Source of the DNA: Sinomonas sp. R1AF57
Lineage (GTDB): Bacteria; Actinomycetota; Actinomycetes; Actinomycetales; Micrococcaceae
Assembly: GCF_002224485.1 (NCBI RefSeq)
Contig: NZ_CP022463.1
Span: forward strand, 3,293,816-3,357,815
Direction of reading: 5' to 3'
Length of the DNA: 64,000 bases
Both the position numbers and the translations under genes were made by a program. Shown piece after piece: positions 1 through 64,000 of this stretch (positions are counted from its first letter, which is position 1; the number at the start of each line of letters is the position of its first letter). Under the pieces are notes generated by a model. That model was not told the DNA's origin. It made no database searches and saw nothing but the letters and a program-made list of their open reading frames with translations.

Positions 1-113
1 CGCGGGGCCTCCTGCGGGGCCTCCTGCGGGGCCTCCTGGGCCGCCCCGGCCCCGCGCGGGGCATCCCCGCGGCCGCCGGCCAACACCTTCAGACGAGCCT
101 TCGACTCACTCAC
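1..113 (-). CDS. Start of an unidentified gene running off the left edge
   Basis: A GTG start lies at 113 on the minus strand, with AGGAGG eight bases upstream. About 37 codons are visible before the edge: VSESKARLKVLAGG, then Gly/Ala/Pro residues and three in-frame QEAP repeats (12 bp DNA units). This looks like a low-complexity N-terminal tail. The body of the protein is outside the window, so the family is unknown. It is divergent from the tetR gene at 309 and shares the region with the two operators, so it may be the regulated target, for example a transporter. That role is inference from position only. Confidence 0.55.
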   Translation of the reverse strand, partial: MSESKARLKVLAGGRGDAPRGAGAAQEAPQEAPQEAP

Positions 114-230
114 AGCGCCATCCTCCTTGCCGCCGCACACGCGGCGTCCCGGTCCTTCCGGCCGGCCCGGCCCCCTGCCCGTTCCCGGGCCCCGGGGTCC
201 TGGCCGGTTCTGTCCAGTTCCGTCCAAACG

Positions 231-284
231 AGACAGACCTGTCTGTCCCGCTAGGAAGAGTTATACAAGTAGACAGACCTGTCT
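231..284. promoter_or_regulatory. Twin operators for the adjacent TetR regulator
   Basis: The palindrome AGACAG-AC-CTGTCT occurs twice, at 231-244 and 271-284, exactly 40 bp apart. The second copy covers the likely -35 area of the tetR promoter, whose -10 (TACTAT) is at 296-301. This placement fits autorepression together with control of the divergent gene at 113. Confidence 0.75.
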
Positions 285-308
285 GTCTAGAGTGCTACTA
301 TGGATCGC

Positions 309-953
309 ATGGACGGTCGAGATCACGGCCGGGCACAAGTGGCTCAGCGCCCCGCGGCTCGCGAACGGATCCTGGAGACGTCCTACGAGCTCTTCGCCAG
401 GCGGGGCGTGAGGGACGTGGGTGTCGACGAGATCATCGCGCGCTCGGGCGTGGCGAAAGCTACTTTCTACCGGCATTTTCCATCGAAAGAAGCCTTGGTC
501 CTCGCCTACATGGACCGCTGGTACCGAACCCGGCACGACGCGATCGAAGACGCGATCGCACGCAGCCACACACCTGATGACGCGCTGCTGGCGGCCTTCA
601 ACGTCCTGGACGACTGGTTCAGCCGCGGCGCCGCGGAGGTCAACACGTTCCTCCACGTCATGATCGAGATGGGACCCGAGCACCCACTGGGCCGGGCCGC
701 GATGGGACACCTCGCAGCCATCCGCAGGCGGCTTGCCGCCCTCGCGGAGGCCGCCGGGCTCGACGACCCCGAGGGATTCGCCTGGTCATTCCACATCCTG
801 ACCAAGGGCGCCATGGTCGCTGCCATCGAAGGCGACCGGCTGGCGGCGACCCGGGCACGAGGACTGGCGCGTATCCTCATCGATCTCCATCGGCCCGACT
901 GGGCCGAACGGGTCTCTCGGGACCAGGCGCAGATGCACGACGTCGGGCGGTAG
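309..953 (+). CDS. TetR/AcrR family transcriptional regulator
   Basis: The protein has 214 residues, typical of the family. The N-terminal helix-turn-helix contains RERILETSYELFARRGV and a recognition helix around ATFYRHFPSKEALV; the C-terminal helical ligand domain carries no recognised specificity signature. An ATG also exists at 300, but I prefer the ATG at 309 because TACTAT (296-301) ends seven bases before it, as in other apparently leaderless genes of this window. Twin palindromes just upstream suggest autoregulation and control of the divergent gene on the left edge. The effector is unknown. Confidence 0.88.
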   Translation: MDGRDHGRAQVAQRPAARERILETSYELFARRGVRDVGVDEIIARSGVAKATFYRHFPSKEALVLAYMDRWYRTRHDAIEDAIARSHTPDDALLAAFNVLDDWFSRGAAEVNTFLHVMIEMGPEHPLGRAAMGHLAAIRRRLAALAEAAGLDDPEGFAWSFHILTKGAMVAAIEGDRLAATRARGLARILIDLHRPDWAERVSRDQAQMHDVGR

Positions 954-970
954 CTGGAGGCTCCACCGGC

Positions 971-1014
971 GTCGTGCTTCTCTGGCCGAGCAGTCGTGCT
1001 TCTCTGGCCGAGCA
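971..1014. repeat. 22-bp perfect tandem duplication
   Basis: A 22-bp unit starting GTCGTGCTTCTCTGG is repeated exactly at 971-992 and 993-1014, just after the tetR stop codon. It is non-coding and looks like a recent local duplication. Confidence 0.9.
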
Positions 1015-1044
1015 GGGGTCCAGGAGGGGTCCGCGCCAGAAACC

Positions 1045-1088
1045 GAGGAAGGGGCCGGAGCCGGTTCGCCGGTCCCAGCCCCTTCCTC
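1045..1088. terminator. Long hairpin between convergent genes
   Basis: GAGGAAGGGGC (1045-1055) pairs perfectly with 1078-1088. The inside pairs further, CCGG closing a TTCG tetraloop and GGA with TCC. It lies between tetR (+) and the proline-rich gene (-), so it probably terminates both transcripts. There is no T-tract. Confidence 0.7.
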
Positions 1089-1128
1089 GCCCTTGGGCAA
1101 TTCGCGCTCAGGAGCCTGGGGAATCGCC

Positions 1129-1704
1129 TCAGGGCTTCTCGCCGTCAGGATGCAGCGGATCCTTCGAGTCGGGCGGGAGCGCCACCGGGGCATAGGGGTC
1201 CTCGGGCGCGCCAGGCTGGGGCGAGTCAGGGTCCCGCGGCGGCCCGTCGGGGGCGTCGGGCTCCCCGCCGCCCGGAACAGCCGGACGTTCGATCGGGTCG
1301 CGGTCCGGATCCCTCTCCGGTCCGCGGTCCCTGTCGCTGGGCTGATCGGCCGGCGGCCCGCTCAGCCGGCCGGATCCAGTCTGCGTGCCGAAGGGGTCGA
1401 GGCCCGGCTCGCGGCCCGGGGGCTGTGGAGCGCCTGGCGGCTGCCCCGGCACGGGACCCCCGGGTGAGGGCTGGCCCGGCTGCGGGATGGGCTCCGCGTC
1501 GGGATCGATGGGCGGGAAGGTGCTCGGCCCGGGCTCGGGACCTCCAGGCTCAGGCCCGGGCTCGGGAGGCTGGCTGGGCGGCTGCGGCTCCGGCGGGATG
1601 GAGGCCGCGTTCCCGGCCGCCGCCGTGCTGACCGTGACCGTGCTGTCGGCCTCGGGGCTGACTGAGACGGCAGCTGCCGTCGTATCCATCGTGAGAGGCT
1701 TCAT
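1129..1704 (-). CDS. Proline-rich hypothetical protein
   Basis: The product has 191 residues and no recognised domain. The first 35 residues are Ala/Thr/Ser/Val-rich. The rest is dominated by Pro, Gly, Glu and Asp (PPEPQPPSQPPEPGPEPG and similar) and ends in an acidic, dipeptide-rich tail, so it is probably disordered. There is no signal peptide or membrane segment. The start is uncertain: AGGAGG at 1706-1711 is only one base from ATG 1704 and sixteen from ATG 1689. It lies opposite the stress gene csbD. Strong composition bias can create long open frames at this GC content, so it could be spurious. Confidence 0.5.
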   Translation of the reverse strand: MKPLTMDTTAAAVSVSPEADSTVTVSTAAAGNAASIPPEPQPPSQPPEPGPEPGGPEPGPSTFPPIDPDAEPIPQPGQPSPGGPVPGQPPGAPQPPGREPGLDPFGTQTGSGRLSGPPADQPSDRDRGPERDPDRDPIERPAVPGGGEPDAPDGPPRDPDSPQPGAPEDPYAPVALPPDSKDPLHPDGEKP

Positions 1705-1778
1705 GCCTCCTTCTTTCCCCGTGGGGGATCCACCACACACTGGGCCGCCATCCTGCAGCTCATCCTGCAACAACGTTT

Positions 1779-1804
1779 GTTTGGCTCAGCCAGCGTTCGG
1801 GAAA
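1779..1804 (+). promoter_or_regulatory. Candidate stress sigma-factor promoter of csbD
   Basis: GTTT (1779-1782), sixteen bases, then GGGAAA (1799-1804) resembles the SigB-type pattern GTTT-N14-17-GGGTAT, about 90 bp before csbD. Genes of this family are under general stress control in Bacillus. The match is by eye and is weak at the -10. Confidence 0.35.
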
Positions 1805-1896
1805 CACAGGTCTGAGCGCCGGGGTGCTCCAGAAACCTCGGGCTGCACAACCCAAGGAGGGGCAGATTGCCCCTCGTTCAGGGAGGAGAAACGGCT

Positions 1897-2082
1897 ATGG
1901 GTCTGGGAGACAAGTTCGAGAACAAGGCCGAAGAGCTCAAGGGCAAGGCCAAGGAAGGCGTCGGAGACGCCACCGACAACAGGGATCTTGAGGCCGAGGG
2001 CAAGGCTGACCAGGGCAAGGCCGGGGTCAAGCAGGCCGGCGAGCACATCAAGGACGCTGCGAAGGACGTGACAGGCCACTGA
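1897..2082 (+). CDS. CsbD family stress protein, copy 1
   Basis: This 61-residue, highly charged protein has the CsbD pattern: MGLGDKFENKAEELKGKAKE, then a DLEAEGKADQ segment and KQAGEHIKDAAKD at the end. CsbD proteins are small soluble helical proteins induced by general stress; their biochemical role is unknown. The ATG at 1897 follows GGGAGGAG at a good distance, whereas the longer upstream reading does not look like coding. It leads a three-gene stress cluster and is paralogous to the copy at 2554. Confidence 0.88.
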   Translation: MGLGDKFENKAEELKGKAKEGVGDATDNRDLEAEGKADQGKAGVKQAGEHIKDAAKDVTGH

Positions 2083-2128
2083 TCTGTCGCTTCACTGACG
2101 TCAGGACTTCACGAGAAGGAGCAACACC

Positions 2129-2395
2129 TTGGGCATTCTCGCATTCCTCATCCTCGGGCTGATCGCCGGAGCCATCGCGAAGGCCATCATGCCGGGCCGG
2201 CAGGGCGGCGGCATCCTCATCACGATGCTTCTCGGTGTCGTCGGCGCCATCTTGGGCGGCTGGATTGGAAGCGCGGTCTTCGGGATCGGCCTCCAGGAGT
2301 TCTGGAGCATCCAGACGTGGCTGGTGGCGATCGTCGGCTCGATCATCGTCCTGGCAATCTACGGGATGGTCACGCGTCGTCGTCATCACGCCTGA
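2129..2395 (+). CDS. GlsB/YeaQ/YmgE family small membrane protein
   Basis: This 88-residue protein has three hydrophobic segments and the family pattern GLIAGAIAKAIMPGRQGGG followed by LLGVVGAILGGWIG. It ends in a short basic tail (TRRRHHA) that probably faces the cytoplasm. It belongs to the transglycosylase-associated protein family, small inner-membrane proteins linked to stress and acid response. The start is TTG at 2129 with AGAAGGA nine bases upstream. It sits between two csbD paralogues and is followed by a strong hairpin, so it probably shares a transcript with the first csbD. Confidence 0.87.
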   Translation: MGILAFLILGLIAGAIAKAIMPGRQGGGILITMLLGVVGAILGGWIGSAVFGIGLQEFWSIQTWLVAIVGSIIVLAIYGMVTRRRHHA

Positions 2396-2457
2396 CCGCA
2401 ACAAGACCGCGACTGGCCTGATCGCCGCTGGGCTCGACCAGGAAAGCGCGAATGACT

Positions 2458-2492
2458 ACGGCGGCGCACCCTCCCCCCGGGTGTGCCGCCGT
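2458..2492 (+). terminator. Terminator hairpin after glsB-like gene
   Basis: ACGGCGGCGCACCC (2458-2471) pairs with 2479-2492 over 14 bp with one G-T wobble and a seven-base loop. TTGTCGTAT follows closely. Confidence 0.75.
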
Positions 2493-2553
2493 TGTCGTAT
2501 CGCCGTCGTCGCACCGTGAGTGGGAAGCTCAGATCAGAGGGAAAGGAGAAGCC

Positions 2554-2742
2554 ATGGGCCTCGGAGACAAGATCCAGAACAAGGCCACCGAAGTCACCGG
2601 CAAGGTCAAGGAGAACGTCGGCAGGACAACCGACAATCCGGACCTGGAAGCCGAGGGACAGGCGGAACAGGCCAAGGCCGGGCTCAAGCAGGCTGGCGAG
2701 CACATCAAGGACGCTGCGCGGGACATCACCGGACGCCACTGA
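2554..2742 (+). CDS. CsbD family stress protein, copy 2
   Basis: This 62-residue protein is very similar to the copy at 1897 (MGLGDKIQNKATEVTGKVKE, and KQAGEHIKDAARDITGRH at the end), so the two are a recent paralogous pair. Start ATG 2554 has GAAAGGAG upstream. A terminator separates it from glsB, so it probably has its own promoter, and a second hairpin follows its stop. The function is unknown beyond the family's stress association. Confidence 0.87.
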   Translation: MGLGDKIQNKATEVTGKVKENVGRTTDNPDLEAEGQAEQAKAGLKQAGEHIKDAARDITGRH

Positions 2743-2763
2743 CGCTGACGCCAGCCACCCACC

Positions 2764-2796
2764 GCGGCGACGCCCCACGCTCGGGTGCGTCGCCGC
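2764..2796 (+). terminator. Terminator hairpin after second csbD
   Basis: GCGGCGACGC (2764-2773) pairs perfectly with 2787-2796. The right arm runs into CGCCGTCGTGC (2794-2804), the 11-mer found at many other sites in this window. Confidence 0.7.
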
Positions 2797-2860
2797 CGTC
2801 GTGCGCGCGTGAAAAAGCTCAACTAGACAACAAGAGGTGCATATTCGACAACATGCGGGC

Positions 2861-2873
2861 TAGGATGTGTGTG
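2861..2873 (+). promoter_or_regulatory. -10 box of an apparently leaderless gene
   Basis: TAGGAT (2861-2866) ends six bases before GTG 2873, so the transcript would begin at or next to the start codon. No clear -35 is visible. Confidence 0.55.
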
Positions 2874-4183
2874 TGACTTCACAGGACATCGCCGCCTCGC
2901 GGCCTGCGGAGCTCGGGGACGAGCTGACCGCCGAGACCCAGACAGCCCTTGAACGTGCGCAGGCGAGCCACCGGCACGAGGCCCTCTTCTCGGAGCGCGC
3001 CTACAACATCAAGCAGTCCGCCGTGCGGGACGTCTTCGACATCTCGATCCAGCCCGGGCTCGTCTCGCTGGCCGGCGGTTCCCCGAGCCTTTCGAAGCTG
3101 CCGCTCGAGCTCGTCGCGGAGACGGCCTCGCGAGTAATCGTGGAGCACGGCGTGGAGGCGCTGCACTACGGCGGCGGAAAGGGGACCTTGGCGCTGCGCG
3201 AGCTCATCTGCGAGATCATGGCCGAGGAGGGGATCGTGGGCGCTTCGGCGGAGGACGTCGTCGTGACCACGGGATCCCAGTCCGCGCAGGACATCGCGGC
3301 GAAGGTCTTCTGCAACCCGGGCGATGTGGTGCTCGTCGAGGACCCCACCTATGTCGGCGCGCTCAACACGTTCGAGGCCTACCAGGTGCAGGTCGAGCCG
3401 GTCTTCATGGACGACGACGGGCTCATCCCCGAGCACCTCGAATCGCGCATCGCCGAGCTCGAGGCGGAGGGCAAGCGCGTCAAGCTCCTCTACACGATAC
3501 CGAGCTTCAACAACCCGTCCGGGATCACGCTTGCGGCAGAGCGGCGGCAGCGGATCGTGGACATCTGCAGCGCTCACAACATCCTGGTCCTCGAGGACAA
3601 CCCCTACGGCATGCTGCGGTTCGACGGGCACCCTCTCCCGCCGCTGCGCGCCGACAACCCGGACGACGTCATCTACTGCGGCTCGTTCTCGAAGATCTTC
3701 TCCCCAGGAGTGCGGCTCGGCTGGGCGCTCGTGCCCCGGCACCTGTACCGCCGCTTCTACCTCGCCGCCGAGGCCGTGGTCCTGTGCCCGTCCACGCTCA
3801 ACCAGCTCATCGTGACCGAGTTCTTCAGGACCTTCGACTGGCGAGGCTACCTCGCGGAATCCCGGGCCACCTACGCCGAGCGGTGCTCGGCTATGCTCGG
3901 GGCGCTGGCCGAGCATTTCCCCGCCGAGGCGACCTGGACGACGCCGGACGGCGGCTTCTTCGTGTGGGTCACCCTGCCCGAGGGGATCGACACGTATCCG
4001 CTGCTGTACCAGGCGATCGAGGCTGGGGTCGTGTTCATCCCGGGCGCCGCGTTCACGCCGTCGGACGGCACCAGCAGCAAGCTCCGGCTCGCCTTCTCCG
4101 GGGTGACGCCAGAGCAGATCCGCGAGGGAGTTTCGCGGCTGGCGCCGGTCATCCGGGCGGCCGTGGAGGCCCGCCGCGGCTGA
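2873..4183 (+). CDS. PLP-dependent aminotransferase, class I/II
   Basis: This 436-residue fold-type I aminotransferase resembles the 2-aminoadipate/aromatic group (LysN/ARO8-like). It shows SLAGGSPS near the N terminus, the HYGGGKGTLALRE substrate-site stretch, IPSFNNPSGITL with the PLP-contacting Asn, and SFSKIFSPGVRLGW carrying the Schiff-base lysine. There is no N-terminal GntR domain, so it is not a MocR regulator. GTG 2873 is preferred over GTG 2867 because of the -10 box at 2861-2866. It stands alone and the exact substrate cannot be read from the sequence. Confidence 0.85.
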   Translation: MTSQDIAASRPAELGDELTAETQTALERAQASHRHEALFSERAYNIKQSAVRDVFDISIQPGLVSLAGGSPSLSKLPLELVAETASRVIVEHGVEALHYGGGKGTLALRELICEIMAEEGIVGASAEDVVVTTGSQSAQDIAAKVFCNPGDVVLVEDPTYVGALNTFEAYQVQVEPVFMDDDGLIPEHLESRIAELEAEGKRVKLLYTIPSFNNPSGITLAAERRQRIVDICSAHNILVLEDNPYGMLRFDGHPLPPLRADNPDDVIYCGSFSKIFSPGVRLGWALVPRHLYRRFYLAAEAVVLCPSTLNQLIVTEFFRTFDWRGYLAESRATYAERCSAMLGALAEHFPAEATWTTPDGGFFVWVTLPEGIDTYPLLYQAIEAGVVFIPGAAFTPSDGTSSKLRLAFSGVTPEQIREGVSRLAPVIRAAVEARRG

Positions 4184-4193
4184 CCCGCCCCAT

Positions 4194-4249
4194 CGACTGC
4201 TCCGTAAGTGTCGTTCCGGGCCCCCAAAAGGACACGTACGGAGCAGTCG
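4194..4249. terminator. Dispersed inverted repeat, copy 1
   Basis: CGACTGCTCCGTAAGTGTC (4194-4212) pairs with 4231-4249 at 18 of 19 positions around an 18-base loop containing GGGCCC. GCCCCA/TGGGGC flank it on the outside. It lies between the convergent aminotransferase and protease genes. Nearly the same arm sequence recurs at 58821-58880. Confidence 0.8.
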
Positions 4250-4259
4250 TTTGGTGGGG

Positions 4260-5810
4260 CTAGCCGCCGATCGCGGCCAGGGCGTTCACCTGGCCCTTGC
4301 CATAGAAGGAGTTGTTGCCGGTCCCGCCGGTGCAGGTCTGCGGCTGCTCACTGTTGTTCCCGGGCACGCCGGCATAGAGGGACATGTCGGTTGGGCACGC
4401 GGTGGCATCCGCGGTGTTGGCGATCCGGGCCGCGACCGCGCCGGGGCTCGTGACCCCCGAGCTCACGATGAGAGCGGCGAGGCCGGCCACATGCGGCGAA
4501 GCCATGGACGTGCCCTGGAGGTAGCAGTAAGTCGCGCCCGACGCATCGACAACCTTGCGCAGGCACGCGTTCATGAGCGCGGAGGGGTAGGTCGAGAGGA
4601 CACGGCCATTCACTGCCGACGCCGTGACCTGCCGCGAGTCGCCACCCGGCGCCGCCACGTCGACGACTCCGAGGCCGTAGCTCGAGTAGAACGACTTCAG
4701 ACCCTTGTTGCCTGTCGCCGAGACCGCCACGACTCCAGGGATCTCCGTTGGCACGACCGCGCACGCATTGGTGATGTCACGGGTGACCGGGGTGGTGTTG
4801 TCAGGGCTCGTCTGGTCGTAGACGGGATGGGAGAGGTCGTCCGACTCGTTCCCTGCGGCAGCCACGACGGTGGTCCCCTTGGACTGCGCATACCTGATGG
4901 CGCGCCGCTCGGCCTCCCAGATCGCCCGCTGGTCGGGATCGTTCTTGCAGTTGTAGAGCCACGGGTCCACGAAGTAGCTGTTGTTCGTCACCTGGATGCC
5001 GTTCTCGGCGGCCCACATGAAGGAGCACACCACGGCCTCGGGGAAGAAGAAGCCCTCCGCGTTCCCGGCCTTGATCCCGGCAAGCTTGACGTTCGGGGCC
5101 ACCCCGACGATCCCGACGCCGTTCTTCGCGGCCGCGATCGTCCCGGCCGTGTGGGTGCCATGGCCGTTGTCGTCCATCCAGGCCGAGGGGTCGGTGTTCT
5201 GGATCCCGTCGACGCACGAGACGCTCTTGGAGAAGTCCACGTTGGGTGCGAGGTCCGGGTGGCTCCAGTCGAGGCCCGTGTCGATGTCGCCGACCACCAC
5301 GGACGTGCTGCCGCCGCTGATGGCCCGCGCCTCCGGCGCCTTCATCTGGTCCATGTCCCACTGGAGCCCGGAGAGGGTGTCTGCTCCGGGCGCCGGCGTC
5401 GGCGGCTTGATGGGGTCGGCGGCGGCCGCGGAGTCGGCGTCGCCCTTGAGCGCCACGCCGAACGACGCGGTCGAGGACGCCGCGTCGACGCTCGGATCCG
5501 CAGCTCGGAGCTTGGACGAGAAGTCCGACGCCGCCGAGCGCACCACAGCGACGCCGATGGCGCTGTAGTCCTGCACGAGCGTTCCCCCGGCCTTGGCGAT
5601 GGCGGCAAGGGACTTGCCAGCGGCCCTGCCGCCGGACTTGTAGAGCACAAGGTAGTTCTGGCTCCCGGCCTGGGCCGCACTGGGCAGAGCGGTCGGCGAC
5701 GTCCCCGCCGTCGTGCCCGAGGGCGCTGCGATGGCCGGGAGGGTGCCGGCGAGCGCGATGCCCGCGGCCAGGCCCGCGCACAGCGCGGACCTGCGGATGG
5801 ATCGGTGCAT
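4260..5810 (-). CDS. Secreted subtilisin-like serine protease (S8)
   Basis: This 516-residue protein opens with a Sec signal peptide (basic MHRSIRRS, hydrophobic LCAGLAAGIALAG, probable cleavage after PAIA). An inhibitor-I9-like propeptide (YLVLYKSGGRAAG onward) follows. The peptidase S8 catalytic triad is clear: Asp in VVGDIDTGLDWSHPDL, His in DNGHGTHTAGTIAA, Ser in GTSMASPHVAGLAAL, with the oxyanion Asn in AAAGNESDD. It should be exported and act as an extracellular endopeptidase. ATG 5810 is chosen because the signal peptide starts there; upstream codons are not protein-like. It is monocistronic, convergent with the aminotransferase. Confidence 0.93.
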   Translation of the reverse strand: MHRSIRRSALCAGLAAGIALAGTLPAIAAPSGTTAGTSPTALPSAAQAGSQNYLVLYKSGGRAAGKSLAAIAKAGGTLVQDYSAIGVAVVRSAASDFSSKLRAADPSVDAASSTASFGVALKGDADSAAAADPIKPPTPAPGADTLSGLQWDMDQMKAPEARAISGGSTSVVVGDIDTGLDWSHPDLAPNVDFSKSVSCVDGIQNTDPSAWMDDNGHGTHTAGTIAAAKNGVGIVGVAPNVKLAGIKAGNAEGFFFPEAVVCSFMWAAENGIQVTNNSYFVDPWLYNCKNDPDQRAIWEAERRAIRYAQSKGTTVVAAAGNESDDLSHPVYDQTSPDNTTPVTRDITNACAVVPTEIPGVVAVSATGNKGLKSFYSSYGLGVVDVAAPGGDSRQVTASAVNGRVLSTYPSALMNACLRKVVDASGATYCYLQGTSMASPHVAGLAALIVSSGVTSPGAVAARIANTADATACPTDMSLYAGVPGNNSEQPQTCTGGTGNNSFYGKGQVNALAAIGG

Positions 5811-5930
5811 GATCTGCCTTTCGTCCCGCCGGAAGCGCGGGTGCGCGACGCTTCCGGCCCTACCTCCGCCCCGGTGGCGCCGGGACACGAAATGAGACTA
5901 GTGGCGCAGGTCATACTTGAAAAGAGTCAT

Positions 5931-6611
5931 TCACACTTTACTGCGTTCGTAACGCCAGGGCAGGACGTCGATCCACAGCCGGTGACGGGCCTCCCCTACC
6001 GCCGAGGCGTCCTCGTACTGGGCGTCGCCGGACCACATGACCGCGCGCACGCCGTCGTCCCCGCGCAGGGGATGGCTGAAGTACCGTTCGAAGCCGTCGC
6101 CGCCGGCCCGCGCCAGCGCCTCGTCGACGCCTCGAGCCCCGAGGAGCCTGTGCAGCGTCAGCCAGGTGGGCGGGACGAGCACGACACCGCCGGCGCCGTG
6201 CCGCTCGAGCGCCGCCTCCGGCGTCATCCACTCGCACCCCACGTGCTCGCCGGGGTTGAGCACCACGTCCCCACCCGGATGGCCCGCGAGGAAGAACCAG
6301 GTGCGCAGCCGCTTCGGCGCCCCGATCGGCGGAATCCAGTGGGAGAGCGGGACGAGCCCAGTCGGCTCGAGCACGAGCCCGGTCTCCTCGAGGGTCTCGC
6401 GCACGGCCGCCCGGCGCAGCCCGGCCTCGCCGTCGCCGTCCTCGGGGTCCACCTTCCCGCCCGGGAAGACCCAGGCACCCGCGAACGAGCCGGAATGGGG
6501 CCGCTCGAGGAGCAGGACCTCGACTCCCGCCGTACCGTCGCGGAGCACGACGACGGTCGCGGCCTCCCCGACGATGGGCGACTCGGGGGTCTCGTCCAGA
6601 TCAGATGCCAT
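5931..6611 (-). CDS. Nudix hydrolase
   Basis: This 226-residue protein has the Nudix box GGKVDPEDGD...RRAAVRETLEETGLV, with the Glu residues that hold Mg2+ for cleaving nucleoside-diphosphate-linked compounds. The C-terminal 120 residues (LVPLSHWIPPIGAPKRLRT and onward) resemble the longer Nudix forms close to human NUDT19 and CoA-active enzymes, but the substrate is not certain. ATG 6611 is favoured because TACATT (6624-6619) ends seven bases upstream, which suggests a leaderless mRNA. It is divergent from the multicopper oxidase with only 45 bp between the start codons. Confidence 0.85.
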   Translation of the reverse strand: MASDLDETPESPIVGEAATVVVLRDGTAGVEVLLLERPHSGSFAGAWVFPGGKVDPEDGDGEAGLRRAAVRETLEETGLVLEPTGLVPLSHWIPPIGAPKRLRTWFFLAGHPGGDVVLNPGEHVGCEWMTPEAALERHGAGGVVLVPPTWLTLHRLLGARGVDEALARAGGDGFERYFSHPLRGDDGVRAVMWSGDAQYEDASAVGEARHRLWIDVLPWRYERSKV

Positions 6612-6618
6612 AAGGCCC

Positions 6619-6656
6619 AATGTAGCCGTCCGCTCACGCGGCCTACCCTAGAAGGC
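6619..6656. promoter_or_regulatory. Back-to-back leaderless promoters
   Basis: On the minus strand TACATT (6624-6619) precedes ATG 6611 by seven bases. On the plus strand TACCCT (6644-6649) precedes GTG 6657 by seven bases. The two -10 boxes are about 20 bp apart, so the divergent promoters must overlap. Confidence 0.55.
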
Positions 6657-8195
6657 GTGCCCCTTTCCCGCCGCCACTTCCTGCGCGCCTCCGCGGCCGC
6701 AGTCGTGCTCGCTCCCCTCGCCCCGTCCCTGGCAGCCTGCGCCGCCCCAGAGGACGTCCCGAAGGTCGAGTTCGGCGCGAAGCTGCCGGTCCCGCCGCTC
6801 GACGCCGGCACGGTCGACTCTGCGGGTGGGTCCCCCGTGAGGACGTTCCATCTGGCGCCACAGGCGGGCACCCACGAGTTCGTCGCCGGCAAGGCGGCCG
6901 ACACCATGGGCTACAACGGCGCCTACCTCGGCCCCACGCTGCGGGCGTCACGGGGCGAGAAGGTCCGCGTCGTCGTCGAGAACCGGCTCACCGAGGAGAC
7001 CACGGTCCACTTCCACGGCGTCCAGCTGCCGGCCGCGGCCGACGGCGGACCGCACGCCATGATCGCCGCAGGTGCCACGGCGTCCCCCGAGTGGACGTTC
7101 GACCAGCCCGCCGCGACGCTCTGGTACCACCCGCACCCGCACGGGAACACCGAGAAGCAGGTGGGCCTCGGGCTCGCGGGGCTCTTCCTCGTCGACGAGG
7201 CGGCGCCGCCCTCGTGGGGCGCAGCGACCCTCCCCCACGAGTACGGGGTGGACGACATCCCGCTCATCGTCCAGGACCGCCGCCTCGACTCGAGCGGCAG
7301 GATCACCTTCGACCCGTCCGGCAACTCGATCGGCACCCTGGGCAACTCGATCGCCGCCAACGGGGTCCTCGGCGCCGTCCTGCCCGTCACCACCCAGCGC
7401 GTGCGGCTGCGCATCCTCAACGCGAGCGCGGGCCGCTGGTTCCGGTTCGGCTTCGCGGACCACCGCCGGTTCCACATGGTCGCGTCCGACGGCGGCCTGC
7501 TCGCCGCGCCGCTCGAGCTCGACGCCGTGCAGCTCTCCCCCGCGGAGCGGGCCGAGATCGTCGTCGAGATGGCGCCCGGCGAGTCCGTCATGCTGAAGTC
7601 GTTCGCGCCGGACCTGGGGCGGGTGAACCCCGCGGACGCGTTCGGCGGCGGGCGCGAGTTCGACGTCGTGCGCCTGGACGCCGCGACAACCCTGACGCCG
7701 TCGGCCGCGCTGCCCGCGGCGCTCGCCGAGCTGGCCGCGCCGCCGGACACCCGCGTCGCGACGTCCCGGTCCTTCACGTTCAGCGGCCGTCAGATCAACG
7801 GCAAGACCATGGACATGAACAGGATCGACTTCACCGCCGCGCCCGGCGGCGCCGAGGTCTGGTACGTGGACAACGTCAACGCGTTCCAGCACAACCTGCA
7901 CATCCATGGGGTGCAGTTCCGGCTGCTGGACATCGACGGCGCGGCGCCGCCCCCCGAGCGCGCGGGCTGGAAGGACACCATCCCGCTGATGCCGCGCGAG
8001 CGGAACCGGCTCGCGTTCCGCATGCCGAGGTATGCCGACTCCCAGTACCCCTACATGTTCCACTGCCACCTGCTCACGCACGAGGACCAGGGGATGATGG
8101 GGCAGTTCGTCGTGGCCGACGGGAGCGCGCCCGCCGCAGCCGCGGGTGCGGCTGGGTCAGCAGGCGCTGGGACGGGCTCCCAGCACGCCCACTAG
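6657..8195 (+). CDS. Tat-exported lipoprotein multicopper oxidase
   Basis: This 512-residue protein begins VPLSRRHFLRAS, a twin-arginine signal, and has a lipobox LAAC with Cys28 as likely lipidation site. Cupredoxin copper ligands follow in order: HFHGVQL, WYHPHPHG, NLHIHGVQF and FHCHLLTHEDQGMMG, which together supply the type 1 and trinuclear sites. It resembles CueO/bilirubin-oxidase-like enzymes that oxidise Cu(I), metals or phenols outside the membrane. The GTG at 6657 is supported by the signal peptide and the -10 box. A long open frame of 1,314 codons runs in from 4251, but everything before 6657 is antisense shadow. Confidence 0.92.
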   Translation: MPLSRRHFLRASAAAVVLAPLAPSLAACAAPEDVPKVEFGAKLPVPPLDAGTVDSAGGSPVRTFHLAPQAGTHEFVAGKAADTMGYNGAYLGPTLRASRGEKVRVVVENRLTEETTVHFHGVQLPAAADGGPHAMIAAGATASPEWTFDQPAATLWYHPHPHGNTEKQVGLGLAGLFLVDEAAPPSWGAATLPHEYGVDDIPLIVQDRRLDSSGRITFDPSGNSIGTLGNSIAANGVLGAVLPVTTQRVRLRILNASAGRWFRFGFADHRRFHMVASDGGLLAAPLELDAVQLSPAERAEIVVEMAPGESVMLKSFAPDLGRVNPADAFGGGREFDVVRLDAATTLTPSAALPAALAELAAPPDTRVATSRSFTFSGRQINGKTMDMNRIDFTAAPGGAEVWYVDNVNAFQHNLHIHGVQFRLLDIDGAAPPPERAGWKDTIPLMPRERNRLAFRMPRYADSQYPYMFHCHLLTHEDQGMMGQFVVADGSAPAAAAGAAGSAGAGTGSQHAH

Positions 8196-8291
8196 GTCCA
8201 CGCTGTCACAATCTGCACAACTCACGGCGCAACGGGCCCGTTTCGAGCCGAATGGGCGCGCGAATGATGTAGATCTGCACGCCCAGGCGCG

Positions 8292-8801
8292 TCACCGGCC
8301 CCACTGGGTCGGAGGGCCGAGGAACAGCAGCACCGCCACGATCGCCGCGACCGCCACAGCCAGCCCTGCCGCGAGCGCGACCGGGTGGGCGAGCAGGGCA
8401 CGCAGGACGCCGCTGGCCCACGAGCTGTCGCGGGGGTCATCCGTGCGCTCGCGGCGCCACCCACCCTCGAGGTGGCCACGGCGTTCGAGCCAGCGGTCGA
8501 ACGGGTATGTCGCATACGGCACGACCGCGGTCGCGACCGCGCCGACGATCCGGCCCAGGGGCCAGTGCTGGTTCACGCCGACGAGGGCCGCCGTCACCGC
8601 ATAGGAGACGAAGACAACCCCATGGACCATCCCTGCGACCTGGACCGGCCAGTCCCCCACCTTCAGCGCGTACTTCAGGACCATGCCGAGGATGAGCAGG
8701 GTCCAGGTCGCCATCTCGGCGAGGGCCAGGGCGCGGTAGAGGGATCGAGGCGTAGCGGCGATGCCGGCGCCGGTGGCCCGGTCCGTATTCAGGGAAGTCA
8801 C
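8292..8801 (-). CDS. DUF3817 family integral membrane protein
   Basis: This 169-residue protein carries a DUF3817-type core: LYRALALAEMATWTLLILGMVLKYALK, a helix with GMVHGVVFVSYAV, and VPYATYPFDRWLE. A further helix (LAAGLAVAVAAIVAVLLFL) sits at the C terminus, for about four membrane spans. The family is common in actinobacteria and has no established function. The start is GTG 8801 with GGAAGG just upstream. It is convergent with the multicopper oxidase. Confidence 0.82.
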   Translation of the reverse strand: MTSLNTDRATGAGIAATPRSLYRALALAEMATWTLLILGMVLKYALKVGDWPVQVAGMVHGVVFVSYAVTAALVGVNQHWPLGRIVGAVATAVVPYATYPFDRWLERRGHLEGGWRRERTDDPRDSSWASGVLRALLAHPVALAAGLAVAVAAIVAVLLFLGPPTQWGR

Positions 8802-8885
8802 CCTTCCATCCTCGCAGGCGACCCACGACGCCGGCCTCCACCTTTCGGCTGATCCTCGCCGGCCGCGGCCGGTGCGGCGCGGGCG

Positions 8886-9824
8886 TCAGTACCCCGCGGC
8901 GGCGTCCACAAGCCCCTCCAGCTCCCGGCCCTCGGCGAACCGGCGGACGTTCTCGGCGACGCGCTCCCCGAGGAGCGGCCGGATCATCTCGATGGTGTCC
9001 GCGGCGTGCGGGGTGATGATGGCGTGCGGCTCGTCCCAGAGCGGGTGGCCGTCCGGGAGCGGCTCGGGGTCTGTGACGTCCAGGGCCGCCCCCGCGATCG
9101 TGCCGGCGCGCAGGGCCTCGACGACGGCGTCGGTGTCCACGAGCCCTCCGCGGGCGATGTTCACCAGGATCGCGGTCGGCTTCATGCCGGCCAGCTCGTC
9201 CGCGCCGATGAGCTTCGACGTCCCGGACGTGAGCGCGGCGGCGACCACCACGACGTCGGCCTCGGGCAGGAGGTCGGCGAGGCGGTCCGCTGTGGTCGTG
9301 CTCCTGGCGCCGGGCACGGGGGCCGCGGTGCGCCGCACGACGTCGACCTCGACGTCGAAGGCCCGGAAGAGCCGCAGGATCTCCAGGCCCACCCCGCCGG
9401 CGCCGATCACGACGGCGCGGAGCCCGTGCAGCGACGTGCCGGTCGCGGGCGCCCAGGAGCGGGCGCGGATGCGCGCGGGCAGCTCGCGCAGGAGAGCGAG
9501 GGTGAGCGCGAGGGCGTGCTCGGCGACAGGCTTGGCGTAGGCGCCCTTCGCGCTCGTCCACACCTTCTCGGGGTGCGCGGTGAGGGCGTCCGCGTAGGCC
9601 TCGATCCCGGCGGAGGGAAGCTGGACCCAGCGTACGGACGGGGTCGCGTCGAGGACCGCCTTGAGCTCGTGCTTGGGGTTGCCGTGGTCCAGGACGAGGA
9701 CCTCGGGATCCCCGTCGAGCCCGACGACGGCGCCTCCGCCCGCCTCGATCGCACGGGTGAGGAAGGGAAGCGGCTCGCCGTGGACGGCGACCCGCACCGG
9801 AGCGGAGGGAGTCTGTGTGGTCAT
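8886..9824 (-). CDS. D-2-hydroxyacid dehydrogenase (NAD-binding)
   Basis: This 312-residue protein has the layout of D-isomer-specific 2-hydroxyacid dehydrogenases: an N-terminal substrate-binding half (WVQLPSAGIEAY), then the NAD fold with VVIGAGGVGLEILRLF. The catalytic Arg lies in VNIARGGLVDTDAV, Glu in TDPEPLPDGHPLW and His in ITPHAADT. It resembles the GhrA/glyoxylate-hydroxypyruvate reductase branch; the substrate is unassigned. On the minus strand TAGTCT (9836-9831) lies six bases before ATG 9824. It is divergent from the RNA-ligase-like gene with 32 bp between the start codons. Confidence 0.88.
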   Translation of the reverse strand: MTTQTPSAPVRVAVHGEPLPFLTRAIEAGGGAVVGLDGDPEVLVLDHGNPKHELKAVLDATPSVRWVQLPSAGIEAYADALTAHPEKVWTSAKGAYAKPVAEHALALTLALLRELPARIRARSWAPATGTSLHGLRAVVIGAGGVGLEILRLFRAFDVEVDVVRRTAAPVPGARSTTTADRLADLLPEADVVVVAAALTSGTSKLIGADELAGMKPTAILVNIARGGLVDTDAVVEALRAGTIAGAALDVTDPEPLPDGHPLWDEPHAIITPHAADTIEMIRPLLGERVAENVRRFAEGRELEGLVDAAAGY

Positions 9825-9830
9825 AGGGCC

Positions 9831-9850
9831 AGACTAGAGGCGCCTACGAT
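9831..9850. promoter_or_regulatory. Overlapping divergent leaderless promoters
   Basis: TAGTCT (9836-9831, minus) is six bases before ATG 9824. TACGAT (9845-9850, plus) is six bases before GTG 9857. The complete intergenic region is only 32 bp, too short for two ordinary leaders. Confidence 0.6.
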
Positions 9851-9856
9851 CGATGC

Positions 9857-10333
9857 GTGCACCGCTTCGCGATCGTCCTGCCCCTGACGCCCATGGCCGT
9901 CGGCGAGCGCTACGCGGTGCGCGACTGGCCGCTGCACATCACGGTCATGCCGGTCTTCTCGACCTGGGCGGCCGCGGCGCAGCTCGCGGACAGCATGGCC
10001 GCCGTCGCGGCGCGCACCGCGCCGATCGAGGCGTCCGCGGGAGCGCCGGAGCTCTTCGGCCCGAAGCACGACACCCCGGTTGCCCTCGTCGACTCGCCCG
10101 CGCTCCGGGCCCTGCACAGCGTCTTCATCGACGAGCTCGACATCCACGTCCCGACCTTCCGCAGGCCGGACTACGCGGGCAACGGCTTCCGGCCGCACAT
10201 CACGGCCACCAGGCGCGGGGCCGCGTCCGAGGGTGATCCGCTGCGCCTGACCCAGCTCGCGCTCGTCGACATGGAGCCCGAGCCCGGCCAGGGCCGGCCG
10301 ATGGTGGTCGCCGTCGCCGGCCTCGCGGGGTAG
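9857..10333 (+). CDS. 2'-5' RNA ligase/2H phosphoesterase family protein
   Basis: This 158-residue protein shows the two His-x-Thr motifs that define 2H phosphoesterases: LHITVMP near residue 28 and PHITATR near residue 116. The family cleaves or joins 2'-5' and cyclic phosphodiester bonds in RNA or nucleotides; the physiological substrate here is unknown. The start is GTG 9857, placed six bases after TACGAT. The next gene begins ten bases after its stop but has its own TANNNT box, so they need not form an operon. Confidence 0.8.
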   Translation: MHRFAIVLPLTPMAVGERYAVRDWPLHITVMPVFSTWAAAAQLADSMAAVAARTAPIEASAGAPELFGPKHDTPVALVDSPALRALHSVFIDELDIHVPTFRRPDYAGNGFRPHITATRRGAASEGDPLRLTQLALVDMEPEPGQGRPMVVAVAGLAG

Positions 10334-10342
10334 CGTGTGGCC

Positions 10343-10738
10343 GTGGAGATGCGACTCGAAGTAGTGCAGGTGCCCGTGGCGGACGTCGAGGCGTCGAAGT
10401 CCTTCTACATGGAGACGCTGGGCTTCATCGTGGACCACGACGTGGAGCACATTCCGGGCATGCGGGTCGTGCAGCTGACGCCGCCGGGCTCGCCCACGTC
10501 GATCGTCATCGGCACAGGGATGACCAGCATGGCCCCCGGCAGCCTCGAAGGCCTCCAGCTCGTGGTGCCGGACCTCGCCACAGTTCGCGCGGAGCTCCGC
10601 GGGCGCGGTGCGGAGATCAGCGAAATCCAGAACCTTGGCGGCGTCCAGTTCGCCTACTTTGCTGATCCCGACGGAAACCGCTGGGTCCTCCAGGAAGCGG
10701 TCCCGCCCGAGTTCCGCGCAGCCCATGTGGAGGACTGA
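10343..10738 (+). CDS. VOC family (glyoxalase/dioxygenase fold) protein
   Basis: This 131-residue single-domain protein has two beta-alpha-beta-beta-beta modules typical of the vicinal oxygen chelate fold: EVVQVPVADVEASKSFYMET opens the first and FAYFADPDGNRWVLQEA closes the second. Candidate metal ligands include His residues near DHDVEHIPG and the terminal Glu of LQEA. VOC proteins include glyoxalases, dioxygenases and resistance proteins; the substrate cannot be named. GTG 10343 is chosen over GTG 10337 because TAGCGT (10331-10336) would abut the latter and is six bases from the former. Confidence 0.82.
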   Translation: MEMRLEVVQVPVADVEASKSFYMETLGFIVDHDVEHIPGMRVVQLTPPGSPTSIVIGTGMTSMAPGSLEGLQLVVPDLATVRAELRGRGAEISEIQNLGGVQFAYFADPDGNRWVLQEAVPPEFRAAHVED

Positions 10739-11197
10739 CTAGGCGCTGTCGTCCCGTTCAGGGCGGGTCGATTCGAGCGCCCGCGCGATCCGCGGCTCAA
10801 GCCAGAAGACCACAGCCGTGACCGGCAGCCAGGCCCAGCTGACCCACTCCGTCACGGCGTCGGCCGCCGCGTGCGCCTCGTTGGCCATGCCGGCCTTCTC
10901 GGCCGCGAGCTGAAGCGGGAGTCCCGCGATGATGCAGAGCGAGAGTGCCACCGTCCCGGCGAATGCTGCGCGCACGAAGACGCCTTGGACAGTCCCGGCG
11001 TCCCGCTGGGGCCGGTGGTAGGCCAGGAGGATCAGCAGGAAGGCGGCCCCGAGGACCACCGAGAGGAACGTCCAGTCCCCGGGCTGGGCGAAGAACGAGG
11101 CTCCGGCGGCGACGATGGCTGTGGTCAGCGCGCCCGTGTCCACTGTCGCCGGCGCAGTCACCGGACGGGGTGCGTCACCGGCCTCCGAAGTCGTCAT
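10739..11197 (-). CDS. Hypothetical membrane protein
   Basis: This 152-residue protein has no family I recognise. It has a hydrophilic N terminus followed by four hydrophobic stretches (LTTAIVAAGASFF; FLSVVLGAAFLLILLAY; FAGTVALSLCIIAGLPL; WAWLPVTAVVFWLEP), so it is probably an integral membrane protein. The tail is charged (ESTRPERDDSA). Start ATG 11197 has GGCAGG close by and CACAAT six bases upstream. Its stop codon directly abuts the stop of the convergent VOC gene. Confidence 0.7.
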   Translation of the reverse strand: MTTSEAGDAPRPVTAPATVDTGALTTAIVAAGASFFAQPGDWTFLSVVLGAAFLLILLAYHRPQRDAGTVQGVFVRAAFAGTVALSLCIIAGLPLQLAAEKAGMANEAHAAADAVTEWVSWAWLPVTAVVFWLEPRIARALESTRPERDDSA

Positions 11198-11236
11198 CCT
11201 GCCATTGTGCGCGGCCCCGTCCGCAGCAGTGAAGGG

Positions 11237-11902
11237 CTACACCGCTGCCCGGGCGGTGGCACCGGCGGCCGCACGGCCGAGCGCCTCACCCAGCCCGGCG
11301 GCGTCGTGCGCGCCGGCGAAGATCTCGGTGCCCGGCTCGAAGGCGCGCCCGGCGGCGAGGGGGCCGGCGTCGACGGCGTCGTACCCGAGCGCCTCGACGA
11401 ACCCGAGGACGACGGCGCGCGCGGACTCGTCGTCACCGGCGACGGCGAGCGCCCTGCGATCCGGGGCGCCGGCGGGGCGGCCGTCCGACTCGAGGTCGTG
11501 GTAGCCGATGTGGTTGAGGGTCTTGACCACCGACGAGCCGGCGAGGAAGTCCTGGACCACCTCGGACGTGCCGCGCCCCGCGTGCATCTCGGGCATGGCG
11601 CCGTCGGTGGGCTCCCAGTAGTTCATCGCGTCCACGACGACCCGGCCCGCGAGCGCGGCGGAGTCGAGCGTCCGGTACCTGTGCAGGGGCAGGGCGAGGA
11701 CCACGAGGTCGGACGCCGCGGCATCGGCGGCAGTCACGGCGAGGGCGCCCGGCGTGATGACCTGGACGATGAGCTCGATCTCCTCGACCGGCTTGGCGGT
11801 AGCGATCCGAACCTCGTACCCGGCCTTGAGGGCTTCCCGCGCCAGGGCCGTCCCCACGCGCCCGGCCCCCAGGATGCCGATGGTCCTGATGCGCTGCCCC
11901 AT
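11237..11902 (-). CDS. NADP-binding oxidoreductase, F420-reductase-like
   Basis: This 221-residue protein begins with a Rossmann motif, IGILGAGRVGTALAREA. DLVVLALPLHRY, VVVDAMNYWEP and VKTLNHIGYHDLE follow, a pattern seen in NADPH-dependent F420 reductase-like and dinucleotide-binding proteins (NAD_binding_F420 family). F420 reduction itself is not proven, and many homologues act on other substrates. Start ATG 11902 has GGAGG ten bases upstream. The gene is divergent from the marR gene, and a palindrome between them suggests control by MarR. Confidence 0.8.
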   Translation of the reverse strand: MGQRIRTIGILGAGRVGTALAREALKAGYEVRIATAKPVEEIELIVQVITPGALAVTAADAAASDLVVLALPLHRYRTLDSAALAGRVVVDAMNYWEPTDGAMPEMHAGRGTSEVVQDFLAGSSVVKTLNHIGYHDLESDGRPAGAPDRRALAVAGDDESARAVVLGFVEALGYDAVDAGPLAAGRAFEPGTEIFAGAHDAAGLGEALGRAAAGATARAAV

Positions 11903-11934
11903 GCTGATGCCGCCTCCGATGTACGTTGAACTGC

Positions 11935-11986
11935 AGATGATCTTTTCAACAGAAGATCTAGGCCGCAACATTCCTGCCGGTATGAT
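11935..11986. promoter_or_regulatory. MarR operator candidate and marR -10 box
   Basis: An imperfect 25-bp palindrome centred near 11947 has arms of the form AGATnnTCTnTT. It lies between the start codons of the oxidoreductase (11902, minus) and marR (11994, plus). TATGAT at 11981-11986 is the likely marR -10. Confidence 0.5.
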
Positions 11987-11993
11987 GGATCAC

Positions 11994-12482
11994 ATGCGCG
12001 CCACCGCCCCCGACCTGTCCACGGTTCCCGGCGAGCTCGGGTGGAACCTCGCGATGGTCCTGCGCGGGTACCAGGCGCGCTTCGAGTCGGCGATCGGCGA
12101 TGCGCCGGGCGGCGTGCGCGGGTTCCAGATCCTCTCGGCCGTGGTCCACCACGACCTGCCGAACCAGCAGGCCCTCGGCGCCCACCTCGCGATCGACCGG
12201 ACCGTCCTCACCTACCTGCTCGACGGGCTGGCCGACGCCGGCCTCATCGAGCGGATCCCCGCGGCCGGTGACCGCCGCGCCCGCAAGGTCGTGGCCACCG
12301 GCGAGGGCCGGGCACAGCTCGCGCGGCTCGAGGAGCGGGTCGCGGCTGCCGAGGCGGCGCTCCTGGCGGGTTTCCCCGCGGACGACGGCGCCGCCCTCCG
12401 CGCGCTGCTGGCCCGCCTCGCGCGGGCGGTCCACGCCGCCGACCCGGGCGCCGACCCCTGCGAGGCCGTCGCCTCCTGCTGA
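11994..12482 (+). CDS. MarR family transcriptional regulator
   Basis: This 162-residue protein has the winged helix of MarR regulators: QALGAHLAIDRTVLTYLLDGLADAGLIER as recognition region and AAGDRRARKVVATGEG as wing. It probably dimerises and represses the divergent oxidoreductase, releasing DNA on binding a small phenolic or oxidant; the ligand is inference from the family. The open frame extends upstream, but ATG 11994 follows TATGAT by seven bases and begins the sensible protein. The tail has two Cys residues (DPCEAVASC), which could be redox-sensitive. Confidence 0.85.
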   Translation: MRATAPDLSTVPGELGWNLAMVLRGYQARFESAIGDAPGGVRGFQILSAVVHHDLPNQQALGAHLAIDRTVLTYLLDGLADAGLIERIPAAGDRRARKVVATGEGRAQLARLEERVAAAEAALLAGFPADDGAALRALLARLARAVHAADPGADPCEAVASC

Positions 12483-12568
12483 CAGCCCCCCGGGCTCCAC
12501 CGGGACGACGGCCGAACGCGAGCCGTTCGGCCCTGTTGGGCAGCGCGGCCCGGTGCAACCCTGATCCC

Positions 12569-13117
12569 ATGGCGCGCATCCGAGTCCACACCCGTGAAGA
12601 CGTCCCCTCCGAGGCCCGCGAAGCGGTCGCCCAGATCGCCGGCAGCGTGGGCCGCCTGAGCCACATGCTCGGGGAACTGGCCCACAACCAGGCCGTCTTC
12701 GGCATCTACCTCGGCAAGAACCAGGCTCTCAAGGACCACGGCACGTTCGACGCGAAGACCCGCGAGGCGATCGCCCTCGCGATGGCCAACCAGAACGGCT
12801 GCGAGTACTGCGAGGCGTCCCACACCAGATCGGGCCGGCGGGCGGGGTGGACGGACGAGGAGATGATCGCGATCCGGGCCGGGAAGGTCACGTGGGACCC
12901 GAAGCTCTCGGCGATGACCGAGCTCGTCCGCGACGCATCGGCCAACACCGGTGACGTCTCCGACGGGGTCTGGCAGGCGGCCCTGGACGCCGGCTGGACC
13001 GAGGACGACCTCGCCGAGGCCTTCGCCCACATCATGGGCAACCTGTTCAACAACTACTTCAACCGCTACGCGCGCACCGAGTTCGACTTCCCGGCCGCGC
13101 CCGCACTGCCCGAGTAG
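12569..13117 (+). CDS. AhpD-like peroxidase-related protein
   Basis: This 182-residue protein of the carboxymuconolactone decarboxylase/AhpD fold carries the redox motif GCEYCEASHT (CxxC plus the nearby His) after AKTREAIALAMANQN. Such proteins act as alkylhydroperoxidase-like thiol peroxidases or reductants. ATG 12569 starts the conserved protein; upstream codons are not protein-like. It is followed after 11 bases by a short-chain dehydrogenase with its own GGAGG, so the two probably form an operon. Confidence 0.85.
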   Translation: MARIRVHTREDVPSEAREAVAQIAGSVGRLSHMLGELAHNQAVFGIYLGKNQALKDHGTFDAKTREAIALAMANQNGCEYCEASHTRSGRRAGWTDEEMIAIRAGKVTWDPKLSAMTELVRDASANTGDVSDGVWQAALDAGWTEDDLAEAFAHIMGNLFNNYFNRYARTEFDFPAAPALPE

Positions 13118-13128
13118 GAGGCGCCAGC

Positions 13129-13905
13129 GTGTCCGCATGGCAGGAAGTCGTCACCCCGGGCCGCTTCCACGGCCAGACGGTCATCGTCACCGGCGCGGGC
13201 TCGGGCATCGGGCGCGCGACGGCGCTGAGGGTCGCCAGAGAGGGCGGGCGTGTCATCGCAAGCGACGTGCGCCGGGAGCGCCTCGGGGAGCTGGTCGCCG
13301 AGAACCCTGGCCTCGGCCTGGTCCCGGTCGCCGGGGACATCAGCACGGAGGACGCCGTGCAGGCGGTCGTCGCCGCGGCCGGCGGCAGGGTCGACGGGCT
13401 CGCCAACGTCGCGGGGATCATGGACCACTTCCACGGGCTGCACGAGCTCCCGGACGAGATCTGGGAGCGGGTCATGGCGGTCAACGTCACCTCGGTCGTG
13501 CGCCTCTCGCGTGCCGTGCTGCCCCTCATGCTCGAGGCCGGGTACGGCTCCATCGTCAACGTGTCGTCCGAGGCGGGGCTGCGCGGCTCGGCGGCAGGTG
13601 CGGCCTACACTGCGTCGAAGCACGCGGTGAACGGCCTGACGAAGAGCGCAGCGTTCATGTACGGGCGCAAGGGCATCCGGGTCAATGCAGTCGCCCCCGG
13701 TGCCACGATCACCCACATCGAGGCGCCGATGGACTCGGAGCTCGCGAAGGAGACCATCGCGCCGCTCTTCGGTGTGGTGCTCCCGCCGGCGGCCCAGGCC
13801 GACGAACTCGCAGCGAGCATCACGTTCCTGCTGAGCGGGGACGCGACGAACATCAATGGGGGTCGTCCTGGCCTCGGACAACGGGTGGAACGCGATCTAG
13901 CGTGA
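13129..13905 (+). CDS. Short-chain dehydrogenase (SDR) with frameshifted C terminus
   Basis: This 258-codon classical SDR has TGAGSGIGRATAL (NAD(P)-binding), NVAGIMDH, NVSSEAG with the catalytic Ser, and YTASKHAVN with the Tyr-x3-Lys pair. The last 15 residues do not look like an SDR end. Removing one G from the five-G run at 13858-13862 instead gives NINGVVLASDNGWNAI and a TAG at 13898-13900, a normal SDR terminus. So there is a +1 frameshift, genuine or a sequencing error. The active site is untouched. GTG 13129 has GGAGG upstream; it is probably co-transcribed with the AhpD-like gene. Confidence 0.85.
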   Translation: MSAWQEVVTPGRFHGQTVIVTGAGSGIGRATALRVAREGGRVIASDVRRERLGELVAENPGLGLVPVAGDISTEDAVQAVVAAAGGRVDGLANVAGIMDHFHGLHELPDEIWERVMAVNVTSVVRLSRAVLPLMLEAGYGSIVNVSSEAGLRGSAAGAAYTASKHAVNGLTKSAAFMYGRKGIRVNAVAPGATITHIEAPMDSELAKETIAPLFGVVLPPAAQADELAASITFLLSGDATNINGGRPGLGQRVERDLA

Positions 13906-13966
13906 TTGAGCGCCGGCCCAGCGGGAAACAGTATTCAACACCGCCCCGAGGGGCACGACAGGAAGG

Positions 13967-14116
13967 ATGAGGACAGTGAAGCGGCGCGCCGTCGTCCACG
14001 AACACCTGCTTGCGTGGTTGCGCGAGCAGCAGGACGAAGAGGCAGGTTCCGACGGTTCGAACGGCTCCGGCAAGACGGACGACAGGGAGTCGTCCCAGCA
14101 CCGGCGGGCAGCATGA
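13967..14116 (+). CDS. Small hypothetical protein, 49 residues
   Basis: This short frame follows AGGAAGG. It could start at ATG 13967 or, with better spacing, at GTG 13976. It encodes a basic N terminus (MRTVKRRAVVHEHLLAWLRE) followed by a charged, Ser/Gly-rich hydrophilic tail ending HRRAA. I recognise no family. It sits between the SDR and the YciI-like gene. Support is the ribosome site and the plausible amphipathic N-terminal helix; it could be chance. Confidence 0.4.
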   Translation: MRTVKRRAVVHEHLLAWLREQQDEEAGSDGSNGSGKTDDRESSQHRRAA

Positions 14117-14170
14117 GCTGACCCGCGCGGAGCCGGCCGCCGGACGCCCGGCGAGGGCTAAGATCCCGCC

Positions 14171-14452
14171 ATGGAATCCGTTGTGCTGTACAGGGTCCGC
14201 GAAGGAGTCGACCGGGCCCGCATCCTCGAGGTGTACCCGCGGCACCAGGCGTACTACCAGTCCTTCAGTGCCGACGGCGGTGGGCTCGTGGCGCTCGGGC
14301 CCTTCCTGACCCCGGACCCGACGGCCTCATCGATGGGCCTCTTCACCTCCCGGCAGGACGCCGAGCGGTTCGTCGCCGGGGACCCCTTCGTCACCGAAGG
14401 CCTCGCCGAGCCGCACGTCCTGGACTGGGACCCGGTGCGGTTCGAGCCGTAG
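14171..14452 (+). CDS. YciI-like (YCII-related) protein
   Basis: This 93-residue protein has the compact fold pattern of the YCII family: VVLYRVREGVDRARILEVYPRHQAYY, then LVALGPFLTPD and a DPFVTEGLAEPHVLDWDPV ending. Family members are small dimeric proteins with a conserved His-Asp pair; some relatives are lyases or dehalogenases, but most have no known role. ATG 14171 follows TAAGAT (14159-14164) by six bases, so the mRNA is probably leaderless. It is convergent with the tetR gene at 14474-15109. Confidence 0.82.
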   Translation: MESVVLYRVREGVDRARILEVYPRHQAYYQSFSADGGGLVALGPFLTPDPTASSMGLFTSRQDAERFVAGDPFVTEGLAEPHVLDWDPVRFEP

Positions 14453-14473
14453 CCCGGCGCAGTCGCGGCCGGT

Positions 14474-15109
14474 TCAGGGCCGGCTCACGTCAGCACCGCG
14501 GAACAGGCCCAGCGCGGCAAGCGCAACGTCCACCGCCTTCCGCGCGGCCACGACGTCGAGCTGTCCCGTGAGCCAGCGCCCCGAGAGGCCCTCGACGAGC
14601 GCGGTCAGCACGAGCGCGGCCTCGTCTGGCGACCCGGGCGCGACGGACACGTCCTGCGCGCGAGGCGGCTGCCCGGCGTCGTGAGCGTCGCGCGCCTCGG
14701 CCACGAGCAGGGCGACCGACTCCTGCCATGACCGTGTCGAGGCGGTGATGGCCTCGGCCTGAGCGGAGTCGAAGACCGCGCTCGCCCGCAGCTCATTCCA
14801 TGCCGTGGAGCCTTCGCGCACACCGTCCTCGTCGCCGAACTCCGAGTGCAGGAGCGCGCGGAGCCGGGCCTGTGGGGAGCGGATCGAAGCATCCTCGGCC
14901 CGCGCGGCGGCGCTCGCGTTGACGAAGTCGAGGGCCGCGCGGAGCAGCCCGTCGCGGTCCCCGAAATGGTAGTACAGCAGGCCGGTCGAGACGCCGGCTT
15001 CCTTCGCGACTTCCTGGATGCGCAGCCCGCGCACGCCGGTGCGCGCGATGCACCGGCTGCAGGCAGCGAGGATCCTCTCCCTCGCGTCCTCCGACTTCTC
15101 CCGGACCAT
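14474..15109 (-). CDS. TetR family regulator of the amidase gene
   Basis: This 211-residue protein has an N-terminal TetR helix-turn-helix: ARERILAACSRCIARTGVRG and VSTGLLYYHFGDRDGLL. The C-terminal half (AALVLTALVEGLSGRWLTG) resembles the BetI/TetR_C group. ATG 15109 is chosen because GGAGG lies eight bases upstream; the longer reading starts inside that site. It is divergent from the large amidase, and the palindrome at 15138-15151 lies between them, so it probably represses the amidase and itself. Confidence 0.88.
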   Translation of the reverse strand: MVREKSEDARERILAACSRCIARTGVRGLRIQEVAKEAGVSTGLLYYHFGDRDGLLRAALDFVNASAAARAEDASIRSPQARLRALLHSEFGDEDGVREGSTAWNELRASAVFDSAQAEAITASTRSWQESVALLVAEARDAHDAGQPPRAQDVSVAPGSPDEAALVLTALVEGLSGRWLTGQLDVVAARKAVDVALAALGLFRGADVSRP

Positions 15110-15137
15110 CCCAACCACCTCCGTCGGCTCTAGCTTA

Positions 15138-15151
15138 ACTGAAAATTCAGT
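15138..15151. promoter_or_regulatory. TetR operator candidate
   Basis: The palindrome ACTGAA-AA-TTCAGT lies between tetR (start 15109, minus) and the amidase (start 15194, plus). Its arms match the short type often bound by BetI/TetR regulators. Confidence 0.65.
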
Positions 15152-15193
15152 CAGTACACTGTTCGCAGTCCCAGGTTCTGCGAAGGAGCACCC

Positions 15194-17191
15194 ATGACTG
15201 CCACCGACGGCCCGTTCCGCCTCCTCGAGGCCTCCATCGACGCCGTCCTCGAAGCCCTCGCGGCCGGGCGCACCACGAGCGTCGAGCTGACAGCCCGCTG
15301 CCTCTCCCGCATCGGCGCCCTCGACCGCTCAGGCCCGCGCCTCAACGCCGTCCCCGTGCTCAACCCGGGCGCACTCGAGGAAGCCGCCGCGTCGGACAGA
15401 CGGCGGCGCGAGGGGTCGGCGGGGCCCCTCGAGGGGGTCCCTTTCACCGTCAAGGACTCCTATATGGTCGAGGGCCTCACGGTGGCCTCCGGGTCCCCGG
15501 CGTTCGCGAAGCTCGTTGCGCGGCGAGACGCCTTCACCGTCCAGCGCCTGCGTGCGGCCGGAGCCGTCCTCGTGGGCAGGACCACCATGCCGCCCATGGC
15601 TGACGGCGGGATGCAGCGCGGGCTGTACGGGCGGGCCGAGAGCCCCTACAACCCCGAGTACCTCGCCGCGGCCTACGCCTCGGGCTCCTCGAACGGCTCG
15701 GGAGTGGCGACGGCGGCGAACCTCGCCGTGTTCGGGATGGGCGAGGAGACCGTGTCCTCCGGCCGGAGCCCCGCGTCGAACAACGCCCTCTGCGCGTACA
15801 CGCCCTCGCGCGGGATCATCTCGATCCGCGGGAACTGGCCGCTGTTCCCCACGCGGGACGTCGTGGTGCCGCACACGCGCACGATGGCCGACCTGCTCGC
15901 GGTCCTCGACGTCATCGTCGCCGATGACCCCGAGGCCCGCGGCGACTTCTGGCGGGAGCAGAGCGTCATCCGGCTCCCGGCGCCCAGCGAGCACCGGCCC
16001 GAGGACTACCGCGCCCTGGCTGACCCGGACGCCCTGCGCGGGAAGCGCCTCGGCATCCCGCGCATGTATCTGGGCCGGGATCCGGAGTTCCTGATCCAGG
16101 TGCGGCCCTCGGTGCTTGCGCTCTGGGAGGCGGCCCGCGAGCGCCTCGCCGCGCTGGGCGCGGAGGTGGTCGAGGTCGACTTCCCTCTCATCGAGCAGTA
16201 CGAGGGACGAACGCCCGGCGGCGAGGAACTCGCCCGTCTGGGCGTGCTCCCCGAGGCCTGGATGGAGCGCGAGTTCAACGAGATCCTCGCCTACGGCTGG
16301 GACGACTTCCTCCGCGCCAACGGCGACCCGAACTGCTCCTCGCTGGCCGAGGTGGACCCGGACCTCATCTTCCCGATACCGCCGGGGTCGCTGCCGGACC
16401 GGTACGAGGAGGTCGCGGACTACGCGGACAGGTACCGCTCGGTGGTCGCGCTGGCGCGGGCGGGCCTGAGCCGGCCGGCGGAGCTGCCGGGCTTCGCAGA
16501 CGCGCTCCGGGCGCTCGAGCGGCTGCGCAAGGAGCTCTTCGAGGACTGGCTTGTGGCCTGCGGCCTCGACGCCGTCGTGTTCCCGGCGGCGGCGGACGTC
16601 GCCCCCGCGTCCGCGGACCTCGAGCCTGCTGCGGCCGACCGCGCCTGGGCGAACGGGGTGTTCTTCTCCAACGGCAACTACGCGCTGCGGCACCTCGGCA
16701 TCCCGTCGGTCACGGTGCCGATGGGTGTCATGGCAGACATCGGCATGCCGGTGGGCCTGACCTTCGCCGGCGCCGCCTACGGCGATGCCGAGCTTCTGGC
16801 CTACGGCGCCGCCTTCGAGGCCGCCTCGCCCGCCCGGCCCGTCCCGGCCCACGCCCCCGCGCTGGCCGCCGACGCCATCCCCCGGCGCCGGCCCGCGTCG
16901 GGCGCCCCGCCCGCCGTCACGCTCGAGGCGCATCTGGGCAGCCCCGCGCACGACGGCGCGCGGCGGCTCACCCTGTCCGGAGCGGTCGAGGGGGCGGAAG
17001 AGCTGGCCGTGACGGTCGACGGCGCGCCGGTCGCCGTTAGCCGGGACGGCGGCTCGTGGTCGGCCTCAGTCGTCGTTCCGGCAGCAGAGGTGCCGCCGGC
17101 CGTCGGAGGGAACCCGGTGGCGTCGGAAGCGCTCGTCGTGGTGCTCGCGACCGGCCGGGGAGGCGCAGCGGGCGCCTTCGCCGAGCTCTGA
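15194..17191 (+). CDS. Amidase signature enzyme with extra C-terminal domain
   Basis: This 665-residue protein has the amidase signature catalytic triad in place: Lys87 in PFTVKDSY, cis-Ser165 in ASGSSNGSG and nucleophile Ser189 in EETVSSGRSPAS, with spacing as in known family members. It is longer than the usual 450-500 residues: about 90 residues after 570 form a beta-rich, Ig-like tail (VTLEAHLGSP, LTLSGAVEGAEELAVTVDG). It hydrolyses a C-N amide bond; the substrate is unknown. GAAGGAG precedes ATG 15194. The divergent TetR probably controls it, and tandem repeats begin at its stop codon. Confidence 0.88.
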   Translation: MTATDGPFRLLEASIDAVLEALAAGRTTSVELTARCLSRIGALDRSGPRLNAVPVLNPGALEEAAASDRRRREGSAGPLEGVPFTVKDSYMVEGLTVASGSPAFAKLVARRDAFTVQRLRAAGAVLVGRTTMPPMADGGMQRGLYGRAESPYNPEYLAAAYASGSSNGSGVATAANLAVFGMGEETVSSGRSPASNNALCAYTPSRGIISIRGNWPLFPTRDVVVPHTRTMADLLAVLDVIVADDPEARGDFWREQSVIRLPAPSEHRPEDYRALADPDALRGKRLGIPRMYLGRDPEFLIQVRPSVLALWEAARERLAALGAEVVEVDFPLIEQYEGRTPGGEELARLGVLPEAWMEREFNEILAYGWDDFLRANGDPNCSSLAEVDPDLIFPIPPGSLPDRYEEVADYADRYRSVVALARAGLSRPAELPGFADALRALERLRKELFEDWLVACGLDAVVFPAAADVAPASADLEPAAADRAWANGVFFSNGNYALRHLGIPSVTVPMGVMADIGMPVGLTFAGAAYGDAELLAYGAAFEAASPARPVPAHAPALAADAIPRRRPASGAPPAVTLEAHLGSPAHDGARRLTLSGAVEGAEELAVTVDGAPVAVSRDGGSWSASVVVPAAEVPPAVGGNPVASEALVVVLATGRGGAAGAFAEL

Positions 17192-17251
17192 CGCCGAAGT
17201 CATCCCCTGTGCCGCCGAAGTCACCCCCTGTGCCGCCGAAGTCACCCCATG
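17189..17251. repeat. 21-bp tandem repeat, three units, starting at the amidase stop codon
   Basis: Three 21-bp units with core GCCGAAGTCACCCCCTG run 17189-17209, 17210-17230 and 17231-17251. The first unit begins with the TGA stop codon of the amidase. The units carry GTCACCCCC, close to the GGGGTGAC-type cores of other 3'-end repeats here. Confidence 0.85.
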
Positions 17252-17283
17252 CACTCCGCCCTGCCGAAGCGGCCGGACCAGCC

Positions 17284-17811
17284 TCAGCCGCCCATCGTCG
17301 CGGCCCACGCGTCGACGCGGGCCTTGACCTCCTCGTCGGAGAGGTCCTCGACGCGGGTCATCACGGACCAGCGGATGCCGAAGGGGTCGCGGATGCTCGC
17401 GAAGCGGTCCCCCGAGACGAAGACGGCCGCGGGCTCGCGAACGGTGGCCCCGGCGACCACGGCGCGCTCCACGGCGGCGTCCACGTCGGGGACGTAGACC
17501 GCGAGGGAGAAGCAGTCGTCGTCGCCGGCGGGCGGGGGCACGAGGTGGTACTCCGGGTTCGGGTCGCCGAGCTCGAGGCGGCCGTTGCCGAAGTCGAGGA
17601 CGGCGTGCGCGACGATCGTCGTCCCGTCCGGACCGGGGAACTCGGTCCGGGAGAGGGCCTTCGCGCGGAAGACCGTCTCGTAGAACTCGATCGCGGCGGC
17701 GGCTCCGTCAACCACGATGAACGGCGTCAGGGAGGTTGAACCGTGGGGCGTCCCGTTCGTGGTGTGCCTGCCGTTGGCTGGCTCGGTCAGGTCTGCAGGC
17801 TGATCGCTCAT
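17284..17811 (-). CDS. VOC family protein, PhnB-like
   Basis: This 175-residue protein has the single-chain glyoxalase pattern LTPFIVVDGAAAAIEFYETVF, then LELGDPNPEYHLVPPP, FSLAVYVPDVDAAVERAVVAGA and DRFASIRDPFGIRWSVMTR. This is the PhnB/3-demethylubiquinone-like branch, whose function is unassigned. The C-terminal helix (LSDEEVKARVDAWAATM) is typical of the group. TAGCGT (17823-17818, minus) lies six bases before ATG 17811, indicating a leaderless mRNA. It is convergent with the amidase. Confidence 0.82.
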   Translation of the reverse strand: MSDQPADLTEPANGRHTTNGTPHGSTSLTPFIVVDGAAAAIEFYETVFRAKALSRTEFPGPDGTTIVAHAVLDFGNGRLELGDPNPEYHLVPPPAGDDDCFSLAVYVPDVDAAVERAVVAGATVREPAAVFVSGDRFASIRDPFGIRWSVMTRVEDLSDEEVKARVDAWAATMGG

Positions 17812-17902
17812 GGGGCCACGCTAGCGTCACCGGGCCTGTGCGGCGAGGGGTGCGGCACTGACGCCTGTCAGCACGCCGTGCGACAATCAGCGAGGAGGCG
17901 CC

Positions 17903-18694
17903 ATGGCAATCCGGACAGCTCAGGTCCTGCTCCCGGCCGCTCCCCTGCGCCTGACCACGGAGGAGGTCCGGCTCCTGTGGTCGTTCGTGCACGGCGCCAT
18001 CCAGATCCCGTCGATGCGGGCCTGGATGCGCGAGTCGCTGGGCTTCTGCCCCCGCCACACGTGGGGCTATGCCGTGGTCGAGATCGAGCTGTGGGAGGCA
18101 GGCGTGGGCGACCGCGCGGGCCATGTCCCCTTCGATGTGAGCGTGCTCTACGAGGACTTGGCGCGTGGGCTGGGCCGTCGGCTCGCCCAGCCGCGCGGCT
18201 GGGGGCGCCGACCGGACGCGGTCCTGGTTCCGGCCCGCCGCTGCCTGATCTGCACCCAGCTCGACTCCCCGCCCAAGGAGGGGTTCGCCATCGGCTACGC
18301 GAACTCCAACAGCGCTGCCCTCGCAGCCGAGGCCAACCCGCTCCGCCACAGCCGGCGCTGGTGTTCCCTCACCGCGGACGCCTGGGCCGAGCTCGCGTGC
18401 TCGGCGTGCCTCGGCGACGGGCCTTCTTCGCCGGCGCACGACGCCGCCGCCCCCTGCCGCCTGCATCTCGCCGAAGCGGTGCGCGCAGGCCGGGCGGGCG
18501 ACGGCGACCTGGCCGCCGCGGCCTTGCGGCTCACCGGGGTCGCGGACCGGCTCGCCGTGTTCGTCGAATCGGTCACGATGTTCGGCCCGTCGGCGGGCCC
18601 GGCGGACGAGGCCTCGTGGATCGAGGCGCTCGGGTTCTTCGCCGGGTGGCGGTTCCCGGCGTTCCTCGCCGGGCTCGTCGCGCCGGAGAACTGA
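17903..18694 (+). CDS. Cysteine-rich protein with paired CxxH/CxxC motifs, unknown function
   Basis: This 263-residue protein belongs to no family I can name with confidence. Two similar metal-site-like pairs are visible: C49-PR-H52 with C114-LI-C117, and C166-SA-C169 with C185-RL-H188. Each could bind one zinc (C2HC). The rest is helical and Trp-rich, for example LRLTTEEVRLLWSFVHGAI and EALGFFAGWRFPAFLAGL. There is no signal peptide or membrane span. ATG 17903 has GAGGAGG upstream. It stands alone between a VOC gene and an acidic protein. Confidence 0.72.
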   Translation: MAIRTAQVLLPAAPLRLTTEEVRLLWSFVHGAIQIPSMRAWMRESLGFCPRHTWGYAVVEIELWEAGVGDRAGHVPFDVSVLYEDLARGLGRRLAQPRGWGRRPDAVLVPARRCLICTQLDSPPKEGFAIGYANSNSAALAAEANPLRHSRRWCSLTADAWAELACSACLGDGPSSPAHDAAAPCRLHLAEAVRAGRAGDGDLAAAALRLTGVADRLAVFVESVTMFGPSAGPADEASWIEALGFFAGWRFPAFLAGLVAPEN

Positions 18695-18720
18695 GGGCCG
18701 GCCTCAAGGCCGCCGTCCCT

Positions 18721-19008
18721 TCAGTCGCCGGGCTCTTCCACGGTTTCGTCGACAAGCCCGCGCTGGGCCCGGTCCGCGGCCTCGGACGATCCCTCGGGCA
18801 GCGGGTCGGTTGCGGGCGGCACCTGGCTCGGGGCATAGTCGGCGAGCCCGGCGGCCACGCGTTCCTCCTCGGTGGCCGCGGCCAGGGCATCGTCGTCGAG
18901 CTTGTCCGGCATGCCTGCGTGGCCTTTGTAGATCCGGCGCGGCAGGGCGTCCTCTTCGGGGGTGATGACGTCGTCGAGGTTGGGGGCGTCGTCGTTCGGA
19001 GTGGCCAT
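18721..19008 (-). CDS. Small acidic hypothetical protein
   Basis: This 95-residue acidic protein opens MATPNDDAPNLDDVITPEED, has a basic patch (ALPRRIYKGHAGMPDKLDDD), then an EEERVAAGLADYAPSQVPP segment and an acidic end. It is probably largely disordered. I recognise no functional family. ATG 19008 is chosen because AGGGAGAG lies five bases upstream; upstream residues of the longer frame are not protein-like. It is convergent with the cysteine-rich gene. Confidence 0.65.
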   Translation of the reverse strand: MATPNDDAPNLDDVITPEEDALPRRIYKGHAGMPDKLDDDALAAATEEERVAAGLADYAPSQVPPATDPLPEGSSEAADRAQRGLVDETVEEPGD

Positions 19009-19051
19009 GGAATCTCTCCCTGTTCTGAGCCGTGTCCCCGCCGCAGCGATC

Positions 19052-19070
19052 GGGATCCGCGCGGGATCCC
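19052..19070 (-). terminator. Short hairpin after the WYL regulator gene
   Basis: GGGATCC (19052-19058) pairs with GGATCCC (19064-19070) around five bases, about 50 bp after the WYL gene stop. No T-tract is seen. Confidence 0.35.
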
Positions 19071-19117
19071 TCGCCCGACGGGGCTGACGCATAGTGCCCT
19101 ACCCCGCGTGCCGGCGC

Positions 19118-20062
19118 CTACGCGCCCGCAGCCGTGAGCTTCTCGCCCAGAGACCGCATGGCCTCGCGCAGCTCCGGCGGCTCGATCACGCTCACGGGCC
19201 AGCCGAGCCGCACCACGTGGTACGCCACATAGTCGAGGTCGTCGGCGCCTGCGGTGAGGATGGCGTGGTCGCCGTCCGGCTCGACCACCGCGATCGTCGA
19301 GGGCACGCGTTCGGCGACCTCATGGGCGGGCGCGTGGATGCGCACCTTGGCCACGTACTGGTAGGGCGCCTGGGTGATCGAGGCCTGGACGTACTCGACG
19401 GCGTCGGGCGCCTCCCGCGGCGTGAACCGCCAGCCGGTGCCGCGGGCGGCGGCCATGCGGTCGAGGCGGAAGGTGCGCCAGTCCCCCCGGTCGAGGTCCC
19501 AGGCCATGAGGTACCAGCGGCGCGCGGCCGCGACGAGGCGGTACGGCTCGACGCGTCGCTCGGAGCGTTCACCGGACGCCTTCGTGTAGTCGAACGTCGC
19601 CCGCTCGGGGGTGCGGATGGCGCGGGCCAGCGCGACGAGGACATCGGCGTCGACCGCCGTGACGGGGCTGTCGAGGCTCACGGTCGCCTCGATCACGCCC
19701 TTGACCTCGGCCCGCAGCCGCGCCGGCAGCACCTGGTCGAGCTTCGCGAGCGAGCGGACGGCCGCCTCGCCGAGGCCCGTGACCGTCCCGCCCGCCGCCA
19801 GCCGCAGGCTCACGGCGACCGCGACGGCCTCCTCGTCGTCGAGCAGCAGCGGCGGCAGCGCCTTGCCCGCGCCGAGCTGGTAGCCGCCGCCCGTGCCGTG
19901 CTCGGCGCGGACCGGGTAGCCGAGCTCGCGGAGGCGCTCGACGTCCCGGCGGATGCTCCGCGTCGTCACGCCGAGCCGCTCGGCGAGCTCCGTCCCGGTC
20001 CACACGGGACGCGACTGGAGCAGGTTGAGCAGGCTCAGCACGCGCTGGGTCGTGTCGTTCAT
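19118..20062 (-). CDS. HTH-WYL (YafY-type) transcriptional regulator
   Basis: This 314-residue protein has an N-terminal helix-turn-helix of the HTH_11/DeoR-like type (LLNLLQSRPVWTGTELAERL, RSIRRDVERLRELGYPV) with the wing AEHGTGGGYQLG. A WYL domain follows (ERATFDYTKASGERSERRVEPYRLV and RRWYLMAWDLDRGDWRTFRLDRM) and then a WCX-like C terminus. WYL domains sense ligands, often nucleotides or nucleic acids. ATG 20062 begins the conserved part. No cognate target is visible nearby, so its regulon is unknown. Confidence 0.88.
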   Translation of the reverse strand: MNDTTQRVLSLLNLLQSRPVWTGTELAERLGVTTRSIRRDVERLRELGYPVRAEHGTGGGYQLGAGKALPPLLLDDEEAVAVAVSLRLAAGGTVTGLGEAAVRSLAKLDQVLPARLRAEVKGVIEATVSLDSPVTAVDADVLVALARAIRTPERATFDYTKASGERSERRVEPYRLVAAARRWYLMAWDLDRGDWRTFRLDRMAAARGTGWRFTPREAPDAVEYVQASITQAPYQYVAKVRIHAPAHEVAERVPSTIAVVEPDGDHAILTAGADDLDYVAYHVVRLGWPVSVIEPPELREAMRSLGEKLTAAGA

Positions 20063-20111
20063 GGCTCCATCATGGCGCGGGATACGGACAGGGGCTGTCC
20101 TACTCGCTTCC

Positions 20112-22088
20112 CTAGAACACGGAGGTGAACCCGCTCCAGCCGGTGCCCACGACGGCGCTGCCGCGCCACCCGCCGCGGCCGTTGCCGAAGTAGACGAGGA
20201 GCCTGCCGCCGCCGTCGACCGCCCACACGTCCTGGGTGCCGTCGCCGTCGAAGTCTCCCGCACCTCCGATCCGGGCCATGCCGCCCCAGCCCCAGCCGAC
20301 GACGGTCGCACGGTCGCTGAGCCAGCCGCCCTTCCCGTCGCCGCGGAACAGCAGGAGCTGCCCGCCGGCGTCGCGCGCGAGGACATCGTTCCTGCCGTCG
20401 CCGTCGAAGTCCCCGGGGGAGAAGACGTGGCTCAGGCTGTTCCAGCCCTCCCCGATGAGGGGGTTGCTCCAGCCGGGCATGGCGGCGGTGCGGAGCCGGT
20501 TGGGCATGTAGGAGCTGACGGGGCGGAAGGTGCCGTCGCCCTGGCCGGGGAAGAAGACGAGCCTGCCGTCGGTGGTGCGGCACAGGAGGTCGTTGATTCC
20601 GTCGGCGTCGAAGTCTCCGACCGGGATGATGGCCCCGCACTCGTTCCAGCCCCAGCCGATCTGCCGGCGCGGCAGCCAGTCGCCCCGCCCGTCGCCCGGG
20701 TAGAGGAACAGGCCGCCGGCGGCGTCGCGGCCGATCACGTCGCCGTTGCCGTCGCCGTCGAAGTCGCCCACGTTGAGGATGAGATCGAACACGTCCCACC
20801 CGACGCCGACCGTCCTGGCCGGGAGCCAGCGGCCCACCCCGTCCGTCGGGTACAGCAGCAGCCTGCCCCCCGCGTCGCGGGCGAACATGTCGGGCGTGAA
20901 GCCGGCGTCGAACCCCTCGCCTGCCACCTTGTAGCGGACGATGCCGGGCGTGGTCGCCGAGAAGGGCCGCTGGGCGCTCGGCGTCCCCGTCGCCATCACC
21001 ATCGCCTCGAACCGGTACTTCCTGCCGGCGTCCCGGGCCACGAGCGTGTGGGCGAACTGGTCGGGCGTCGCCGGCTGGTAGTTGAGCTTGTACGAGACGG
21101 TGAACGGCTGCGGTGGGGTCACGGCGACGCTCGACTCGTCGAAGGCTGCCGTCACCTTCTGGCCGACCACGGCACGCCCGGTGAGCCGAGCCGGGGACGC
21201 CGTGATGGGCGAGCTGATCGTGACCGGCGCTGAGGTCGCGCCCGCGGGACGGTAGCCCTCGGCGAACGACTCGAGATGCACGCTCAGGTCATGGCCGATG
21301 TCCTCCTCGACGACCCAGTCCGGGTGGTCAACCTCAACCCCGTCACGCAGGTATGTCTTGCGTCCGCTCTTGCCGGCCGCCCACGTGGCGTCGACGAGGC
21401 CGATGGTCTCACCGTAGCCAGGAGTGCCCACGATCGCCGGGGGCGTCAGGTTCGCATTGTCGCTGAGGCGGTAGGCCGGCGCGTCGACTGACACGGTCAG
21501 CCTTCCGTAGGCGTATCCCGGCAGGCAGTATCCGCCCTCGTTGTAGTGGCACGTCCCGTCGGCCGCGTAGTCGGCGATCCGGTAGAAGTAGGCGTTCGGA
21601 TCGTACTGGCTCCAGAGGTACTCCCTGTCGTACCCCACGCTGACCCCACCGACCACATAGGTGTCGGACCATGTGAGCTGGCCCTGGTCAGGTCCCACTA
21701 CGAGGGTCGCCCTTCCCGTCGACGGGCTCGACCCCGAGGTCGGGCCCGACTTCGCGGTGAGGTACTCCGGGCCTTCGACGCCGTTGACAGTGAACGTGAC
21801 GTAGTCCGCCGGGCGGCTCAGCGTGAAGTCGATGGTGAGGGAATCGCCCGGGTGCAGCACCGCCGGGGAGGTGATGCTCATCCCCAAGAGCTTCGGCGGC
21901 GGAGCGACGGAGACGGCCGCCGCCGGCGAGATGCCGACCCCGGTGATGAGCAGCAGGACGGCAGCGACCGTCACGCCGACGACGCGCAGCTTGCGGCGCG
22001 CGGACGAGAGGCGAGCGGACAAGAAGTGAGCAGCCGCGAAGCTGCCGGGCCGGAATCGGGCGCGGTGGTGCTCGGACGCTAGTGGCAC
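20112..22088 (-). CDS. Large secreted FG-GAP/VCBS repeat protein
   Basis: This 658-residue protein has an N-terminal signal or anchor (SARRKLRVVGVTVAAVLLLITGVG, probable cleavage after AAA near residue 58). An Ig-like, beta-rich middle covers residues 60-360. At least four FG-GAP repeats with Ca2+-binding loops follow: GDFDGDGNGDV, GDFDADGINDL, GDFDGDGRNDV and GDFDGDGTQDV, spaced about 60-75 residues; these form a propeller. It should be extracellular. A Cys pair (DGTCHYNEGGYCLPG) may form a disulfide. The start is GTG 22088 with GGGGGA upstream. The function is not established. Confidence 0.85.
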   Translation of the reverse strand: MPLASEHHRARFRPGSFAAAHFLSARLSSARRKLRVVGVTVAAVLLLITGVGISPAAAVSVAPPPKLLGMSITSPAVLHPGDSLTIDFTLSRPADYVTFTVNGVEGPEYLTAKSGPTSGSSPSTGRATLVVGPDQGQLTWSDTYVVGGVSVGYDREYLWSQYDPNAYFYRIADYAADGTCHYNEGGYCLPGYAYGRLTVSVDAPAYRLSDNANLTPPAIVGTPGYGETIGLVDATWAAGKSGRKTYLRDGVEVDHPDWVVEEDIGHDLSVHLESFAEGYRPAGATSAPVTISSPITASPARLTGRAVVGQKVTAAFDESSVAVTPPQPFTVSYKLNYQPATPDQFAHTLVARDAGRKYRFEAMVMATGTPSAQRPFSATTPGIVRYKVAGEGFDAGFTPDMFARDAGGRLLLYPTDGVGRWLPARTVGVGWDVFDLILNVGDFDGDGNGDVIGRDAAGGLFLYPGDGRGDWLPRRQIGWGWNECGAIIPVGDFDADGINDLLCRTTDGRLVFFPGQGDGTFRPVSSYMPNRLRTAAMPGWSNPLIGEGWNSLSHVFSPGDFDGDGRNDVLARDAGGQLLLFRGDGKGGWLSDRATVVGWGWGGMARIGGAGDFDGDGTQDVWAVDGGGRLLVYFGNGRGGWRGSAVVGTGWSGFTSVF

Positions 22089-22142
22089 GGTTCCCCCAAG
22101 GATTCATCTCGCGCCCAGCACGCGGGATGGCGCTGAGCCTAA

Positions 22143-22162
22143 CGCGGTCCGGGGGCACCGCG
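22143..22162 (-). terminator. Hairpin after fabF-like gene
   Basis: CGCGGT (22143-22148) pairs with ACCGCG (22157-22162) just past the fabF stop. It is short, so support is modest. Confidence 0.35.
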
Positions 22163-22184
22163 GAAGACGTCAGGAGACGAACCG

Positions 22185-23396
22185 TCAGGCGCGGGTGAGG
22201 AGGAGGCTCACGTTGTGGCCGCCGAAGCCGAAGGAATTGCTGACGGCGGCCTCTACCCGGGCTGTGCGGGGCGCGCCCGCCACGACGTCGAGCCCGATGG
22301 CCGGGTCGAGGTCGTCGAGGTTCCGCGTGGCCGGGATGACGCCTTCCTCGATCGTCTTGGCCGTGATGATCGCCTCCACGGCGCCGGCGGCGCCGACCAG
22401 GTGGCCGAGCGCCCCCTTGGGGGCGGTGACGGCGGCGCCGTCGCCGAGGGCCTCGCGTACGGCGATCGCCTCGCTCACGTCGCCGACCTGGGTGCCGGTC
22501 GCGTGGGCATTGACGTGCTGGACGTCCGACGGCGCCATGCCGGCCTTGGCGAGGGCCTTCCGGATCGCCTTGACCTGGCCCAGGCCCGCGGGGTCGGTGC
22601 CCGTGATGTGGAAGGCGTCCGCCGTGATGCCGTAGCCGGCGAGCACGGCGCGGGCCCTGGCCCCCCTGGCCCGGGCGTGGTCCGCCCGTTCGAGGATCAC
22701 GACGCCGGCGCCCTCGCCGAGCACGAAGCCCGTGCGGTTCGCGTCGAACGGGCGCGAGGCCGCCTCGGGGTCCCCCGCGGCCTTGGAGAGGGCACCGATC
22801 TGCGCGAAGCCCGCGATGGTCAGGGGCGTGATGGCCGCCTCCGCCCCGCCGGCGATCACGACGTCCGCCTCGTCGCACTCGATGAGGCGCGCGGCCTGGA
22901 CGATCGCCTCCGCGCCCGAAGCGCAGGCCGAGGCCGGGGCGGAGGCGCCGGCGCGGGCCCCGAACTGGATCGACAGCTGCGCGGCGGCGGCGTTGGCCAT
23001 GAGCATCGGGACGGTGCGCGGAGAGACGCGCCGGGCACCGGAGGCCTCGAGGACGTCGTCCTGGGCCAGGAGCGTGGTGACCCCGCCGATCCCGGTGCCG
23101 ATCACGACGGCGAGCCGGTCGCCGTCGACCGCCGGCGCGCCCGCGTCTGCCCACGCCTCGCGTGCAGCGATGAGGGCGGCCTGCTGGCTGCGGTCGAGGC
23201 GCCTGGCCTCGACCGGCGGCATCGCGGCCTCGGGCTCGACGGCGAGGGATGCCGCGATGCGGACCGGGAGGCTGTCGTCGAAGCCGGCGAGGCTGCGGAC
23301 GCCCGAGCGCAGGGCGAGCATGCCGCCCCAGAGCTCCGAGACGGTGCCGCCCAGCGGGGTGGTCGCCCCCATACCCGTGATGACGATCTCAGTCAT
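22185..23396 (-). CDS. Beta-ketoacyl-ACP synthase II (FabF type)
   Basis: This 403-residue condensing enzyme has the Cys-His-His triad: Cys158 in SACASGAEA, His298 in NAHATGT and His332 in GALGHLVGAAG, plus GFVLGEGAGVVILE and a NSFGFGGHN end. It elongates acyl-ACP with malonyl-ACP. Here it stands alone, without fabD, fabH or acyl carrier protein, so it may be a second FabF paralogue under separate control. GGGGAGGG precedes ATG 23396. It is divergent from a TetR regulator, with two operator palindromes between them. Confidence 0.92.
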   Translation of the reverse strand: MTEIVITGMGATTPLGGTVSELWGGMLALRSGVRSLAGFDDSLPVRIAASLAVEPEAAMPPVEARRLDRSQQAALIAAREAWADAGAPAVDGDRLAVVIGTGIGGVTTLLAQDDVLEASGARRVSPRTVPMLMANAAAAQLSIQFGARAGASAPASACASGAEAIVQAARLIECDEADVVIAGGAEAAITPLTIAGFAQIGALSKAAGDPEAASRPFDANRTGFVLGEGAGVVILERADHARARGARARAVLAGYGITADAFHITGTDPAGLGQVKAIRKALAKAGMAPSDVQHVNAHATGTQVGDVSEAIAVREALGDGAAVTAPKGALGHLVGAAGAVEAIITAKTIEEGVIPATRNLDDLDPAIGLDVVAGAPRTARVEAAVSNSFGFGGHNVSLLLTRA

Positions 23397-23437
23397 TGGC
23401 ACGCCCTCCCCATCCCGCCGACGACGCTCGCACACCC

Positions 23438-23479
23438 TTGTATGCGATACAAAACCGTTGGCGTTGTACAGCATACAAT
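23438..23479. promoter_or_regulatory. Twin TTGTA-N-TACAA operators between fabF and tetR
   Basis: TTGTATGCGATACAA (23438-23452) and TTGTACAGCATACAA (23464-23478) are 26 bp apart. The second overlaps the tetR -10 box TACAAT (23474-23479), which suits autorepression plus repression of fabF. Confidence 0.75.
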
Positions 23480-23485
23480 TCCAGC

Positions 23486-24097
23486 ATGGGTTCGGTCGAA
23501 GTCTCGTCACATCGCTACGCGCCCGCGCCCCCACGGGGCCGCGGGGCCAGGACGCGCCGGCGCATCATCGAGGCGGCCGCAGGACTCTTCGCCGCGCGCC
23601 CGGCCGATGCCGTCACGGTGAGCGAGATCGCCGGCGCGGCGGGGGTGTACCCGAACCAGATCACCTACCACTTCGGCTCCAAGGACTCCCTGTTCATCCA
23701 CGCCGCGTTCGCGCTCATGCTCCGCGACGCCGGGCGGATCGAGGGCGCCGGCTCGCGCATGACGACGGCGGCCGCCTTCCGCCGGGCGATCGCGCGGACG
23801 GTGCTCGTCACGCCGTCCCTGCCCGTGGTGATCAACGCCCTCGCCGTGGCGCGCGCGAAGCCCCAGCTCGGCGCCGTCGTCAAGGGGCACCTGAGCCTCC
23901 TGTTCCGGATGTCCGAGCGCTACCTCGAGCGCAGCCTGGACCTGCGCGGATGGCGGATCGAACGGTCCTCACGGCAGGAGGTGCGCACGTTCTGGGCTGC
24001 CGCGTTCGGCGCGATCCTCATCGCCCAGTCCGGCTATCCCGGCACCCAGGCGGACCTCGACCTCGCGGGGACGCTCACCATCCGGGAGCGGGAGTGA
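23486..24097 (+). CDS. TetR family regulator beside fabF
   Basis: This 203-residue protein has a TetR helix-turn-helix (RTRRRIIEAAAGLFAARPAD, VYPNQITYHFGSKDSLFIHAA). The C-terminal half (LLFRMSERYLERSLDL, VRTFWAAAFGAILIAQSGYPG) resembles the TetR_C_33-like group. ATG 23486 follows TACAAT by six bases, indicating a leaderless mRNA, and the second operator covers that -10. It probably senses an acyl compound and controls fabF, which is inference from the divergent pair. Confidence 0.87.
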   Translation: MGSVEVSSHRYAPAPPRGRGARTRRRIIEAAAGLFAARPADAVTVSEIAGAAGVYPNQITYHFGSKDSLFIHAAFALMLRDAGRIEGAGSRMTTAAAFRRAIARTVLVTPSLPVVINALAVARAKPQLGAVVKGHLSLLFRMSERYLERSLDLRGWRIERSSRQEVRTFWAAAFGAILIAQSGYPGTQADLDLAGTLTIRERE

Positions 24098-24121
24098 CTC
24101 GAAGACACGCTCCTGACCCAC

Positions 24122-24258
24122 AGAAGGTGACCCCCTGAAGGTGACCCCCAGAAGGTGACCCCCAAGAGCCCGTCTGGGGGTCACGTCCTGAAGGTCACCT
24201 CCTGGGGGTCACGTCCTGAAGGTCACGTCCTGAAGGTCACCTCCTGAAGGTCACGTCC
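24122..24258. repeat. 14-bp repeat array in two orientations between convergent genes
   Basis: Three units of the type AGAAGGTGACCCCC fill 24122-24163. After an 11-bp spacer come six units of the type TGAAGGTCACGTCC, 24175-24258, all exactly 14 bp. The two blocks are largely complementary and could fold together. The array fills the gap between tetR (+) and the monooxygenase gene (-). Confidence 0.92.
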
Positions 24259-24264
24259 CGCCGG

Positions 24265-25869
24265 TCAGCGCCGGTTCAGGAAGATGCTCACGTCGTCGTT
24301 GTTGATGAGGTCTGGCACGGTCCAGCCGTCGAGGTCGTACTCGGCGAGGCACTGGTCCGCGAACCCCTTCATCGAGGCGACCGTGCCGTTGCCCTCGGCG
24401 ACCATGAGTGTCTCGAGCTTGACGCCCTCGTGGTTGCCCGCGTAGTTGCGCTCGTAGAGCTCGTGGCGGCCGCCGAACTCGGTGCCGATCGCGTCCCAGA
24501 GCAGCTTCATGAGCTTGACCCGGTCCACGGCTGCCACACCCTCGGAGCCGCGGATGTACTTGTCGAGGTACGGGCGGATCTCGGGGGTCTTGAAGTCCAG
24601 CGCAGACGAGTTGAGGTAGATGAGGCCCGAGGCGACGTCCTGCTCGATGATCTCCTTGATGCGCGGGTACCCGGTCGACATGAACACCCGGTACGCCATG
24701 GCGTAGTCGACCTTGGGCAGAACCGTCCCATTGGGGCCCGGATCCGGGTTGAGCGCCATGCCGTCCGCGAGCGCGTAGAACATGTTCCGCCACGCGATGA
24801 CCTCGCCGGCGCGGGTCTGCACCCCCCGGAAGTCCTTGGTTCCCGTGATCTCGAGGGCCTTCAGCAGCAGGCCGGCTATGAAGTCCAGCTTCACGGCCAG
24901 GCGGATCACGCCCTGGAACGAGAAGCGGTTGAGGAAGCCGGTGGCGGGGGTGAAGTTGTTCATCTTGTCGATGTCGCCGTAGGAGAACACGTTCTCCCAG
25001 GGGACGAGGACGTTGTCGAAGACGAACACGGCGTCGTTCTCGTCCAGGCGCGACGAGAGCGGGTAGTCGAACGGCGTTCCCATCACGGCGGCCTGGTGCG
25101 AGTAGGAGGCCCGCGAGATGAGCTTCACCCCCGGCGAGTCCATGGGCACGGTGCAGATCAGAGCGAACTCCTTCCGCTTGATCGGCAGGCCGTAGTGGGC
25201 GATGAAGTTGTACTGCGTGATCGCCGAGCCCGTGGCCACGACCTTCGCACCCGAGACGACGAGCCCGGCGTCGGTCTCCTTCTGGACCTTCATGAACACG
25301 TCCCCGGCCTGCTCCGGCGGCAGGTGCCGGTCCACGGGCGGGTTCACGATCGCGTGGTTCCAGTAGAGGACCTTCTCCTGCGACTCCCTGTACCAGCGGT
25401 CCGCGTTGTCCTGGTAGGGCTCGTAGTACTCAGGCATGCCGCCGAGGGTGCCGAGGAAGGAGCCCTTGTAGTCGGGAGAGCGGCCGAGCCACCCGTAGGA
25501 CATCCGCGCCCACGTCTCGATCGCGGTGCGGGAGGCCTTCAGGTCGTCGATGCTGCGGGCGGCCTTGAAGAAGGGGTGTGTGAGGCCCCCCGAGCCGGTG
25601 TCCGTGGGCACGAGCAGCTTGCTCGCCGTGGCCTCGTCGTGGAAGCCGTCGTACAGGCGGGCGACCATCCGCACCGAGTTGCGGAAGGCCGGGTGGGTCG
25701 TGACGTCCTTGACCCGCTCGCCGTAGATCCAAACCTCGCGCCCGTCGCGGAGGGACTCGATGTACTCGTCTCCGGTCTGCGGCTTGAGGGGGTTGGCGGG
25801 CGTCGTGCGCTCGCTCATGTCGGGAACGGCGTGCGGGGCGGCGGTGGGCGTGTCGAGGATCTCGGTCAT
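24265..25869 (-). CDS. FADH2-dependent monooxygenase, oxygenase component (HpaB type)
   Basis: This 534-residue protein belongs to the HpaB/PheA1/NphA1 family of two-component flavin monooxygenases. Recognisable stretches include [56 protein letters not shown], the [18 protein letters not shown] loop and [16 protein letters not shown]. It hydroxylates a phenol using reduced flavin from the reductase at 25976. AAAGGA precedes ATG 25869. With an AraC regulator and catBC nearby, a phenol, 4-nitrophenol or 4-hydroxyphenylacetate substrate is likely; choosing among them is inference. Confidence 0.88.
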
Positions 25870-25975
25870 GGCTGGTTCCTTTCGATGGCCGACGGCGGCG
25901 CTGCCGCGGCGTGGGTGGGCGGGTGCGGTGTCGTGGGGCTACTGGCCTCTGCGAGGGAGGTGGAGCGGGAGGCGC

Positions 25976-26533
25976 CTACAGAACGGCGAGCGCGGGGACG
26001 AACGAGGACTGGGCAGCGTGGCCGTCGCCGCAGTAGTCCCAGGGCGCGCCGCCGACGAGGCCACCGAGGTGGTGGAACTTGCCGCCGAAGAACAGGAGCG
26101 GCGCGGCGGGGGTGATCTCGAGCGCGACGACCTCGCCGACGACGATGAGGTGGTCGCCGCCGTCGTATACGGCCCACGGGCGGCACTCCAGGGTCGCGGC
26201 GTTGCCGGCGAGGACCGGGACTCCGGTGGAGCTCTGCCCCCAGGCGGGGCCGTCCCTCATCGGCCTGCCCGCGAAGTGCAGGCACGTGTCCTGCTGGGCG
26301 GCGCCCATGATGTTGATCGCGAACGGCCGCTGGGCCACGAACCCGGACAGCTTGGACTCGCGCATGAGCGTGACCTGGGCCAGCGGCGGGTCGAGGGAGA
26401 CTGCGGTGAAGGCGCTCACGGTCGCACCGTGGGCCTCGCCGACGTCATTGCGGGTCGTGACGACTGTGACGCCTGTGCCGAAGCGCCCGAAGGCGTGCCG
26501 CAGGTCGCGCGGGTCGATGGGTGGGGTGGTCAT
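25976..26533 (-). CDS. Flavin reductase partner of the monooxygenase (HpaC type)
   Basis: This 185-residue flavin_reduct-domain protein shows AFGRFGTGVTVVTTRND, GATVSAFTAVSLDPPL, RPFAINIMGAAQQ and DHLIVVGEVVALE, the standard FMN/FAD and NADH site elements. It supplies reduced flavin to the HpaB-type oxygenase 106 bp downstream, with which it forms an operon. GAGGAG precedes ATG 26533; the longer upstream reading lacks conservation. The AraC-type gene upstream, with direct repeats in the intervening 195 bp, probably activates the pair. Confidence 0.88.
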   Translation of the reverse strand: MTTPPIDPRDLRHAFGRFGTGVTVVTTRNDVGEAHGATVSAFTAVSLDPPLAQVTLMRESKLSGFVAQRPFAINIMGAAQQDTCLHFAGRPMRDGPAWGQSSTGVPVLAGNAATLECRPWAVYDGGDHLIVVGEVVALEITPAAPLLFFGGKFHHLGGLVGGAPWDYCGDGHAAQSSFVPALAVL

Positions 26534-26649
26534 AGGGTGGTCTCCTCGTGTGTGGGCCGGCAGCGTCGCCGGCACGTCCTTTCCCCGGTGACGACGAGTG
26601 TTCCAGCTCACATCCGCTCTGCGAGGTCCTGCACTGGAGGATGTCCGGG

Positions 26650-26679
26650 GAGTGCAAGAACGTGTCCGAGGACTGCAAA
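26650..26679 (-). promoter_or_regulatory. Direct repeats, candidate AraC-type binding sites
   Basis: GAGTGCAAG (26650-26658) and GACTGCAAA (26671-26679) are exactly 21 bp apart, two helical turns, upstream of the reductase gene. AraC/XylS activators commonly bind such direct repeats. Confidence 0.45.
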
Positions 26680-26728
26680 TCGCGCGGCTGGCCGACTCGG
26701 GCGGGCGCGACCCGCGGCGGCCGGCCCG

Positions 26729-27748
26729 TCAGTCGGACAGGATCAGGGTGTCGGCACCGCCGCGCCGGGCGGCCAGCGGCGTCACGCCGAAGCGTGCCTT
26801 GAAGACGCGGGCGAAGTAGGCCTGCGAGGAGAAGCCGCATCTGGCGGCGACGGCCGCGATCGGCGTCGTCCGCTCGCCCTCGTCGGCGAGGAGGGACCGT
26901 GCCCGCTCGAGGCGCCGGCGCAGGACGTACGCGCCCGGCGGTTCCCCCTCTTCGGCGAACACGCGGGTGAGGTGCCGTTCGCTGATGCCCACGGCGTCAG
27001 CGACCCGCGCCGGGCACAGGTCAGCGTCCGCGAGTTGCTCCTCGATGAAGCAGCGGGCCGAGGCGAGGTAGCCCAGGGCCGTCCCGGCGCCCTTGCCCGC
27101 GACGAGGAGGCGCAGCAGTTCGATCGACGATGCCTCGACTCCCCGGGCGTCCAGCGGCGCGGCGGCCGGTGCACCGCCGGCTGTGCCCGTGGCGAGGGCC
27201 TCGCGGACGAGCCTCGCGAGCGCGAGCATGTGGCGGTTGGAGGAACCGGCGTCGTGGAAGTCGACGACAACCGGCTTGGTGAGCGGCCTCCCGCCGGACA
27301 GGGCGAGGTACTCCTCGCGCGGGATCGTCAGGACCATCTCCTCGACGCCCCGGTGGAAGCCGCGCATGAAGGGCCGGTCGGCGTCGTAGATGACGGCCTG
27401 GCCCGGCCTCAGCGTCTCGAAGCCGCCCGGGTAGTAGAAGAACGCCTCGCCGGCGAGCGCGAAGAACACGCCGATGACGTCCATCGGATGCCGGCGGATG
27501 AACCGCTCATTCCGCTCGATGACCTGGGCGCTCCCCCGCACCTGGGCGAGCTTGATCGAGGGGAAGTGCAGGTTGATCTCCGCCGCCGCGAGCGGCGAGT
27601 CGTCCATCGTCCGGATGTCGAGAGCGATGAGCGCCTTCGCATTGTGGATCGACCAGAGCTCCACCCGGTTCGCCGTGGGGATGCCCTCGGTCGAGAACGC
27701 GAGCGTGCGCGCCGGGCCCGGGCCCCCGGTTGCGGCCGTGGAAGTCAT
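26729..27748 (-). CDS. AraC/XylS family activator of the monooxygenase operon
   Basis: This 339-residue protein has an N-terminal AraC-binding-like (AraC_binding_2) domain (EINLHFPSIKLAQVRGSAQVI, GQAVIYDADRPFMRGFH). Two C-terminal helix-turn-helix motifs follow (VADAVGISERHLTRVFAEEG and AAVAARCGFSSQAYFARVFK). This is the layout of NphR/PheR-like activators found beside two-component phenol hydroxylases. It is in the same orientation as the reductase and oxygenase genes, 195 bp upstream. ATG 27748 gives a family-typical length. A phenolic inducer is inference. Confidence 0.87.
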   Translation of the reverse strand: MTSTAATGGPGPARTLAFSTEGIPTANRVELWSIHNAKALIALDIRTMDDSPLAAAEINLHFPSIKLAQVRGSAQVIERNERFIRRHPMDVIGVFFALAGEAFFYYPGGFETLRPGQAVIYDADRPFMRGFHRGVEEMVLTIPREEYLALSGGRPLTKPVVVDFHDAGSSNRHMLALARLVREALATGTAGGAPAAAPLDARGVEASSIELLRLLVAGKGAGTALGYLASARCFIEEQLADADLCPARVADAVGISERHLTRVFAEEGEPPGAYVLRRRLERARSLLADEGERTTPIAAVAARCGFSSQAYFARVFKARFGVTPLAARRGGADTLILSD

Positions 27749-27890
27749 CGTCGGTCATCAGCTCCTCGGCGTCGTGCATGCACCCTGCGGATTGCTGTGA
27801 GCGGCGTCACTGCCGCTGGAATGGACCGACTGTACGGGAGAGCGCCTTGGCGGCCGCGGCCCTGCTTCCGCTGAGTTGAAACGGCCTGGT

Positions 27891-28064
27891 TCAGGCGCCG
27901 CAGTCCGGGCACCACCAACCCGCCCAGGCGGCGGACTCCAGCCCGTGCTCGTGGGGACGCACGACGCCGGCGCTCGGCGTGCCGCTGCCGTCGCGCCCTC
28001 CGCTGGGGGCGCCGGGCACCGGCGAGGAGGCGGGGCGGGCAAGGGTCAGGAGGGTGAAGAGCAT
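27891..28064 (-). CDS. Small ORF ending in CPDCGA
   Basis: This 57-codon frame opens MLFTLLTLARPASSPVPGAP and ends AAWAGWWCPDCGA, a zinc-ribbon-like tail. Its leader, GAAAGGACCAGCC before ATG 28064, is nearly the same as the leader of the HpaB-type gene (GAAAGGAACCAGCC before ATG 25869). It overlaps the end of the truncated reductase by 19 bp. It may be the debris of an oxygenase gene that once followed that reductase, or a small metal-binding peptide. Evidence is limited. Confidence 0.35.
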   Translation of the reverse strand: MLFTLLTLARPASSPVPGAPSGGRDGSGTPSAGVVRPHEHGLESAAWAGWWCPDCGA

Positions 28065-28411
28065 GGCTGGTCCTTTCGGCAGGAGACGACCTCACCGACC
28101 GCGATCACGTGGTCGCCGCCGTCGTAGACGTTCCAGGGGCTGCAGGTCAGGGTCATCTCGGTCCCGGACGCATCTGGGACGTCGACGGTGAAGGGCGCGT
28201 CGCCCACACACTGGGCGGCGGCGGAGCTGCGGGGCAGCGTGACGAGAGCCAGGGGCGGGTCGAGTGAGACGAGCGTGAAGGCTCCAGCCCCGCATCGGTG
28301 CGCGGCGCCGTCGTACGCTTCCGCGGTGACGATGGCCCCAGAGGAGGGCCGCGGGAGCGCCATGGCGCCGAGGCCGGGGCCCTGCGGTCCGGAACTTGTC
28401 TCGGTGCTCAT
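28046..28411 (-). pseudogene. Truncated second flavin reductase
   Basis: These 121 codons align in pieces with the HpaC-type protein: GAGAFTLVSLDPPLALVTLPR, then DAPFTVDVPDASG, then SPWNVYDGGDHVIAVGEVVS. The first 25 residues lack the usual FGRFGTGVTVVTT block. About 25-30 residues between VPDASG and LTCSPW are deleted, and the C-terminal third, with GGKFHHL, is missing. AAGGAG precedes ATG 28411, so it may still be translated. It is probably a decaying paralogue of the gene at 25976. Its upstream region is homologous to the catR promoter. Confidence 0.75.
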
Positions 28412-28454
28412 GGCGACTCCTTCGTCCTTCCCTGTGATCCATCTCACCGGGTGA

Positions 28455-28516
28455 TGCTTCCACCGTAGGACGGGGTATTGAGCTGAGGGAAATACTGATT
28501 TCGGCGCCATTGAGAC
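28455..28516 (-). promoter_or_regulatory. Promoter region homologous to the catR promoter
   Basis: About 60 bp here matches 32094-32155, upstream of catR. Shared parts are CGTAGGAC and, over 28487-28515, 21 of 29 positions ending in CATTGAGA. In both, the minus strand reads TACGST (a -10-like box) upstream of the gene. A LysR-type site is likely. Confidence 0.55.
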
Positions 28517-28606
28517 CCCTCGGATCTCATCGGTACGGTCTGAACCAGCGCTGGGAGACCAGCGGTACGCTGGGCTGGCTCGCCGACGACTTGGAATGAG
28601 GGCACC

Positions 28607-29734
28607 ATGTCCGAACCGCCCGCCACTCCCCCGCGCAGGCAGGTCGCTGACCTCTGGTCCGACGGCCTCGGCCGCGCAGGGATTCGCTCGGTGCAGGCCC
28701 TCGCGGTCGGCGCCCTCATATGGGCGGTGCTCTGGGTCCTGCTGCGCATCCCGCTCGTGGTCATCCCCGTGGTCGTCGCCGCGATCCTCGCGTGCGCGAT
28801 CGCCCCGCTCGTGCGCTGGCTGCACGGCCACGGGTGGCCGCGGGCCCTGGCAGTGCTGGCCTCCTTCGTGGCGATCCTGGCGGTCTTCGGCGGGATCATC
28901 ACCGGCATCGTGTTCCTCGTCCGCGCGCAGGCCCACGAGCTGGCGGAACGGTTCACGGCCGGCCTCGAGCAGCTCCACAGCTTCCTCAACAACGGGCCCG
29001 CGCGCATCAGCGACGAGCAGATCGCCCAGGCGCGCGACTCCATCCAGCACTTCTTCACGTCCGGGAGCGTCGGGGCCGAGGCCCTCACCGGGGCCCGCGC
29101 GGCCGGCGAGATCGTCACCTCGCTCATCCTGATGGCCGTGATCCTGTTCTTCTTCCTCAAGGACGGCCGCCAGATCCTCGAATTCCTCCTGTGGTTCATG
29201 CCGCCCTCGCACCGGGAGAGGGCCCGGCTCGCCGCGGACCGGAGCGCGATCGTGCTCGGCGGCTACGTCCGCGGCACGGTGATGGTCGCCGCCGCGGACG
29301 CGGTCATCGTCGGGATCGGGCTGCAGGTCCTGGGGGTGCCGCTGGCGCTGCCCCTGGCCGTGTTCGTGTTCATCGGAGGGTTCATCCCGATCCTGGGCGC
29401 GACCCTCGCGGGGTTCCTCGCCGTGGGCATCGCCCTGATCTCGAACGGGCCGGTGGTGGCGCTCGTCGCGCTGATCGTGGTCCTGGCCGCGAACCAGATC
29501 GAGCACCACCTCCTCCAGCCGCTCCTCATGGGCCGGGTGCTCTCGATCCACGGCCTCGCGATCCTCCTCGCACTCGCGTCCGGGACGGTCCTCGCCGGGA
29601 TCATCGGGGCACTGCTGGCGGTTCCTGTCACGGCCGTCGCGTGGACGGTCATCAAGACCTGGACGGGCCGCGGCGAGAGCCCTGAGGGCCCTCCGCTCAG
29701 CGGATCGAGTTGGGATGCTTCGCCAGCGGAGTGA
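28607..29734 (+). CDS. AI-2E family transporter (PerM/YdiK type)
   Basis: This 375-residue membrane protein has about seven or eight spans. The family pattern is clear: paired N-terminal helices (LIWAVLWVLLRIPLVVIPVVV), a soluble helical stretch at 115-160, then LILMAVILFFFLKDGR, GGYVRGTVMVAAADAVIVGI, FVFIGGFIPILGATLAG and NQIEHHLLQPLLMGRVLSIH. Members include autoinducer-2 exporters and Na+/H+ antiporters; the substrate is not predictable. ATG 28607 gives the usual length. Its last 38 bp overlap the end of the convergent catC gene. Confidence 0.87.
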   Translation: MSEPPATPPRRQVADLWSDGLGRAGIRSVQALAVGALIWAVLWVLLRIPLVVIPVVVAAILACAIAPLVRWLHGHGWPRALAVLASFVAILAVFGGIITGIVFLVRAQAHELAERFTAGLEQLHSFLNNGPARISDEQIAQARDSIQHFFTSGSVGAEALTGARAAGEIVTSLILMAVILFFFLKDGRQILEFLLWFMPPSHRERARLAADRSAIVLGGYVRGTVMVAAADAVIVGIGLQVLGVPLALPLAVFVFIGGFIPILGATLAGFLAVGIALISNGPVVALVALIVVLAANQIEHHLLQPLLMGRVLSIHGLAILLALASGTVLAGIIGALLAVPVTAVAWTVIKTWTGRGESPEGPPLSGSSWDASPAE

Positions 29735-29975
29735 CCTTGATCTTCATGTACGGGTACATGGGGAAGCCGCTCAGGATCGTGTGGAGCTCGTCGTTGGACT
29801 CGACGTCGAACAGCGAGTGGTTGGCGTACTCCCCCACGATCCGCCAGATGCCGGCCATCTTCCCCGAACGCTGGAGGCCTGCCGAGTACTCCTTCTCTCG
29901 GGCCTGGAAGTCCGCAACCTGCTCGGGGGTCAGATGGGGCGGGAACGTCACGTCCATGCGTGCCATGAACAGCAT
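29697..29975 (-). CDS. catC: Muconolactone delta-isomerase
   Basis: This 92-residue protein has the family sequence MLFMARMDVTFPPHLTPEQV, REKEYSAGLQRSGKMAGIWRIVGEYAN and ELHTILSGFPMYPYMKIKVTPL. It isomerises muconolactone to 3-oxoadipate enol-lactone in the catechol branch of the beta-ketoadipate pathway. GAGGAGG precedes ATG 29975; the longer reading runs back into catB out of frame. It follows catB by 10 bp, so the two are one operon. The 3' end overlaps the convergent AI-2E gene by 38 bp. Confidence 0.93.
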   Translation of the reverse strand: MLFMARMDVTFPPHLTPEQVADFQAREKEYSAGLQRSGKMAGIWRIVGEYANHSLFDVESNDELHTILSGFPMYPYMKIKVTPLAKHPNSIR

Positions 29976-29985
29976 GTGGTCCTCC

Positions 29986-31089
29986 TCAGGAATCCTGGCG
30001 GTAGCGGGCGAGCTTGCCCTCGTCGATCTCGGCGCCCACGCCGGGCACCTCGCGGACGCGGATGACCCCGTCGCGGATCTCGAGCGGTTCGGCGAGGAGG
30101 TCGTCGGACATGTCCAGGAAGTTGGACAGCTCCCCCGCACGGCGCTGGCTGGCCTCGTGCGCCGCGCCGAACGTGACGGTGGCGAGGGACCCGATCTGCG
30201 TGTCGATCTGGTTGCCCATCGTCACGTCCACGCCGAGGCCGGTGCACAGCCCGAGGATCTCGCCGGCCTTCGTGAACCCGCTGCGGGCCGTCTTGATGCA
30301 GATGGCGTTGCACCCGCCGGAGAGGAGCTCGCGCGAGACGTCCCCGGGGGTCGGCACCGACTCGTCGCCCACGATCGGGATCTGCGAGTGCTGCACGAGG
30401 CGGCGGCGGCTCAGCGCCTCTGACGCGTCGCACGGCTCCTCGAGCGCGGTCAGCCCCATGCCCTCGGTGCGGCGCAGCACCTCCATCGCCTCGTTGGCGG
30501 TCCAGCCGCGGTTCGCGTCGAGGTAGATCTCGACGTCGTCGCCGAGGCCCTCGCGCAGCACGCGGACGGCCTCCACATCGAGGCCGAGCGGGCGGCGGCC
30601 GGTCTTGAGCTTGAAGGTCGTCACGCCGTACTGCTCGCGGAACCGCTGGGCCTCCTCGAGCAGCTCGTGGGCCGGGCGGAAGCCGAGCATGTGGGAGACG
30701 CGCATGCCGTCCGCGTAGCCGCCGAGGAGCTTGTGGACCGGGACGCCGAGGGACTTGCCGATGAGGTCCCACAGCGCGATGTCCACGGCGCCCTTGGCGG
30801 TGTCGTTGTGGACCGTACGGCCCATGATGCGCTGGGCCTTCTCGCGGTCGAGCGGGTCCAGCCCCGTCAGCTGCGGCGAGAAGAGGTCCCGGACCACCGC
30901 GACGATCGAGGCCTGCGTCTCGCCGTAGGTGTAGGGCCGCGGCGGGGTGTCGGCGATGCCCACGAGCCCGTCGTCGGTGTGGATCCGCAGGAGCACGTGC
31001 TCGGCGTCGTGGACCTCCCCGCTCGCGAACTTCAGCGGGTGGGTGTAGGGGATCGAGTACGGGATCGCTTCGATGCGCTCAATCTTCAC
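29986..31089 (-). CDS. catB: Muconate cycloisomerase
   Basis: This 367-residue enolase-superfamily protein of the muconate-lactonizing subgroup has the KxK motif in TFKLKTG. Metal ligands are Asp in YLDANRGW, Glu in ALEEPCDA and Asp in VGDESVP, with the second catalytic Lys in ICIKTARSG. It converts cis,cis-muconate to muconolactone. The start is GTG 31089 with AAGGAG upstream. It begins inside the end of catR (11-bp overlap) and is followed by catC, forming catR-catB-catC on one strand. catA, the catechol 1,2-dioxygenase gene, is not in the window. Confidence 0.93.
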   Translation of the reverse strand: MKIERIEAIPYSIPYTHPLKFASGEVHDAEHVLLRIHTDDGLVGIADTPPRPYTYGETQASIVAVVRDLFSPQLTGLDPLDREKAQRIMGRTVHNDTAKGAVDIALWDLIGKSLGVPVHKLLGGYADGMRVSHMLGFRPAHELLEEAQRFREQYGVTTFKLKTGRRPLGLDVEAVRVLREGLGDDVEIYLDANRGWTANEAMEVLRRTEGMGLTALEEPCDASEALSRRRLVQHSQIPIVGDESVPTPGDVSRELLSGGCNAICIKTARSGFTKAGEILGLCTGLGVDVTMGNQIDTQIGSLATVTFGAAHEASQRRAGELSNFLDMSDDLLAEPLEIRDGVIRVREVPGVGAEIDEGKLARYRQDS

Positions 31090-32044
31090 GGGTGGGCTCC
31101 TTCACGGGCTGGGTGCGCACGACGGCGGGTGGCTGGGCCGCGCGGGGTGCGGCGGCGCCGTCGTGCGCGGGTGCGGACACGGTGTCGAAGAGGGCGAGGA
31201 AGCGGCGGACGAGCGGCGTCTGGGCGCCGCGCCGCCACGCGACCGCCAGGTCCACCGGCGGGGCGTTGCGCACGGGCCGGAAGACGATGCCCTGGAACGC
31301 GAACCGGCGGGTCGTCATGGGCACGAGCGCGAGGCCCATCCCGGCGGCGACGAGCGCGAGGAGGGTCGAGGTCTCGGCGGCCTCCTGGACGACGCGGGGC
31401 GTGAAGCCCTCGCGGTGGCACGCTTCGCGGAAGATCCGGGTCACGACGGACTGGGCGGGGTACCCGACGAACGATTCGCCCGCGAGATCGGCGAGGTCGA
31501 GCTGGGAACGCTCCGCCCACGGGGAGTCGGCAGGGAGCGCGGCGACGAGTCGGTCCTGGTCGAGGAAGGCCAGGTCGACCTCCGGCGAGTCGACCGGCGG
31601 GCGGAGGACGGCGACGTCGAGCCTGCCCTCCTCGAGGTCGGCCACCATCTGCGGCGTGAGCATCTCGCCGTGGACGCTGAGCTTGAGGCCGGGCAGCTCG
31701 CGGCGGGCCTTCTGCACGAGCGGCGGGAGCAGCCGGTAGGTGGCCGAGCCGGAGAAGCCGACGCGGAGCACGCCCGCCGCACCGGCTCCCACCTGCGCGA
31801 CGTCCGACTCGAGCTCCTCGAGGTCCTGCAGGATGCGGCGGCCGCGCTCGAGGAGCAGCTCGCCGGCGGGGGTCAGCTCGACCTTGCGGGTGGTGCGCTC
31901 GAACAGGGGCGTGCCGAGCTGCTCCTCGAGCTGCTTGATCTGCTGGGACAGCGGCGGCTGGGCCATGTGCAGGCGCTGGGCCGCGCGGCCGAAGTGCCGC
32001 TCCTCGGCGACCGCGACGAAGTACCTCAGGTGTCGCGTCTCCAT
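31079..32044 (-). CDS. catR: LysR family regulator of catechol genes
   Basis: This 321-residue LysR protein has an N-terminal helix-turn-helix (METRHLRYFVAVAEERHFGRAAQ, MAQPPLSQQIKQLEEQLGTPLF) and a C-terminal effector domain (VGFSGSATYRLLPPLVQKARR, DVAVLRPPVDSP, GMGLALVPMTTRRF). Together with catBC directly downstream this matches CatR/BenM-like regulators that sense muconate. ATG 32044 has GCGAGGGGG upstream. Unusually it is co-directional with and overlaps catB instead of being divergent. Its last 30 codons hold an 13-bp-stem hairpin built from the 11-mer repeat (31115-31168). Confidence 0.88.
   Translation of the reverse strand: METRHLRYFVAVAEERHFGRAAQRLHMAQPPLSQQIKQLEEQLGTPLFERTTRKVELTPAGELLLERGRRILQDLEELESDVAQVGAGAAGVLRVGFSGSATYRLLPPLVQKARRELPGLKLSVHGEMLTPQMVADLEEGRLDVAVLRPPVDSPEVDLAFLDQDRLVAALPADSPWAERSQLDLADLAGESFVGYPAQSVVTRIFREACHREGFTPRVVQEAAETSTLLALVAAGMGLALVPMTTRRFAFQGIVFRPVRNAPPVDLAVAWRRGAQTPLVRRFLALFDTVSAPAHDGAAAPRAAQPPAVVRTQPVKEPTRED
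31115..31168 (-). terminator. Hairpin inside the 3' end of catR, upstream of catB
   Basis: GCGCACGACGGCG (31115-31127) pairs perfectly with CGCCGTCGTGCGC (31156-31168), with 28 bases between. It lies within catR coding sequence, 26 bases before the catB start, so it could terminate or attenuate the transcript between catR and catB. Confidence 0.5.
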
Positions 32045-32093
32045 GGCCCCCTCGCCTGCTCTCGTCACGGGTGTCCGGTCCGGCAGAGGCCGG

Positions 32094-32155
32094 TGCCTTC
32101 CAGCGTAGGACCACCGATTAGGTTGCGGAAATATCTATTCCGCCTTCATTGAGAG
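32094..32155 (-). promoter_or_regulatory. catR promoter with LysR-type palindrome
   Basis: GCGGAA (32125-32130) and TTCCGC (32138-32143) form a perfect inverted repeat seven bases apart, typical of LysR recognition sites. A possible -10, TACGCT on the minus strand, lies at 32107-32102. The region is homologous to 28455-28516. Confidence 0.65.
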
Positions 32156-32198
32156 TTTCTCCGTATCAGAAGCACGATGAAGCATGTTCGCGTGGCGG

Positions 32199-32831
32199 TC
32201 AGCCCGCGCCGAGGAGGAGCCACCACAGCCCGACGATCACCACCGGACCCACGAGGGCGCCCGCGACGACCTGCCCGAGAGTGTGGGCCCCGAGGGCCAC
32301 GCGGGACCACCCGACCAGGGGCACGAGCAAGAAGAGCGGCCACCAGTCCGGGCCGAGCAGCAGCACCGCCGCCGTGGTCGAGGACGCGATCGCGGACGCG
32401 TGGCCGCTCACCTTCCACCACAGGCTCACGACAGCGAGGAAGGCGATCCCGGCGACGATCGCCACGGTCATCGCCATGACTGACGCCGGGGCGCCGAGGA
32501 CCGCGAGGACAGCCAGGCCCGCGAGCACGCATCCGACCGCCATCGCGAGGACCGGCGCGCGCTGGGTGCGCTGGCTGACGTGGTGGTCGGTGACGCGTCC
32601 GGCCTTGACCAGGGCCAGGAGGATGCCGAACGGGAGCACGCAGGTGAAGAGGGCCGCGAAGGCCCCGTACCACCACGTCTCGGGCCAGCCCGGGCTCGCG
32701 GCGGGGCTCACGATGAGCTGGACCGCGATCGTGAACGGCGGCTGGAACACCTCGCTGAGCACGCGCGCGACGGCGGTGCGCGGCGTCTGGGGCGGTGGCG
32801 CCGCCTGCGCGGGCCGGGACCTGCTCAGCAT
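32199..32831 (-). CDS. PAP2 family phosphatase, membrane-bound
   Basis: This 210-residue protein has six hydrophobic segments. PAP2 motifs are degenerate but visible: KVSGHASAIAS (SGH core) and SRVALGAHTLGQVVAGALVG (SR...H...D/Q core). The usual KxxxxxxRP block is not clear, so phosphatase activity is less certain. The family removes phosphate from lipid or isoprenoid phosphates. It sits between catR and vanK with no evident pathway link, and a strong hairpin separates it from the van operon. Confidence 0.75.
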   Translation of the reverse strand: MLSRSRPAQAAPPPQTPRTAVARVLSEVFQPPFTIAVQLIVSPAASPGWPETWWYGAFAALFTCVLPFGILLALVKAGRVTDHHVSQRTQRAPVLAMAVGCVLAGLAVLAVLGAPASVMAMTVAIVAGIAFLAVVSLWWKVSGHASAIASSTTAAVLLLGPDWWPLFLLVPLVGWSRVALGAHTLGQVVAGALVGPVVIVGLWWLLLGAG

Positions 32832-32864
32832 CCTCCCAGTCTTCCACGCGGAGCCCCCCGAGCA

Positions 32865-32907
32865 CGACGGCGGCGACGCGCCCGCGCGGGGTGCGTCGCC
32901 GCCGTCG
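32865..32907. terminator. Terminator hairpin after vanK
   Basis: CGACGGCGGCGACGC (32865-32879) pairs perfectly over 15 bp with 32893-32907. It lies just past the vanK stop and upstream of the PAP2 gene. It includes the 11-mer GCACGACGGCG (32862-32872). Confidence 0.75.
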
Positions 32908-32922
32908 GGCGTCGTGGGCGTG

Positions 32923-34296
32923 TCAGTGCGCGGCGACCGCCTCCGGCTCCGCCGGCTCCCCTGCCGCGCGGCCTGCGCTGGCGTCGCGGGGCAGGAAGTA
33001 CACCGCGACGGCGCCGATCAGGATCACGGCGCCGACCGCGAGGTAGAGCCCGTTCGGGGTCCACCCGGTGTCCAGCAGCGCCCCGGTCACCAGCGGGGCG
33101 ATGATCGCGCCGATGCGCCCGATGCCGATCGCCCAGCCGACCCCCGTGCTGCGCAGGCTCGCGGCGTAGGCCGAGGGCGTGATGACGTACAGGCCGGCGA
33201 TGCAGCCGTTGATGAGGGCGCCGAGCAGGACGCCGACCACGAAGGCGAGGGCCAGGACGCCCGCCGTCGAGATGAAGACGCCTGTCGCGACCGCGGCGAG
33301 CACCGTGAACCACAGCATGACGGTGCGGCGGTGCCACTTCGCGGCGAACGCGCCGTAGGCGATCGAGCCGACCGTTCCGCCGAGCGTGAGCATGAGCCCG
33401 CCCACCACGCCCTGGCTCTCGGTCATCCCCGCGGTCACCAGGAGCTTGGGAGTCCAGCTGTTCACGAAGTAGAACCCGAACATCACCACGAAGAACGCGC
33501 CCCAGACCAGCAGGGTCGTGCGGAGGTTGGGGCGGGCGAAGAGCTGGCCCACGGTCGTGCCGGACGGATCCGGCCGCGTGGCGTCCGCGACGGGCACCGC
33601 GAGGACGTCCGCGGTCTCGGCACCGCCGAGGCGCAGGCGGCGGGCGAGGCGCGCGAGCCGGGCCTCGTACCCGCGCGGGCGGCGCGTGGCGAGGAAGTCG
33701 ATGCTCTCGGGAGCGACGAGGAGGACGGCCACGAGCAGGACGGCAGTCGCGGCGGCGCCGCCGACGAACACGGCGTGCCAGCCGAACGTCGCCTGCAGCC
33801 ACACGGCCGCGCTGCCGCCGACCGTGGCACCGACGCCGTATCCGGCCGTGTAGATGCTGATCGCGAGGCCGCGGAGCTTCTTCGAGGAGAACTCGCTCAC
33901 GAGCACGTTGGTGCAGGCGAGGATGCCGCCGACCCCGAGGCCGGTCACGACCCGCCAGAGCCCCAGCTGCCAGGCACCGCCCGCCGTGGCGGACAGGAGC
34001 ATGCCGACGGCGGAGAGGGAGACCGAGAGGATCAGGACGGGCCGGCGCCCGATCCGGTCCGCGATCGGCCCGAGCACGAGCGAGCCGATGGCCATGCCCA
34101 CCAGGCCGGCACTGAGGAGCATCCCCAGTTCGCCGCCGGTCAGGCCGAAGTCCTTGGAGACGCGGGCCGACGTGAACGCCATGGCGAGCACGTCGAAGCC
34201 GTCGAGCGCGTTGAGCGCCGTGGCGAGCGCGACGACGAGCCACTGGGCCGTGCGCATGGGGGCCGCCTCGATGCGGGCCCGGAGGTCAGGTGTCAT
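32923..34296 (-). CDS. vanK: MFS aromatic acid:H+ symporter
   Basis: This 457-residue, twelve-span major facilitator of the AAHS (PcaK/BenK/VanK) type has TALNALDGFDVLAMAF in helix 1 with the acidic residues of this family. GPIADRIGRRPVLIL is loop 2-3, VTGLGVGGILACTNVLVSEF is helix 4, and GTVGSIAYGAFAAKWHRRTV is the C-half loop motif. As last gene of the vanA-vanB-vanK operon it probably imports vanillate or protocatechuate. ATG 34296 is two bases from the vanB stop, so the two are translationally coupled. Confidence 0.88.
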   Translation of the reverse strand: MTPDLRARIEAAPMRTAQWLVVALATALNALDGFDVLAMAFTSARVSKDFGLTGGELGMLLSAGLVGMAIGSLVLGPIADRIGRRPVLILSVSLSAVGMLLSATAGGAWQLGLWRVVTGLGVGGILACTNVLVSEFSSKKLRGLAISIYTAGYGVGATVGGSAAVWLQATFGWHAVFVGGAAATAVLLVAVLLVAPESIDFLATRRPRGYEARLARLARRLRLGGAETADVLAVPVADATRPDPSGTTVGQLFARPNLRTTLLVWGAFFVVMFGFYFVNSWTPKLLVTAGMTESQGVVGGLMLTLGGTVGSIAYGAFAAKWHRRTVMLWFTVLAAVATGVFISTAGVLALAFVVGVLLGALINGCIAGLYVITPSAYAASLRSTGVGWAIGIGRIGAIIAPLVTGALLDTGWTPNGLYLAVGAVILIGAVAVYFLPRDASAGRAAGEPAEPEAVAAH

Positions 34297-34298
34297 TC

Positions 34299-35300
34299 TC
34301 AGCTCACTTCGATGGTCACGACGGCGGGGCCACTCCCCGCGGTCACGGATTCCCTGCTGGTGATGGCGCGCGAGACGCAGCAGCACATCTTCTCGGAGGC
34401 GTGCTGCTGGCGGTCGCTGTAGAACACGTCCCGGTGGTCGAGGCGGCCCTCGAGGCCGAGGACCCGCACCTCGCAGAGGCCGCACTCCCCCTTGCGGCAG
34501 TCGGACATCATGTCCGCCCCCGCGTCCTCGAGCGCCTCGAGCATGGACCGGCCCTTGGGCACGACTGCCTGGATGCCGAGGCGCGGAATCCGCACCACGA
34601 ACTCCTCGGGGTCGAACCAGCCGCTGTTGCCGAACGTCTCGTAGCGCAGGTTCGGCAGGGACAGCTCGAGGTCCTGCCACGTGCGCCGCACCGCGTCCAT
34701 GAGGCGGATCGGGCCGCACATGTACAGCTCGGTGTCGAGGTCCACGTCCGCCAGGAGCGTCGGGACGTCCAGGCTCGAGCCCTCGTCGTCGACGTGGACC
34801 TCGAGCCGGTCGCCGTGCTCGGCGACGAGGTCGTCGAGGTAGGCCATGGCCGCGCGGCTGCGTCCCGCGTACACGAACCGGTAGTCCGCGCCGGTGCGGG
34901 CCAGGATGCGCGCCATCCCGAGGACCGCGGTCACGCCGATGCCGCCGGCGAGGACCACGTAGCGCCGGGCGCCCACGCGCAGCGGAAAGTTCTGCATCGG
35001 CTGGGTCAGCTCGACCTCCGCGCCGGGCTCGAGCGCGTGCATGTACACGCTCCCGCCGCGCGAGGCGGGCGTGCGGTACACGGACAGCGCGAGGCGCGCG
35101 CCGTCGTCGTCCGCCTCGACGATCGAGTAGGAGCGCACATCGGGCTGGCCGTCGATCACGACGGCGACGTCCACGTGGGTGCCCGCGGCCGCCCTGACCG
35201 GCTTCTCGGGGGCGATGACGATCCGCCGGATGCCCCGCGCGACGTCACGCGCCTCGACGACCCGCCCGCGCTGCCAGATGGCTGAGGACTGCGCCGCCAC
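34299..35300 (-). CDS. vanB: Vanillate O-demethylase reductase subunit
   Basis: This 333-residue ferredoxin reductase of the phthalate dioxygenase reductase class has an FMN domain (VRSYSIVEADDDG), an NADH domain (YVVLAGGIGVTAVLGMARIL, ELYMCGPIRLMD) and a C-terminal plant-type [2Fe-2S] domain (SDCRKGECGLCEVRV, then CCCVSRA). It passes electrons from NADH to the Rieske oxygenase VanA. The start is GTG 35300, two bases past the vanA stop. Identification as VanB rests on its place between vanA and vanK with a PadR regulator divergent. Confidence 0.88.
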   Translation of the reverse strand: MAAQSSAIWQRGRVVEARDVARGIRRIVIAPEKPVRAAAGTHVDVAVVIDGQPDVRSYSIVEADDDGARLALSVYRTPASRGGSVYMHALEPGAEVELTQPMQNFPLRVGARRYVVLAGGIGVTAVLGMARILARTGADYRFVYAGRSRAAMAYLDDLVAEHGDRLEVHVDDEGSSLDVPTLLADVDLDTELYMCGPIRLMDAVRRTWQDLELSLPNLRYETFGNSGWFDPEEFVVRIPRLGIQAVVPKGRSMLEALEDAGADMMSDCRKGECGLCEVRVLGLEGRLDHRDVFYSDRQQHASEKMCCCVSRAITSRESVTAGSGPAVVTIEVS

Positions 35301-35302
35301 GG

Positions 35303-36445
35303 TCAGGCACCGACCTGCGCGGGCTGGGGCATGGGCTGGGCGACGGGGGCGGGAGCCGCGGCGCCGGGGAGTCGGCCCTCGGACTCGAGCATGCGCTCGA
35401 TGAGGCGCCGGACCCACATGCCGCCCTTGTCGATGTTGAGGCTGTAGAACTCGTAGTCCGGGTTCGCGTCGATCGCGGCCTGCTGGGCCTTGAGCATCTC
35501 CTCGTCCTCGCCGAACACGCCGTGCACGCCGTCGCGGAGCTGGGTGGTGATGAGCTGGCTCTCGAGGCGGTAGTTGCGCATGAACGCCCAGAGGTAGTGG
35601 CACGTCCTGTCCGTCTCGGGCGAGATCGTGTTCATCACGAAGCCGTTGACGCCCTGGCTGCGGTCGCCCTCGGGGGCGCCCGTGCCGGCCTTCGCGACGC
35701 CGACGTCGATGGTGATGGTCGAGGGCGCCTGGAAGGTGATGATCTGCCACCGGTCGACCCGGCCCTCGAAGCCGGGGAACTTGTCCCGCATGTTCTTGAG
35801 CCAGAAGGGCGGCGGCTCGATGTCCTTCATCCACCGGGAGACGGTGACGGTGCGGTCGTCGTGCGTGACCTCGAAGTCGGACTCGGAGAGCTCGTCCTGG
35901 CCGATCGAGGACGAGTGGACGAACTCCTCGTGCGTGAGGTCCATGAGGTTGTCGAGCACGAGCTGGTAGTTGCACGGCGCGTAGATGGTCTCGCCGTCCC
36001 CGGCCCACTCGGGCGAGGTCATCTGGCGCATGTCCGGGATGAGCTCGGGGTCCGCCAGCTCCGGGTCGCCGAGCCACACCCACACGTACCGGTAGCGGTC
36101 CACGACTGGGAACGAGGGGACCACGGCGGAGGGGTTGATGGTCTCCTGCGCGGGCATGGAGGTGCAGCGTCCTGCGGAGTTGTACCGGAGCCCGTGGTAG
36201 GGGCACTGGATCTCGTCGCGGCCCACGGTCTTGCCCATCGAGAGAGGGGCGAGGCGGTGCCAGCACGCGTCGGCAAGGGCGACCGCCCGGCCGTCCTCAG
36301 TGCGGAAGAGCGCGAGCGGGCGGTTCGCGATGGTGCGGGCCATCGGCTTGCGCGTGACCTCGTGGTCCCAGGCGGCGGCGTACCAGGCATTGAGCGGGTG
36401 GCCCAGGGTCTTGTTGGTGGTCGAGGCGGGGTGGGTGCCAGACAT
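35303..36445 (-). CDS. vanA: Vanillate O-demethylase oxygenase subunit (Rieske)
   Basis: This 380-residue Rieske non-haem oxygenase has the cluster ligands C61-W-H63 and C81-PY-H84 and the mononuclear iron ligands in DNLMDLTHEEFVH (Asp165, His172, His177). It demethylates vanillate to protocatechuate and formaldehyde with electrons from VanB. The C terminus has an extra Ala/Pro-rich tail (GAAAPAPVAQPMPQPAQ). GGAAGG precedes ATG 36445. It leads the vanABK operon, and twin VanR-type operators lie just upstream. Closely related methoxybenzoate demethylases cannot be excluded. Confidence 0.9.
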   Translation of the reverse strand: MSGTHPASTTNKTLGHPLNAWYAAAWDHEVTRKPMARTIANRPLALFRTEDGRAVALADACWHRLAPLSMGKTVGRDEIQCPYHGLRYNSAGRCTSMPAQETINPSAVVPSFPVVDRYRYVWVWLGDPELADPELIPDMRQMTSPEWAGDGETIYAPCNYQLVLDNLMDLTHEEFVHSSSIGQDELSESDFEVTHDDRTVTVSRWMKDIEPPPFWLKNMRDKFPGFEGRVDRWQIITFQAPSTITIDVGVAKAGTGAPEGDRSQGVNGFVMNTISPETDRTCHYLWAFMRNYRLESQLITTQLRDGVHGVFGEDEEMLKAQQAAIDANPDYEFYSLNIDKGGMWVRRLIERMLESEGRLPGAAAPAPVAQPMPQPAQVGA

Positions 36446-36479
36446 CGGTGTCCTTCCGTGGCGGTCGTCGCTGACCGGG

Positions 36480-36541
36480 ACTATCTATCGATGTAGATAG
36501 TTGGTGATTCGAGACACAGACTACCTATGTTCATAGTTAGT
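36480..36541. promoter_or_regulatory. Twin VanR operators
   Basis: ACTATCTA-N6-TAGATAGT (36480-36501) and ACTACCTATG-TT-CATAGTTAGT (36520-36541, one mismatch) are centred 40 bp apart between vanA and vanR. The second resembles the known VanR site of Corynebacterium glutamicum, recalled as rich in TAACTAA/TTAGGTA. Confidence 0.8.
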
Positions 36542-36588
36542 TGGCAAGGGCTGGGTAGGCTGGCTACTGACACGAAACGAGGTGGCCC

Positions 36589-37191
36589 GTGAGCCTGAGG
36601 TTCGCCCTCCTGGCGATGCTGACGTCGCAGCCGATGACCGGCTACGACGTCTACAAGAACTTCGAGACGTCCGTGGGCTACGTGTGGCACGCGCCGGACT
36701 CGCAGATATACCCGGAGTTGCGGCGCATGGAACAGGACGGCCTCATCCGCGGCGAGACGGTCCCATGGGGCAGGAAGGGCACCAAGAAGCGCTACGAGAT
36801 CACGGTCGACGGCGTGGCTGCCTTCCGCGCGTGGCTCAACGAGCCGCCGCAGTACACGCGCGAGCGGGACCCGCTGCGGCTGCGGGCCGCGTACCTCGAG
36901 TGGGCCGAGCCGGACGCCGGGCGGCAGTTCTTCCGCGACCACATCGACTACCACGGCGGCCGGATCCGCGACTGGGAGGACATGATCCGGACCCTCCGCG
37001 ACCACACCAACCCGACCCTCGCGCGGCGCCTCGAAGGCCAGCCCGAGGACGAGTGGCAGCGCATCGTCGAGTACAAGGTGTTCGCGTACGAGGGGCTGAT
37101 CGAGCGGGCGCGGGCCGAGGTGGCCTGGGCCGAACGCGGGCTCGCCCTCGTGGACCGCCTCGAGGGGGCGGAGCGGCCCGCGTCCAGCTGA
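36589..37191 (+). CDS. vanR: PadR family repressor of the van operon
   Basis: This 200-residue protein has a PadR N-terminal winged helix (LRFALLAMLTSQPMTGYDVYKNF, IYPELRRMEQDGLI, GRKGTKKRYEITVDG) and a C-terminal Vir-like helical domain. PadR-type VanR divergent from vanABK is the arrangement known in Corynebacterium, where vanillate releases the repressor. The start is GTG 36589 with ACGAGG upstream. Its stop lies 11 bp from the stop of the convergent MFS gene. Confidence 0.9.
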   Translation: MSLRFALLAMLTSQPMTGYDVYKNFETSVGYVWHAPDSQIYPELRRMEQDGLIRGETVPWGRKGTKKRYEITVDGVAAFRAWLNEPPQYTRERDPLRLRAAYLEWAEPDAGRQFFRDHIDYHGGRIRDWEDMIRTLRDHTNPTLARRLEGQPEDEWQRIVEYKVFAYEGLIERARAEVAWAERGLALVDRLEGAERPASS

Positions 37192-37202
37192 GCCGAGCAC
37201 GG

Positions 37203-38657
37203 CTAGGGCGAGATGTGGTCCAGGTGCCTGTTGCGCGTGTGCGGGGTGAACTGGACCAGGACGGCCGCGATCACGAGGAACACCGAGATGAGCAGGAGCG
37301 CCCACAGGACCGACAGGTGCGGCAGGAACGGGGCGATCACCATGACCCCGATGCCGCCGCCGATGTGCCCGGCCCCGTCGACGATCGCGAACCCCGTGGT
37401 GCGGGCCCGGGTGGGGAACGACTCGGCCGTGAGCGCGTAGGTCGGCGAGACCCACAGGTTGAAGCCCGCGAAGATGAGGATCGCGCCGAGGAACGAGAGC
37501 CAGATGTTGGTTCCCGCCGCGGCGACGACCAGCGAGCCGATGATCGTCACGGCCGCGCCGATCGGCAGCCAGTAGCGCCTCTCGAGCTTCTCCACGATGG
37601 CACTCATGATCGCGGCCTCCGCCACGAAGCCCAGCGTCCCGACCGCGGCGATCACGCCCGCCTCGGGCGGCGGGTACTGCAGGGCCGACAGGACCGCCGT
37701 GAACCCGGACGCGAACGAGTACACCGTGATGTACCCGATGAACCAGATGCAGAACAGGAGGACCATCCGGCGCACGTACAGCGGGCTCGTGAACAGGTCC
37801 CGGTACGGGATCGGGGAGGGCGGAGTGATGGCGCCCTGGACGTCGGACGCCACCGGCTCGGCCAGCGGCCCGTGCTTGGCCGCCCTGGACTCCATGTCGC
37901 GCACCACGCGGTCCGCGTCGCCGAGGCGGCCCTGGCCGATCAGCCAGCGGGGCGACTCGGGCAGCTCGATCCTCAGCAGCACCGCGATGACGGCCAGGAG
38001 CGCGCCGATGCCGTACATCCACCGCCAGCCGGTTTCGAAGCTCGGGCCGGCCACGGCGAAGGGCAGGCCGAGCGGCCACGGGGTGGGCGGCGTCGTGAGG
38101 AAGAGCCCCAGCCAGATCCCGAAGAACGCCCCGAGCGCGGACATGATGAAGATGATGGTCGTGAACTTCGCGCGTGCCGGCCGGGGAGCCACCTCGTTGA
38201 TGTAGGTGTTCACGATCGCGAGGTCCGCGCCGATCCCGATACCGGTGACGATGCGGGCGATGTTGAAGTTCACGTAGTCGCCCACCAGCGCGTTGTAGAG
38301 CGAGCCCAGGCCCGTGACCAGCATCGTGATCATGAGCATGTTGCGCCGGCCGATCCGGTCCGCGATCGGGCTCAGGACCAGGGTGCCGAGCACGTAGCCG
38401 GCGAGGTTCAGCAGCACCGGGAGGGGAAGCGCCTCGAGCGCGGTCTCCGGGGTGCAGCCCTTGTTGAGCTCGATGCACGTCTGGATGAACGAGACGTTGA
38501 TGTCGAAGATGTCGTAGAACGTGAACAGGAATCCGAGCCCGATGATCCCGATGAAGAGGTAGGAGAGACTCCACACCTCGAGCCGTTCGAGCCGGGCGAT
38601 GATCTGCGGTCCGGTCGGGCTGGCGCTCACCGCCCCGGTGCCCATGGATGCCGCCAT
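37203..38657 (-). CDS. MFS transporter, sugar/aromatic-acid porter type
   Basis: This 484-residue, twelve-span protein has the general MFS signatures SPIADRIGRRNMLMI (loop 2-3), RIVTGIGIGADLAIVNTYINE (helix 4-5) and LPESPRWLIGQG before the central loop. The sequence around helix 1 (FLFTFYDIFDINVSFIQT) resembles metabolite:H+ symporters of the sugar-porter superfamily. GGGAGG precedes ATG 38657. It stands alone between vanR and the dehydrogenase operon, so uptake of an aromatic or organic acid is likely but not shown. Confidence 0.85.
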   Translation of the reverse strand: MAASMGTGAVSASPTGPQIIARLERLEVWSLSYLFIGIIGLGFLFTFYDIFDINVSFIQTCIELNKGCTPETALEALPLPVLLNLAGYVLGTLVLSPIADRIGRRNMLMITMLVTGLGSLYNALVGDYVNFNIARIVTGIGIGADLAIVNTYINEVAPRPARAKFTTIIFIMSALGAFFGIWLGLFLTTPPTPWPLGLPFAVAGPSFETGWRWMYGIGALLAVIAVLLRIELPESPRWLIGQGRLGDADRVVRDMESRAAKHGPLAEPVASDVQGAITPPSPIPYRDLFTSPLYVRRMVLLFCIWFIGYITVYSFASGFTAVLSALQYPPPEAGVIAAVGTLGFVAEAAIMSAIVEKLERRYWLPIGAAVTIIGSLVVAAAGTNIWLSFLGAILIFAGFNLWVSPTYALTAESFPTRARTTGFAIVDGAGHIGGGIGVMVIAPFLPHLSVLWALLLISVFLVIAAVLVQFTPHTRNRHLDHISP

Positions 38658-38774
38658 GTGAATCAGCCTCCCGCAGCGGGGGGCGGCGCCGGTCGGCGTC
38701 GGGACCAGCCCCAGCTGCCGGCGCCATTGTCCGCCCGGCACGGGCTCGCGGCAAGGCCGGGTCGCTTGCGCCCG

Positions 38775-38820
38775 CGGGGTCAGCTGGGCCGGCGGGGTCA
38801 GTTGGGCCGGCGGGGTCAGT
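38775..38820. repeat. 18-bp tandem repeat covering the bkdC stop codon
   Basis: Units CGGGGTCAGNTGGGCCGG lie at 38775-38792 and 38793-38810, with a partial third at 38811-38820. On the coding strand of bkdC each unit carries TGACCCCG, and the last contains the actual TGA stop (38818-38816). Confidence 0.88.
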
Positions 38821-40237
38821 CGAGCAGGAGCGCGGGCTCCTCCATGATCGCCGCGACGTCGGCCATGAAGCGGGCCGAGAGGTCGCCGTCGACCACGCGG
38901 TGGTCGAAGGAGCCGCCGAGGGTCGTGATCCAGCGTGGGATCACCTCGCCCGAGACGACCCACGGCTTCTGCTTGATCGTGCCGAATGCCACGATGGCGA
39001 CCTCGCCCGGGTTGATGATCGGGGTGCCGATGTCGATACCGAGGGCGCCGATGTTCGTGATAGTCATGGTGCCGCCGGTCATGTCCGCGGGCTTGGTCTT
39101 GCCGGCGCGCGCTGTGGTCGCAAGGTCGTTGAGCGCGACCGCGAGCTCCTTGAGGGAAAGGTCCTGGGCGTCCTTGATGTTCGGCACGAGCAGTCCGCGC
39201 GGCGTCGCAGCGGCGATGCCGAGGTTCATGTAGTGCTTGACGTGGATCTCGTCGCCCTGGTCCGAGGTCGCCCATTCAGAGTTGACGCTGGGGTTGCGCG
39301 CTGCGGCCCAGATGACCGCCTTCGCGAGGATCAGCAGGGGCGAGACCTTGATGCCCTCGAAGTCGCGGGACTTCTTGAGCCGCTGGACGAACTCCATGGT
39401 CCGGGAGGCGTCGACGTCGACGAAGATGCTCACGTGCGGGGCGCTGAACGCCGAGTCGACCATGGCCTTGGCGGTCGCCTTGCGGACGCCGCGCACGGGG
39501 ATGACCTCGATGCGCCGCTCGCGGGACTGGTTCGGGTGGTCCCAGAACTTCGGCGCCTCATCCAGCTCGCGCTCGCGCTGGGCCTGGTAGGACTCGAGGT
39601 CCGCGCGCGTCACCTCGCCCCGCGCGCCCGTGGCCGGGACGTCGGCGAGGTTGATGCCGAGCTCCTTCGCGATGCGCCGCACCGGCGGCTTCGCGAGGAC
39701 CCGGGAGAGGAGCCCGACGACGCCGTTCCCCACCTCCCGCGGGGCGGCCGCGGCCTGCGGCGACGACACCGTGGCGGGCACGGGCTTCGCCTCACGCGCA
39801 GACGGCGCGGCCGCGGGTGCAGGCGTGGGCGCAGACTTCCGCGGCCGGCGCTTCGCGGCGTCGGCCTTCGGGCCCGACCCGACGAGCGGCCCGCTCTCCA
39901 CTCCCGGCTCCTGCATCACCGGCACGGCCGACTCGGCAGCCGCGGCGGCGCCCGGAACAGAAGGCGAGGCACCCGCAGAGGCGCTGGAGGCAGCGGTGCC
40001 TTCGCCGATCGCGATGATGGCCGTCCCCACCTCGATGGTCTCGTGCTCGGGCGCGAGCAGCTCGAGGACGGTCCCCGCGTACGGGCTGGGGAGCTCGACA
40101 AGGCTCTTGGCGGTCTCGATCTCGCAGATGATGTCGTTGATCGCGACCGTGTCCCCGGCCTTGACCTTCCAAGCGACGATCTCGGCCTCGGTGAGCCCTT
40201 CGCCGACGTCGGGGAGGGTGAAGATCTGCTGCGTCAC
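38816..40237 (-). CDS. bkdC: Dihydrolipoamide acyltransferase (E2) of 2-oxoacid dehydrogenase
   Basis: This 473-residue E2 has an N-terminal lipoyl domain with Lys44 in [12 protein letters not shown] and an Ala/Pro-rich linker to about residue 170. A peripheral-subunit-binding domain ([21 protein letters not shown]) follows, then a catalytic domain ending with [10 protein letters not shown], whose His is the active-site base. It transfers the acyl group to CoA and forms the complex core. GTG 40237 has AGGAG upstream. It is the last gene after E1 alpha and E1 beta; no E3 gene is adjacent. Branched-chain specificity is inferred from operon type. Confidence 0.9.
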
Positions 40238-40248
40238 GGGCTGTGCTC

Positions 40249-41229
40249 CTAGTAGGCGAAGGCGCGGTCGAGGGCTTCGAGGATGCGGTCGATGTCCGGG
40301 AGGTAGTGCTCCTCGACCTTCGCGACGGGATAGGGCATGTGGAAGCCCCCGACGCGGATCACGGGAGCCTCGAGGGACAGGAACGCCCGCTCGGAGACCC
40401 GCGAGGCGATCTCCCCGCCGATGCCGCCGAAGGTGGGCGCCTCGTGCGCGACGACGAGCCGGCCCGTCTTCTGGACGGAGGCGACGACGGCGTCGAAGTC
40501 GATCGGCGAGATGGAGCGGAGGTCGATGACCTCGACGCTGCGGCCGTCCTCTGCGGAGGCCTCGGCTGCTGCGAGCGCCACCGGGACGAGCGGCCCGTAC
40601 GCCACGACCGTCGCGTCGGCGCCTTCGTGCACGACGTGCGCACGGAACGGGTCCGCGCTCGCCCCCGGGTTCTCGGTGTCGACCTCGCCCTTGAGCCAGT
40701 AGCGCCGCTTGGGCTCGAACACGATGACCGGGTCCTCGCAGGCGATGGCCTGCTGGGTCATCCAGTAGGCGTCGTGGGGGTTGGAGGGCGTGAGGATCCT
40801 CAGGCCCGCGGTGTGGGCGAAGAGCGCCTCCGGAGACTCGGAGTGGTGCTCGACCGAGCCGATCCCGCCGCCATAGGGGATGCGGATGGTCACGGGCACG
40901 GTGATCTGGCCGCGGCTGCGCGCGTGCATCTTGGCCAGCTGGGTGGTGATCTGGTTGAAGCCGGGGAACACGAACCCGTCGAACTGGATCTCGGCGACGG
41001 GGCGGTAGCCGCGCATGGACAGCCCGATGCTCGTGCCGATGATTCCCGACTCGGCCAGGGGGCTGTCGACCACGCGGTCGCCCCCGAACTCTGACTTGAG
41101 TCCCTCGGTCACGCGGTAGACGCCGCCGAGGGTGCCGATGTCCTCACCCATGAGCAGGACGGTCTCGTCCTGGTCGAGGGCGGCGCGGAGGCCGGCGTTG
41201 ATGGCCTTGGCGATCGTCATCGTGGGCAT
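40249..41229 (-). CDS. bkdB: 2-oxoacid dehydrogenase E1 beta subunit
   Basis: This 326-residue transketolase-like beta subunit has [36 protein letters not shown], the conserved [12 protein letters not shown] and HARSRGQ, and the C-terminal transketolase domain ([14 protein letters not shown]). With E1 alpha it decarboxylates the 2-oxo acid on thiamine diphosphate. Start ATG 41229 overlaps the E1 alpha stop by one base (TGATG), a sign of translational coupling. It is followed by E2 after 11 bp. Pyruvate dehydrogenase E1 beta looks similar; branched-chain specificity is inference. Confidence 0.9.
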
Positions 41230-42473
41230 CAGCGGCCGCCTTCCGTGGTGTGCTCGGCGACGGCTGCGCCGTCGGGGTCCGCGAAGCCCGCCTCGTAGTC
41301 GCGGTGCCACGCGAGTTCCTCGGCCACGAGGGGGTGGGCCTCGGCGTACACGTGGGAGAAGGCGTCCTCCATGGTGGGCGGGGCGAAGCTGAGGACATCG
41401 GCCCGGGCCTTGGCGGCGAGGGCGTCGCCCTCGGCGGCAACGTCGGCGAAGAACGCGTCATCGGCGATCCCCTGGTCGCGCAGGTACTTCTCGAAGCGTG
41501 CCAGCGGGTCTTTGGCGACCCACGACTTCTCCTCGTCGGTGAGCCGGTACTTGCTGGGGTCGTCGGCGGTCGTGTGTGCGCCCAGGCGGTAGGTGAACGC
41601 CTCGATGAGCACGGGGCCCTTGCCGCTTCTGGCGCGCTCGAGGGCCCACTGGGTCACCGCGTAGACGGCGAGGACGTCGTTGCCGTCCACGCGCACGCCC
41701 GGGAAGCCGTACCCCTTGGCCCGGTTGAAGAGCGGCACGCGGGACTGGACCTCGGCCGGGACCGAGATGGCCCACTGGTTGTTCTGGCAGAAGAACACGA
41801 CCGGCGCCTTGAAACTCGCGGCGAAGACCATCGACTCGTGGACGTCGCCCTCGGAGCTCGCGCCATCGCCGAAGTAGGCGACCACGGCGCCACGCTCGGA
41901 GTCCGCCGGGGCGGAGCCGGCCGCCTGGGCACGCGCGGCGTCGCGCTGCATGCCCATGGCATATCCCACCGCGTGGGGGACCTGGGCGGCGAGCACGAGC
42001 GTGTACAGGTGGAAGCCGGTCTGCCGGGGGTCCCATCCGCCGTTGGAGATGCCGCGGAAGAGGCGGAGGAGCTCGCCGAGCTCGACACCGCGGGTCAGCG
42101 CCACGCCGTGTTCGCGGTAGGTGGGGAAGAGGTAGTCCTGGGACTGGGTGGCCCGGCCGGATCCGATCTGGGCGGCCTCCTGGCCGCGCACGGGGACCCA
42201 GAGCGAGAGCTGCCCCTGCCGCTGCAGCGCCGTGGCTTCAAGGTCGAAGCGGCGCACCGCGGCCATGTCCCGGTACATGCCTCGAAGGGAATCTGCACTC
42301 AGGCCCCGAATAGTCGACGCCAGCTTCGAGTCCCCGCGGAAGCGGCCCTCCTCGTCGAGGAGCTGGACCATGGCGTGATGGCCCTCAGCGCCGTCGTGCG
42401 CATGGGCTTCCAGCTCGAGCCAGAGCTCGTCCGGGATGTCGCTGAATTCGGTAGTGGGCAGTTCCACTCCCAT
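41229..42473 (-). CDS. bkdA: 2-oxoacid dehydrogenase E1 alpha subunit
   Basis: This 414-residue E1 alpha binds thiamine diphosphate through GDGASSEGDVHESMVFAASF...NNQWAIS and has the phosphorylation-loop-like YRLGAHTTADDPSKYR. SLWVPVRGQEAAQIG matches the family's substrate/cofactor channel. It leads the E1 alpha-E1 beta-E2 operon, which starts downstream of an aminotransferase gene on the same strand. GAGGAGG precedes ATG 42473. Two ATTCC-N6-GGAAT palindromes lie 66-99 bp upstream of the start and probably bind the operon's regulator. Confidence 0.9.
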   Translation of the reverse strand: MGVELPTTEFSDIPDELWLELEAHAHDGAEGHHAMVQLLDEEGRFRGDSKLASTIRGLSADSLRGMYRDMAAVRRFDLEATALQRQGQLSLWVPVRGQEAAQIGSGRATQSQDYLFPTYREHGVALTRGVELGELLRLFRGISNGGWDPRQTGFHLYTLVLAAQVPHAVGYAMGMQRDAARAQAAGSAPADSERGAVVAYFGDGASSEGDVHESMVFAASFKAPVVFFCQNNQWAISVPAEVQSRVPLFNRAKGYGFPGVRVDGNDVLAVYAVTQWALERARSGKGPVLIEAFTYRLGAHTTADDPSKYRLTDEEKSWVAKDPLARFEKYLRDQGIADDAFFADVAAEGDALAAKARADVLSFAPPTMEDAFSHVYAEAHPLVAEELAWHRDYEAGFADPDGAAVAEHTTEGGR

Positions 42474-42538
42474 ACCGCCTCCTCGCTGCCGTCGGGTCAC
42501 CGTCCCGGGGGCCCGGGCGCGGGGTTCCGCCTGCATAT

Positions 42539-42572
42539 ATTCCCAATCAGGAATTCATTCCACGGGCGGAAT
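42539..42572. promoter_or_regulatory. Two ATTCC-N6-GGAAT palindromes upstream of bkdA
   Basis: Perfect inverted repeats occupy 42539-42554 and 42557-42572, 18 bp apart. They sit just upstream of an AT-rich -10-like stretch on the minus strand. The protein that binds them is unknown; an AsnC/Lrp-type BkdR is possible. Confidence 0.65.
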
Positions 42573-42629
42573 ACAGCGACGGCCCCGCTGCAACTCTACA
42601 GAGTGCGGCCGGGCCGCCGCGCATGTCGA

Positions 42630-43790
42630 TTACCTCAGGAAGTCCTCGGGCACCTTTGTGAAGGACCTACAGAGCTCGAGGAACCGGGTGTTCGCCTCGA
42701 CTTCGCCGATGCTCACGCGCGCACCCTCGACCCCGAACGCCCTCACGGACAGGGCCAGTTCCCCGGCGCGGGCCGCGAACTCGGGGGTTGCCTCGCCGAG
42801 CGGCAGCCACACGAAGTTGCCCTGCGCGTCCGGGACCTCCCAGCCCAGCTCGCGCAGACCGGCGACGACGCGGTCCCGCTCATCCACGAGGCTTTGTACC
42901 CTTCCTACAACGTCCTCGTAGTTGCGGAGCGAGGCGATCGCGGCGCTCTCGGCGATGGACGACACGGCGAAGGGGGGAGCCGCCACGCGCAGGTACTGCG
43001 TGATCTCCGGGCGCGAGACCGAGTAGCCGACCCGAAGGCCTGCGAGGCCGTGGGCCTTCGAGAAGGTCCTGAGGACGACCACGTTGGCGTACGTCCGGTA
43101 GAGCTCGATCCCGTCCACGGCCTCCGGGTCACGGACGAACTCCTGGTACGCCTCGTCGACGACCACCAGGACGCTGCTCGGGACCGACTCGATGAACCGG
43201 ACCGTCTCCGCGCGCCGCAGGGCAGGCCCCGTGGGGTTGTTGGGGGTGCACAGCAGCACGACCTTCGTCCGCTCGTTGACCGCGGCGGCCATCGCCTCGA
43301 GGTCGTGCCGCCCGTCCGCTGTGACGGGAACCTGCACGCTCTTGGCTCCGGCGAGCCCGACCGAGATGGGGTACGCCTCGAACGAGCGCCATGCGTACAC
43401 GACCTCGTCCTGGGTGCCGTCGTCCTGCTGGCCTGCGAAGGCCGCGAGGAGCTGGTTGAGGGCGCCGAGGCTGCCCCCGCCCGTGACGATGTCCTCCGCC
43501 GGGACGTCGAGGAATCCTGCGAGGGCGGTGCGCAGGCGCGAGGACACGGGGTCCGGATAGCGGTTGATCGCGCTCTCGTGCGCGATCGCCTCGAGGACGG
43601 CAGGGAGCGGCGGGAGCGGGTTCTCGTTGGAGGAGAGCTTGTAGCTCTCGAGCCCCGGGACGGGAGCCGGGGGTTTGCCCGCGGCGTACTTTGGGAGCCG
43701 GTCGACGACTGGGCGAGGGATCACGCCCGCGACCCCGGCTGCGACGGCGGCGGCTTCGGCTCCGTCGGTCTGGTTCAGCGGTGAAGTCAT
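42630..43790 (-). CDS. Histidinol-phosphate/aromatic aminotransferase-like protein
   Basis: This 386-residue class I/II aminotransferase has KLSSNENPLPPLPAV and INRYPDPVSS of the HisC/Pat group, CTPNNPTGPAL, VVDEAYQEFV and TFSKAHGLAGLRVGYSVS with the PLP lysine. The Pat/HisC2 branch acts on aromatic amino acids. On the minus strand TACCCT (43803-43798) ends seven bases before ATG 43790, so the message is probably leaderless. It precedes the dehydrogenase operon by 156 bp on the same strand, suggesting transamination feeding E1, which is inference. Confidence 0.87.
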   Translation of the reverse strand: MTSPLNQTDGAEAAAVAAGVAGVIPRPVVDRLPKYAAGKPPAPVPGLESYKLSSNENPLPPLPAVLEAIAHESAINRYPDPVSSRLRTALAGFLDVPAEDIVTGGGSLGALNQLLAAFAGQQDDGTQDEVVYAWRSFEAYPISVGLAGAKSVQVPVTADGRHDLEAMAAAVNERTKVVLLCTPNNPTGPALRRAETVRFIESVPSSVLVVVDEAYQEFVRDPEAVDGIELYRTYANVVVLRTFSKAHGLAGLRVGYSVSRPEITQYLRVAAPPFAVSSIAESAAIASLRNYEDVVGRVQSLVDERDRVVAGLRELGWEVPDAQGNFVWLPLGEATPEFAARAGELALSVRAFGVEGARVSIGEVEANTRFLELCRSFTKVPEDFLR

Positions 43791-43844
43791 ACCGTCTAGG
43801 GTAGTCGTGGCCCAGGGCACAGTTTGCTGTGCGAGCATGGGCCC

Positions 43845-44273
43845 ATGATGCAGTTCCTGCTCCGGGTCGTCGTCAATGCCGTTGCCCTGTGCGTCGCCGC
43901 ATGGCTCCTGCCGGGCATGGACATCACCTCCTCCGCCACGGCGGAGGCCGCAGCCGGGGCGGGGGCAGGAACTGCGAGCGATACGGTGGGCATCGTCCTC
44001 GCCTACCTGTTCATCGGCCTGATCTTCGGCCTCGTCAACGCCCTCGTCCGGCCCATCGTGAGCTTCCTGTCGCTGCCGGTCACGTGCCTGACCCTGGGCC
44101 TGTTCGCCCTCGTCATCAACGCCGCGATGCTCGCCCTCACGGCGTGGCTGTCGAGCTACACGCCGGTCCACCTGACCATCGACTCGTTCTTCTGGACCGC
44201 CGTCCTGGGCGCGATCATCGTCTCCCTCGTCTCGGCGGTAGTGAGCTGGGTCGTCGGGGCAGACAGGAAGTAG
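43845..44273 (+). CDS. Phage_holin_4_2 family membrane protein
   Basis: This 142-residue protein has four membrane helices: FLLRVVVNAVALCVAAWLLPG, IVLAYLFIGLIFGLVNALVRP, LPVTCLTLGLFALVINAAML and FFWTAVLGAIIVSLVSAVVSW. This matches the chromosomal Phage_holin_4_2 family, common in actinobacteria and of unknown role. Despite the family name nothing else phage-like is near. ATG 43845 or the adjacent ATG 43848 may be used. It ends eight bases before the stop of the convergent hydrolase gene. Confidence 0.82.
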   Translation: MMQFLLRVVVNAVALCVAAWLLPGMDITSSATAEAAAGAGAGTASDTVGIVLAYLFIGLIFGLVNALVRPIVSFLSLPVTCLTLGLFALVINAAMLALTAWLSSYTPVHLTIDSFFWTAVLGAIIVSLVSAVVSWVVGADRK

Positions 44274-44281
44274 CCGCGGCC

Positions 44282-45772
44282 TCACCGTGACTCACCCGGT
44301 GTCTGCCGCCCGGACGCTGCAGGCGGCGCGGCCGCCGAGGCCGGCGCGGCGCCCGGGGCCGGCGTGGCAGGCGTCCTCGTGTCGGTGCCGGTGTAGATGA
44401 AGCGCTCGCGCTGGCCTGCCGGGCCGCCCGTCTGCGCGTCCCCTCGGACGGCGGGCGCCGCCGAGGCAGCCGCGCCTCCCCCGAGGGCGGCGCCCAGGAC
44501 GGCGGCATAGCCGACCACCGAGGGATCGGTCGACCGGTCGAGCGCCTGGGCGTCGATCGCGTACCTGTCGAGCGAATGGGCGGCGCCTACGAGGCCGAGG
44601 ACATCCTCCGCGAGCGGCCGGTCCCGATGCGCCGGGGTCCGGACGTCGACCACGTTCGGCGAAGGGACCGGCGCGGATCCCGACAGTGCGGGAACGACGT
44701 CGTCCTCCTGCCGCACGCTCAGCACCGCCACGTCGTCTGGGATCGCGAAGGCCGTGGGGATGCCGCCGAGGACGGTGACGGCAGCCACCGGGTAGCGCCG
44801 CCGGAAGTCCTCGTCCTCGAGGAGGCCGAAGACGTGCAGGGACCCTTGGCTGTGGGCGTTGAAGACGACGACGTCACCGTCCTTGAGGTCCTGGTCGGCG
44901 AGGGCCCGCTCGATGAGCTGCCGGGCATGGCTGTCCCGTGAGGCGAGGCCGTGGAGGTTGCCCTCCGCGTCGAAGACGCCTCCGGCAGGATCGTCCGGAT
45001 TCCAGGTCTGAGTCCCCGGGACAGTGACCATGAGCGCCGTCGTGCCGTCACCGCGCGGCACGCGCTCGACCAGAATCGACGACGGCGGGACCGGGCTTCC
45101 GTCCTCGAGGGTCGCCGCTCCCTGGGCCTGTCGCAGGCTCTGGGCGGCGTAGGCGAAGGAGGCGGGACTGCCCTCCCCGCTGACGGCCTGCGACCTCGCA
45201 ACACCGATGCGGTCCGAGGGGCCGCCCGCGGGCAGCCAAGGGGCAAGAAGCGGGCCCAGCCCGCCGAGGGCCCCGGAGGCAGCGGCCGCGGATCCCACCG
45301 CCGCGGCCCCGTTCAGACCCCCCGCGAGGAAGCGTCCGGGCGCGAACCGGACATGGTTCCATGGGATTCCGGGCGCGGCCGCCCCCACGAGGAACCGCGC
45401 GAGGCCCTGCAGCCCCTCGGCGCCGGAGGCCCGCCCCGCCTCGGCGTCGGCATAGGCGCGGGCCGAAGCATCCACGGCCTGCCGAGTCGCCGCGAGGTCC
45501 AGCCGCAGAATGCCGGCAGCCCGGACAAGCGCGGACGCGTCGTCGTCGAACCGCGCCGCCGCGGACCCAGCGCACGCGCCCCGCCACACGGCGGCGCGCG
45601 CCGACTCGATGCCGGCACCGATGCGCCCCGCGGCGTCAGCGGCCGAGGCGAGGGCGGACGCCGCCTCGGCCAGGGCGGCGGTGTCGACGCGGAATGCGGC
45701 GCCGCCCGTGACCGTGAAGGTCGTGGGATCACGCTCACGGTGCCAGTCCGCGTCCTTCTCGTCGATGCTCAT
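44282..45772 (-). CDS. WxG-like helical domain fused to an alpha/beta hydrolase-type domain
   Basis: This 496-residue protein has a residue 28-115 helical hairpin with W63-R-G65 at the turn, like WXG100/ESX substrate domains. An Ala/Gly-rich stretch (145-180) follows, then an alpha/beta-hydrolase-like domain: nucleophile Ser308 in NAHSQGSLHVFG, a likely Asp in QEDDVVPALSG and a His in GAAHSLDRYAID. It ends in a disordered Ala/Pro tail. A lipase/esterase or peptidase role is inferred. ATG 45772 overlaps the upstream gene by four bases (ATGA), so the two are coupled. Confidence 0.75.
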   Translation of the reverse strand: MSIDEKDADWHRERDPTTFTVTGGAAFRVDTAALAEAASALASAADAAGRIGAGIESARAAVWRGACAGSAAARFDDDASALVRAAGILRLDLAATRQAVDASARAYADAEAGRASGAEGLQGLARFLVGAAAPGIPWNHVRFAPGRFLAGGLNGAAAVGSAAAASGALGGLGPLLAPWLPAGGPSDRIGVARSQAVSGEGSPASFAYAAQSLRQAQGAATLEDGSPVPPSSILVERVPRGDGTTALMVTVPGTQTWNPDDPAGGVFDAEGNLHGLASRDSHARQLIERALADQDLKDGDVVVFNAHSQGSLHVFGLLEDEDFRRRYPVAAVTVLGGIPTAFAIPDDVAVLSVRQEDDVVPALSGSAPVPSPNVVDVRTPAHRDRPLAEDVLGLVGAAHSLDRYAIDAQALDRSTDPSVVGYAAVLGAALGGGAAASAAPAVRGDAQTGGPAGQRERFIYTGTDTRTPATPAPGAAPASAAAPPAASGRQTPGESR

Positions 45773-46293
45773 CGGCACTGTGCCCCTGGCGTCTGGGCGA
45801 GGAAGACCGGCTGGGAAGGCGCCGGGTCGGGGAGCAGGGGGCTCGGCGCCGGCTGCGGCACGATCGGCGGCACCGGGCCAGCGAACACCGGACCTCGCGC
45901 GGCCCCCGGCGGTGACATGGCGGCCAGAGCGCCCGGACCGCCGGTGCCCTGGCCGCCAGCCCCCGGGCACGAGGCCGCGTCCGCCTGCAGCGCGACCAGG
46001 ACCGCGGCCAGCCCCGCGAGCCCTGTGGCCACGGCGGCGATCTGGAGGCGGAGGGCCTCGGCCTTCATCCTGAACGCTGCCGCGGCAGGACCGGACCACT
46101 CCGCCGACCGAGCCCTCGCGGCAGCGGCCTCGGCGGTCTGTGCCTCCTCCTGCGCGGCCGCCAGATGTCTGGACGCGGCTTGGAGGTCCGCCTCGCTGTG
46201 CCCGCGGCACGCCCCGGCAATGCGGGAAGCCGAGCCCGCTCCCGAGAAGCCGTCGTCTCCGAAGCCGCCCATTCCTGGACCCATGCCCGCCAT
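45769..46293 (-). CDS. WXG100-like protein with proline-rich tail
   Basis: This 174-residue protein starts with Gly-rich MAGMGPGMGGFGDDGF. Two Ala-rich helices follow, joined at W66-S-G68 (helix EADLQAASRHLAAAQEEA, turn, helix AAAAFRMKAEALRLQIAA), the shape of WXG100 proteins. A hydrophobic stretch (GLAGLAAVLVALQAD) and a Pro-rich tail come next. GGGGGAG precedes ATG 46293. It forms an operon with the hydrolase gene. WXG proteins are usually exported by type VII secretion; no secretion ATPase is in the window. Confidence 0.65.
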   Translation of the reverse strand: MAGMGPGMGGFGDDGFSGAGSASRIAGACRGHSEADLQAASRHLAAAQEEAQTAEAAAARARSAEWSGPAAAAFRMKAEALRLQIAAVATGLAGLAAVLVALQADAASCPGAGGQGTGGPGALAAMSPPGAARGPVFAGPVPPIVPQPAPSPLLPDPAPSQPVFLAQTPGAQCR

Positions 46294-46492
46294 GTCCGCT
46301 CCCCCGCTCCGCCGCGCACCCTCAGCCCGGCCTGCCCACGACGCTAGGCGCGGCCGCCGGGCAACGGCGGGGCCACGGCGTCGTATGTGGACGACACGCC
46401 CAGCCGGCCACCTGTGGAGGAGCAGTCGCCCGCCGTCCTTGCCCTCAGCGGCCGCGCGGCGACCGCAGGAGCTCCGTGGAAGAATGGAGGCC

Positions 46493-47947
46493 ATGGCTGA
46501 CTCCCCTTCGCGCATTCCGTCCGGACGACTCTCCCTGGCCGCCGCCGGTGAGACTGCGGGCGGGCCCGCACAGAACAGGATCGCCCTCGGGCCGCTCGAC
46601 GGCCGCTACCGCCCAGCCGCCGCGCCGCTCGTCGACTACCTGTCCGAGGCCGCGCTGAACCGGGACCGCGTGGCAGTGGAGGTCGAGTGGCTCATCCACC
46701 TGACCCGCAACAGCGTCCTGCCCGGCGCCGGCCCCCTGAGCCCCGAGCAGGAGGAGGGCCTGCGGAAGATCGTGACCGAATTCGACGCTGCCTCGGTCGC
46801 CGAGCTCGCGGAGATCGAGGCCGTCACGGTGCACGACGTCAAGGCCGTCGAGTACTACATCGGCCGCCGCCTCGAGTCCCTCGGCATCAAGAACCTCACC
46901 CCGATGGTGCACTTCGGCTGCACCTCGGAGGACGTCAACAACCTCTCCTACGCCCTCGGCATCAAGGGCGCGGTCGAGGACGTGTGGCTGCCCGCTGCCC
47001 GCGCGCTCGTGGGGCAGGTCGCCGAGATGGCGCGGGCCAACCGGGACGTCGCCATGCTCTCGCGCACCCACGGCCAGCCGGCGACCCCCACCTCGCTGGG
47101 CAAGGAGCTCGCCGTCATCGCCCACCGGCTGGGCCGCCAGCTCGACCGGATCGGGCGCACCGAGTACCTCGGCAAGATCAACGGTGCCACCGGCACCTAC
47201 GCCGCGCACTACGCCTCCGTCCCGACGGCAGACTGGCAGGAGGTCTCGAAGTCCTTCGTCGAGGGCCTGGGGCTGACGTGGAACCCGCTCACCACCCAGA
47301 TCGAGTCCCACGACTGGCAGGCCGAGCTGTACGCGGACATGGCCCGCTTCAACCGGATCCTGCACAACGTCTGCACGGACATCTGGAGCTACATCTCGAT
47401 CGGCTACTTCGCTCAGATCCCGGTCGCGGGCGCCACGGGCTCCTCGACCATGCCGCACAAGGTCAACCCGATCCGGTTCGAGAACGCCGAGGCGAACCTT
47501 GAGATCTCCTCGGCCCTGCTCGACACGCTCGGCGCGACGCTCGTCACCTCGCGCTGGCAGCGCGACCTCACGGACTCGTCGAGCCAGCGCAACATCGGCG
47601 TCGCGTTCGGCCACTCGCTCCTGGCGATCTCCAATGTCGCGAAGGGCCTCGAGCGCCTCGACGTCGCCGAGGATGTGCTCGCCGCGGACCTCGACACCAA
47701 CTGGGAGGTCCTCGCCGAGGCGATCCAGATGGTCATGCGGGCCGAGGCGATCGCTGGCGTCGAGGGCATGGACAACCCCTACGAGAGGCTCAAGGACCTC
47801 ACGCGCGGCCACCGCGTGGACGCGGCCCGCATGAAGGAGTTCGTCTCCGGGCTCGGCCTCTCCGCCGACGCGGAGGCCCGTCTCCTGGCCCTGACCCCCG
47901 CGACCTACAACGGCATCGCGGCCGACCTCGTCGAGCACCTCGGCTGA
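46493..47947 (+). CDS. purB: Adenylosuccinate lyase
   Basis: This 484-residue fumarase/aspartase-superfamily enzyme shows LGPLDGRYRPAAAPLVDYLS at the N terminus, HFGCTSEDVNNLSYAL, SRTHGQPATPTSLGKEL, the signature GSSTMPHKVNPIRFENAE and TDSSSQRNIGVAFGHS. This is the E. coli-type long form (about 456-485). It splits adenylosuccinate and SAICAR in purine synthesis. ATG 46493 or the in-frame ATG 46484 may be the start. The long open frame back to 44951 is antisense to the two genes upstream and not real. Confidence 0.95.
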   Translation: MADSPSRIPSGRLSLAAAGETAGGPAQNRIALGPLDGRYRPAAAPLVDYLSEAALNRDRVAVEVEWLIHLTRNSVLPGAGPLSPEQEEGLRKIVTEFDAASVAELAEIEAVTVHDVKAVEYYIGRRLESLGIKNLTPMVHFGCTSEDVNNLSYALGIKGAVEDVWLPAARALVGQVAEMARANRDVAMLSRTHGQPATPTSLGKELAVIAHRLGRQLDRIGRTEYLGKINGATGTYAAHYASVPTADWQEVSKSFVEGLGLTWNPLTTQIESHDWQAELYADMARFNRILHNVCTDIWSYISIGYFAQIPVAGATGSSTMPHKVNPIRFENAEANLEISSALLDTLGATLVTSRWQRDLTDSSSQRNIGVAFGHSLLAISNVAKGLERLDVAEDVLAADLDTNWEVLAEAIQMVMRAEAIAGVEGMDNPYERLKDLTRGHRVDAARMKEFVSGLGLSADAEARLLALTPATYNGIAADLVEHLG

Positions 47948-47998
47948 CCCTGCCGCACTGCCGGCACGACTGCACCATTTGGGCTCGTTTGATGTCGA

Positions 47999-48028
47999 TT
48001 GGCGCCCTCATCCGCGGACGTGTATAGT
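47999..48028 (+). promoter_or_regulatory. Promoter of the initiator tRNA gene
   Basis: TTGGCG (47999-48004), 18 bp, then TATAGT (48023-48028) is a good housekeeping promoter. It places the transcript start a few bases before the tRNA at 48040. Confidence 0.6.
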
Positions 48029-48039
48029 TGGTTGAGCGC

Positions 48040-48116
48040 CGCGGGGTGGAGCAGTTCGGTAGCTCGCTGGGCTCATAACCCAGAGGTCGCAGGTTCAAAT
48101 CCTGTCCCCGCAACCA
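48040..48116 (+). tRNA. Initiator tRNA-fMet (CAT)
   Basis: The cloverleaf is complete over 77 nt and includes the encoded CCA. The acceptor stem is CGCGGGG/CCCCGCA with a C1-A72 mismatch, and the anticodon stem has three G-C pairs (GGG/CCC) around anticodon CAT at 48074-48076. Both are hallmarks of initiator tRNA, so this is fMet and not elongator Met. A T-arm GGTTCAAATCC is present. Confidence 0.95.
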
Positions 48117-48121
48117 CTCTC

Positions 48122-48159
48122 GAAGAGGCCCCCGATCCAGCTGGATCGGGGGCCTCTTC
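48122..48159 (+). terminator. Strong terminator after tRNA-fMet
   Basis: GAAGAGGCCCCCGATCC (48122-48138) pairs perfectly over 17 bp with 48143-48159 across an AGCT loop. Confidence 0.85.
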
Positions 48160-48266
48160 CCATGTCCGGGCCAGGCAACGCGGCCGCTGCGTGCCGAGGC
48201 GCATGACAGCCGTTATGAATCCGTAAAGACGTCCTGTATCGGCACGAAGCGTCGCCTAGGATCGTT

Positions 48267-48345
48267 ACCGCCGGGTATCCCCCCAAAGCCCGGCACCACG
48301 GGCGCGCCGCCAGCCAACCCCCAAGGCCTGCCGGCGCGCCCGTTC
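48267..48345 (+). ncRNA. 6C-type small RNA
   Basis: TAGGAT (48257-48262) is a clear -10, and transcription would start near 48267-48269. Two hairpins follow. The first has stem GCCGGG/CCCGGC (48270-48275 with 48289-48294) and a loop with six consecutive C residues. The second has a perfect 12-bp stem (48298-48309 with 48332-48343) and an inner loop with five C residues, and it could act as the terminator. Two hairpins with C-run loops are the defining feature of the actinobacterial 6C RNA family. There is no reading frame of note. Confidence 0.75.
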
Positions 48346-48356
48346 CTCTGCGCCGG

Positions 48357-50021
48357 TCAGCCCGCGGCCGCGGCCCGGCCGGCCACGCGTCCGGAGAACA
48401 GGCATCCGCCCAAGAACGTCCCCTCGAGCGCGTTGTAGCCCATCATGCCGCCGCCGCCGAACCCAGCGGCCTCCCCGGCGGCGAAGAGCCCCGGCACCGC
48501 ATGGCCTGCCGGCGACAGGCAGCGCGCCGACAGGTCGGTCTCGAGGCCCCCGAGCGCCTTGCGCGTGAGCACGTTGAGCCGCACCGCGACCAGCGGGCCG
48601 TGCCTGGGGTCAAGGATGCGGTGCGGCGCGGCCACGCGGATGAGCCGGTCGCCGACATAGCGGCGGTGCGAGCGCAGGAACGTCACCTGGGCGTCCTTCC
48701 CGAAGGCGTTCGCGATCTCGGCGTCCCGCGCCTCCAGGACGGTCCGCACCGCGGCCTCCGTCAGCAGCCCCGGCTCGCCCACCCGGTTCATCCCCTCGAC
48801 CAGCTTGCCGAGCGAATCGGCCACGACGAAGTCCTCCCCGTGCTCCATGAACGCCTTCACGGGCCCCGGCGCTCCCGGCCGCACCCTGGAGGCCAGCAGC
48901 CGGAGGTTCCTGCCCGTCAGGTCGGGGTTCTGCTCGGACCCGGAGAGGGCGAACTCCTTCTCGATGATCGACTGCGTGAGCACGAACCACGAGTAGTCGT
49001 AGCCGGTCCCCCTCAGGTGCCTCAGGGTGCCCAGCGTGTCGAAGCCGGGGAACAGCGGCGCCGGGAGGCGCCGTCCGAGGGCATCGAGCCACACGGACGA
49101 GGGCCCCGGGAGGATCCGCACGCCGTGGTTCTCCCACACGGGATCCCAGTTCCGCAGCCCCTCGGTGTAGTGCCACATCCGGTCGGCGTTGATCAGCCGC
49201 GCACCCGCAGCCTCCGCGATGCCCAGCATCCGCCCGTCCACGTGCGCGGGCACACCGGCCACCATCGACGCCGGCGGGGTCCCCATGCGCTGCGGCCACA
49301 GCCTGCGCACCATCTCGAGGTTCCCGCCCATCCCGCCGGATGCGACGACGACGGCGCCCGCCTCCACCTCGAACTCCCCCACGACGTCGCGCCCGCTCGC
49401 CTTCCCACGCTCTGCCGACGACGGCGCGAGGCGGGCCCCGCGCACGCCGGTGGCCGCGGCGTCGTGCGTCACGACCTCGTCGACGCGGTGCCGGAACAGG
49501 AAGCGGATGCGCGCGGCGTCCGCATGCGCGCGGGCGCGGCGGATGAACGGTGCCAGGACGCCGGGGCCGGTCCCCCAGACGATGTGGAAGCGCGGCACGG
49601 AGTTGCCGTGCCCCTCGGCGCGACCGTCACCGCGCTCGGCCCAGCCCACGACGGGGAAGAACCGCACGCCGAGGGAGTGCAGCCAGGCGCGCTGCTCACC
49701 CGCCGCGGATTCGAGGTAGGCCTCGGCCCAGGCGCGGGGCCAGTAGTCCTCGGGACGGTCGAACTGGGCGGACCCCAGCCAGTCCTGCCGGGCGAGCGCG
49801 AGCGAGTCGCGCACCCCCATCCGCCGCTGCTCGGGCGAGCCGACCAGGAACAGCCCGCCGAACGACCAGTGCGCCTGGCCGCCCAGCGACTGCGGCGGCT
49901 CCTGGTCGAGCACCACGACGTCTCGGCCCGCGTCGGCGGCCTCGACGGTGGCGACGAGCCCCGCGAGCCCGGCCCCCACCACCGCCACGTCGGCGTGGAT
50001 CACTTCCCGTGAGTCGACCAT
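48357..50021 (-). CDS. FAD-binding dehydrogenase, fumarate reductase/KstD-like
   Basis: This 554-residue flavoprotein opens with ADVAVVGAGLAGLVATVEAADAG, a dinucleotide-binding fold. VVVASGGMGGNLEMVRRLWP, PLFPGFDTLGTLRHLRGTGYDYSW and the C-terminal GLFAAGEAAGFGGGGMMGYNALEGTFLGG motif follow, typical of the fumarate reductase/succinate dehydrogenase flavoprotein superfamily. Relatives include ketosteroid dehydrogenases, but many actinobacterial members have no known substrate. GGAGG precedes ATG 50021. It is convergent with the 6C RNA and divergent from the methyltransferase. Confidence 0.87.
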   Translation of the reverse strand: MVDSREVIHADVAVVGAGLAGLVATVEAADAGRDVVVLDQEPPQSLGGQAHWSFGGLFLVGSPEQRRMGVRDSLALARQDWLGSAQFDRPEDYWPRAWAEAYLESAAGEQRAWLHSLGVRFFPVVGWAERGDGRAEGHGNSVPRFHIVWGTGPGVLAPFIRRARAHADAARIRFLFRHRVDEVVTHDAAATGVRGARLAPSSAERGKASGRDVVGEFEVEAGAVVVASGGMGGNLEMVRRLWPQRMGTPPASMVAGVPAHVDGRMLGIAEAAGARLINADRMWHYTEGLRNWDPVWENHGVRILPGPSSVWLDALGRRLPAPLFPGFDTLGTLRHLRGTGYDYSWFVLTQSIIEKEFALSGSEQNPDLTGRNLRLLASRVRPGAPGPVKAFMEHGEDFVVADSLGKLVEGMNRVGEPGLLTEAAVRTVLEARDAEIANAFGKDAQVTFLRSHRRYVGDRLIRVAAPHRILDPRHGPLVAVRLNVLTRKALGGLETDLSARCLSPAGHAVPGLFAAGEAAGFGGGGMMGYNALEGTFLGGCLFSGRVAGRAAAAG

Positions 50022-50084
50022 GCCCTCAGCCTCCCGAGGCATGGACCCTGCGTCAACGCCCGGGACCGACGGCATACTGGTTCC

Positions 50085-50774
50085 ATGTCCGGCTGCTGCG
50101 GTCCAACGAATCCCGCCCGCGATCCCGAGCCCGACGGCGGGTACAGCCGGATCTTCAGCCCCCGCTTCTCCCGCAGCGTCGCCCGGCGGTACGAGCGCCG
50201 CGGCCTCACCGGCACCGAGAGGAGGATGGTCGGCTTCCTCGAGGCGTCCCTCCCCCGCGGCCTCGGGCAGGCAACCGTCCTTGAGGTCGGCGGCGGTGCG
50301 GGCGAGATCCAGCTCGAACTGCTCAAGCGCGGTGCCGCCAGCACCACCAACCTCGAGCTCTCGGGCGCCTACGAGGCCGATGCCGCGCGGCTCATCGCGC
50401 GGGCGGGCGTCGGGGCACGCGTGCGCCGCAGCGTGGGAGTCGACCTCGCCGAGACGCCCGACGCCGTGGAGCCCGCGGACGTCGTCGTCCTCCACCGCGT
50501 GGTGTGCTGCTACCCCGACTACGAGCGGCTCCTCGGGGCGGCGGCGGACCACACCCGCCGCGCGCTCGTCTTCAGCTACCCGCCGCGGAACCCTCTCACC
50601 CGCTGGTGGGTCGCGATGGGGAACGCCCTCCTCGCCCTCGGAGCCGGCAGCTTCCGGGCCTTCGTCCACCCGCCCGAGGCGATGCTCGACGTCGTGCGCC
50701 GGCACGGGCTCCAGCCCGTCTACAGGCGTCGGGGCGGCGCGTGGTGCATCGCGGGGGCCGTGCGGCCGTCCTGA
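50085..50774 (+). CDS. SAM-dependent methyltransferase
   Basis: This 229-residue class I methyltransferase has motif I in TVLEVGGGAGEIQLELLKRG, an acidic SAM contact in TNLELSGAYEADAARL and motif IV around VVVLHRVVCCYPDYERLLG. The N terminus is Cys- and Pro-rich (MSGCCGPTNPARDPEPDGG). It resembles the ubiquinone/magnesium-protoporphyrin methyltransferase-like group, with no substrate assigned. CATACT (50073-50078) lies six bases before ATG 50085. It is followed by the DUF2853 gene on the same strand after 123 bp. Confidence 0.82.
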   Translation: MSGCCGPTNPARDPEPDGGYSRIFSPRFSRSVARRYERRGLTGTERRMVGFLEASLPRGLGQATVLEVGGGAGEIQLELLKRGAASTTNLELSGAYEADAARLIARAGVGARVRRSVGVDLAETPDAVEPADVVVLHRVVCCYPDYERLLGAAADHTRRALVFSYPPRNPLTRWWVAMGNALLALGAGSFRAFVHPPEAMLDVVRRHGLQPVYRRRGGAWCIAGAVRPS

Positions 50775-50897
50775 GCCGCCATTTCTCCCGATGTCCCGGC
50801 GTGTTCTGGCCTGTCATCTGCCGGTGGAGGCTGCGGAGCGGTACCGTGACGGCCACGGGCCCGCCCCGGCCCGCGACCGCGATCAAAGGAGCTCCAC

Positions 50898-51227
50898 ATG
50901 GCTGTTGACTGGGCAGAGCAGATCAAGAAGTTCGCGCCGGACGCCGACGATGAGGCGGCAGCGGGAATCATCCGGCACTGCGGGATCTCGCTCCAGAAGG
51001 CTGACACCTCTCTCGTCTCGTTCGGCGACAAGTCCGAGACGGTTCGGATCCGCGACGGCTTCCTGAAGAAGAAGCTGGGCCGCACGGAGGACGATGAGAC
51101 CCTAGACGCCGCCATCCGGGATGTGGGCGACAAGATGAAGGGCACCTCGCGCCGTCAGCGCCCCACCGTCTACTACCTCCTCGCGGACCACTTCGGGCAG
51201 CTCGACCTCTTCAAGAAGGCCAAGTAG
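50898..51227 (+). CDS. DUF2853 family protein
   Basis: This 109-residue soluble protein matches the DUF2853 pattern: MAVDWAEQIKKFAPDADDEA, IIRHCGISLQKADTSLVSFGD, RDGFLKKKLG and RPTVYYLLADHFGQLDLF. The family is small and helical, with a solved fold but no known function. AAAGGAG precedes ATG 50898. It is convergent with the amine oxidase gene, with the 14-bp inverted repeat arrays between them. Confidence 0.87.
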   Translation: MAVDWAEQIKKFAPDADDEAAAGIIRHCGISLQKADTSLVSFGDKSETVRIRDGFLKKKLGRTEDDETLDAAIRDVGDKMKGTSRRQRPTVYYLLADHFGQLDLFKKAK

Positions 51228-51243
51228 CCCGCCCCCCGCCGTG

Positions 51244-51309
51244 TGGGGGTCAGGTTCTGGGGGTCACATCAGACGCGACCCCCAGCACCTGACCCTCAGG
51301 ACGTGACCT

Positions 51310-51312
<3 letters not shown>
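51244..51312. repeat. Inverted 14-bp repeat arrays between convergent genes
   Basis: Two forward units (51244-51257, 51258-51271; type TGGGGGTCACATCA) face 2.6 inverted units (51277-51284 partial, 51285-51298, 51299-51312) over a five-base centre. They have the same 14-bp period and consensus as 24122-24258. The last unit contains the TGA stop of the amine oxidase gene. Confidence 0.9.
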
Positions 51313-52755
<1,443 letters not shown>

Positions 52756-52759
52756 TCAA

Positions 52760-52776
52760 AATGAATGTAGTTCATT
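52760..52776. promoter_or_regulatory. Operator at the amine oxidase promoter
   Basis: AATGAA-TGTAG-TTCATT is a perfect 6-bp inverted repeat, 44 bp before the amine oxidase start. The same pattern with one change lies at 53622-53638. Confidence 0.7.
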
Positions 52777-52840
52777 AATTTGAGTCCCACAACCCCTGTC
52801 GCGCGGCCCGTCGAGGAGTCACTTCTTCGGGCGTGAGGAG

Positions 52841-53533
52841 TCAGCCACGGGTGGCACGCACCGCCGCGAGCGTGCCGCGCAGCCCCGCGACCAGGGCGTT
52901 GAGGCCGAGTCCGAACGCGTCGTCGGCAGCCGCCGCTCCCCGGCGGGGCCGGGCGGCGACAGCGTCGGCGAAGGTCGGCGCGAGGTCCCGCCGGTCTCCG
53001 ACGTCGAAGATCCACTCAGGGGCCGAGACGTCCATCGCAGACCCCAGGACGAACGACTCGACAGCGACGATCACGTCCACCACCTGGTCCTCGGGCCACC
53101 CCCCTGCGCGGAGCCCGCCGGCGACGCGTTCGTACATGGCCAGGGTGTTGGGCGCCCCGGTGATCGGCAGGACAGCGATCACGGGGATCAGCGGCGAGTG
53201 CCGGGCGAACGCGTCGCGGTAGGAGTGGGCCCACCGCGTGAGCGCCAAGTCCCAGGGGCCGTCCTCGAAGCCGGACGTGTCGATCGTCTCGTTGACGTCG
53301 TCCTGGACCCAGTTGAGGACCTCGTCCTTGGACTTCACGTGGTTGTAGAGGGCCGACGGCGCGGTCCGCAGCTCGCGCGCGAGGGCCGCCATGGTGAGCC
53401 CCTCGTAACCGGCCCGGCGGATGACGGCGAGCGCGGCCGTCGTGATCTTCTCGCGCGAGAGGACAGGCCGCGGGGGGCGCCCGCGTCGGCGCGGCTCGGC
53501 GGCCTCGGGCCCATCATCGGCAGGGATCTCCAT
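52841..53533 (-). CDS. TetR family regulator of amine catabolism
   Basis: This 230-residue protein has an Arg-rich N terminus (RRRGRPPRPVLSREKI) and a TetR helix-turn-helix (AALAVIRRAGYEGLTMAALA, TAPSALYNHVKSKDEVL). The C-terminal TetR_C_1-like domain (tetracycline-repressor group) follows. On the minus strand TAGACT (53546-53541) lies seven bases before ATG 53533. Matching AAYGAA-N5-TTCATT palindromes flank the gene at the amine oxidase and agmatine deiminase promoters, so it probably represses both. Confidence 0.87.
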   Translation of the reverse strand: MEIPADDGPEAAEPRRRGRPPRPVLSREKITTAALAVIRRAGYEGLTMAALARELRTAPSALYNHVKSKDEVLNWVQDDVNETIDTSGFEDGPWDLALTRWAHSYRDAFARHSPLIPVIAVLPITGAPNTLAMYERVAGGLRAGGWPEDQVVDVIVAVESFVLGSAMDVSAPEWIFDVGDRRDLAPTFADAVAARPRRGAAAADDAFGLGLNALVAGLRGTLAAVRATRG

Positions 53534-53621
53534 GCCTCGGAGTCTAGGGGGACTGCGCGCGAAGGGCGGCGGCGCGGTGCCGGACCGGGGGTTGACCGTG
53601 GCCTGCGTCACTGCTCTAATA

Positions 53622-53638
53622 AACGAACCCCATTCATT
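53622..53638. promoter_or_regulatory. Operator at the agmatine deiminase promoter
   Basis: AACGAA-CCCCA-TTCATT differs at one position from a perfect palindrome and matches the site at 52760-52776. It lies about 50 bp before the agmatine deiminase start. Confidence 0.65.
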
Positions 53639-53686
53639 TATTGCCCTTACCCCGGGCCCCTCACTCTTCTCGAAAGGGACTCCCCC

Positions 53687-54763
53687 ATGAGCTGGCTCAT
53701 GCCCGCGGAGACCGATCCGCACGAACGCCTCTGGATGGCCTGGCCGTCCAGAGGCTACACCCTCGGCGAGACCGACGAGTCCGCACACGAGGCGCGCGAG
53801 GCGTGGGCCGCCGTCGCCCGCGCCGCCCGCCGCTTCGAACCGGTCACGATGGTCGTCCGCCCCGAGGACCGCGCCATCGCCGAGGCGTATCTCGGCCGCA
53901 CCGTCCACCTGCTCGAGGCCGAGCTCGACGATGCCTGGATGCGCGACATCGGCCCGAGCTTCGTCCTTGGCACCGGCGAGGACGGCGCGCACGACGGCGG
54001 CCCCCGCCTGGGCGCCGTCGACTGGACCTTCAACGGCTGGGGCGCCCAGGACTGGGCCAGCTGGGGGCACGACGCCGCGATCGGCCGCGCCGTCGGCGAG
54101 GCCGCCGGCGCCGAGGTCATCCCGAGCGCGCTCGTCAACGAGGGCGGCGGAATCCAGGTGGACGGGCGTGGCACCGTCCTGGTCACCGAGACCGTCCAGC
54201 TCGACCCGGGCCGCAACCCCGGCGCCACCAGGGCAAGCGTCGAGGCGGAACTCGAGCGCACCATCGGTGCCCGGCACGCGGTCTGGCTCCCCCGCGGCCT
54301 CGCGCGGGACTCGGAGCGCTTCGGCACGCGCGGCCACGTGGACCTCGTCGCGGCGGTTCCCAGCCCGGGGACGCTGCTGGTCCACGTCCAGTACAACCCC
54401 GAGCACCCGGACTACGAGGTCTCCGGCGAGGTCCTCGAGGCCCTCCGGGCCTCGCGCACCGTGGACGGGAGTCCGTGGGACATCATCGAGGTCCCCGCCC
54501 CGGCACAGCTGCACGACGACGAGGGCTGGGTCGACTGGAGCTACATCAACCACGTCGCCCTCAACGGCGGGCTCCTGGCCTGCTCGTTCAACGATCCGCA
54601 CGACGAGAAGTCGCTCCGCATCCTCGCCGACGCCTACCGCGGGAGGCACGTCGCCGCCGTCGACGCCCGCGCCATCTTCTCCCGCGGGGGCGGGATCCAC
54701 TGCATCACCCAGCAGCAGCCGCGGGCCACCGGCCCACGGCCCAGCACGAGCGGAAGGATCTGA
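53687..54763 (+). CDS. aguA: Agmatine deiminase
   Basis: This 358-residue peptidyl-arginine-deiminase-fold enzyme has MPAETDPHERLWMAWPSRG, DDAWMRDIGPSFVL, VDWTFNGWGAQDW, EGGGIQVDGRGTVLVTE, RGHVDLVAAV (His-Asp) and the catalytic Cys in GGGIHCITQQQP near the C terminus. It hydrolyses agmatine to N-carbamoylputrescine and ammonia. AAAGGGA precedes ATG 53687. It starts a two-gene operon with the permease one base downstream. The next enzyme, N-carbamoylputrescine amidase, is not present here. Confidence 0.93.
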   Translation: MSWLMPAETDPHERLWMAWPSRGYTLGETDESAHEAREAWAAVARAARRFEPVTMVVRPEDRAIAEAYLGRTVHLLEAELDDAWMRDIGPSFVLGTGEDGAHDGGPRLGAVDWTFNGWGAQDWASWGHDAAIGRAVGEAAGAEVIPSALVNEGGGIQVDGRGTVLVTETVQLDPGRNPGATRASVEAELERTIGARHAVWLPRGLARDSERFGTRGHVDLVAAVPSPGTLLVHVQYNPEHPDYEVSGEVLEALRASRTVDGSPWDIIEVPAPAQLHDDEGWVDWSYINHVALNGGLLACSFNDPHDEKSLRILADAYRGRHVAAVDARAIFSRGGGIHCITQQQPRATGPRPSTSGRI

Positions 54764-54764
54764 C

Positions 54765-56285
54765 ATGGCCCTGAATACCATGGAGAACATGCCGGGCACG
54801 GGCGAGGTCGGGAAGAAGGGCCTCAAGGCCGGGCAGGTCGGCCTGCTCGCGATCATCGTCCTCGGCATCGTCACGGTCGCCCCGGCGTACACGATCGCCC
54901 CGAGCATCGGCCCCATCGCGGCCCAGGTCGGCCCGCAGATGCCCATCGTCCTGCTCATCGGCTTCATCCCGATGTTCATGGTGGCCCTGGCCTACAAGGA
55001 GCTCAACGCAGCGCTCCCGGACTCCGGCACCACGTTCACCTGGGCGTCCAAGGCGTTCGGGCCCTGGGTCGGCTGGATGGGCGGGTGGGGCTTCCTCGCC
55101 GCCAACATCGTCGTCCTGTCGAACCTGGCCGGGGTCGCCGTCGACTTCTTCTACCGGTTCGTCGCCGACCTCACGGGCAACGAGGCCATCGCCGAGCTCG
55201 CGCAGGACAAGCTCGTCAACGTCGTCACGTGCCTCGTGTTCATGGCGGTGGCCGTGTGGGTCAGCATCCGCGGGCTCGAGACGACGCGCAACGTCCAGGT
55301 GGTCCTCGTCGTGTTCCAGGTCGGCGTCATGCTCCTGTACTCCGCGATGGCGCTGCAGAAGGCCATCGAGGGCGCCTCGGAAACCTCCGTCCCGTTCGAC
55401 TGGAGCTGGTTCGACCCGTCCCAGATCCCCAGCGGCGGCGCCCTCGCGGCGGCCCTGAGCCTGTCCATCTTCCTGTACTGGGGCTGGGACATGTGCCTGT
55501 CCATGGCCGAGGAGACCAAGGGCGGCCACCACACCGCGGGCGTCGGTGCAACAGTCACCGCCGCCGTCATCCTCGCGATCTACCTCGCCACGACCATCGC
55601 CTCCCTCATGTTCGCCGGCCCCGGCGAGGAAGGCCTGGGCCTGTCCAACCCGGACAACTCGGAGAACATGCTGACGGCGCTCGCGGGTCCAGTCATGGGC
55701 CCGCTCGCGATCCTGCTCTCGCTCACCGTCCTGACGTCCTCGGCATCGTCGCTGCAGTCCACGATGGTCGGGCCGGCCCGCGCGCTCCAGGCGATGGCGT
55801 TCTACGATGCGCTGCCGGCCCGGCTCCGCGCCGTGGACAGCAAGGGCGTCCCGCGGGTCGCGGTCCTGCTCGCCGGCGGCATCTCTGCCGTGTTCTACGT
55901 GGCCATGCGCCTGCTCAGCGACAACGTCCTCAACGACACGATCATGGCCCTCGGCATGATGGTCTGCTTCTACTACGCCGTCACCGCGTTCGCGTGCGTC
56001 TGGTACTTCCGCCGGACGTGGTTCGGCTCGGCCCGCCACGCCGTGATGCGGCTCGCGCTGCCGCTGCTGGGCGGGATCGGCCTGACCGCCGTGTTCGTGC
56101 AGACCGCCGTGGACTCGATCGACCCCGCGTTCGGCTCCGGCTCCGAGATCGGCGGCGTGGGGCTCGTGTTCATCGTTGGCGTGGGCATCCTGGCCCTCGG
56201 CGTCCTCGTGATGCTGGCTGTCCGGGGCCGGCACCCCGAGTTCTTCCGCGGCCTCACCGTCCCGCTGGAGGCGGCCGCCGAGTAG
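54765..56285 (+). CDS. APC family amino acid/polyamine permease
   Basis: This 506-residue, roughly twelve-span permease has the APC N-terminal motif GIVTVAPAYTIAPSIGPIA, ELNAALPDSGTTFTWASKAFGPWVGWMGGW and FLYWGWDMCLSMAEETKGG, typical of the superfamily. GGAAGG precedes ATG 54765, one base after the agmatine deiminase stop, so the two are coupled. It probably imports agmatine, putrescine or a related amine, by position. The 14-bp repeats and a long hairpin follow its stop. Confidence 0.88.
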   Translation: MALNTMENMPGTGEVGKKGLKAGQVGLLAIIVLGIVTVAPAYTIAPSIGPIAAQVGPQMPIVLLIGFIPMFMVALAYKELNAALPDSGTTFTWASKAFGPWVGWMGGWGFLAANIVVLSNLAGVAVDFFYRFVADLTGNEAIAELAQDKLVNVVTCLVFMAVAVWVSIRGLETTRNVQVVLVVFQVGVMLLYSAMALQKAIEGASETSVPFDWSWFDPSQIPSGGALAAALSLSIFLYWGWDMCLSMAEETKGGHHTAGVGATVTAAVILAIYLATTIASLMFAGPGEEGLGLSNPDNSENMLTALAGPVMGPLAILLSLTVLTSSASSLQSTMVGPARALQAMAFYDALPARLRAVDSKGVPRVAVLLAGGISAVFYVAMRLLSDNVLNDTIMALGMMVCFYYAVTAFACVWYFRRTWFGSARHAVMRLALPLLGGIGLTAVFVQTAVDSIDPAFGSGSEIGGVGLVFIVGVGILALGVLVMLAVRGRHPEFFRGLTVPLEAAAE

Positions 56286-56297
56286 GCTCCCCCGGTT

Positions 56298-56325
56298 TGA
56301 GGGTCACCTCCTGAGGGTCACCTCC
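56298..56325. repeat. 14-bp tandem repeat, two units
   Basis: TGAGGGTCACCTCC occurs twice without a gap (56298-56311, 56312-56325), bracketed by GGCTCCC and GGGAGCC that could close a hairpin. It is the same unit family as 24122-24258 and 51244-51312, again at a convergent gene junction. Confidence 0.88.
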
Positions 56326-56354
56326 CGGGAGCCACATGCTCAGGGCGGTGAGGA

Positions 56355-56399
56355 ACGACGGCGGCGGGCCGGGCTCCGTACCCGGCCCGCCGCCGTCGT
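56355..56399. terminator. 19-bp perfect hairpin between convergent genes
   Basis: ACGACGGCGGCGGGCCGGG (56355-56373) pairs perfectly with 56381-56399 across a seven-base loop. It serves the permease (+) and ribA (-). The right arm contains the 11-mer CGCCGTCGTGC (56391-56401). Confidence 0.85.
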
Positions 56400-56446
56400 G
56401 CGTCAGGGACATGACCCCTCAATGCAGGGTCCCCAACGCTGCGGCG

Positions 56447-57169
56447 TCAGAGGCCCGTCAGGTCCGTCCCGGTCGGGTCAAGGCCCGTCAGGTCCGTCGC
56501 CGCCAGGCCCGGTACGCCGAGGTCGAGGGTGTGCGCGGTGTGGTCGCGCTTCGCCTCGAGGTAGCGGACGTTGTTGGCGGAGAGGTGCACGCCGGTCGGG
56601 ACGCGCTCGGACACCCCGATCCCGAACGACTCGAGCTGCGCGGCCTTGTCGGGGTTGTTGGAGAGGAGCCGGATCCGTTCCACGCCGACGGCGCCGAGCA
56701 TCTGGGCGGCCACGAGGTAGTCGCGCTCGTCCTCGCCGCGGCCGAGGGCGCGGTTCGCGGCATACGTGTCGAGGCCCTGGTCCTGGAGGGCATAGGCGTC
56801 GAGCTTCGCGTACAGTCCGATCCCGCGGCCCTCCTGCCGCAGGTAGAGGAGGAACCCGCCCTCACCGGAGATCCGCTCGACGGCCTCGCGGAGCTGGGGC
56901 CCGCAGTCGCAGCGCAGGGACCCGAGGACATCGCCCGTGAGGCACTCGCTGTGTGGCCGCACGAGGGGGGCAGCGCCGCCGTCGGCCGCCTGCGCGAGGG
57001 CGCCTTCCCAGTCGCCGAGCCCGAGCAGGAGGTGCTCGAGGGGGTCGGCGAGGTGCCGGAACGTGAACACGTCCGCGGTCGTTGTGAAACCGTCGGGCAG
57101 CGCGAGCGGGACTCGGACGTGGGTGCGGACTTCGGGGCCCGGCGCCTCCGGGCTGTGGTGTGCTGGCAT
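56447..57169 (-). CDS. ribA: GTP cyclohydrolase II
   Basis: This 240-residue protein has zinc ligands C76, C87 and C89 in SECLTGDVLGSLRCDCG, and the signature LLYLRQEGRGIGLYAKLDAYALQD with the catalytic Arg/Tyr region. It opens GTP to the first riboflavin intermediate. It is a stand-alone ribA, without the DHBP synthase domain that is often fused. The C terminus has a repeat (DLTGLDPTGTDLTGL) caused by a local DNA duplication. GAGAAGGGG precedes ATG 57169. An iron-box-like site lies upstream. Confidence 0.93.
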   Translation of the reverse strand: MPAHHSPEAPGPEVRTHVRVPLALPDGFTTTADVFTFRHLADPLEHLLLGLGDWEGALAQAADGGAAPLVRPHSECLTGDVLGSLRCDCGPQLREAVERISGEGGFLLYLRQEGRGIGLYAKLDAYALQDQGLDTYAANRALGRGEDERDYLVAAQMLGAVGVERIRLLSNNPDKAAQLESFGIGVSERVPTGVHLSANNVRYLEAKRDHTAHTLDLGVPGLAATDLTGLDPTGTDLTGL

Positions 57170-57200
57170 TGGCCCCTTCTCTCCACGCTCGCCGTCGATC

Positions 57201-57223
57201 TAAAATAGCCTAACCCGATTTTA
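57201..57223. promoter_or_regulatory. Inverted repeat with IdeR/DtxR-like core
   Basis: TAAAAT (57201-57206) and ATTTTA (57218-57223) form an inverted repeat. The centre reads TAGCCTAACC, matching ten consecutive bases of the DtxR/IdeR iron-box consensus (about 13 of 19 overall). It lies between ribA (-) and the FAD/Rieske gene (+). Confidence 0.4.
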
Positions 57224-57249
57224 CACAGGCGCGGTTCCGGGAGGCAGTC

Positions 57250-58776
57250 GTGGCGGACGCAGCGCAGTCAAAGGTCATCTCCCTCTGGATCGCCACCGCG
57301 CAGGAGACGGACTACCCGCGGCTGGACGGTGACCTGGACGTGGACGTCGCCGTGATCGGCGGAGGCATCGCCGGGCTCGCGGCCGCGCTGGAGCTCAAGC
57401 GCCGAGGCCTCACGGTGGGCGTGATCGAGGGCTCCCGGATCGGCACCGGTGTCACCGGGAACACGACCGGCAAGGTCACCTCGCTGCACCGCCTCGCCTA
57501 CAGCACGCTTGCCGCGGACCACGGCGAGGACGCAGCCCGGGCCTACGGGCAGGCCAACGAGGCCGCCCTCGAGCACATCGCCAAGACCGTCGCGGCCGAG
57601 GACATCGACTGCGGCTTCCGCCGCGTCGCCAACTACACCTACGCCGCATCCGCCGAGCACCTCCCGGCGATCCGTGCCGAAGCCGAGCTCGCCGCCCGGC
57701 TCGGCCTCCCGGCGTCGTACACCGCGGACGTCCCCCTCCCCTTCCCCACCGCGGGGGCCGTCCGCTTCGACCACCAGGCCCAGCTCCACGCCGTGAAGTA
57801 CCTCCGCGGACTCGCGCGCGCCGTGGACGGCGGCGGCAGCGTCGTCGTCGAACGCACCATGGTGACCGAGCTGCGCGACGGCAGCCCGGCCGAGGCCGTC
57901 ACCGAGCGGGGCACGGTGCGGGCGCGGGACATCGTGGTTGCGACCAACGTCCCGATGGCCGACGGCGGCCGGTACCGCGAGCGGCTCACGCTGCACCGCT
58001 CGTACATCGTCGCGAGCCCCGTCCCGGGCGGGAGCCTGCCGGAGGACGCGACGTTCATCAGCGCCGACGAGCCCATGCGCTCGATCCTGTCCACCCGGGA
58101 GGGCGGGACCGACTACGTGCTCGTGGGCGGCGAAGGCCATCCGGTGGGCGCCGAAGGGGGCGGGGCACCCGGGGCCGGCTCCGCGGAGCGCTTCGACCGG
58201 CTTGCCGAGTTCTCCCGCGAGCGCCTCGGCAGCGGCGCGCCCGCCTACCGCTGGTCCACCCAGGACACGCTCCCCGCGGACGGGCTGCCGTTCGCCGGCC
58301 CCCTCGCCCCGGACGCGCGCCACGTGTACGTCATCACGGGCCTGCGGAAGTGGGGCCTCACGAACGGCACCGCCGCGGCGCTGGCCGTCGCGGACGCGAT
58401 CACGGGCGGCGCGAGCCCGTGGGCGGGGCTGTTCGACAGCACGCGCGGGGTCGCCCCCGCACGGCAAGCCGAAAGCACGACGGCGGAGCCTCGCCTCCCG
58501 CCGTGGCGCGGGCTTCCCCGGCTGGCACCGCGGGAGGGCGCGGTGTTCGACGTGGACGGGAAGGCCACCGCCGTCTACGCCGACGACTCCGGCGCGCCCC
58601 ACGCGCTCTCCGCCCGGTGCACCCACCTGCGCTGCGTCGTCGAGTTCAGCCGGGGCGCCGACGGCGAGGCACCCACGTGGGACTGCCCCTGCCACGGGTC
58701 GCGGTTCGCTCTGGACGGCACCGTCATCCAGGGGCCGGCCGAGAAGGACCTCGCCCGGCGCGACCTCCCCCGATGA
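57250..58776 (+). CDS. FAD-dependent oxidoreductase with C-terminal Rieske domain
   Basis: This 508-residue protein has an N-terminal DAO-type FAD domain (DVAVIGGGIAGLAAALELKRRG) with GVTGNTTGKVTSLHRL near the flavin, and a C-terminal Rieske [2Fe-2S] domain (C457-T-H459, then C479-PC-H482 in WDCPCHGSRF). The two-domain layout is that of the 'gamma-glutamylputrescine oxidase-like plus Rieske' proteins seen in many bacteria, of unknown function. GGGAGG precedes GTG 57250. It is divergent from ribA. Confidence 0.88.
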   Translation: MADAAQSKVISLWIATAQETDYPRLDGDLDVDVAVIGGGIAGLAAALELKRRGLTVGVIEGSRIGTGVTGNTTGKVTSLHRLAYSTLAADHGEDAARAYGQANEAALEHIAKTVAAEDIDCGFRRVANYTYAASAEHLPAIRAEAELAARLGLPASYTADVPLPFPTAGAVRFDHQAQLHAVKYLRGLARAVDGGGSVVVERTMVTELRDGSPAEAVTERGTVRARDIVVATNVPMADGGRYRERLTLHRSYIVASPVPGGSLPEDATFISADEPMRSILSTREGGTDYVLVGGEGHPVGAEGGGAPGAGSAERFDRLAEFSRERLGSGAPAYRWSTQDTLPADGLPFAGPLAPDARHVYVITGLRKWGLTNGTAAALAVADAITGGASPWAGLFDSTRGVAPARQAESTTAEPRLPPWRGLPRLAPREGAVFDVDGKATAVYADDSGAPHALSARCTHLRCVVEFSRGADGEAPTWDCPCHGSRFALDGTVIQGPAEKDLARRDLPR

Positions 58777-58820
58777 CCCCAGGCCCGCGCCCCATTCCCC
58801 CAGGCCCGCGCCCCCCTTTC

Positions 58821-58880
58821 ATCGACTGCTCCGTAAGTGTCGTTTTGGGGCCCTATAACGACACTTATGGAGCAGTCGAT
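58821..58880. terminator. Dispersed inverted repeat, copy 2
   Basis: A 24-bp arm (58821-58844) pairs with 58857-58880 with a single G-T wobble across a 12-base loop containing GGGGCCC. The inner 19 bases of the left arm are the same as in copy 1 (4194-4212). It lies between the convergent FAD/Rieske and aldo-keto reductase genes. Confidence 0.88.
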
Positions 58881-58913
58881 GCGTGGGGGTGAGCGAGGCT
58901 GGAGGGGAGTGAG

Positions 58914-59915
58914 CTAGGCCCGCTTCAGGAACGACTCGACCTTGGACGGGTCGCGCTCGACGACGTCCCCGAGGACCTCGTCCGCCTTCGCGAGGAGAGC
59001 CGGGTCGAGGGTGACCCCGGAGGCCGTGACATTGTCCTTGATCTGCTCGGGCTTGGACGCGCCGATGATCGCCGCCGAGACGTTCTTGTTCTGCAGCACC
59101 CAGGCCACCGCGAATGCCGCCATGGACAGCCCGGCCTCCTCGGCGAGCGGCCGCAGCGCCTGGACCCGCTCGAGCACGGTGTCCTGGAGGTACCGGTGGT
59201 CCGCCTTGACAGTGCCCTCGGCCGTCGAGAAGCGGGATTCCGCCGGTGCGGTCTGGGCGCCGGGCTGGTACTTGCCCGTCAGCACCCCCTGCGCGATCGG
59301 AGACCAGACGATCTGCCCGAGCCCGAGTTCCTCGGACAGCGGCACGACCTCCGCCTCGATCACGCGCCAGAGCATGTTGTACTGCGGCTGGTTCGAGACG
59401 AGCCGGATCTTCAGCTCGGTGGCGAGCTCGTGGCCGGCGCGGATCTCGTCCGGGGTCCACTCGGAGACTCCGATGTAATGAGCCTTGCCCGCGTGGACGA
59501 TGTCCGCGAAGGCCTGCATGGTCTCCTCGAGCGGGGTCTCGTAGTCATAGCGGTGGGCCTGGTAGAGGTCCACGTAGTCGGTGCGGAGACGGCGGAGGGA
59601 GCCGTTGATGGACTCCATGATGTGCTTGCGGGAGAGGCCGCGGTCGTTCTTGCCCTCGCCCGTGGGGAAGTAGACCTTGGTGAAGATCTCGAGGCCCTCG
59701 CGGCGTACCCCCGCCAGTGCCTCCCCGAGCGCGGACTCGGCGCGGGTGCCGGCGTAGGCATCGGCGGTGTCGAAGGTCGTGATGCCGAGGTCGAGCGCCG
59801 TCCGCACGCAGGCGGTCGCGGTCTCCTGGTCGATCTGGTCGCCGTGCGTGACCCAGTTGCCGTAGGCGATCTCCGAGACGTACATGCCCGAGGTGCCGAG
59901 CTTGCGGTATTCCAT
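58914..59915 (-). CDS. Aldo/keto reductase, potassium-channel beta-subunit type
   Basis: This 333-residue TIM-barrel enzyme has the AKR tetrad: Asp and Tyr in FDTADAYAGT, Lys in IFTKVYFPT and His in YQAHRYDYETP. IVWSPIAQGVLTGKYQPG and IIGASKPEQIKDN bind NADPH. The pattern MEYRKLGTSGMYVSEIAYGNW and LSRKHIMESINGSLRRLRTDY matches the AKR6/Kv-beta-like group. The substrate is unknown. GGAAGGA precedes ATG 59915. Confidence 0.9.
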   Translation of the reverse strand: MEYRKLGTSGMYVSEIAYGNWVTHGDQIDQETATACVRTALDLGITTFDTADAYAGTRAESALGEALAGVRREGLEIFTKVYFPTGEGKNDRGLSRKHIMESINGSLRRLRTDYVDLYQAHRYDYETPLEETMQAFADIVHAGKAHYIGVSEWTPDEIRAGHELATELKIRLVSNQPQYNMLWRVIEAEVVPLSEELGLGQIVWSPIAQGVLTGKYQPGAQTAPAESRFSTAEGTVKADHRYLQDTVLERVQALRPLAEEAGLSMAAFAVAWVLQNKNVSAAIIGASKPEQIKDNVTASGVTLDPALLAKADEVLGDVVERDPSKVESFLKRA

Positions 59916-60055
59916 GGGGTTCCTTCCGACGGTGGGCTCGCCGCAGTGAGCGTAGCCACATGTTCGCCAGAAATCACGTCTGCGTCACGGCCCCGAAACA
60001 CGCGCTCACTACCGTTTCACGCATACAACGCGGCACCTCAAGTCAGGAGAGCGTC

Positions 60056-60556
60056 ATGCAGACCCACCCCAAGCTCATCATCCGGCGCGTTCCGTGGAGC
60101 AACCCCGTGGGCCGCGACCTCCGCGCCGCGCAGCAGGCCGAGCTCGACTCGCGCTGGGGTCATGCAGACCACGAGGCCGGGGACGCGCCGTCGGCCGCGG
60201 ACGTCGCGATCTTCCTCATCGCCTACGAGCGCGCCACCGGGCAGCCGCTCGGCTGCGGCGGCCTGCGCTGGGTCGAGCGCACGACGGCGGAGGTCAAGCG
60301 CGTCTATGTCCTCCCCTACGCGCGCGGGGCCGGTATCGCGACCTCGATCCTCACCGCGCTCGAAGCGGAGGCCCACGGCGCCGGCGTGACGCTCATGCTC
60401 GCCGAGGCTGGGTCAGCCCAGCCGGACGGGAAGATGTTCTACGAGGCGGCCGGCTATCGGCGCATCCCCAACTTCGGCCCGTACCAGGAGCTCGACGACT
60501 CCATCTGCTACGGCAAGCCCGTCATGAACCCCGTGCGCATCCACGCTGTCGGCTGA
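60056..60556 (+). CDS. GNAT family N-acetyltransferase
   Basis: This 166-residue protein has acetyl-CoA motif A in VKRVYVLPYARGAGIATSIL (R-x-x-G-x-A type) and a C-terminal FYEAAGYRRIPNFGPYQEL strand-helix. It transfers acetyl to an amine of unknown identity. AGGAG precedes ATG 60056; the upstream extension is not protein-like. It is divergent from the aldo-keto reductase and convergent with the FUSC gene, 26 bp apart. It contains one copy of GCACGACGGCG (60279-60289). Confidence 0.85.
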   Translation: MQTHPKLIIRRVPWSNPVGRDLRAAQQAELDSRWGHADHEAGDAPSAADVAIFLIAYERATGQPLGCGGLRWVERTTAEVKRVYVLPYARGAGIATSILTALEAEAHGAGVTLMLAEAGSAQPDGKMFYEAAGYRRIPNFGPYQELDDSICYGKPVMNPVRIHAVG

Positions 60557-60582
60557 GGGGAGGGCCTACCAGTCGAAACGCG

Positions 60583-61743
60583 CTACCACTCCAGCTGCTC
60601 CGCCCGCGAGCGCCACCGGATCCAGCGCCGCCAGACGCTCGGGGCCAAAACCACGAAGACGCCCACGATCGCGCCGATCACGGTGTCGATGAAGCGGTCG
60701 TGCAGCAGGTCCAGCGGGTTGACGTGGGCCACGAGCAGCGTGGACATGAGGGCGAGCGGCGTCACGAAGACCTGGGCGAGGAAGTACTGACGCGCAATCA
60801 GCATCTCCGCGCCGAACTGGCACGCCGCAATGAACACGACCATGAGCCACGCCGGCGGCCGGATCGCCACGATCCCCGCGAGGACCGCGAGTCCCACCAC
60901 GGTGCCGAGGATACGCTGGACGCCCCGGTCCACGCGGTGCCGGGTCGAGTGGCCCACGAGCGGGACCACCGCGGCGACCATCGCCCAGTAATTGTGGCCG
61001 AACCCGAGGGTCTGGCCGACGATCGTCGCGAGCGTCCCGGCGATCCCGGCGGCGATGAGGTAGCCGAGGGATTCGAGCCACAGCACCTTCCGCTCCTCGG
61101 CGCCGAGCCGGATGCGCCACGCCGCGCGGACGGCGTCCCAGGTGAACGGGGTCCGGCGCGATGGGTGGACGCGCGATGCCACGCCGATGGCCAGGCTCAG
61201 GGCCGCCGATCCCGCCGCGGCGAGCATGGCCTCCCCGAGCGGCGGCTGGTGTGGCATCGATGCAACGGCCGCGAACGCGAAGATCTGGAAGAGCGAGCCC
61301 GAGGGCCGCAGCCGCCACAGCCCGACGACGACGGAGCACGCCCACGCGACCAGCGTCGTCGCCCCGACGATCGCCCACGGGTCCATCGCCCCGCCGGGGC
61401 TCAGCCGGGCCCCGACCGTTGCGGCGAACAGGACGCCGACCATGAGCAGCCCCGCCCGCACCTGCGTCACGATCCGCTGGCGATGGGGCTCATTGCGGCC
61501 GTAGATGCCTGTGAACGCCCCGAAGCTCGCGAAGATGGCCAGATCGAGCCGGTTGACCGCAACGAGCGTCATGAGCGGCACGAACACGCCCACCGCGCAG
61601 CGCACGGCGACCTGGTGGTCGTTCCTGAGCGGGCCCATGCTGAACAGCAGCTCGCGCACGAACCTGCGAAGCCTGGAGAGCACGACGGCGCGCCGCCCAC
61701 CCGGGCGCGCGGCGCCGTCGTGCGTCCTCTCGGAAGCGCTCAC
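60583..61743 (-). CDS. FUSC family membrane protein
   Basis: This 386-residue protein has two repeats of several membrane helices each, as in aromatic acid exporter/FUSC proteins: [32 protein letters not shown] and [37 protein letters not shown], with [18 protein letters not shown] as signature. GTG 61743 overlaps the rlmN stop (GTGA). However GTG 61683, after an internal hairpin (61681-61722), is an alternative that would leave the hairpin in the leader. The transported molecule is unknown. Confidence 0.8.
61681..61722. terminator. Hairpin at the rlmN/FUSC junction
   Basis: CACGACGGCGC (61681-61691) pairs perfectly with GCGCCGTCGTG (61712-61722). Both arms carry the 11-mer (61680-61690 and 61713-61723). 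It lies just after rlmN and at the 5' end of the FUSC reading frame. Confidence 0.65.
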
Positions 61744-62948
61744 TCCGCTGCGGCGAGCTGGCCGCAGGCGCCGTCGATCTCCTTGCCGCGCGTGTCGCGC
61801 AGGGTCGTGGGGATGCCGGCCGCGCGCAGGGTCTCGATGAACTCCTGCTGCACGGGCCGCTCCGAGGAGGTCCAGATCGAGCCCGGGGTCGGGTTGAGCG
61901 GGATCGGGTTCACGTGCACCCAGCCGCGGCCGCGCTGGTTGAGCTTCTTGGCGAGGAGGGCAGCGCGCCACGCGTGGTCGTTCATGTCCTTGATGAGCGC
62001 GTACTCGATGGACACTCGACGGCCGGTCTTCTTGTAGTAGTCGTGCGCGGCGTCGAGGGCCTCGTCGACCTTCCAGCGGTTGTTGACGGGGATGAGCTCG
62101 TCGCGGAGCTCGTCGTCGGGCGCGTGGAGGGAGAGCGCGAACGTGACCGGCAGGTCCTCGTCGGCGAGCTTGCGGATCGCGGGGACGAGGCCCACCGTCG
62201 AGACTGTGATGTTGCGGGCGCTCATGCCCAGGCCCATCGGGACCGGGTCCACGAAGCGGTGCACCGCGTTCATGACGCGCTTGTAGTTGGCCAGCGGCTC
62301 GCCCATGCCCATGAACACGATGTTGGTGACGCGCTCGTCGGGGTGCTCGGCCTGTCCCAGCTCGCCCGCGGCGATGAGCCGGTTCGCGGCGACGACCTGG
62401 TCCACGATCTCGGCGGTGGACATGTTGCGGGTCAGACCGGCCTGGCCCGTGGCGCAGAACGGGCAGTTCATGCCGCAGCCGGCCTGGCTGGACACGCAGA
62501 GGGTGATGCGGCCGGGGTAGCGCATGAGCACGGACTCGACGAGCGCGCCGTCGAAGAGGCGCCAGAGGAACTTGATGGTGTTGCCGTCGTCCGTCTTGAG
62601 GCGGCGGACCTCGGTCAGCAGCGGCGGGAAGAGCTCGGAGGCGAGGTCCTCGCGGCCGGCCTTGGGGAGGTCGCTCATCGCGGCCGGGTCCGTGGTCCAG
62701 TGCTGGAAGTAGTGGGTGCTCAGCTGCTTGGCGCGGAACGCCGGGAGGCCGAGCTCCTTGAGCTTGGCCTGGCGCTCCTCGAGGGAGAGGTCCGCGAGGT
62801 GCTGCGGGGGCTGCTTGACCCTCGGGGACGCGAACTGGAGCAGCGGCCGGCCCTCGGGGGTGCGCTGCTGCTCCCAGCCCTCTGCCGTGGGCAGGACCTG
62901 GGGACGGGTGTCGGGAGAGGCAGGGCGAGAAGTCATCCTTCCCATCAT
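61740..62948 (-). CDS. rlmN: 23S rRNA (adenine2503-C2)/tRNA methyltransferase
   Basis: This 402-residue radical SAM enzyme has the CxxxCxxC cluster motif in [56 protein letters not shown] and the C-terminal conserved Cys in [11 protein letters not shown]. It methylates A2503 of 23S rRNA and A37 of tRNAs. Start is ATG 62948 or, closer to GGGAAGG, ATG 62936. The 500-bp region upstream holds two repeat arrays and one hairpin. Confidence 0.95.
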
Positions 62949-63054
62949 CCCACGCCCGTTTGTTGAAGTGACAATCCGGGGACTATGATTCCGCTCTCGC
63001 GCGGGTTGGGCGGGGCCGGCGAGGCGGGGCGGCGCAGCTGGGCGGGCGGGGTCG

Positions 63055-63116
63055 TTTCGGGTACAGATGTTTCGGCCTCAGGGCCTTTCGGGTACAGATC
63101 TTTCGGCCTCAGGGCC
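63055..63116. repeat. 31-bp tandem repeat A, two units
   Basis: Two 31-bp units (63055-63085, 63086-63116) with core TTTCGGGTACAGAT differ at one base, and a third partial unit follows. They lie 119 bp upstream of the rlmN start in a 499-bp gene-free region (62949-63447). Confidence 0.9.
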
Positions 63117-63123
63117 TCTCGGG

Positions 63124-63177
63124 CACGCACGACGGCGTGTGGCCGACGCACGCAGGTGCGCCGCGCCGTCGTGCGTG
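63124..63177. terminator. Hairpin between the 31-bp arrays
   Basis: CACGCACGACGGCG (63124-63137) pairs perfectly over 14 bp with 63164-63177. Each arm carries the 11-mer (63127-63137, 63164-63174). It lies between the ABC exporter and rlmN genes, both on the minus strand. The stretch 63178-63330 beyond it holds no gene that I can support. Confidence 0.7.
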
Positions 63178-63330
63178 CGTTCCCGTCCGATGCCGGGAGG
63201 CGGCTTGTTGCTGTTGAGTCAGGACATGACCCGCGCTGCGACGGCTTCTTGCGTGTGAGTCGCCCTCAGGCGATCTCCCTCGCCCCAAGCCGTCTCACCC
63301 CATCGCTATGCTCACAGGGTGTCGCCCTGA

Positions 63331-63420
63331 CGAATTTGGCGTACCCGAGACGCCGGGCCACCCGAATTCGCGTACCCGAGACGCCGGGCCACCCGAATTC
63401 GCGTACCCGAAACGCCGGGC
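63331..63420. repeat. 31-bp tandem repeat B, about three units
   Basis: A 31-bp unit with core GCGTACCCGAGACGCCGGG is repeated about 2.9 times. Its reverse complement shares CTCGGGTAC with array A and has the same period, so A and B look like diverged, oppositely oriented members of one family. It starts 28 bp after the ABC exporter stop. The period is not a multiple of three, so it is not coding. Confidence 0.9.
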
Positions 63421-63447
63421 GGCGAGGCGCGGGGGACCCGCCCGCCG

Positions 63448-64000
63448 TCAGGCCTGCCGGGCCGGCGACGGCGCCGCGGCCTGCTCGGCGTACAGCCCCG
63501 CGTAGGTCCCCCCGGCCGCGAGGAGCTCGGCGTGCGTTCCGCGCTCGACGATCCGGCCGCCGTCGACCACATAGATCACGTCCGCGCCGACAACGGTCGA
63601 GAGCCGGTGCGCGATCGCGATCGTGGTCCGGCCGTGGGCGGCGGCGTCGAGGGCGCGCTGGACGAGGCGTTCGGAGACGGTGTCGAGGGCGCTCGTCGCC
63701 TCGTCGAGAATGAGGACCTCGGGGTCCTTGAGCAGCACGCGCGCGATCGCAATCCGCTGCTTCTCCCCGCCGGAGAGCCGGTAGCCCCGCTCCCCCACCA
63801 CCGTGTCGTAGCCGTCCGGGAAGGACTGGATCGTGGCATGGATGTTCGCCGCGCGGCAGGCGGCCTCGAGCTCCTCGAGCGTCGCATCGGGCTTTGCGTA
63901 CCGCAGGTTCTCGGCGATCGAGGCGTGGAACAGGTACGTCTCCTGGCTCACGACGCCGATATGGCTCACCAGCGACTCGCGCTCGATATCGCGCACGTCC
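63448..64000 (-). CDS. ABC exporter ATP-binding domain, C-terminal part
   Basis: The last 183 residues of a larger protein are present; the N-terminal part lies beyond the right edge. Visible motifs are the Q-loop VVSQETYLF, signature [14 protein letters not shown], Walker [14 protein letters not shown]-loop SALDTVSE and H-loop AIAHRLSTV. The sequence is typical of multidrug-type (MsbA/LmrA-like) exporters with fused membrane and ATPase domains, so the missing part is probably a six-span domain and the Walker A. It ends in a short Ala/Pro tail. Confidence 0.9.

Follow-up and report, generated by a model that had tools for sequence, protein, structure and literature searches.

An 11-base word that recurs throughout the Sinomonas genome is, on balance, likely to be a DUS/USS-type tag by which self DNA is recognised during natural transformation in Sinomonas and probably in some of its relatives. 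An earlier note on this DNA had named three possible roles (uptake, segregation, a methylase) and leaned on the likeness to DUS/USS. Most of our tests favour that likeness (the genome-wide and codon-aware excess, the position of the copies, the inverted pairs, the strict core, the scarcity on a plasmid and the clade-linked dialects). Segregation and a methylase are disfavoured, and the presence of comEC does not predict that of the word.

Copies of the word in the window

The window is the whole 64-kb stretch of DNA that was analysed. The word was reported there in 16 exact copies. All 16 starts are exact, with eight on each strand, and 11 of the 16 extend, as claimed, to CGCACGACGGCG. The copies are as follows:

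2794..2804, minus strand: word copy, intergenic between tandem genes, with a hairpin (z -2.1) after it (exact match, fold)
5706..5716, minus strand: word copy within the called gene 4260-5810 (minus) (exact match, gene call)
16948..16958, plus strand: word copy within the called gene 15194-17191 (plus) (exact match, gene call)
31115..31168, both strands: inverted pair (31117 plus, 31156 minus) at the 3' end of the called gene 31079-32044 (minus), with a 14-bp outer stem (exact match, gene call, fold)
32862..32872, plus strand: word copy, intergenic between tandem genes, in the 5' arm of a long hairpin of -52.2 kcal/mol (exact match, fold)
42389..42399, minus strand: word copy within the called gene 41229-42473 (minus) (exact match, gene call)
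45035..45045, minus strand: word copy within the called gene 44282-45772 (minus) (exact match, gene call)
53989..53999, plus strand: word copy within the PF04371 (PAD_porph) gene 53687-54763 (exact match, gene call, Pfam)
56391..56401, minus strand: word copy between convergent genes, in the arm of a strong hairpin of -51.5 kcal/mol (exact match, fold)
58475..58485, plus strand: word copy within the FAD oxidoreductase/Rieske gene 57250-58776 (exact match, gene call, Pfam)
60279..60289, plus strand: word copy within the GNAT gene 59960-60556 (exact match, gene call, Pfam)
61680..61723, both strands: inverted pair (61680 plus, 61713 minus) in a terminator-like hairpin, intergenic between tandem genes (exact match, fold)
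63127..63174, both strands: inverted pair (63127 plus, 63164 minus) in an intergenic hairpin (exact match, fold)

This is the commonest 11-mer of the window. The runner-up, CGCCGCCGTCG, has 13 copies and overlaps the same core. In 100 dinucleotide shuffles of the window the mean was 0.46 copies and the maximum 3. The three inverted pairs described as hairpin stems do fold strongly (-43.6, -41.1 and -44.7 kcal/mol); the pair at 31117/31156 lies within a called gene, at its 3' end, and the other two are intergenic. Pfam comparison agrees with the agmatine deiminase, FAD/Rieske and GNAT labels given earlier to word-bearing genes; the first of these matches PF04371, the peptidyl-arginine deiminase family, which has agmatine deiminases among its members.

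Excess over composition and codon usage

In the complete genome there are 804 copies of the word (403 on one strand and 401 on the other), a density of 204 exact copies per Mb, compared with 23 copies of the reversed word. Loci L001-L030, which were picked as word-bearing, are excluded from every count. Against a Markov background, the check that the earlier note had named, the excess survives: a 464-kb sample contains 95 copies where 5.0 (order-3) or 12.0 (order-5) are expected. Coding copies number 71 in this sample, compared with 17.7 (sd 3.8) under a codon-context null. They are read as AVV (34), HDG (21), TTA (15) or otherwise (1). The HDG and TTA readings had already been recognised correctly; AVV, from the opposite strand, is a third and the commonest of all. 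Within the same sample, positions 1, 2, 3 and 9 of the word are tolerant and the core is strict.

The simplest alternative, that the word is an artefact of base composition or codon usage in a genome of 71% GC, is in our view very improbable. In its favour, CGACGGCG-rich words are raised in many related genomes, and CGCCGCCGTCG is likewise above its codon null (46 versus 25.3). However, the word surpasses an order-5 Markov model and two synonymous-codon nulls fourfold to eightfold, and these nulls disfavour the artefact. In addition, its density is twice as high in intergenic as in genic DNA, and in five congeners (G001, G003, G004, G005 and G013) the word of the other dialect (see below) occurs at 0.4 to 1.6 times its null while their own reaches 2.7 to 6.4 times. 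Counting against uptake, genomes across the order commonly hold several times more copies of the word than of the reversed word, and part of this excess is codon-driven. The samples examined from other genera were G052, G063, G212 and G311.

Position, strand and replicon

Most intergenic copies lie in gaps that contain a gene 3' end, and some of them form inverted pairs. In genome G000, gaps of 15-600 bases between tandem or convergent genes carry 22 copies in 24.8 kb, compared with none in 12.1 kb of divergent gaps. When both words are counted in 14 congeners, the corresponding figures are 57 in 92.1 kb and 8 in 33.8 kb; these 8 copies in divergent gaps count against the uptake reading. Among the 95 copies of the 464-kb sample, all five pairs no more than 80 bases apart are head-on.

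The preference for gene 3' ends, and the fact that several intergenic copies fold well, would also suit the arm of a transcription terminator that has spread through reuse, the genic copies being a by-product of codon bias. A pure terminator arm is nevertheless disfavoured because most copies are genic: 71 of 95, four times the codon-context null and in three main readings. Moreover, a stem needs no specific word, yet the core positions are strict. We consider this origin highly unlikely.

The word shows no overall strand bias. In 21 sampled stretches the first ten carry 21 plus and 28 minus copies and the remainder 26 and 20, in keeping with the 403/401 of the genome. Since strand use is even, unlike that of Chi or KOPS, both a Chi-like and a segregation (KOPS-like) word are disfavoured, as is any replication-oriented word. 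Among the first 100 forward copies, even spacing is not convincing (P 0.06).

The word is depleted on the foreign replicons, few in number, that were covered. The Sinomonas plasmid pSA01 (82 kb) carries 4 words where 14.5 are expected, and two small contigs of the congener G014 (40 kb) carry none where 6.8 are expected (Poisson P about 0.001 in each case); of these two contigs, only L223 has plasmid-like genes. Among chromosomal 20-kb stretches, 3 of 81 are without either word.

These observations also bear on the possibility that some other protein with sequence-specific DNA binding (a nucleoid, repair, recombination or segregation protein) reads the word and has shifted its specificity between clades. 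The density of about 200 sites per Mb would be in line with an architectural or repair role, and a core with a clade-linked base is to be expected from any co-evolving reader. Even strand use, however, distinguishes the word from Chi or KOPS; its copies between genes are under-represented in divergent gaps and pair head-on, as in DUS; and a word driven by uptake should be scarce on a plasmid, which is less to be expected of one read by a DNA-binding protein. We regard such a protein as an unlikely explanation.

Dialects in Sinomonas and its relatives

Among 15 congeners, GGACGACGGCG (the G word) is the more frequent in one six-species clade and GCACGACGGCG (the C word) in eight species, while one, G008, uses both. 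Counts of the two words are anticorrelated (Spearman -0.725, P 0.002, uncorrected for kinship), and in an unrooted LeuS tree the six G-word species cluster together with 97% ultrafast bootstrap. The contrast within the genus comes down to essentially one switch. It is not sharp: several congener genomes also show a twofold to sixfold rise in the word of the other dialect, which counts against the uptake reading. In the codon null of the congeners, L222 and L223 were excluded from G014 because they resemble separate replicons, and the samples of G007 and G014 are small (47 and 39 kb).

A third prefix, CG, appears in two places. G006, a member of the G clade, favours it at least as much as GG (CG: 9 coding copies versus 4.6 expected, and 6 intergenic; GG: 6 coding versus 2.5, and 1 intergenic). 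G133, possibly Micrococcus luteus, favours CGACGACGGCG, with 13 coding copies in a 100-kb sample compared with 4.7 under the null (the largest of 15 draws being 9) and a further 4 intergenic. Micrococcus luteus is transformable.

Evidence from orthologous sites is thin, with 13 of 44 site clusters common to more than one genome, and this too counts against uptake. In ordered pairwise counts, which tally the same sites many times, the C word is retained within the C clade at 66 of 121 sites (background 19%) and the G word within the G clade at 4 of 19, near its background of 14%; the latter is a further point against. When C words of the C clade are viewed in the G clade (n=97), 55 sites are gapped, 7 carry the same word and 12 the G word; for G words of the G clade viewed in the C clade (n=28), the numbers are 6, 4 and 12 (the C word).

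Methylase-type words can be frequent and strand-balanced, and a methylation or HIP1-like word, its frequency kept by a methyltransferase, might at first seem to fit. Methylase sites are in general unlike long, asymmetric words that vary between clades, and HIP1-like words are palindromes. This word is non-palindromic and long (ten specified bases and one free position), with a clade-dependent flank. Because the word is long and asymmetric, a methylase is disfavoured, and we give this explanation very little weight.

Competence genes and comparison with known systems

Pfam identifies ComEA (SLBB plus helix-hairpin-helix) and ComEC, and Tad-type loci are also present. All 15 congeners have a comEC match (split in G006), and the best-matching Tad ATPase likewise occurs in all 15. 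As a predictor of the word comEC fails: since each of the 149 family genomes searched has it, among them genera with the word at or below control, the machinery has no predictive value. A 2-kb stretch of the comEC region found no match in a phage collection.

If the word is an uptake tag, a Tad/Flp competence filament, or membrane ComEA, would bind extracellular DNA that bears it better than other DNA. Self DNA would be drawn in and then pass through ComEC, and recombination together with biased uptake would seed the word around the genome. The core [A]CGACG-N-CG would be required and the preceding bases would set the dialect. We infer transformation in these bacteria, the bias of uptake by the word and the identity of the reading protein.

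We compared ComEA, Flp, TadE and TadF between the dialect clades. Columns that segregate with dialect occur in ComEA, TadE and TadF; because the clades are kin-structured and not independent, these are simply a lead. One column in the helix-hairpin-helix of ComEA has A in the C-word species except G008, and Q in the G clade and in the bilingual G008. In this comparison G012 and G014 gave poor hits for TadF and G009 a poor one for Flp, G009 has no TadE or TadF match, and no ComP-like receptor was identified among the four candidates.

Neisseria DUS occur on both strands; some copies lie inside genes and others form inverted pairs at the ends of genes. The Sinomonas copies share these features. 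According to PMC3630211, the DUS dialects of the Neisseriaceae vary around an invariant core and track phylogeny; the Sinomonas word is likewise short and over-represented, and its dialects show the same pattern. As a candidate uptake word it differs in its sequence, its phylum, the lack of an outer membrane and its fewer exact copies, and Sinomonas has Tad/Flp-type genes with ComEA/ComEC where the Neisseriaceae have a ComP-bearing type IVa pilus. For the Pasteurellaceae USS, PMC12616744 describes two dialects with a common core, a density of 200-500 per Mb for Apl-USS and a minor pilin as the predicted receptor. Sinomonas resembles this system in its shared-core dialects and in its 204 copies per Mb, within the Apl-USS range; word and phylum differ. 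A further parallel is Micrococcus luteus, of the same family, whose transformation requires two tad loci according to PMC4322843, which also describes tad plus comEA/EC as frequent among Actinobacteria. With comEA, comEC and tad-type loci, Sinomonas has the likely machinery for Flp/Tad-dependent transformation of this kind. Neither an uptake sequence nor DUS is mentioned in the main text of PMC4322843, PMC12849477 or PMC8467076.

Implications

More tentatively, we propose that this may be a third independent code for self-DNA uptake, the first in a Gram-positive phylum and one read by Tad/Flp-ComEA. Its core, ACGACGGCG, would extend across part of the Micrococcaceae, including Micrococcus luteus, and three or more prefixes (GC, GG and CG) would act as exchange barriers between clades. 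No earlier report of such a code was found in the literature searched, a scope that did not extend to most subscription journals. If the proposal is true, a separate case in the Actinomycetota, with another type of filament, would mean that such codes arise repeatedly. Comparison of the dialects would offer a route to the reader protein, and natural transformation of these soil bacteria would become predictable and usable.

Abundance and anatomy of the word

The earlier note counted 16 copies of the 11-mer GCACGACGGCG (the C word) in the window. Every one is exact at its position, with eight on each strand, whereas the shuffled window averages 0.46 copies. The complete genome (G000, a single contig of 3.94 Mb) carries 403 forward and 401 reverse copies (204 per Mb), compared with only 12 and 11 copies of the reversed word, used as a control. 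The excess also holds against a Markov background: a 464-kb sample (the window and 20 spaced stretches of 20 kb each) contains 95 copies versus 5.0 (order 3), 7.8 (order 4) and 12.0 (order 5) expected, the higher orders already incorporating the word itself.

The tolerance of each position was gauged in this sample from single-base neighbours and the order-4 expectation. Any base can stand at position 9 (95 copies with G, 41 with C, 32 with A and 23 with T, the last three at 4.7 to 5.9 times expectation). Some substitutions are tolerated at positions 1 to 3: T at position 1 (22 versus 4.7 expected), G at position 2 (37 versus 9.4), and G or T at position 3 (29 versus 9.6 and 31 versus 12.9). 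Those at positions 4 to 8, 10 and 11 are mostly close to or under expectation, with G at position 4 mildly raised (14 versus 6.5). These neighbour counts give a consensus of about [G][C][A]CGACG-N-CG. An additional 5' C precedes 61 of the 95 copies.

Genic and intergenic placement

A simple gene caller identified 401 genes in the sample (85% coding). The word is found in 71 genic copies (0.18 per kb) and 24 intergenic copies (0.35 per kb). The genic readings HDG and TTA, noticed previously, are both present (21 and 15 copies), the commonest reading being AVV (34 of 71); one copy is in another reading. A codon-aware background, using synonymous codons drawn by codon usage, yields 11.5 genic copies (sd 3.3) and a neighbour-context version 17.7 (sd 3.8), the largest synonymous-codon count being 27 among 15 draws. 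The reversed word occurs twice in genes (1.5 in the synonymous-codon null).

In intergenic gaps of 15 to 600 bases, the G000 sample has 17 copies in 18.8 kb of tandem gaps, 5 in 5.9 kb of convergent gaps and none in 12.1 kb of divergent gaps. When the C word and the other dialect, the G word, are pooled over the 14 congeners (G001 to G014), the tandem, convergent and divergent counts become 46 (74.5 kb), 11 (17.6 kb) and 8 (33.8 kb). All five pairs of C words lying 80 bases or less apart in the G000 sample are head-on. In the window, six hairpins are located at the word, one being intragenic, and reach -41 to -52 kcal/mol (z -2.1 to -7.4). DNA uptake sequences (DUS) of Neisseria, self-DNA recognition tags of natural transformation, share such a placement habit.

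Other repeats were also observed. A 14-base repeat (CTGAAGGTCAC and TGGGGGTCAC types), present in both orientations, lies mostly in intergenic clusters (window 24141-24255 and 51256-51313), which recur elsewhere in G000 (sampled loci L031, L044 and L046; 12 to 18 copies per 464 kb). TCCGTAAGTGT has seven intergenic copies in 464 kb where almost none are expected (for example, at window 4201 and 58830 and in locus L032), and twice forms close inverted pairs.

Dialects within Sinomonas

Each of the other 14 Sinomonas genomes carries many copies of the C word, at widely varying levels (151 to 974). Among the top-scoring 12-mers of G001 (100-kb sample), CGGACGACGGCG has the most copies, 17 versus 0.4 expected.

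Whole-genome counts of the two dialects in 15 Sinomonas genomes
Genome C word G word
G000 804 290
G001 151 722
G002 464 317
G003 438 321
G004 425 331
G005 974 300
G006 173 482
G007 217 499
G008 (bilingual) 606 575
G009 502 224
G010 759 287
G011 754 301
G012 256 694
G013 181 448
G014 242 552

A LeuS codon tree, unrooted, puts the six G-richer species together (97% ultrafast bootstrap). When it is rooted at the midpoint, the nearest neighbours of this clade are G000 and the bilingual G008 (74%). Codon nulls for each genome (samples of 39 to 464 kb) place the own-dialect word 2.7- to 7.3-fold above expectation, G007 contributing just 2 genic copies and G014 a single one. The non-own word stands at 0.4 to 1.6 times the null in G001, G003, G004, G005 and G013, and is elevated about twofold to sixfold in the remaining genomes. 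Since it is raised in so many, the contrast between dialects is one of preference. G006 complicates the pattern, its sample favouring the prefix CG before the common core (9 coding copies versus 4.6 in the null, 6 intergenic) no less than GG (6 versus 2.5, 1 intergenic). In G000, CG is near the codon null (30 versus 22.9). Some head-on pairs carry the local dialect on both arms, others have mixed arms.

The word outside Sinomonas

Among 149 genomes of the family, the C word is strong in certain genera and at or under the control in others. The G word is similarly spread, and matches or outnumbers the C word in some non-Sinomonas genomes. At the level of the order (198 genomes), the C word commonly outnumbers the reversed word several-fold, and more strongly so in single genera. 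Counts from 31 genomes accessed via named loci include Paenarthrobacter (141 versus 18 reversed), Pseudarthrobacter (117 versus 16) and Arthrobacter sp. MYb229, which is without excess (8 versus 17). Outside the family, G212 (f8 g39), G311 and G324 (f13 g86) have 317 to 464 copies versus 44 to 58 reversed.

G133, a family genome of one contig (2,501,097 bases), was sampled over 100 kb (4 kb of it N). Its top 12-mer is ACGACGACGGCG, and CGACGACGGCG has 13 genic copies versus 4.7 in the null (largest 9), plus 4 intergenic. The Sinomonas C word has 2 genic copies there (null 2.7) and the G word 4 (null 1.9, largest 3). On this small sample, G133 would add a third prefix to those found with the common core. 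In G052, of another genus of the family (loci L157-L160), the most frequent of the top-scoring 12-mers, CGGCGACGTCGG, differs from the C word (8 copies in 80 kb versus 0.3 expected).

Plasmids and small contigs

A 5-kb stretch of the second G002 contig (81,963 bases) falls within plasmid pSA01 of Sinomonas atrocyanea, which is equal in size; this match assigns the genus to Sinomonas. pSA01 carries 4 words and 13 cores, compared with 14.5 and 27.4 expected from the chromosome. Two smaller G014 contigs (40 kb), one with ParA-like and primase-like genes as read by eye, have no words (6.8 expected) and one core (13.0 expected). Of 81 stretches of 20 kb from chromosomes, just 3 are devoid of both words. 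The GC fraction of pSA01 is 0.678 versus 0.707 in the chromosome sample of its genome, and that of the G014 contigs 0.678 and 0.685 versus 0.651, so GC accounts for at most part of the scarcity.

Competence genes and a possible role

In G000, comEA, comEC and holA occur in that order; the first has SLBB and helix-hairpin-helix domains, the second PF03772, and the third encodes a delta subunit. Several loci match secretion ATPases, and Tad-like genes are also found. At one tad-type locus (L209), Pfam identifies T2SSE, two T2SSF proteins and a DUF4244 short protein, which we read as Flp-like. A TadE/G-like protein is marginally below the cut-off (22.2 of 22.3 bits), and the genes labelled TadZ- and TadE-like by eye have no Pfam match. 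The locus resembles the tad loci that M. luteus is reported to require for transformation (PMC4322843).

Matches to comEC and to L209-type TadA occur in all 15 Sinomonas genomes. In G006, whose preferred word is also less clear, comEC is split across two contigs (L237 and L238), with stops in the matched frames. The competence genes do not discriminate for the word, as comEC turned up in every one of the 149 genomes of the family that were searched. One column of the ComEA helix-hairpin-helix region (locus L211, comEA 10154-10918, reverse strand; loci L224-L238) is A in C-word species except G008, and Q across the G-word clade and in bilingual G008. As a lead, it may mark a candidate reader residue, confounded by kinship.

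The main rival, a different sequence-specific reader of the word, seems to us rather unlikely. The observed pattern (both strands used, copies read in several ways and lying towards gene ends, a strict core, dialect bases tracking kinship, and few copies on a plasmid) is the one that biased uptake of self-DNA produces. We thus rank a DUS-like role first and, judging from sequence, lean modestly towards the word serving it in Sinomonas.
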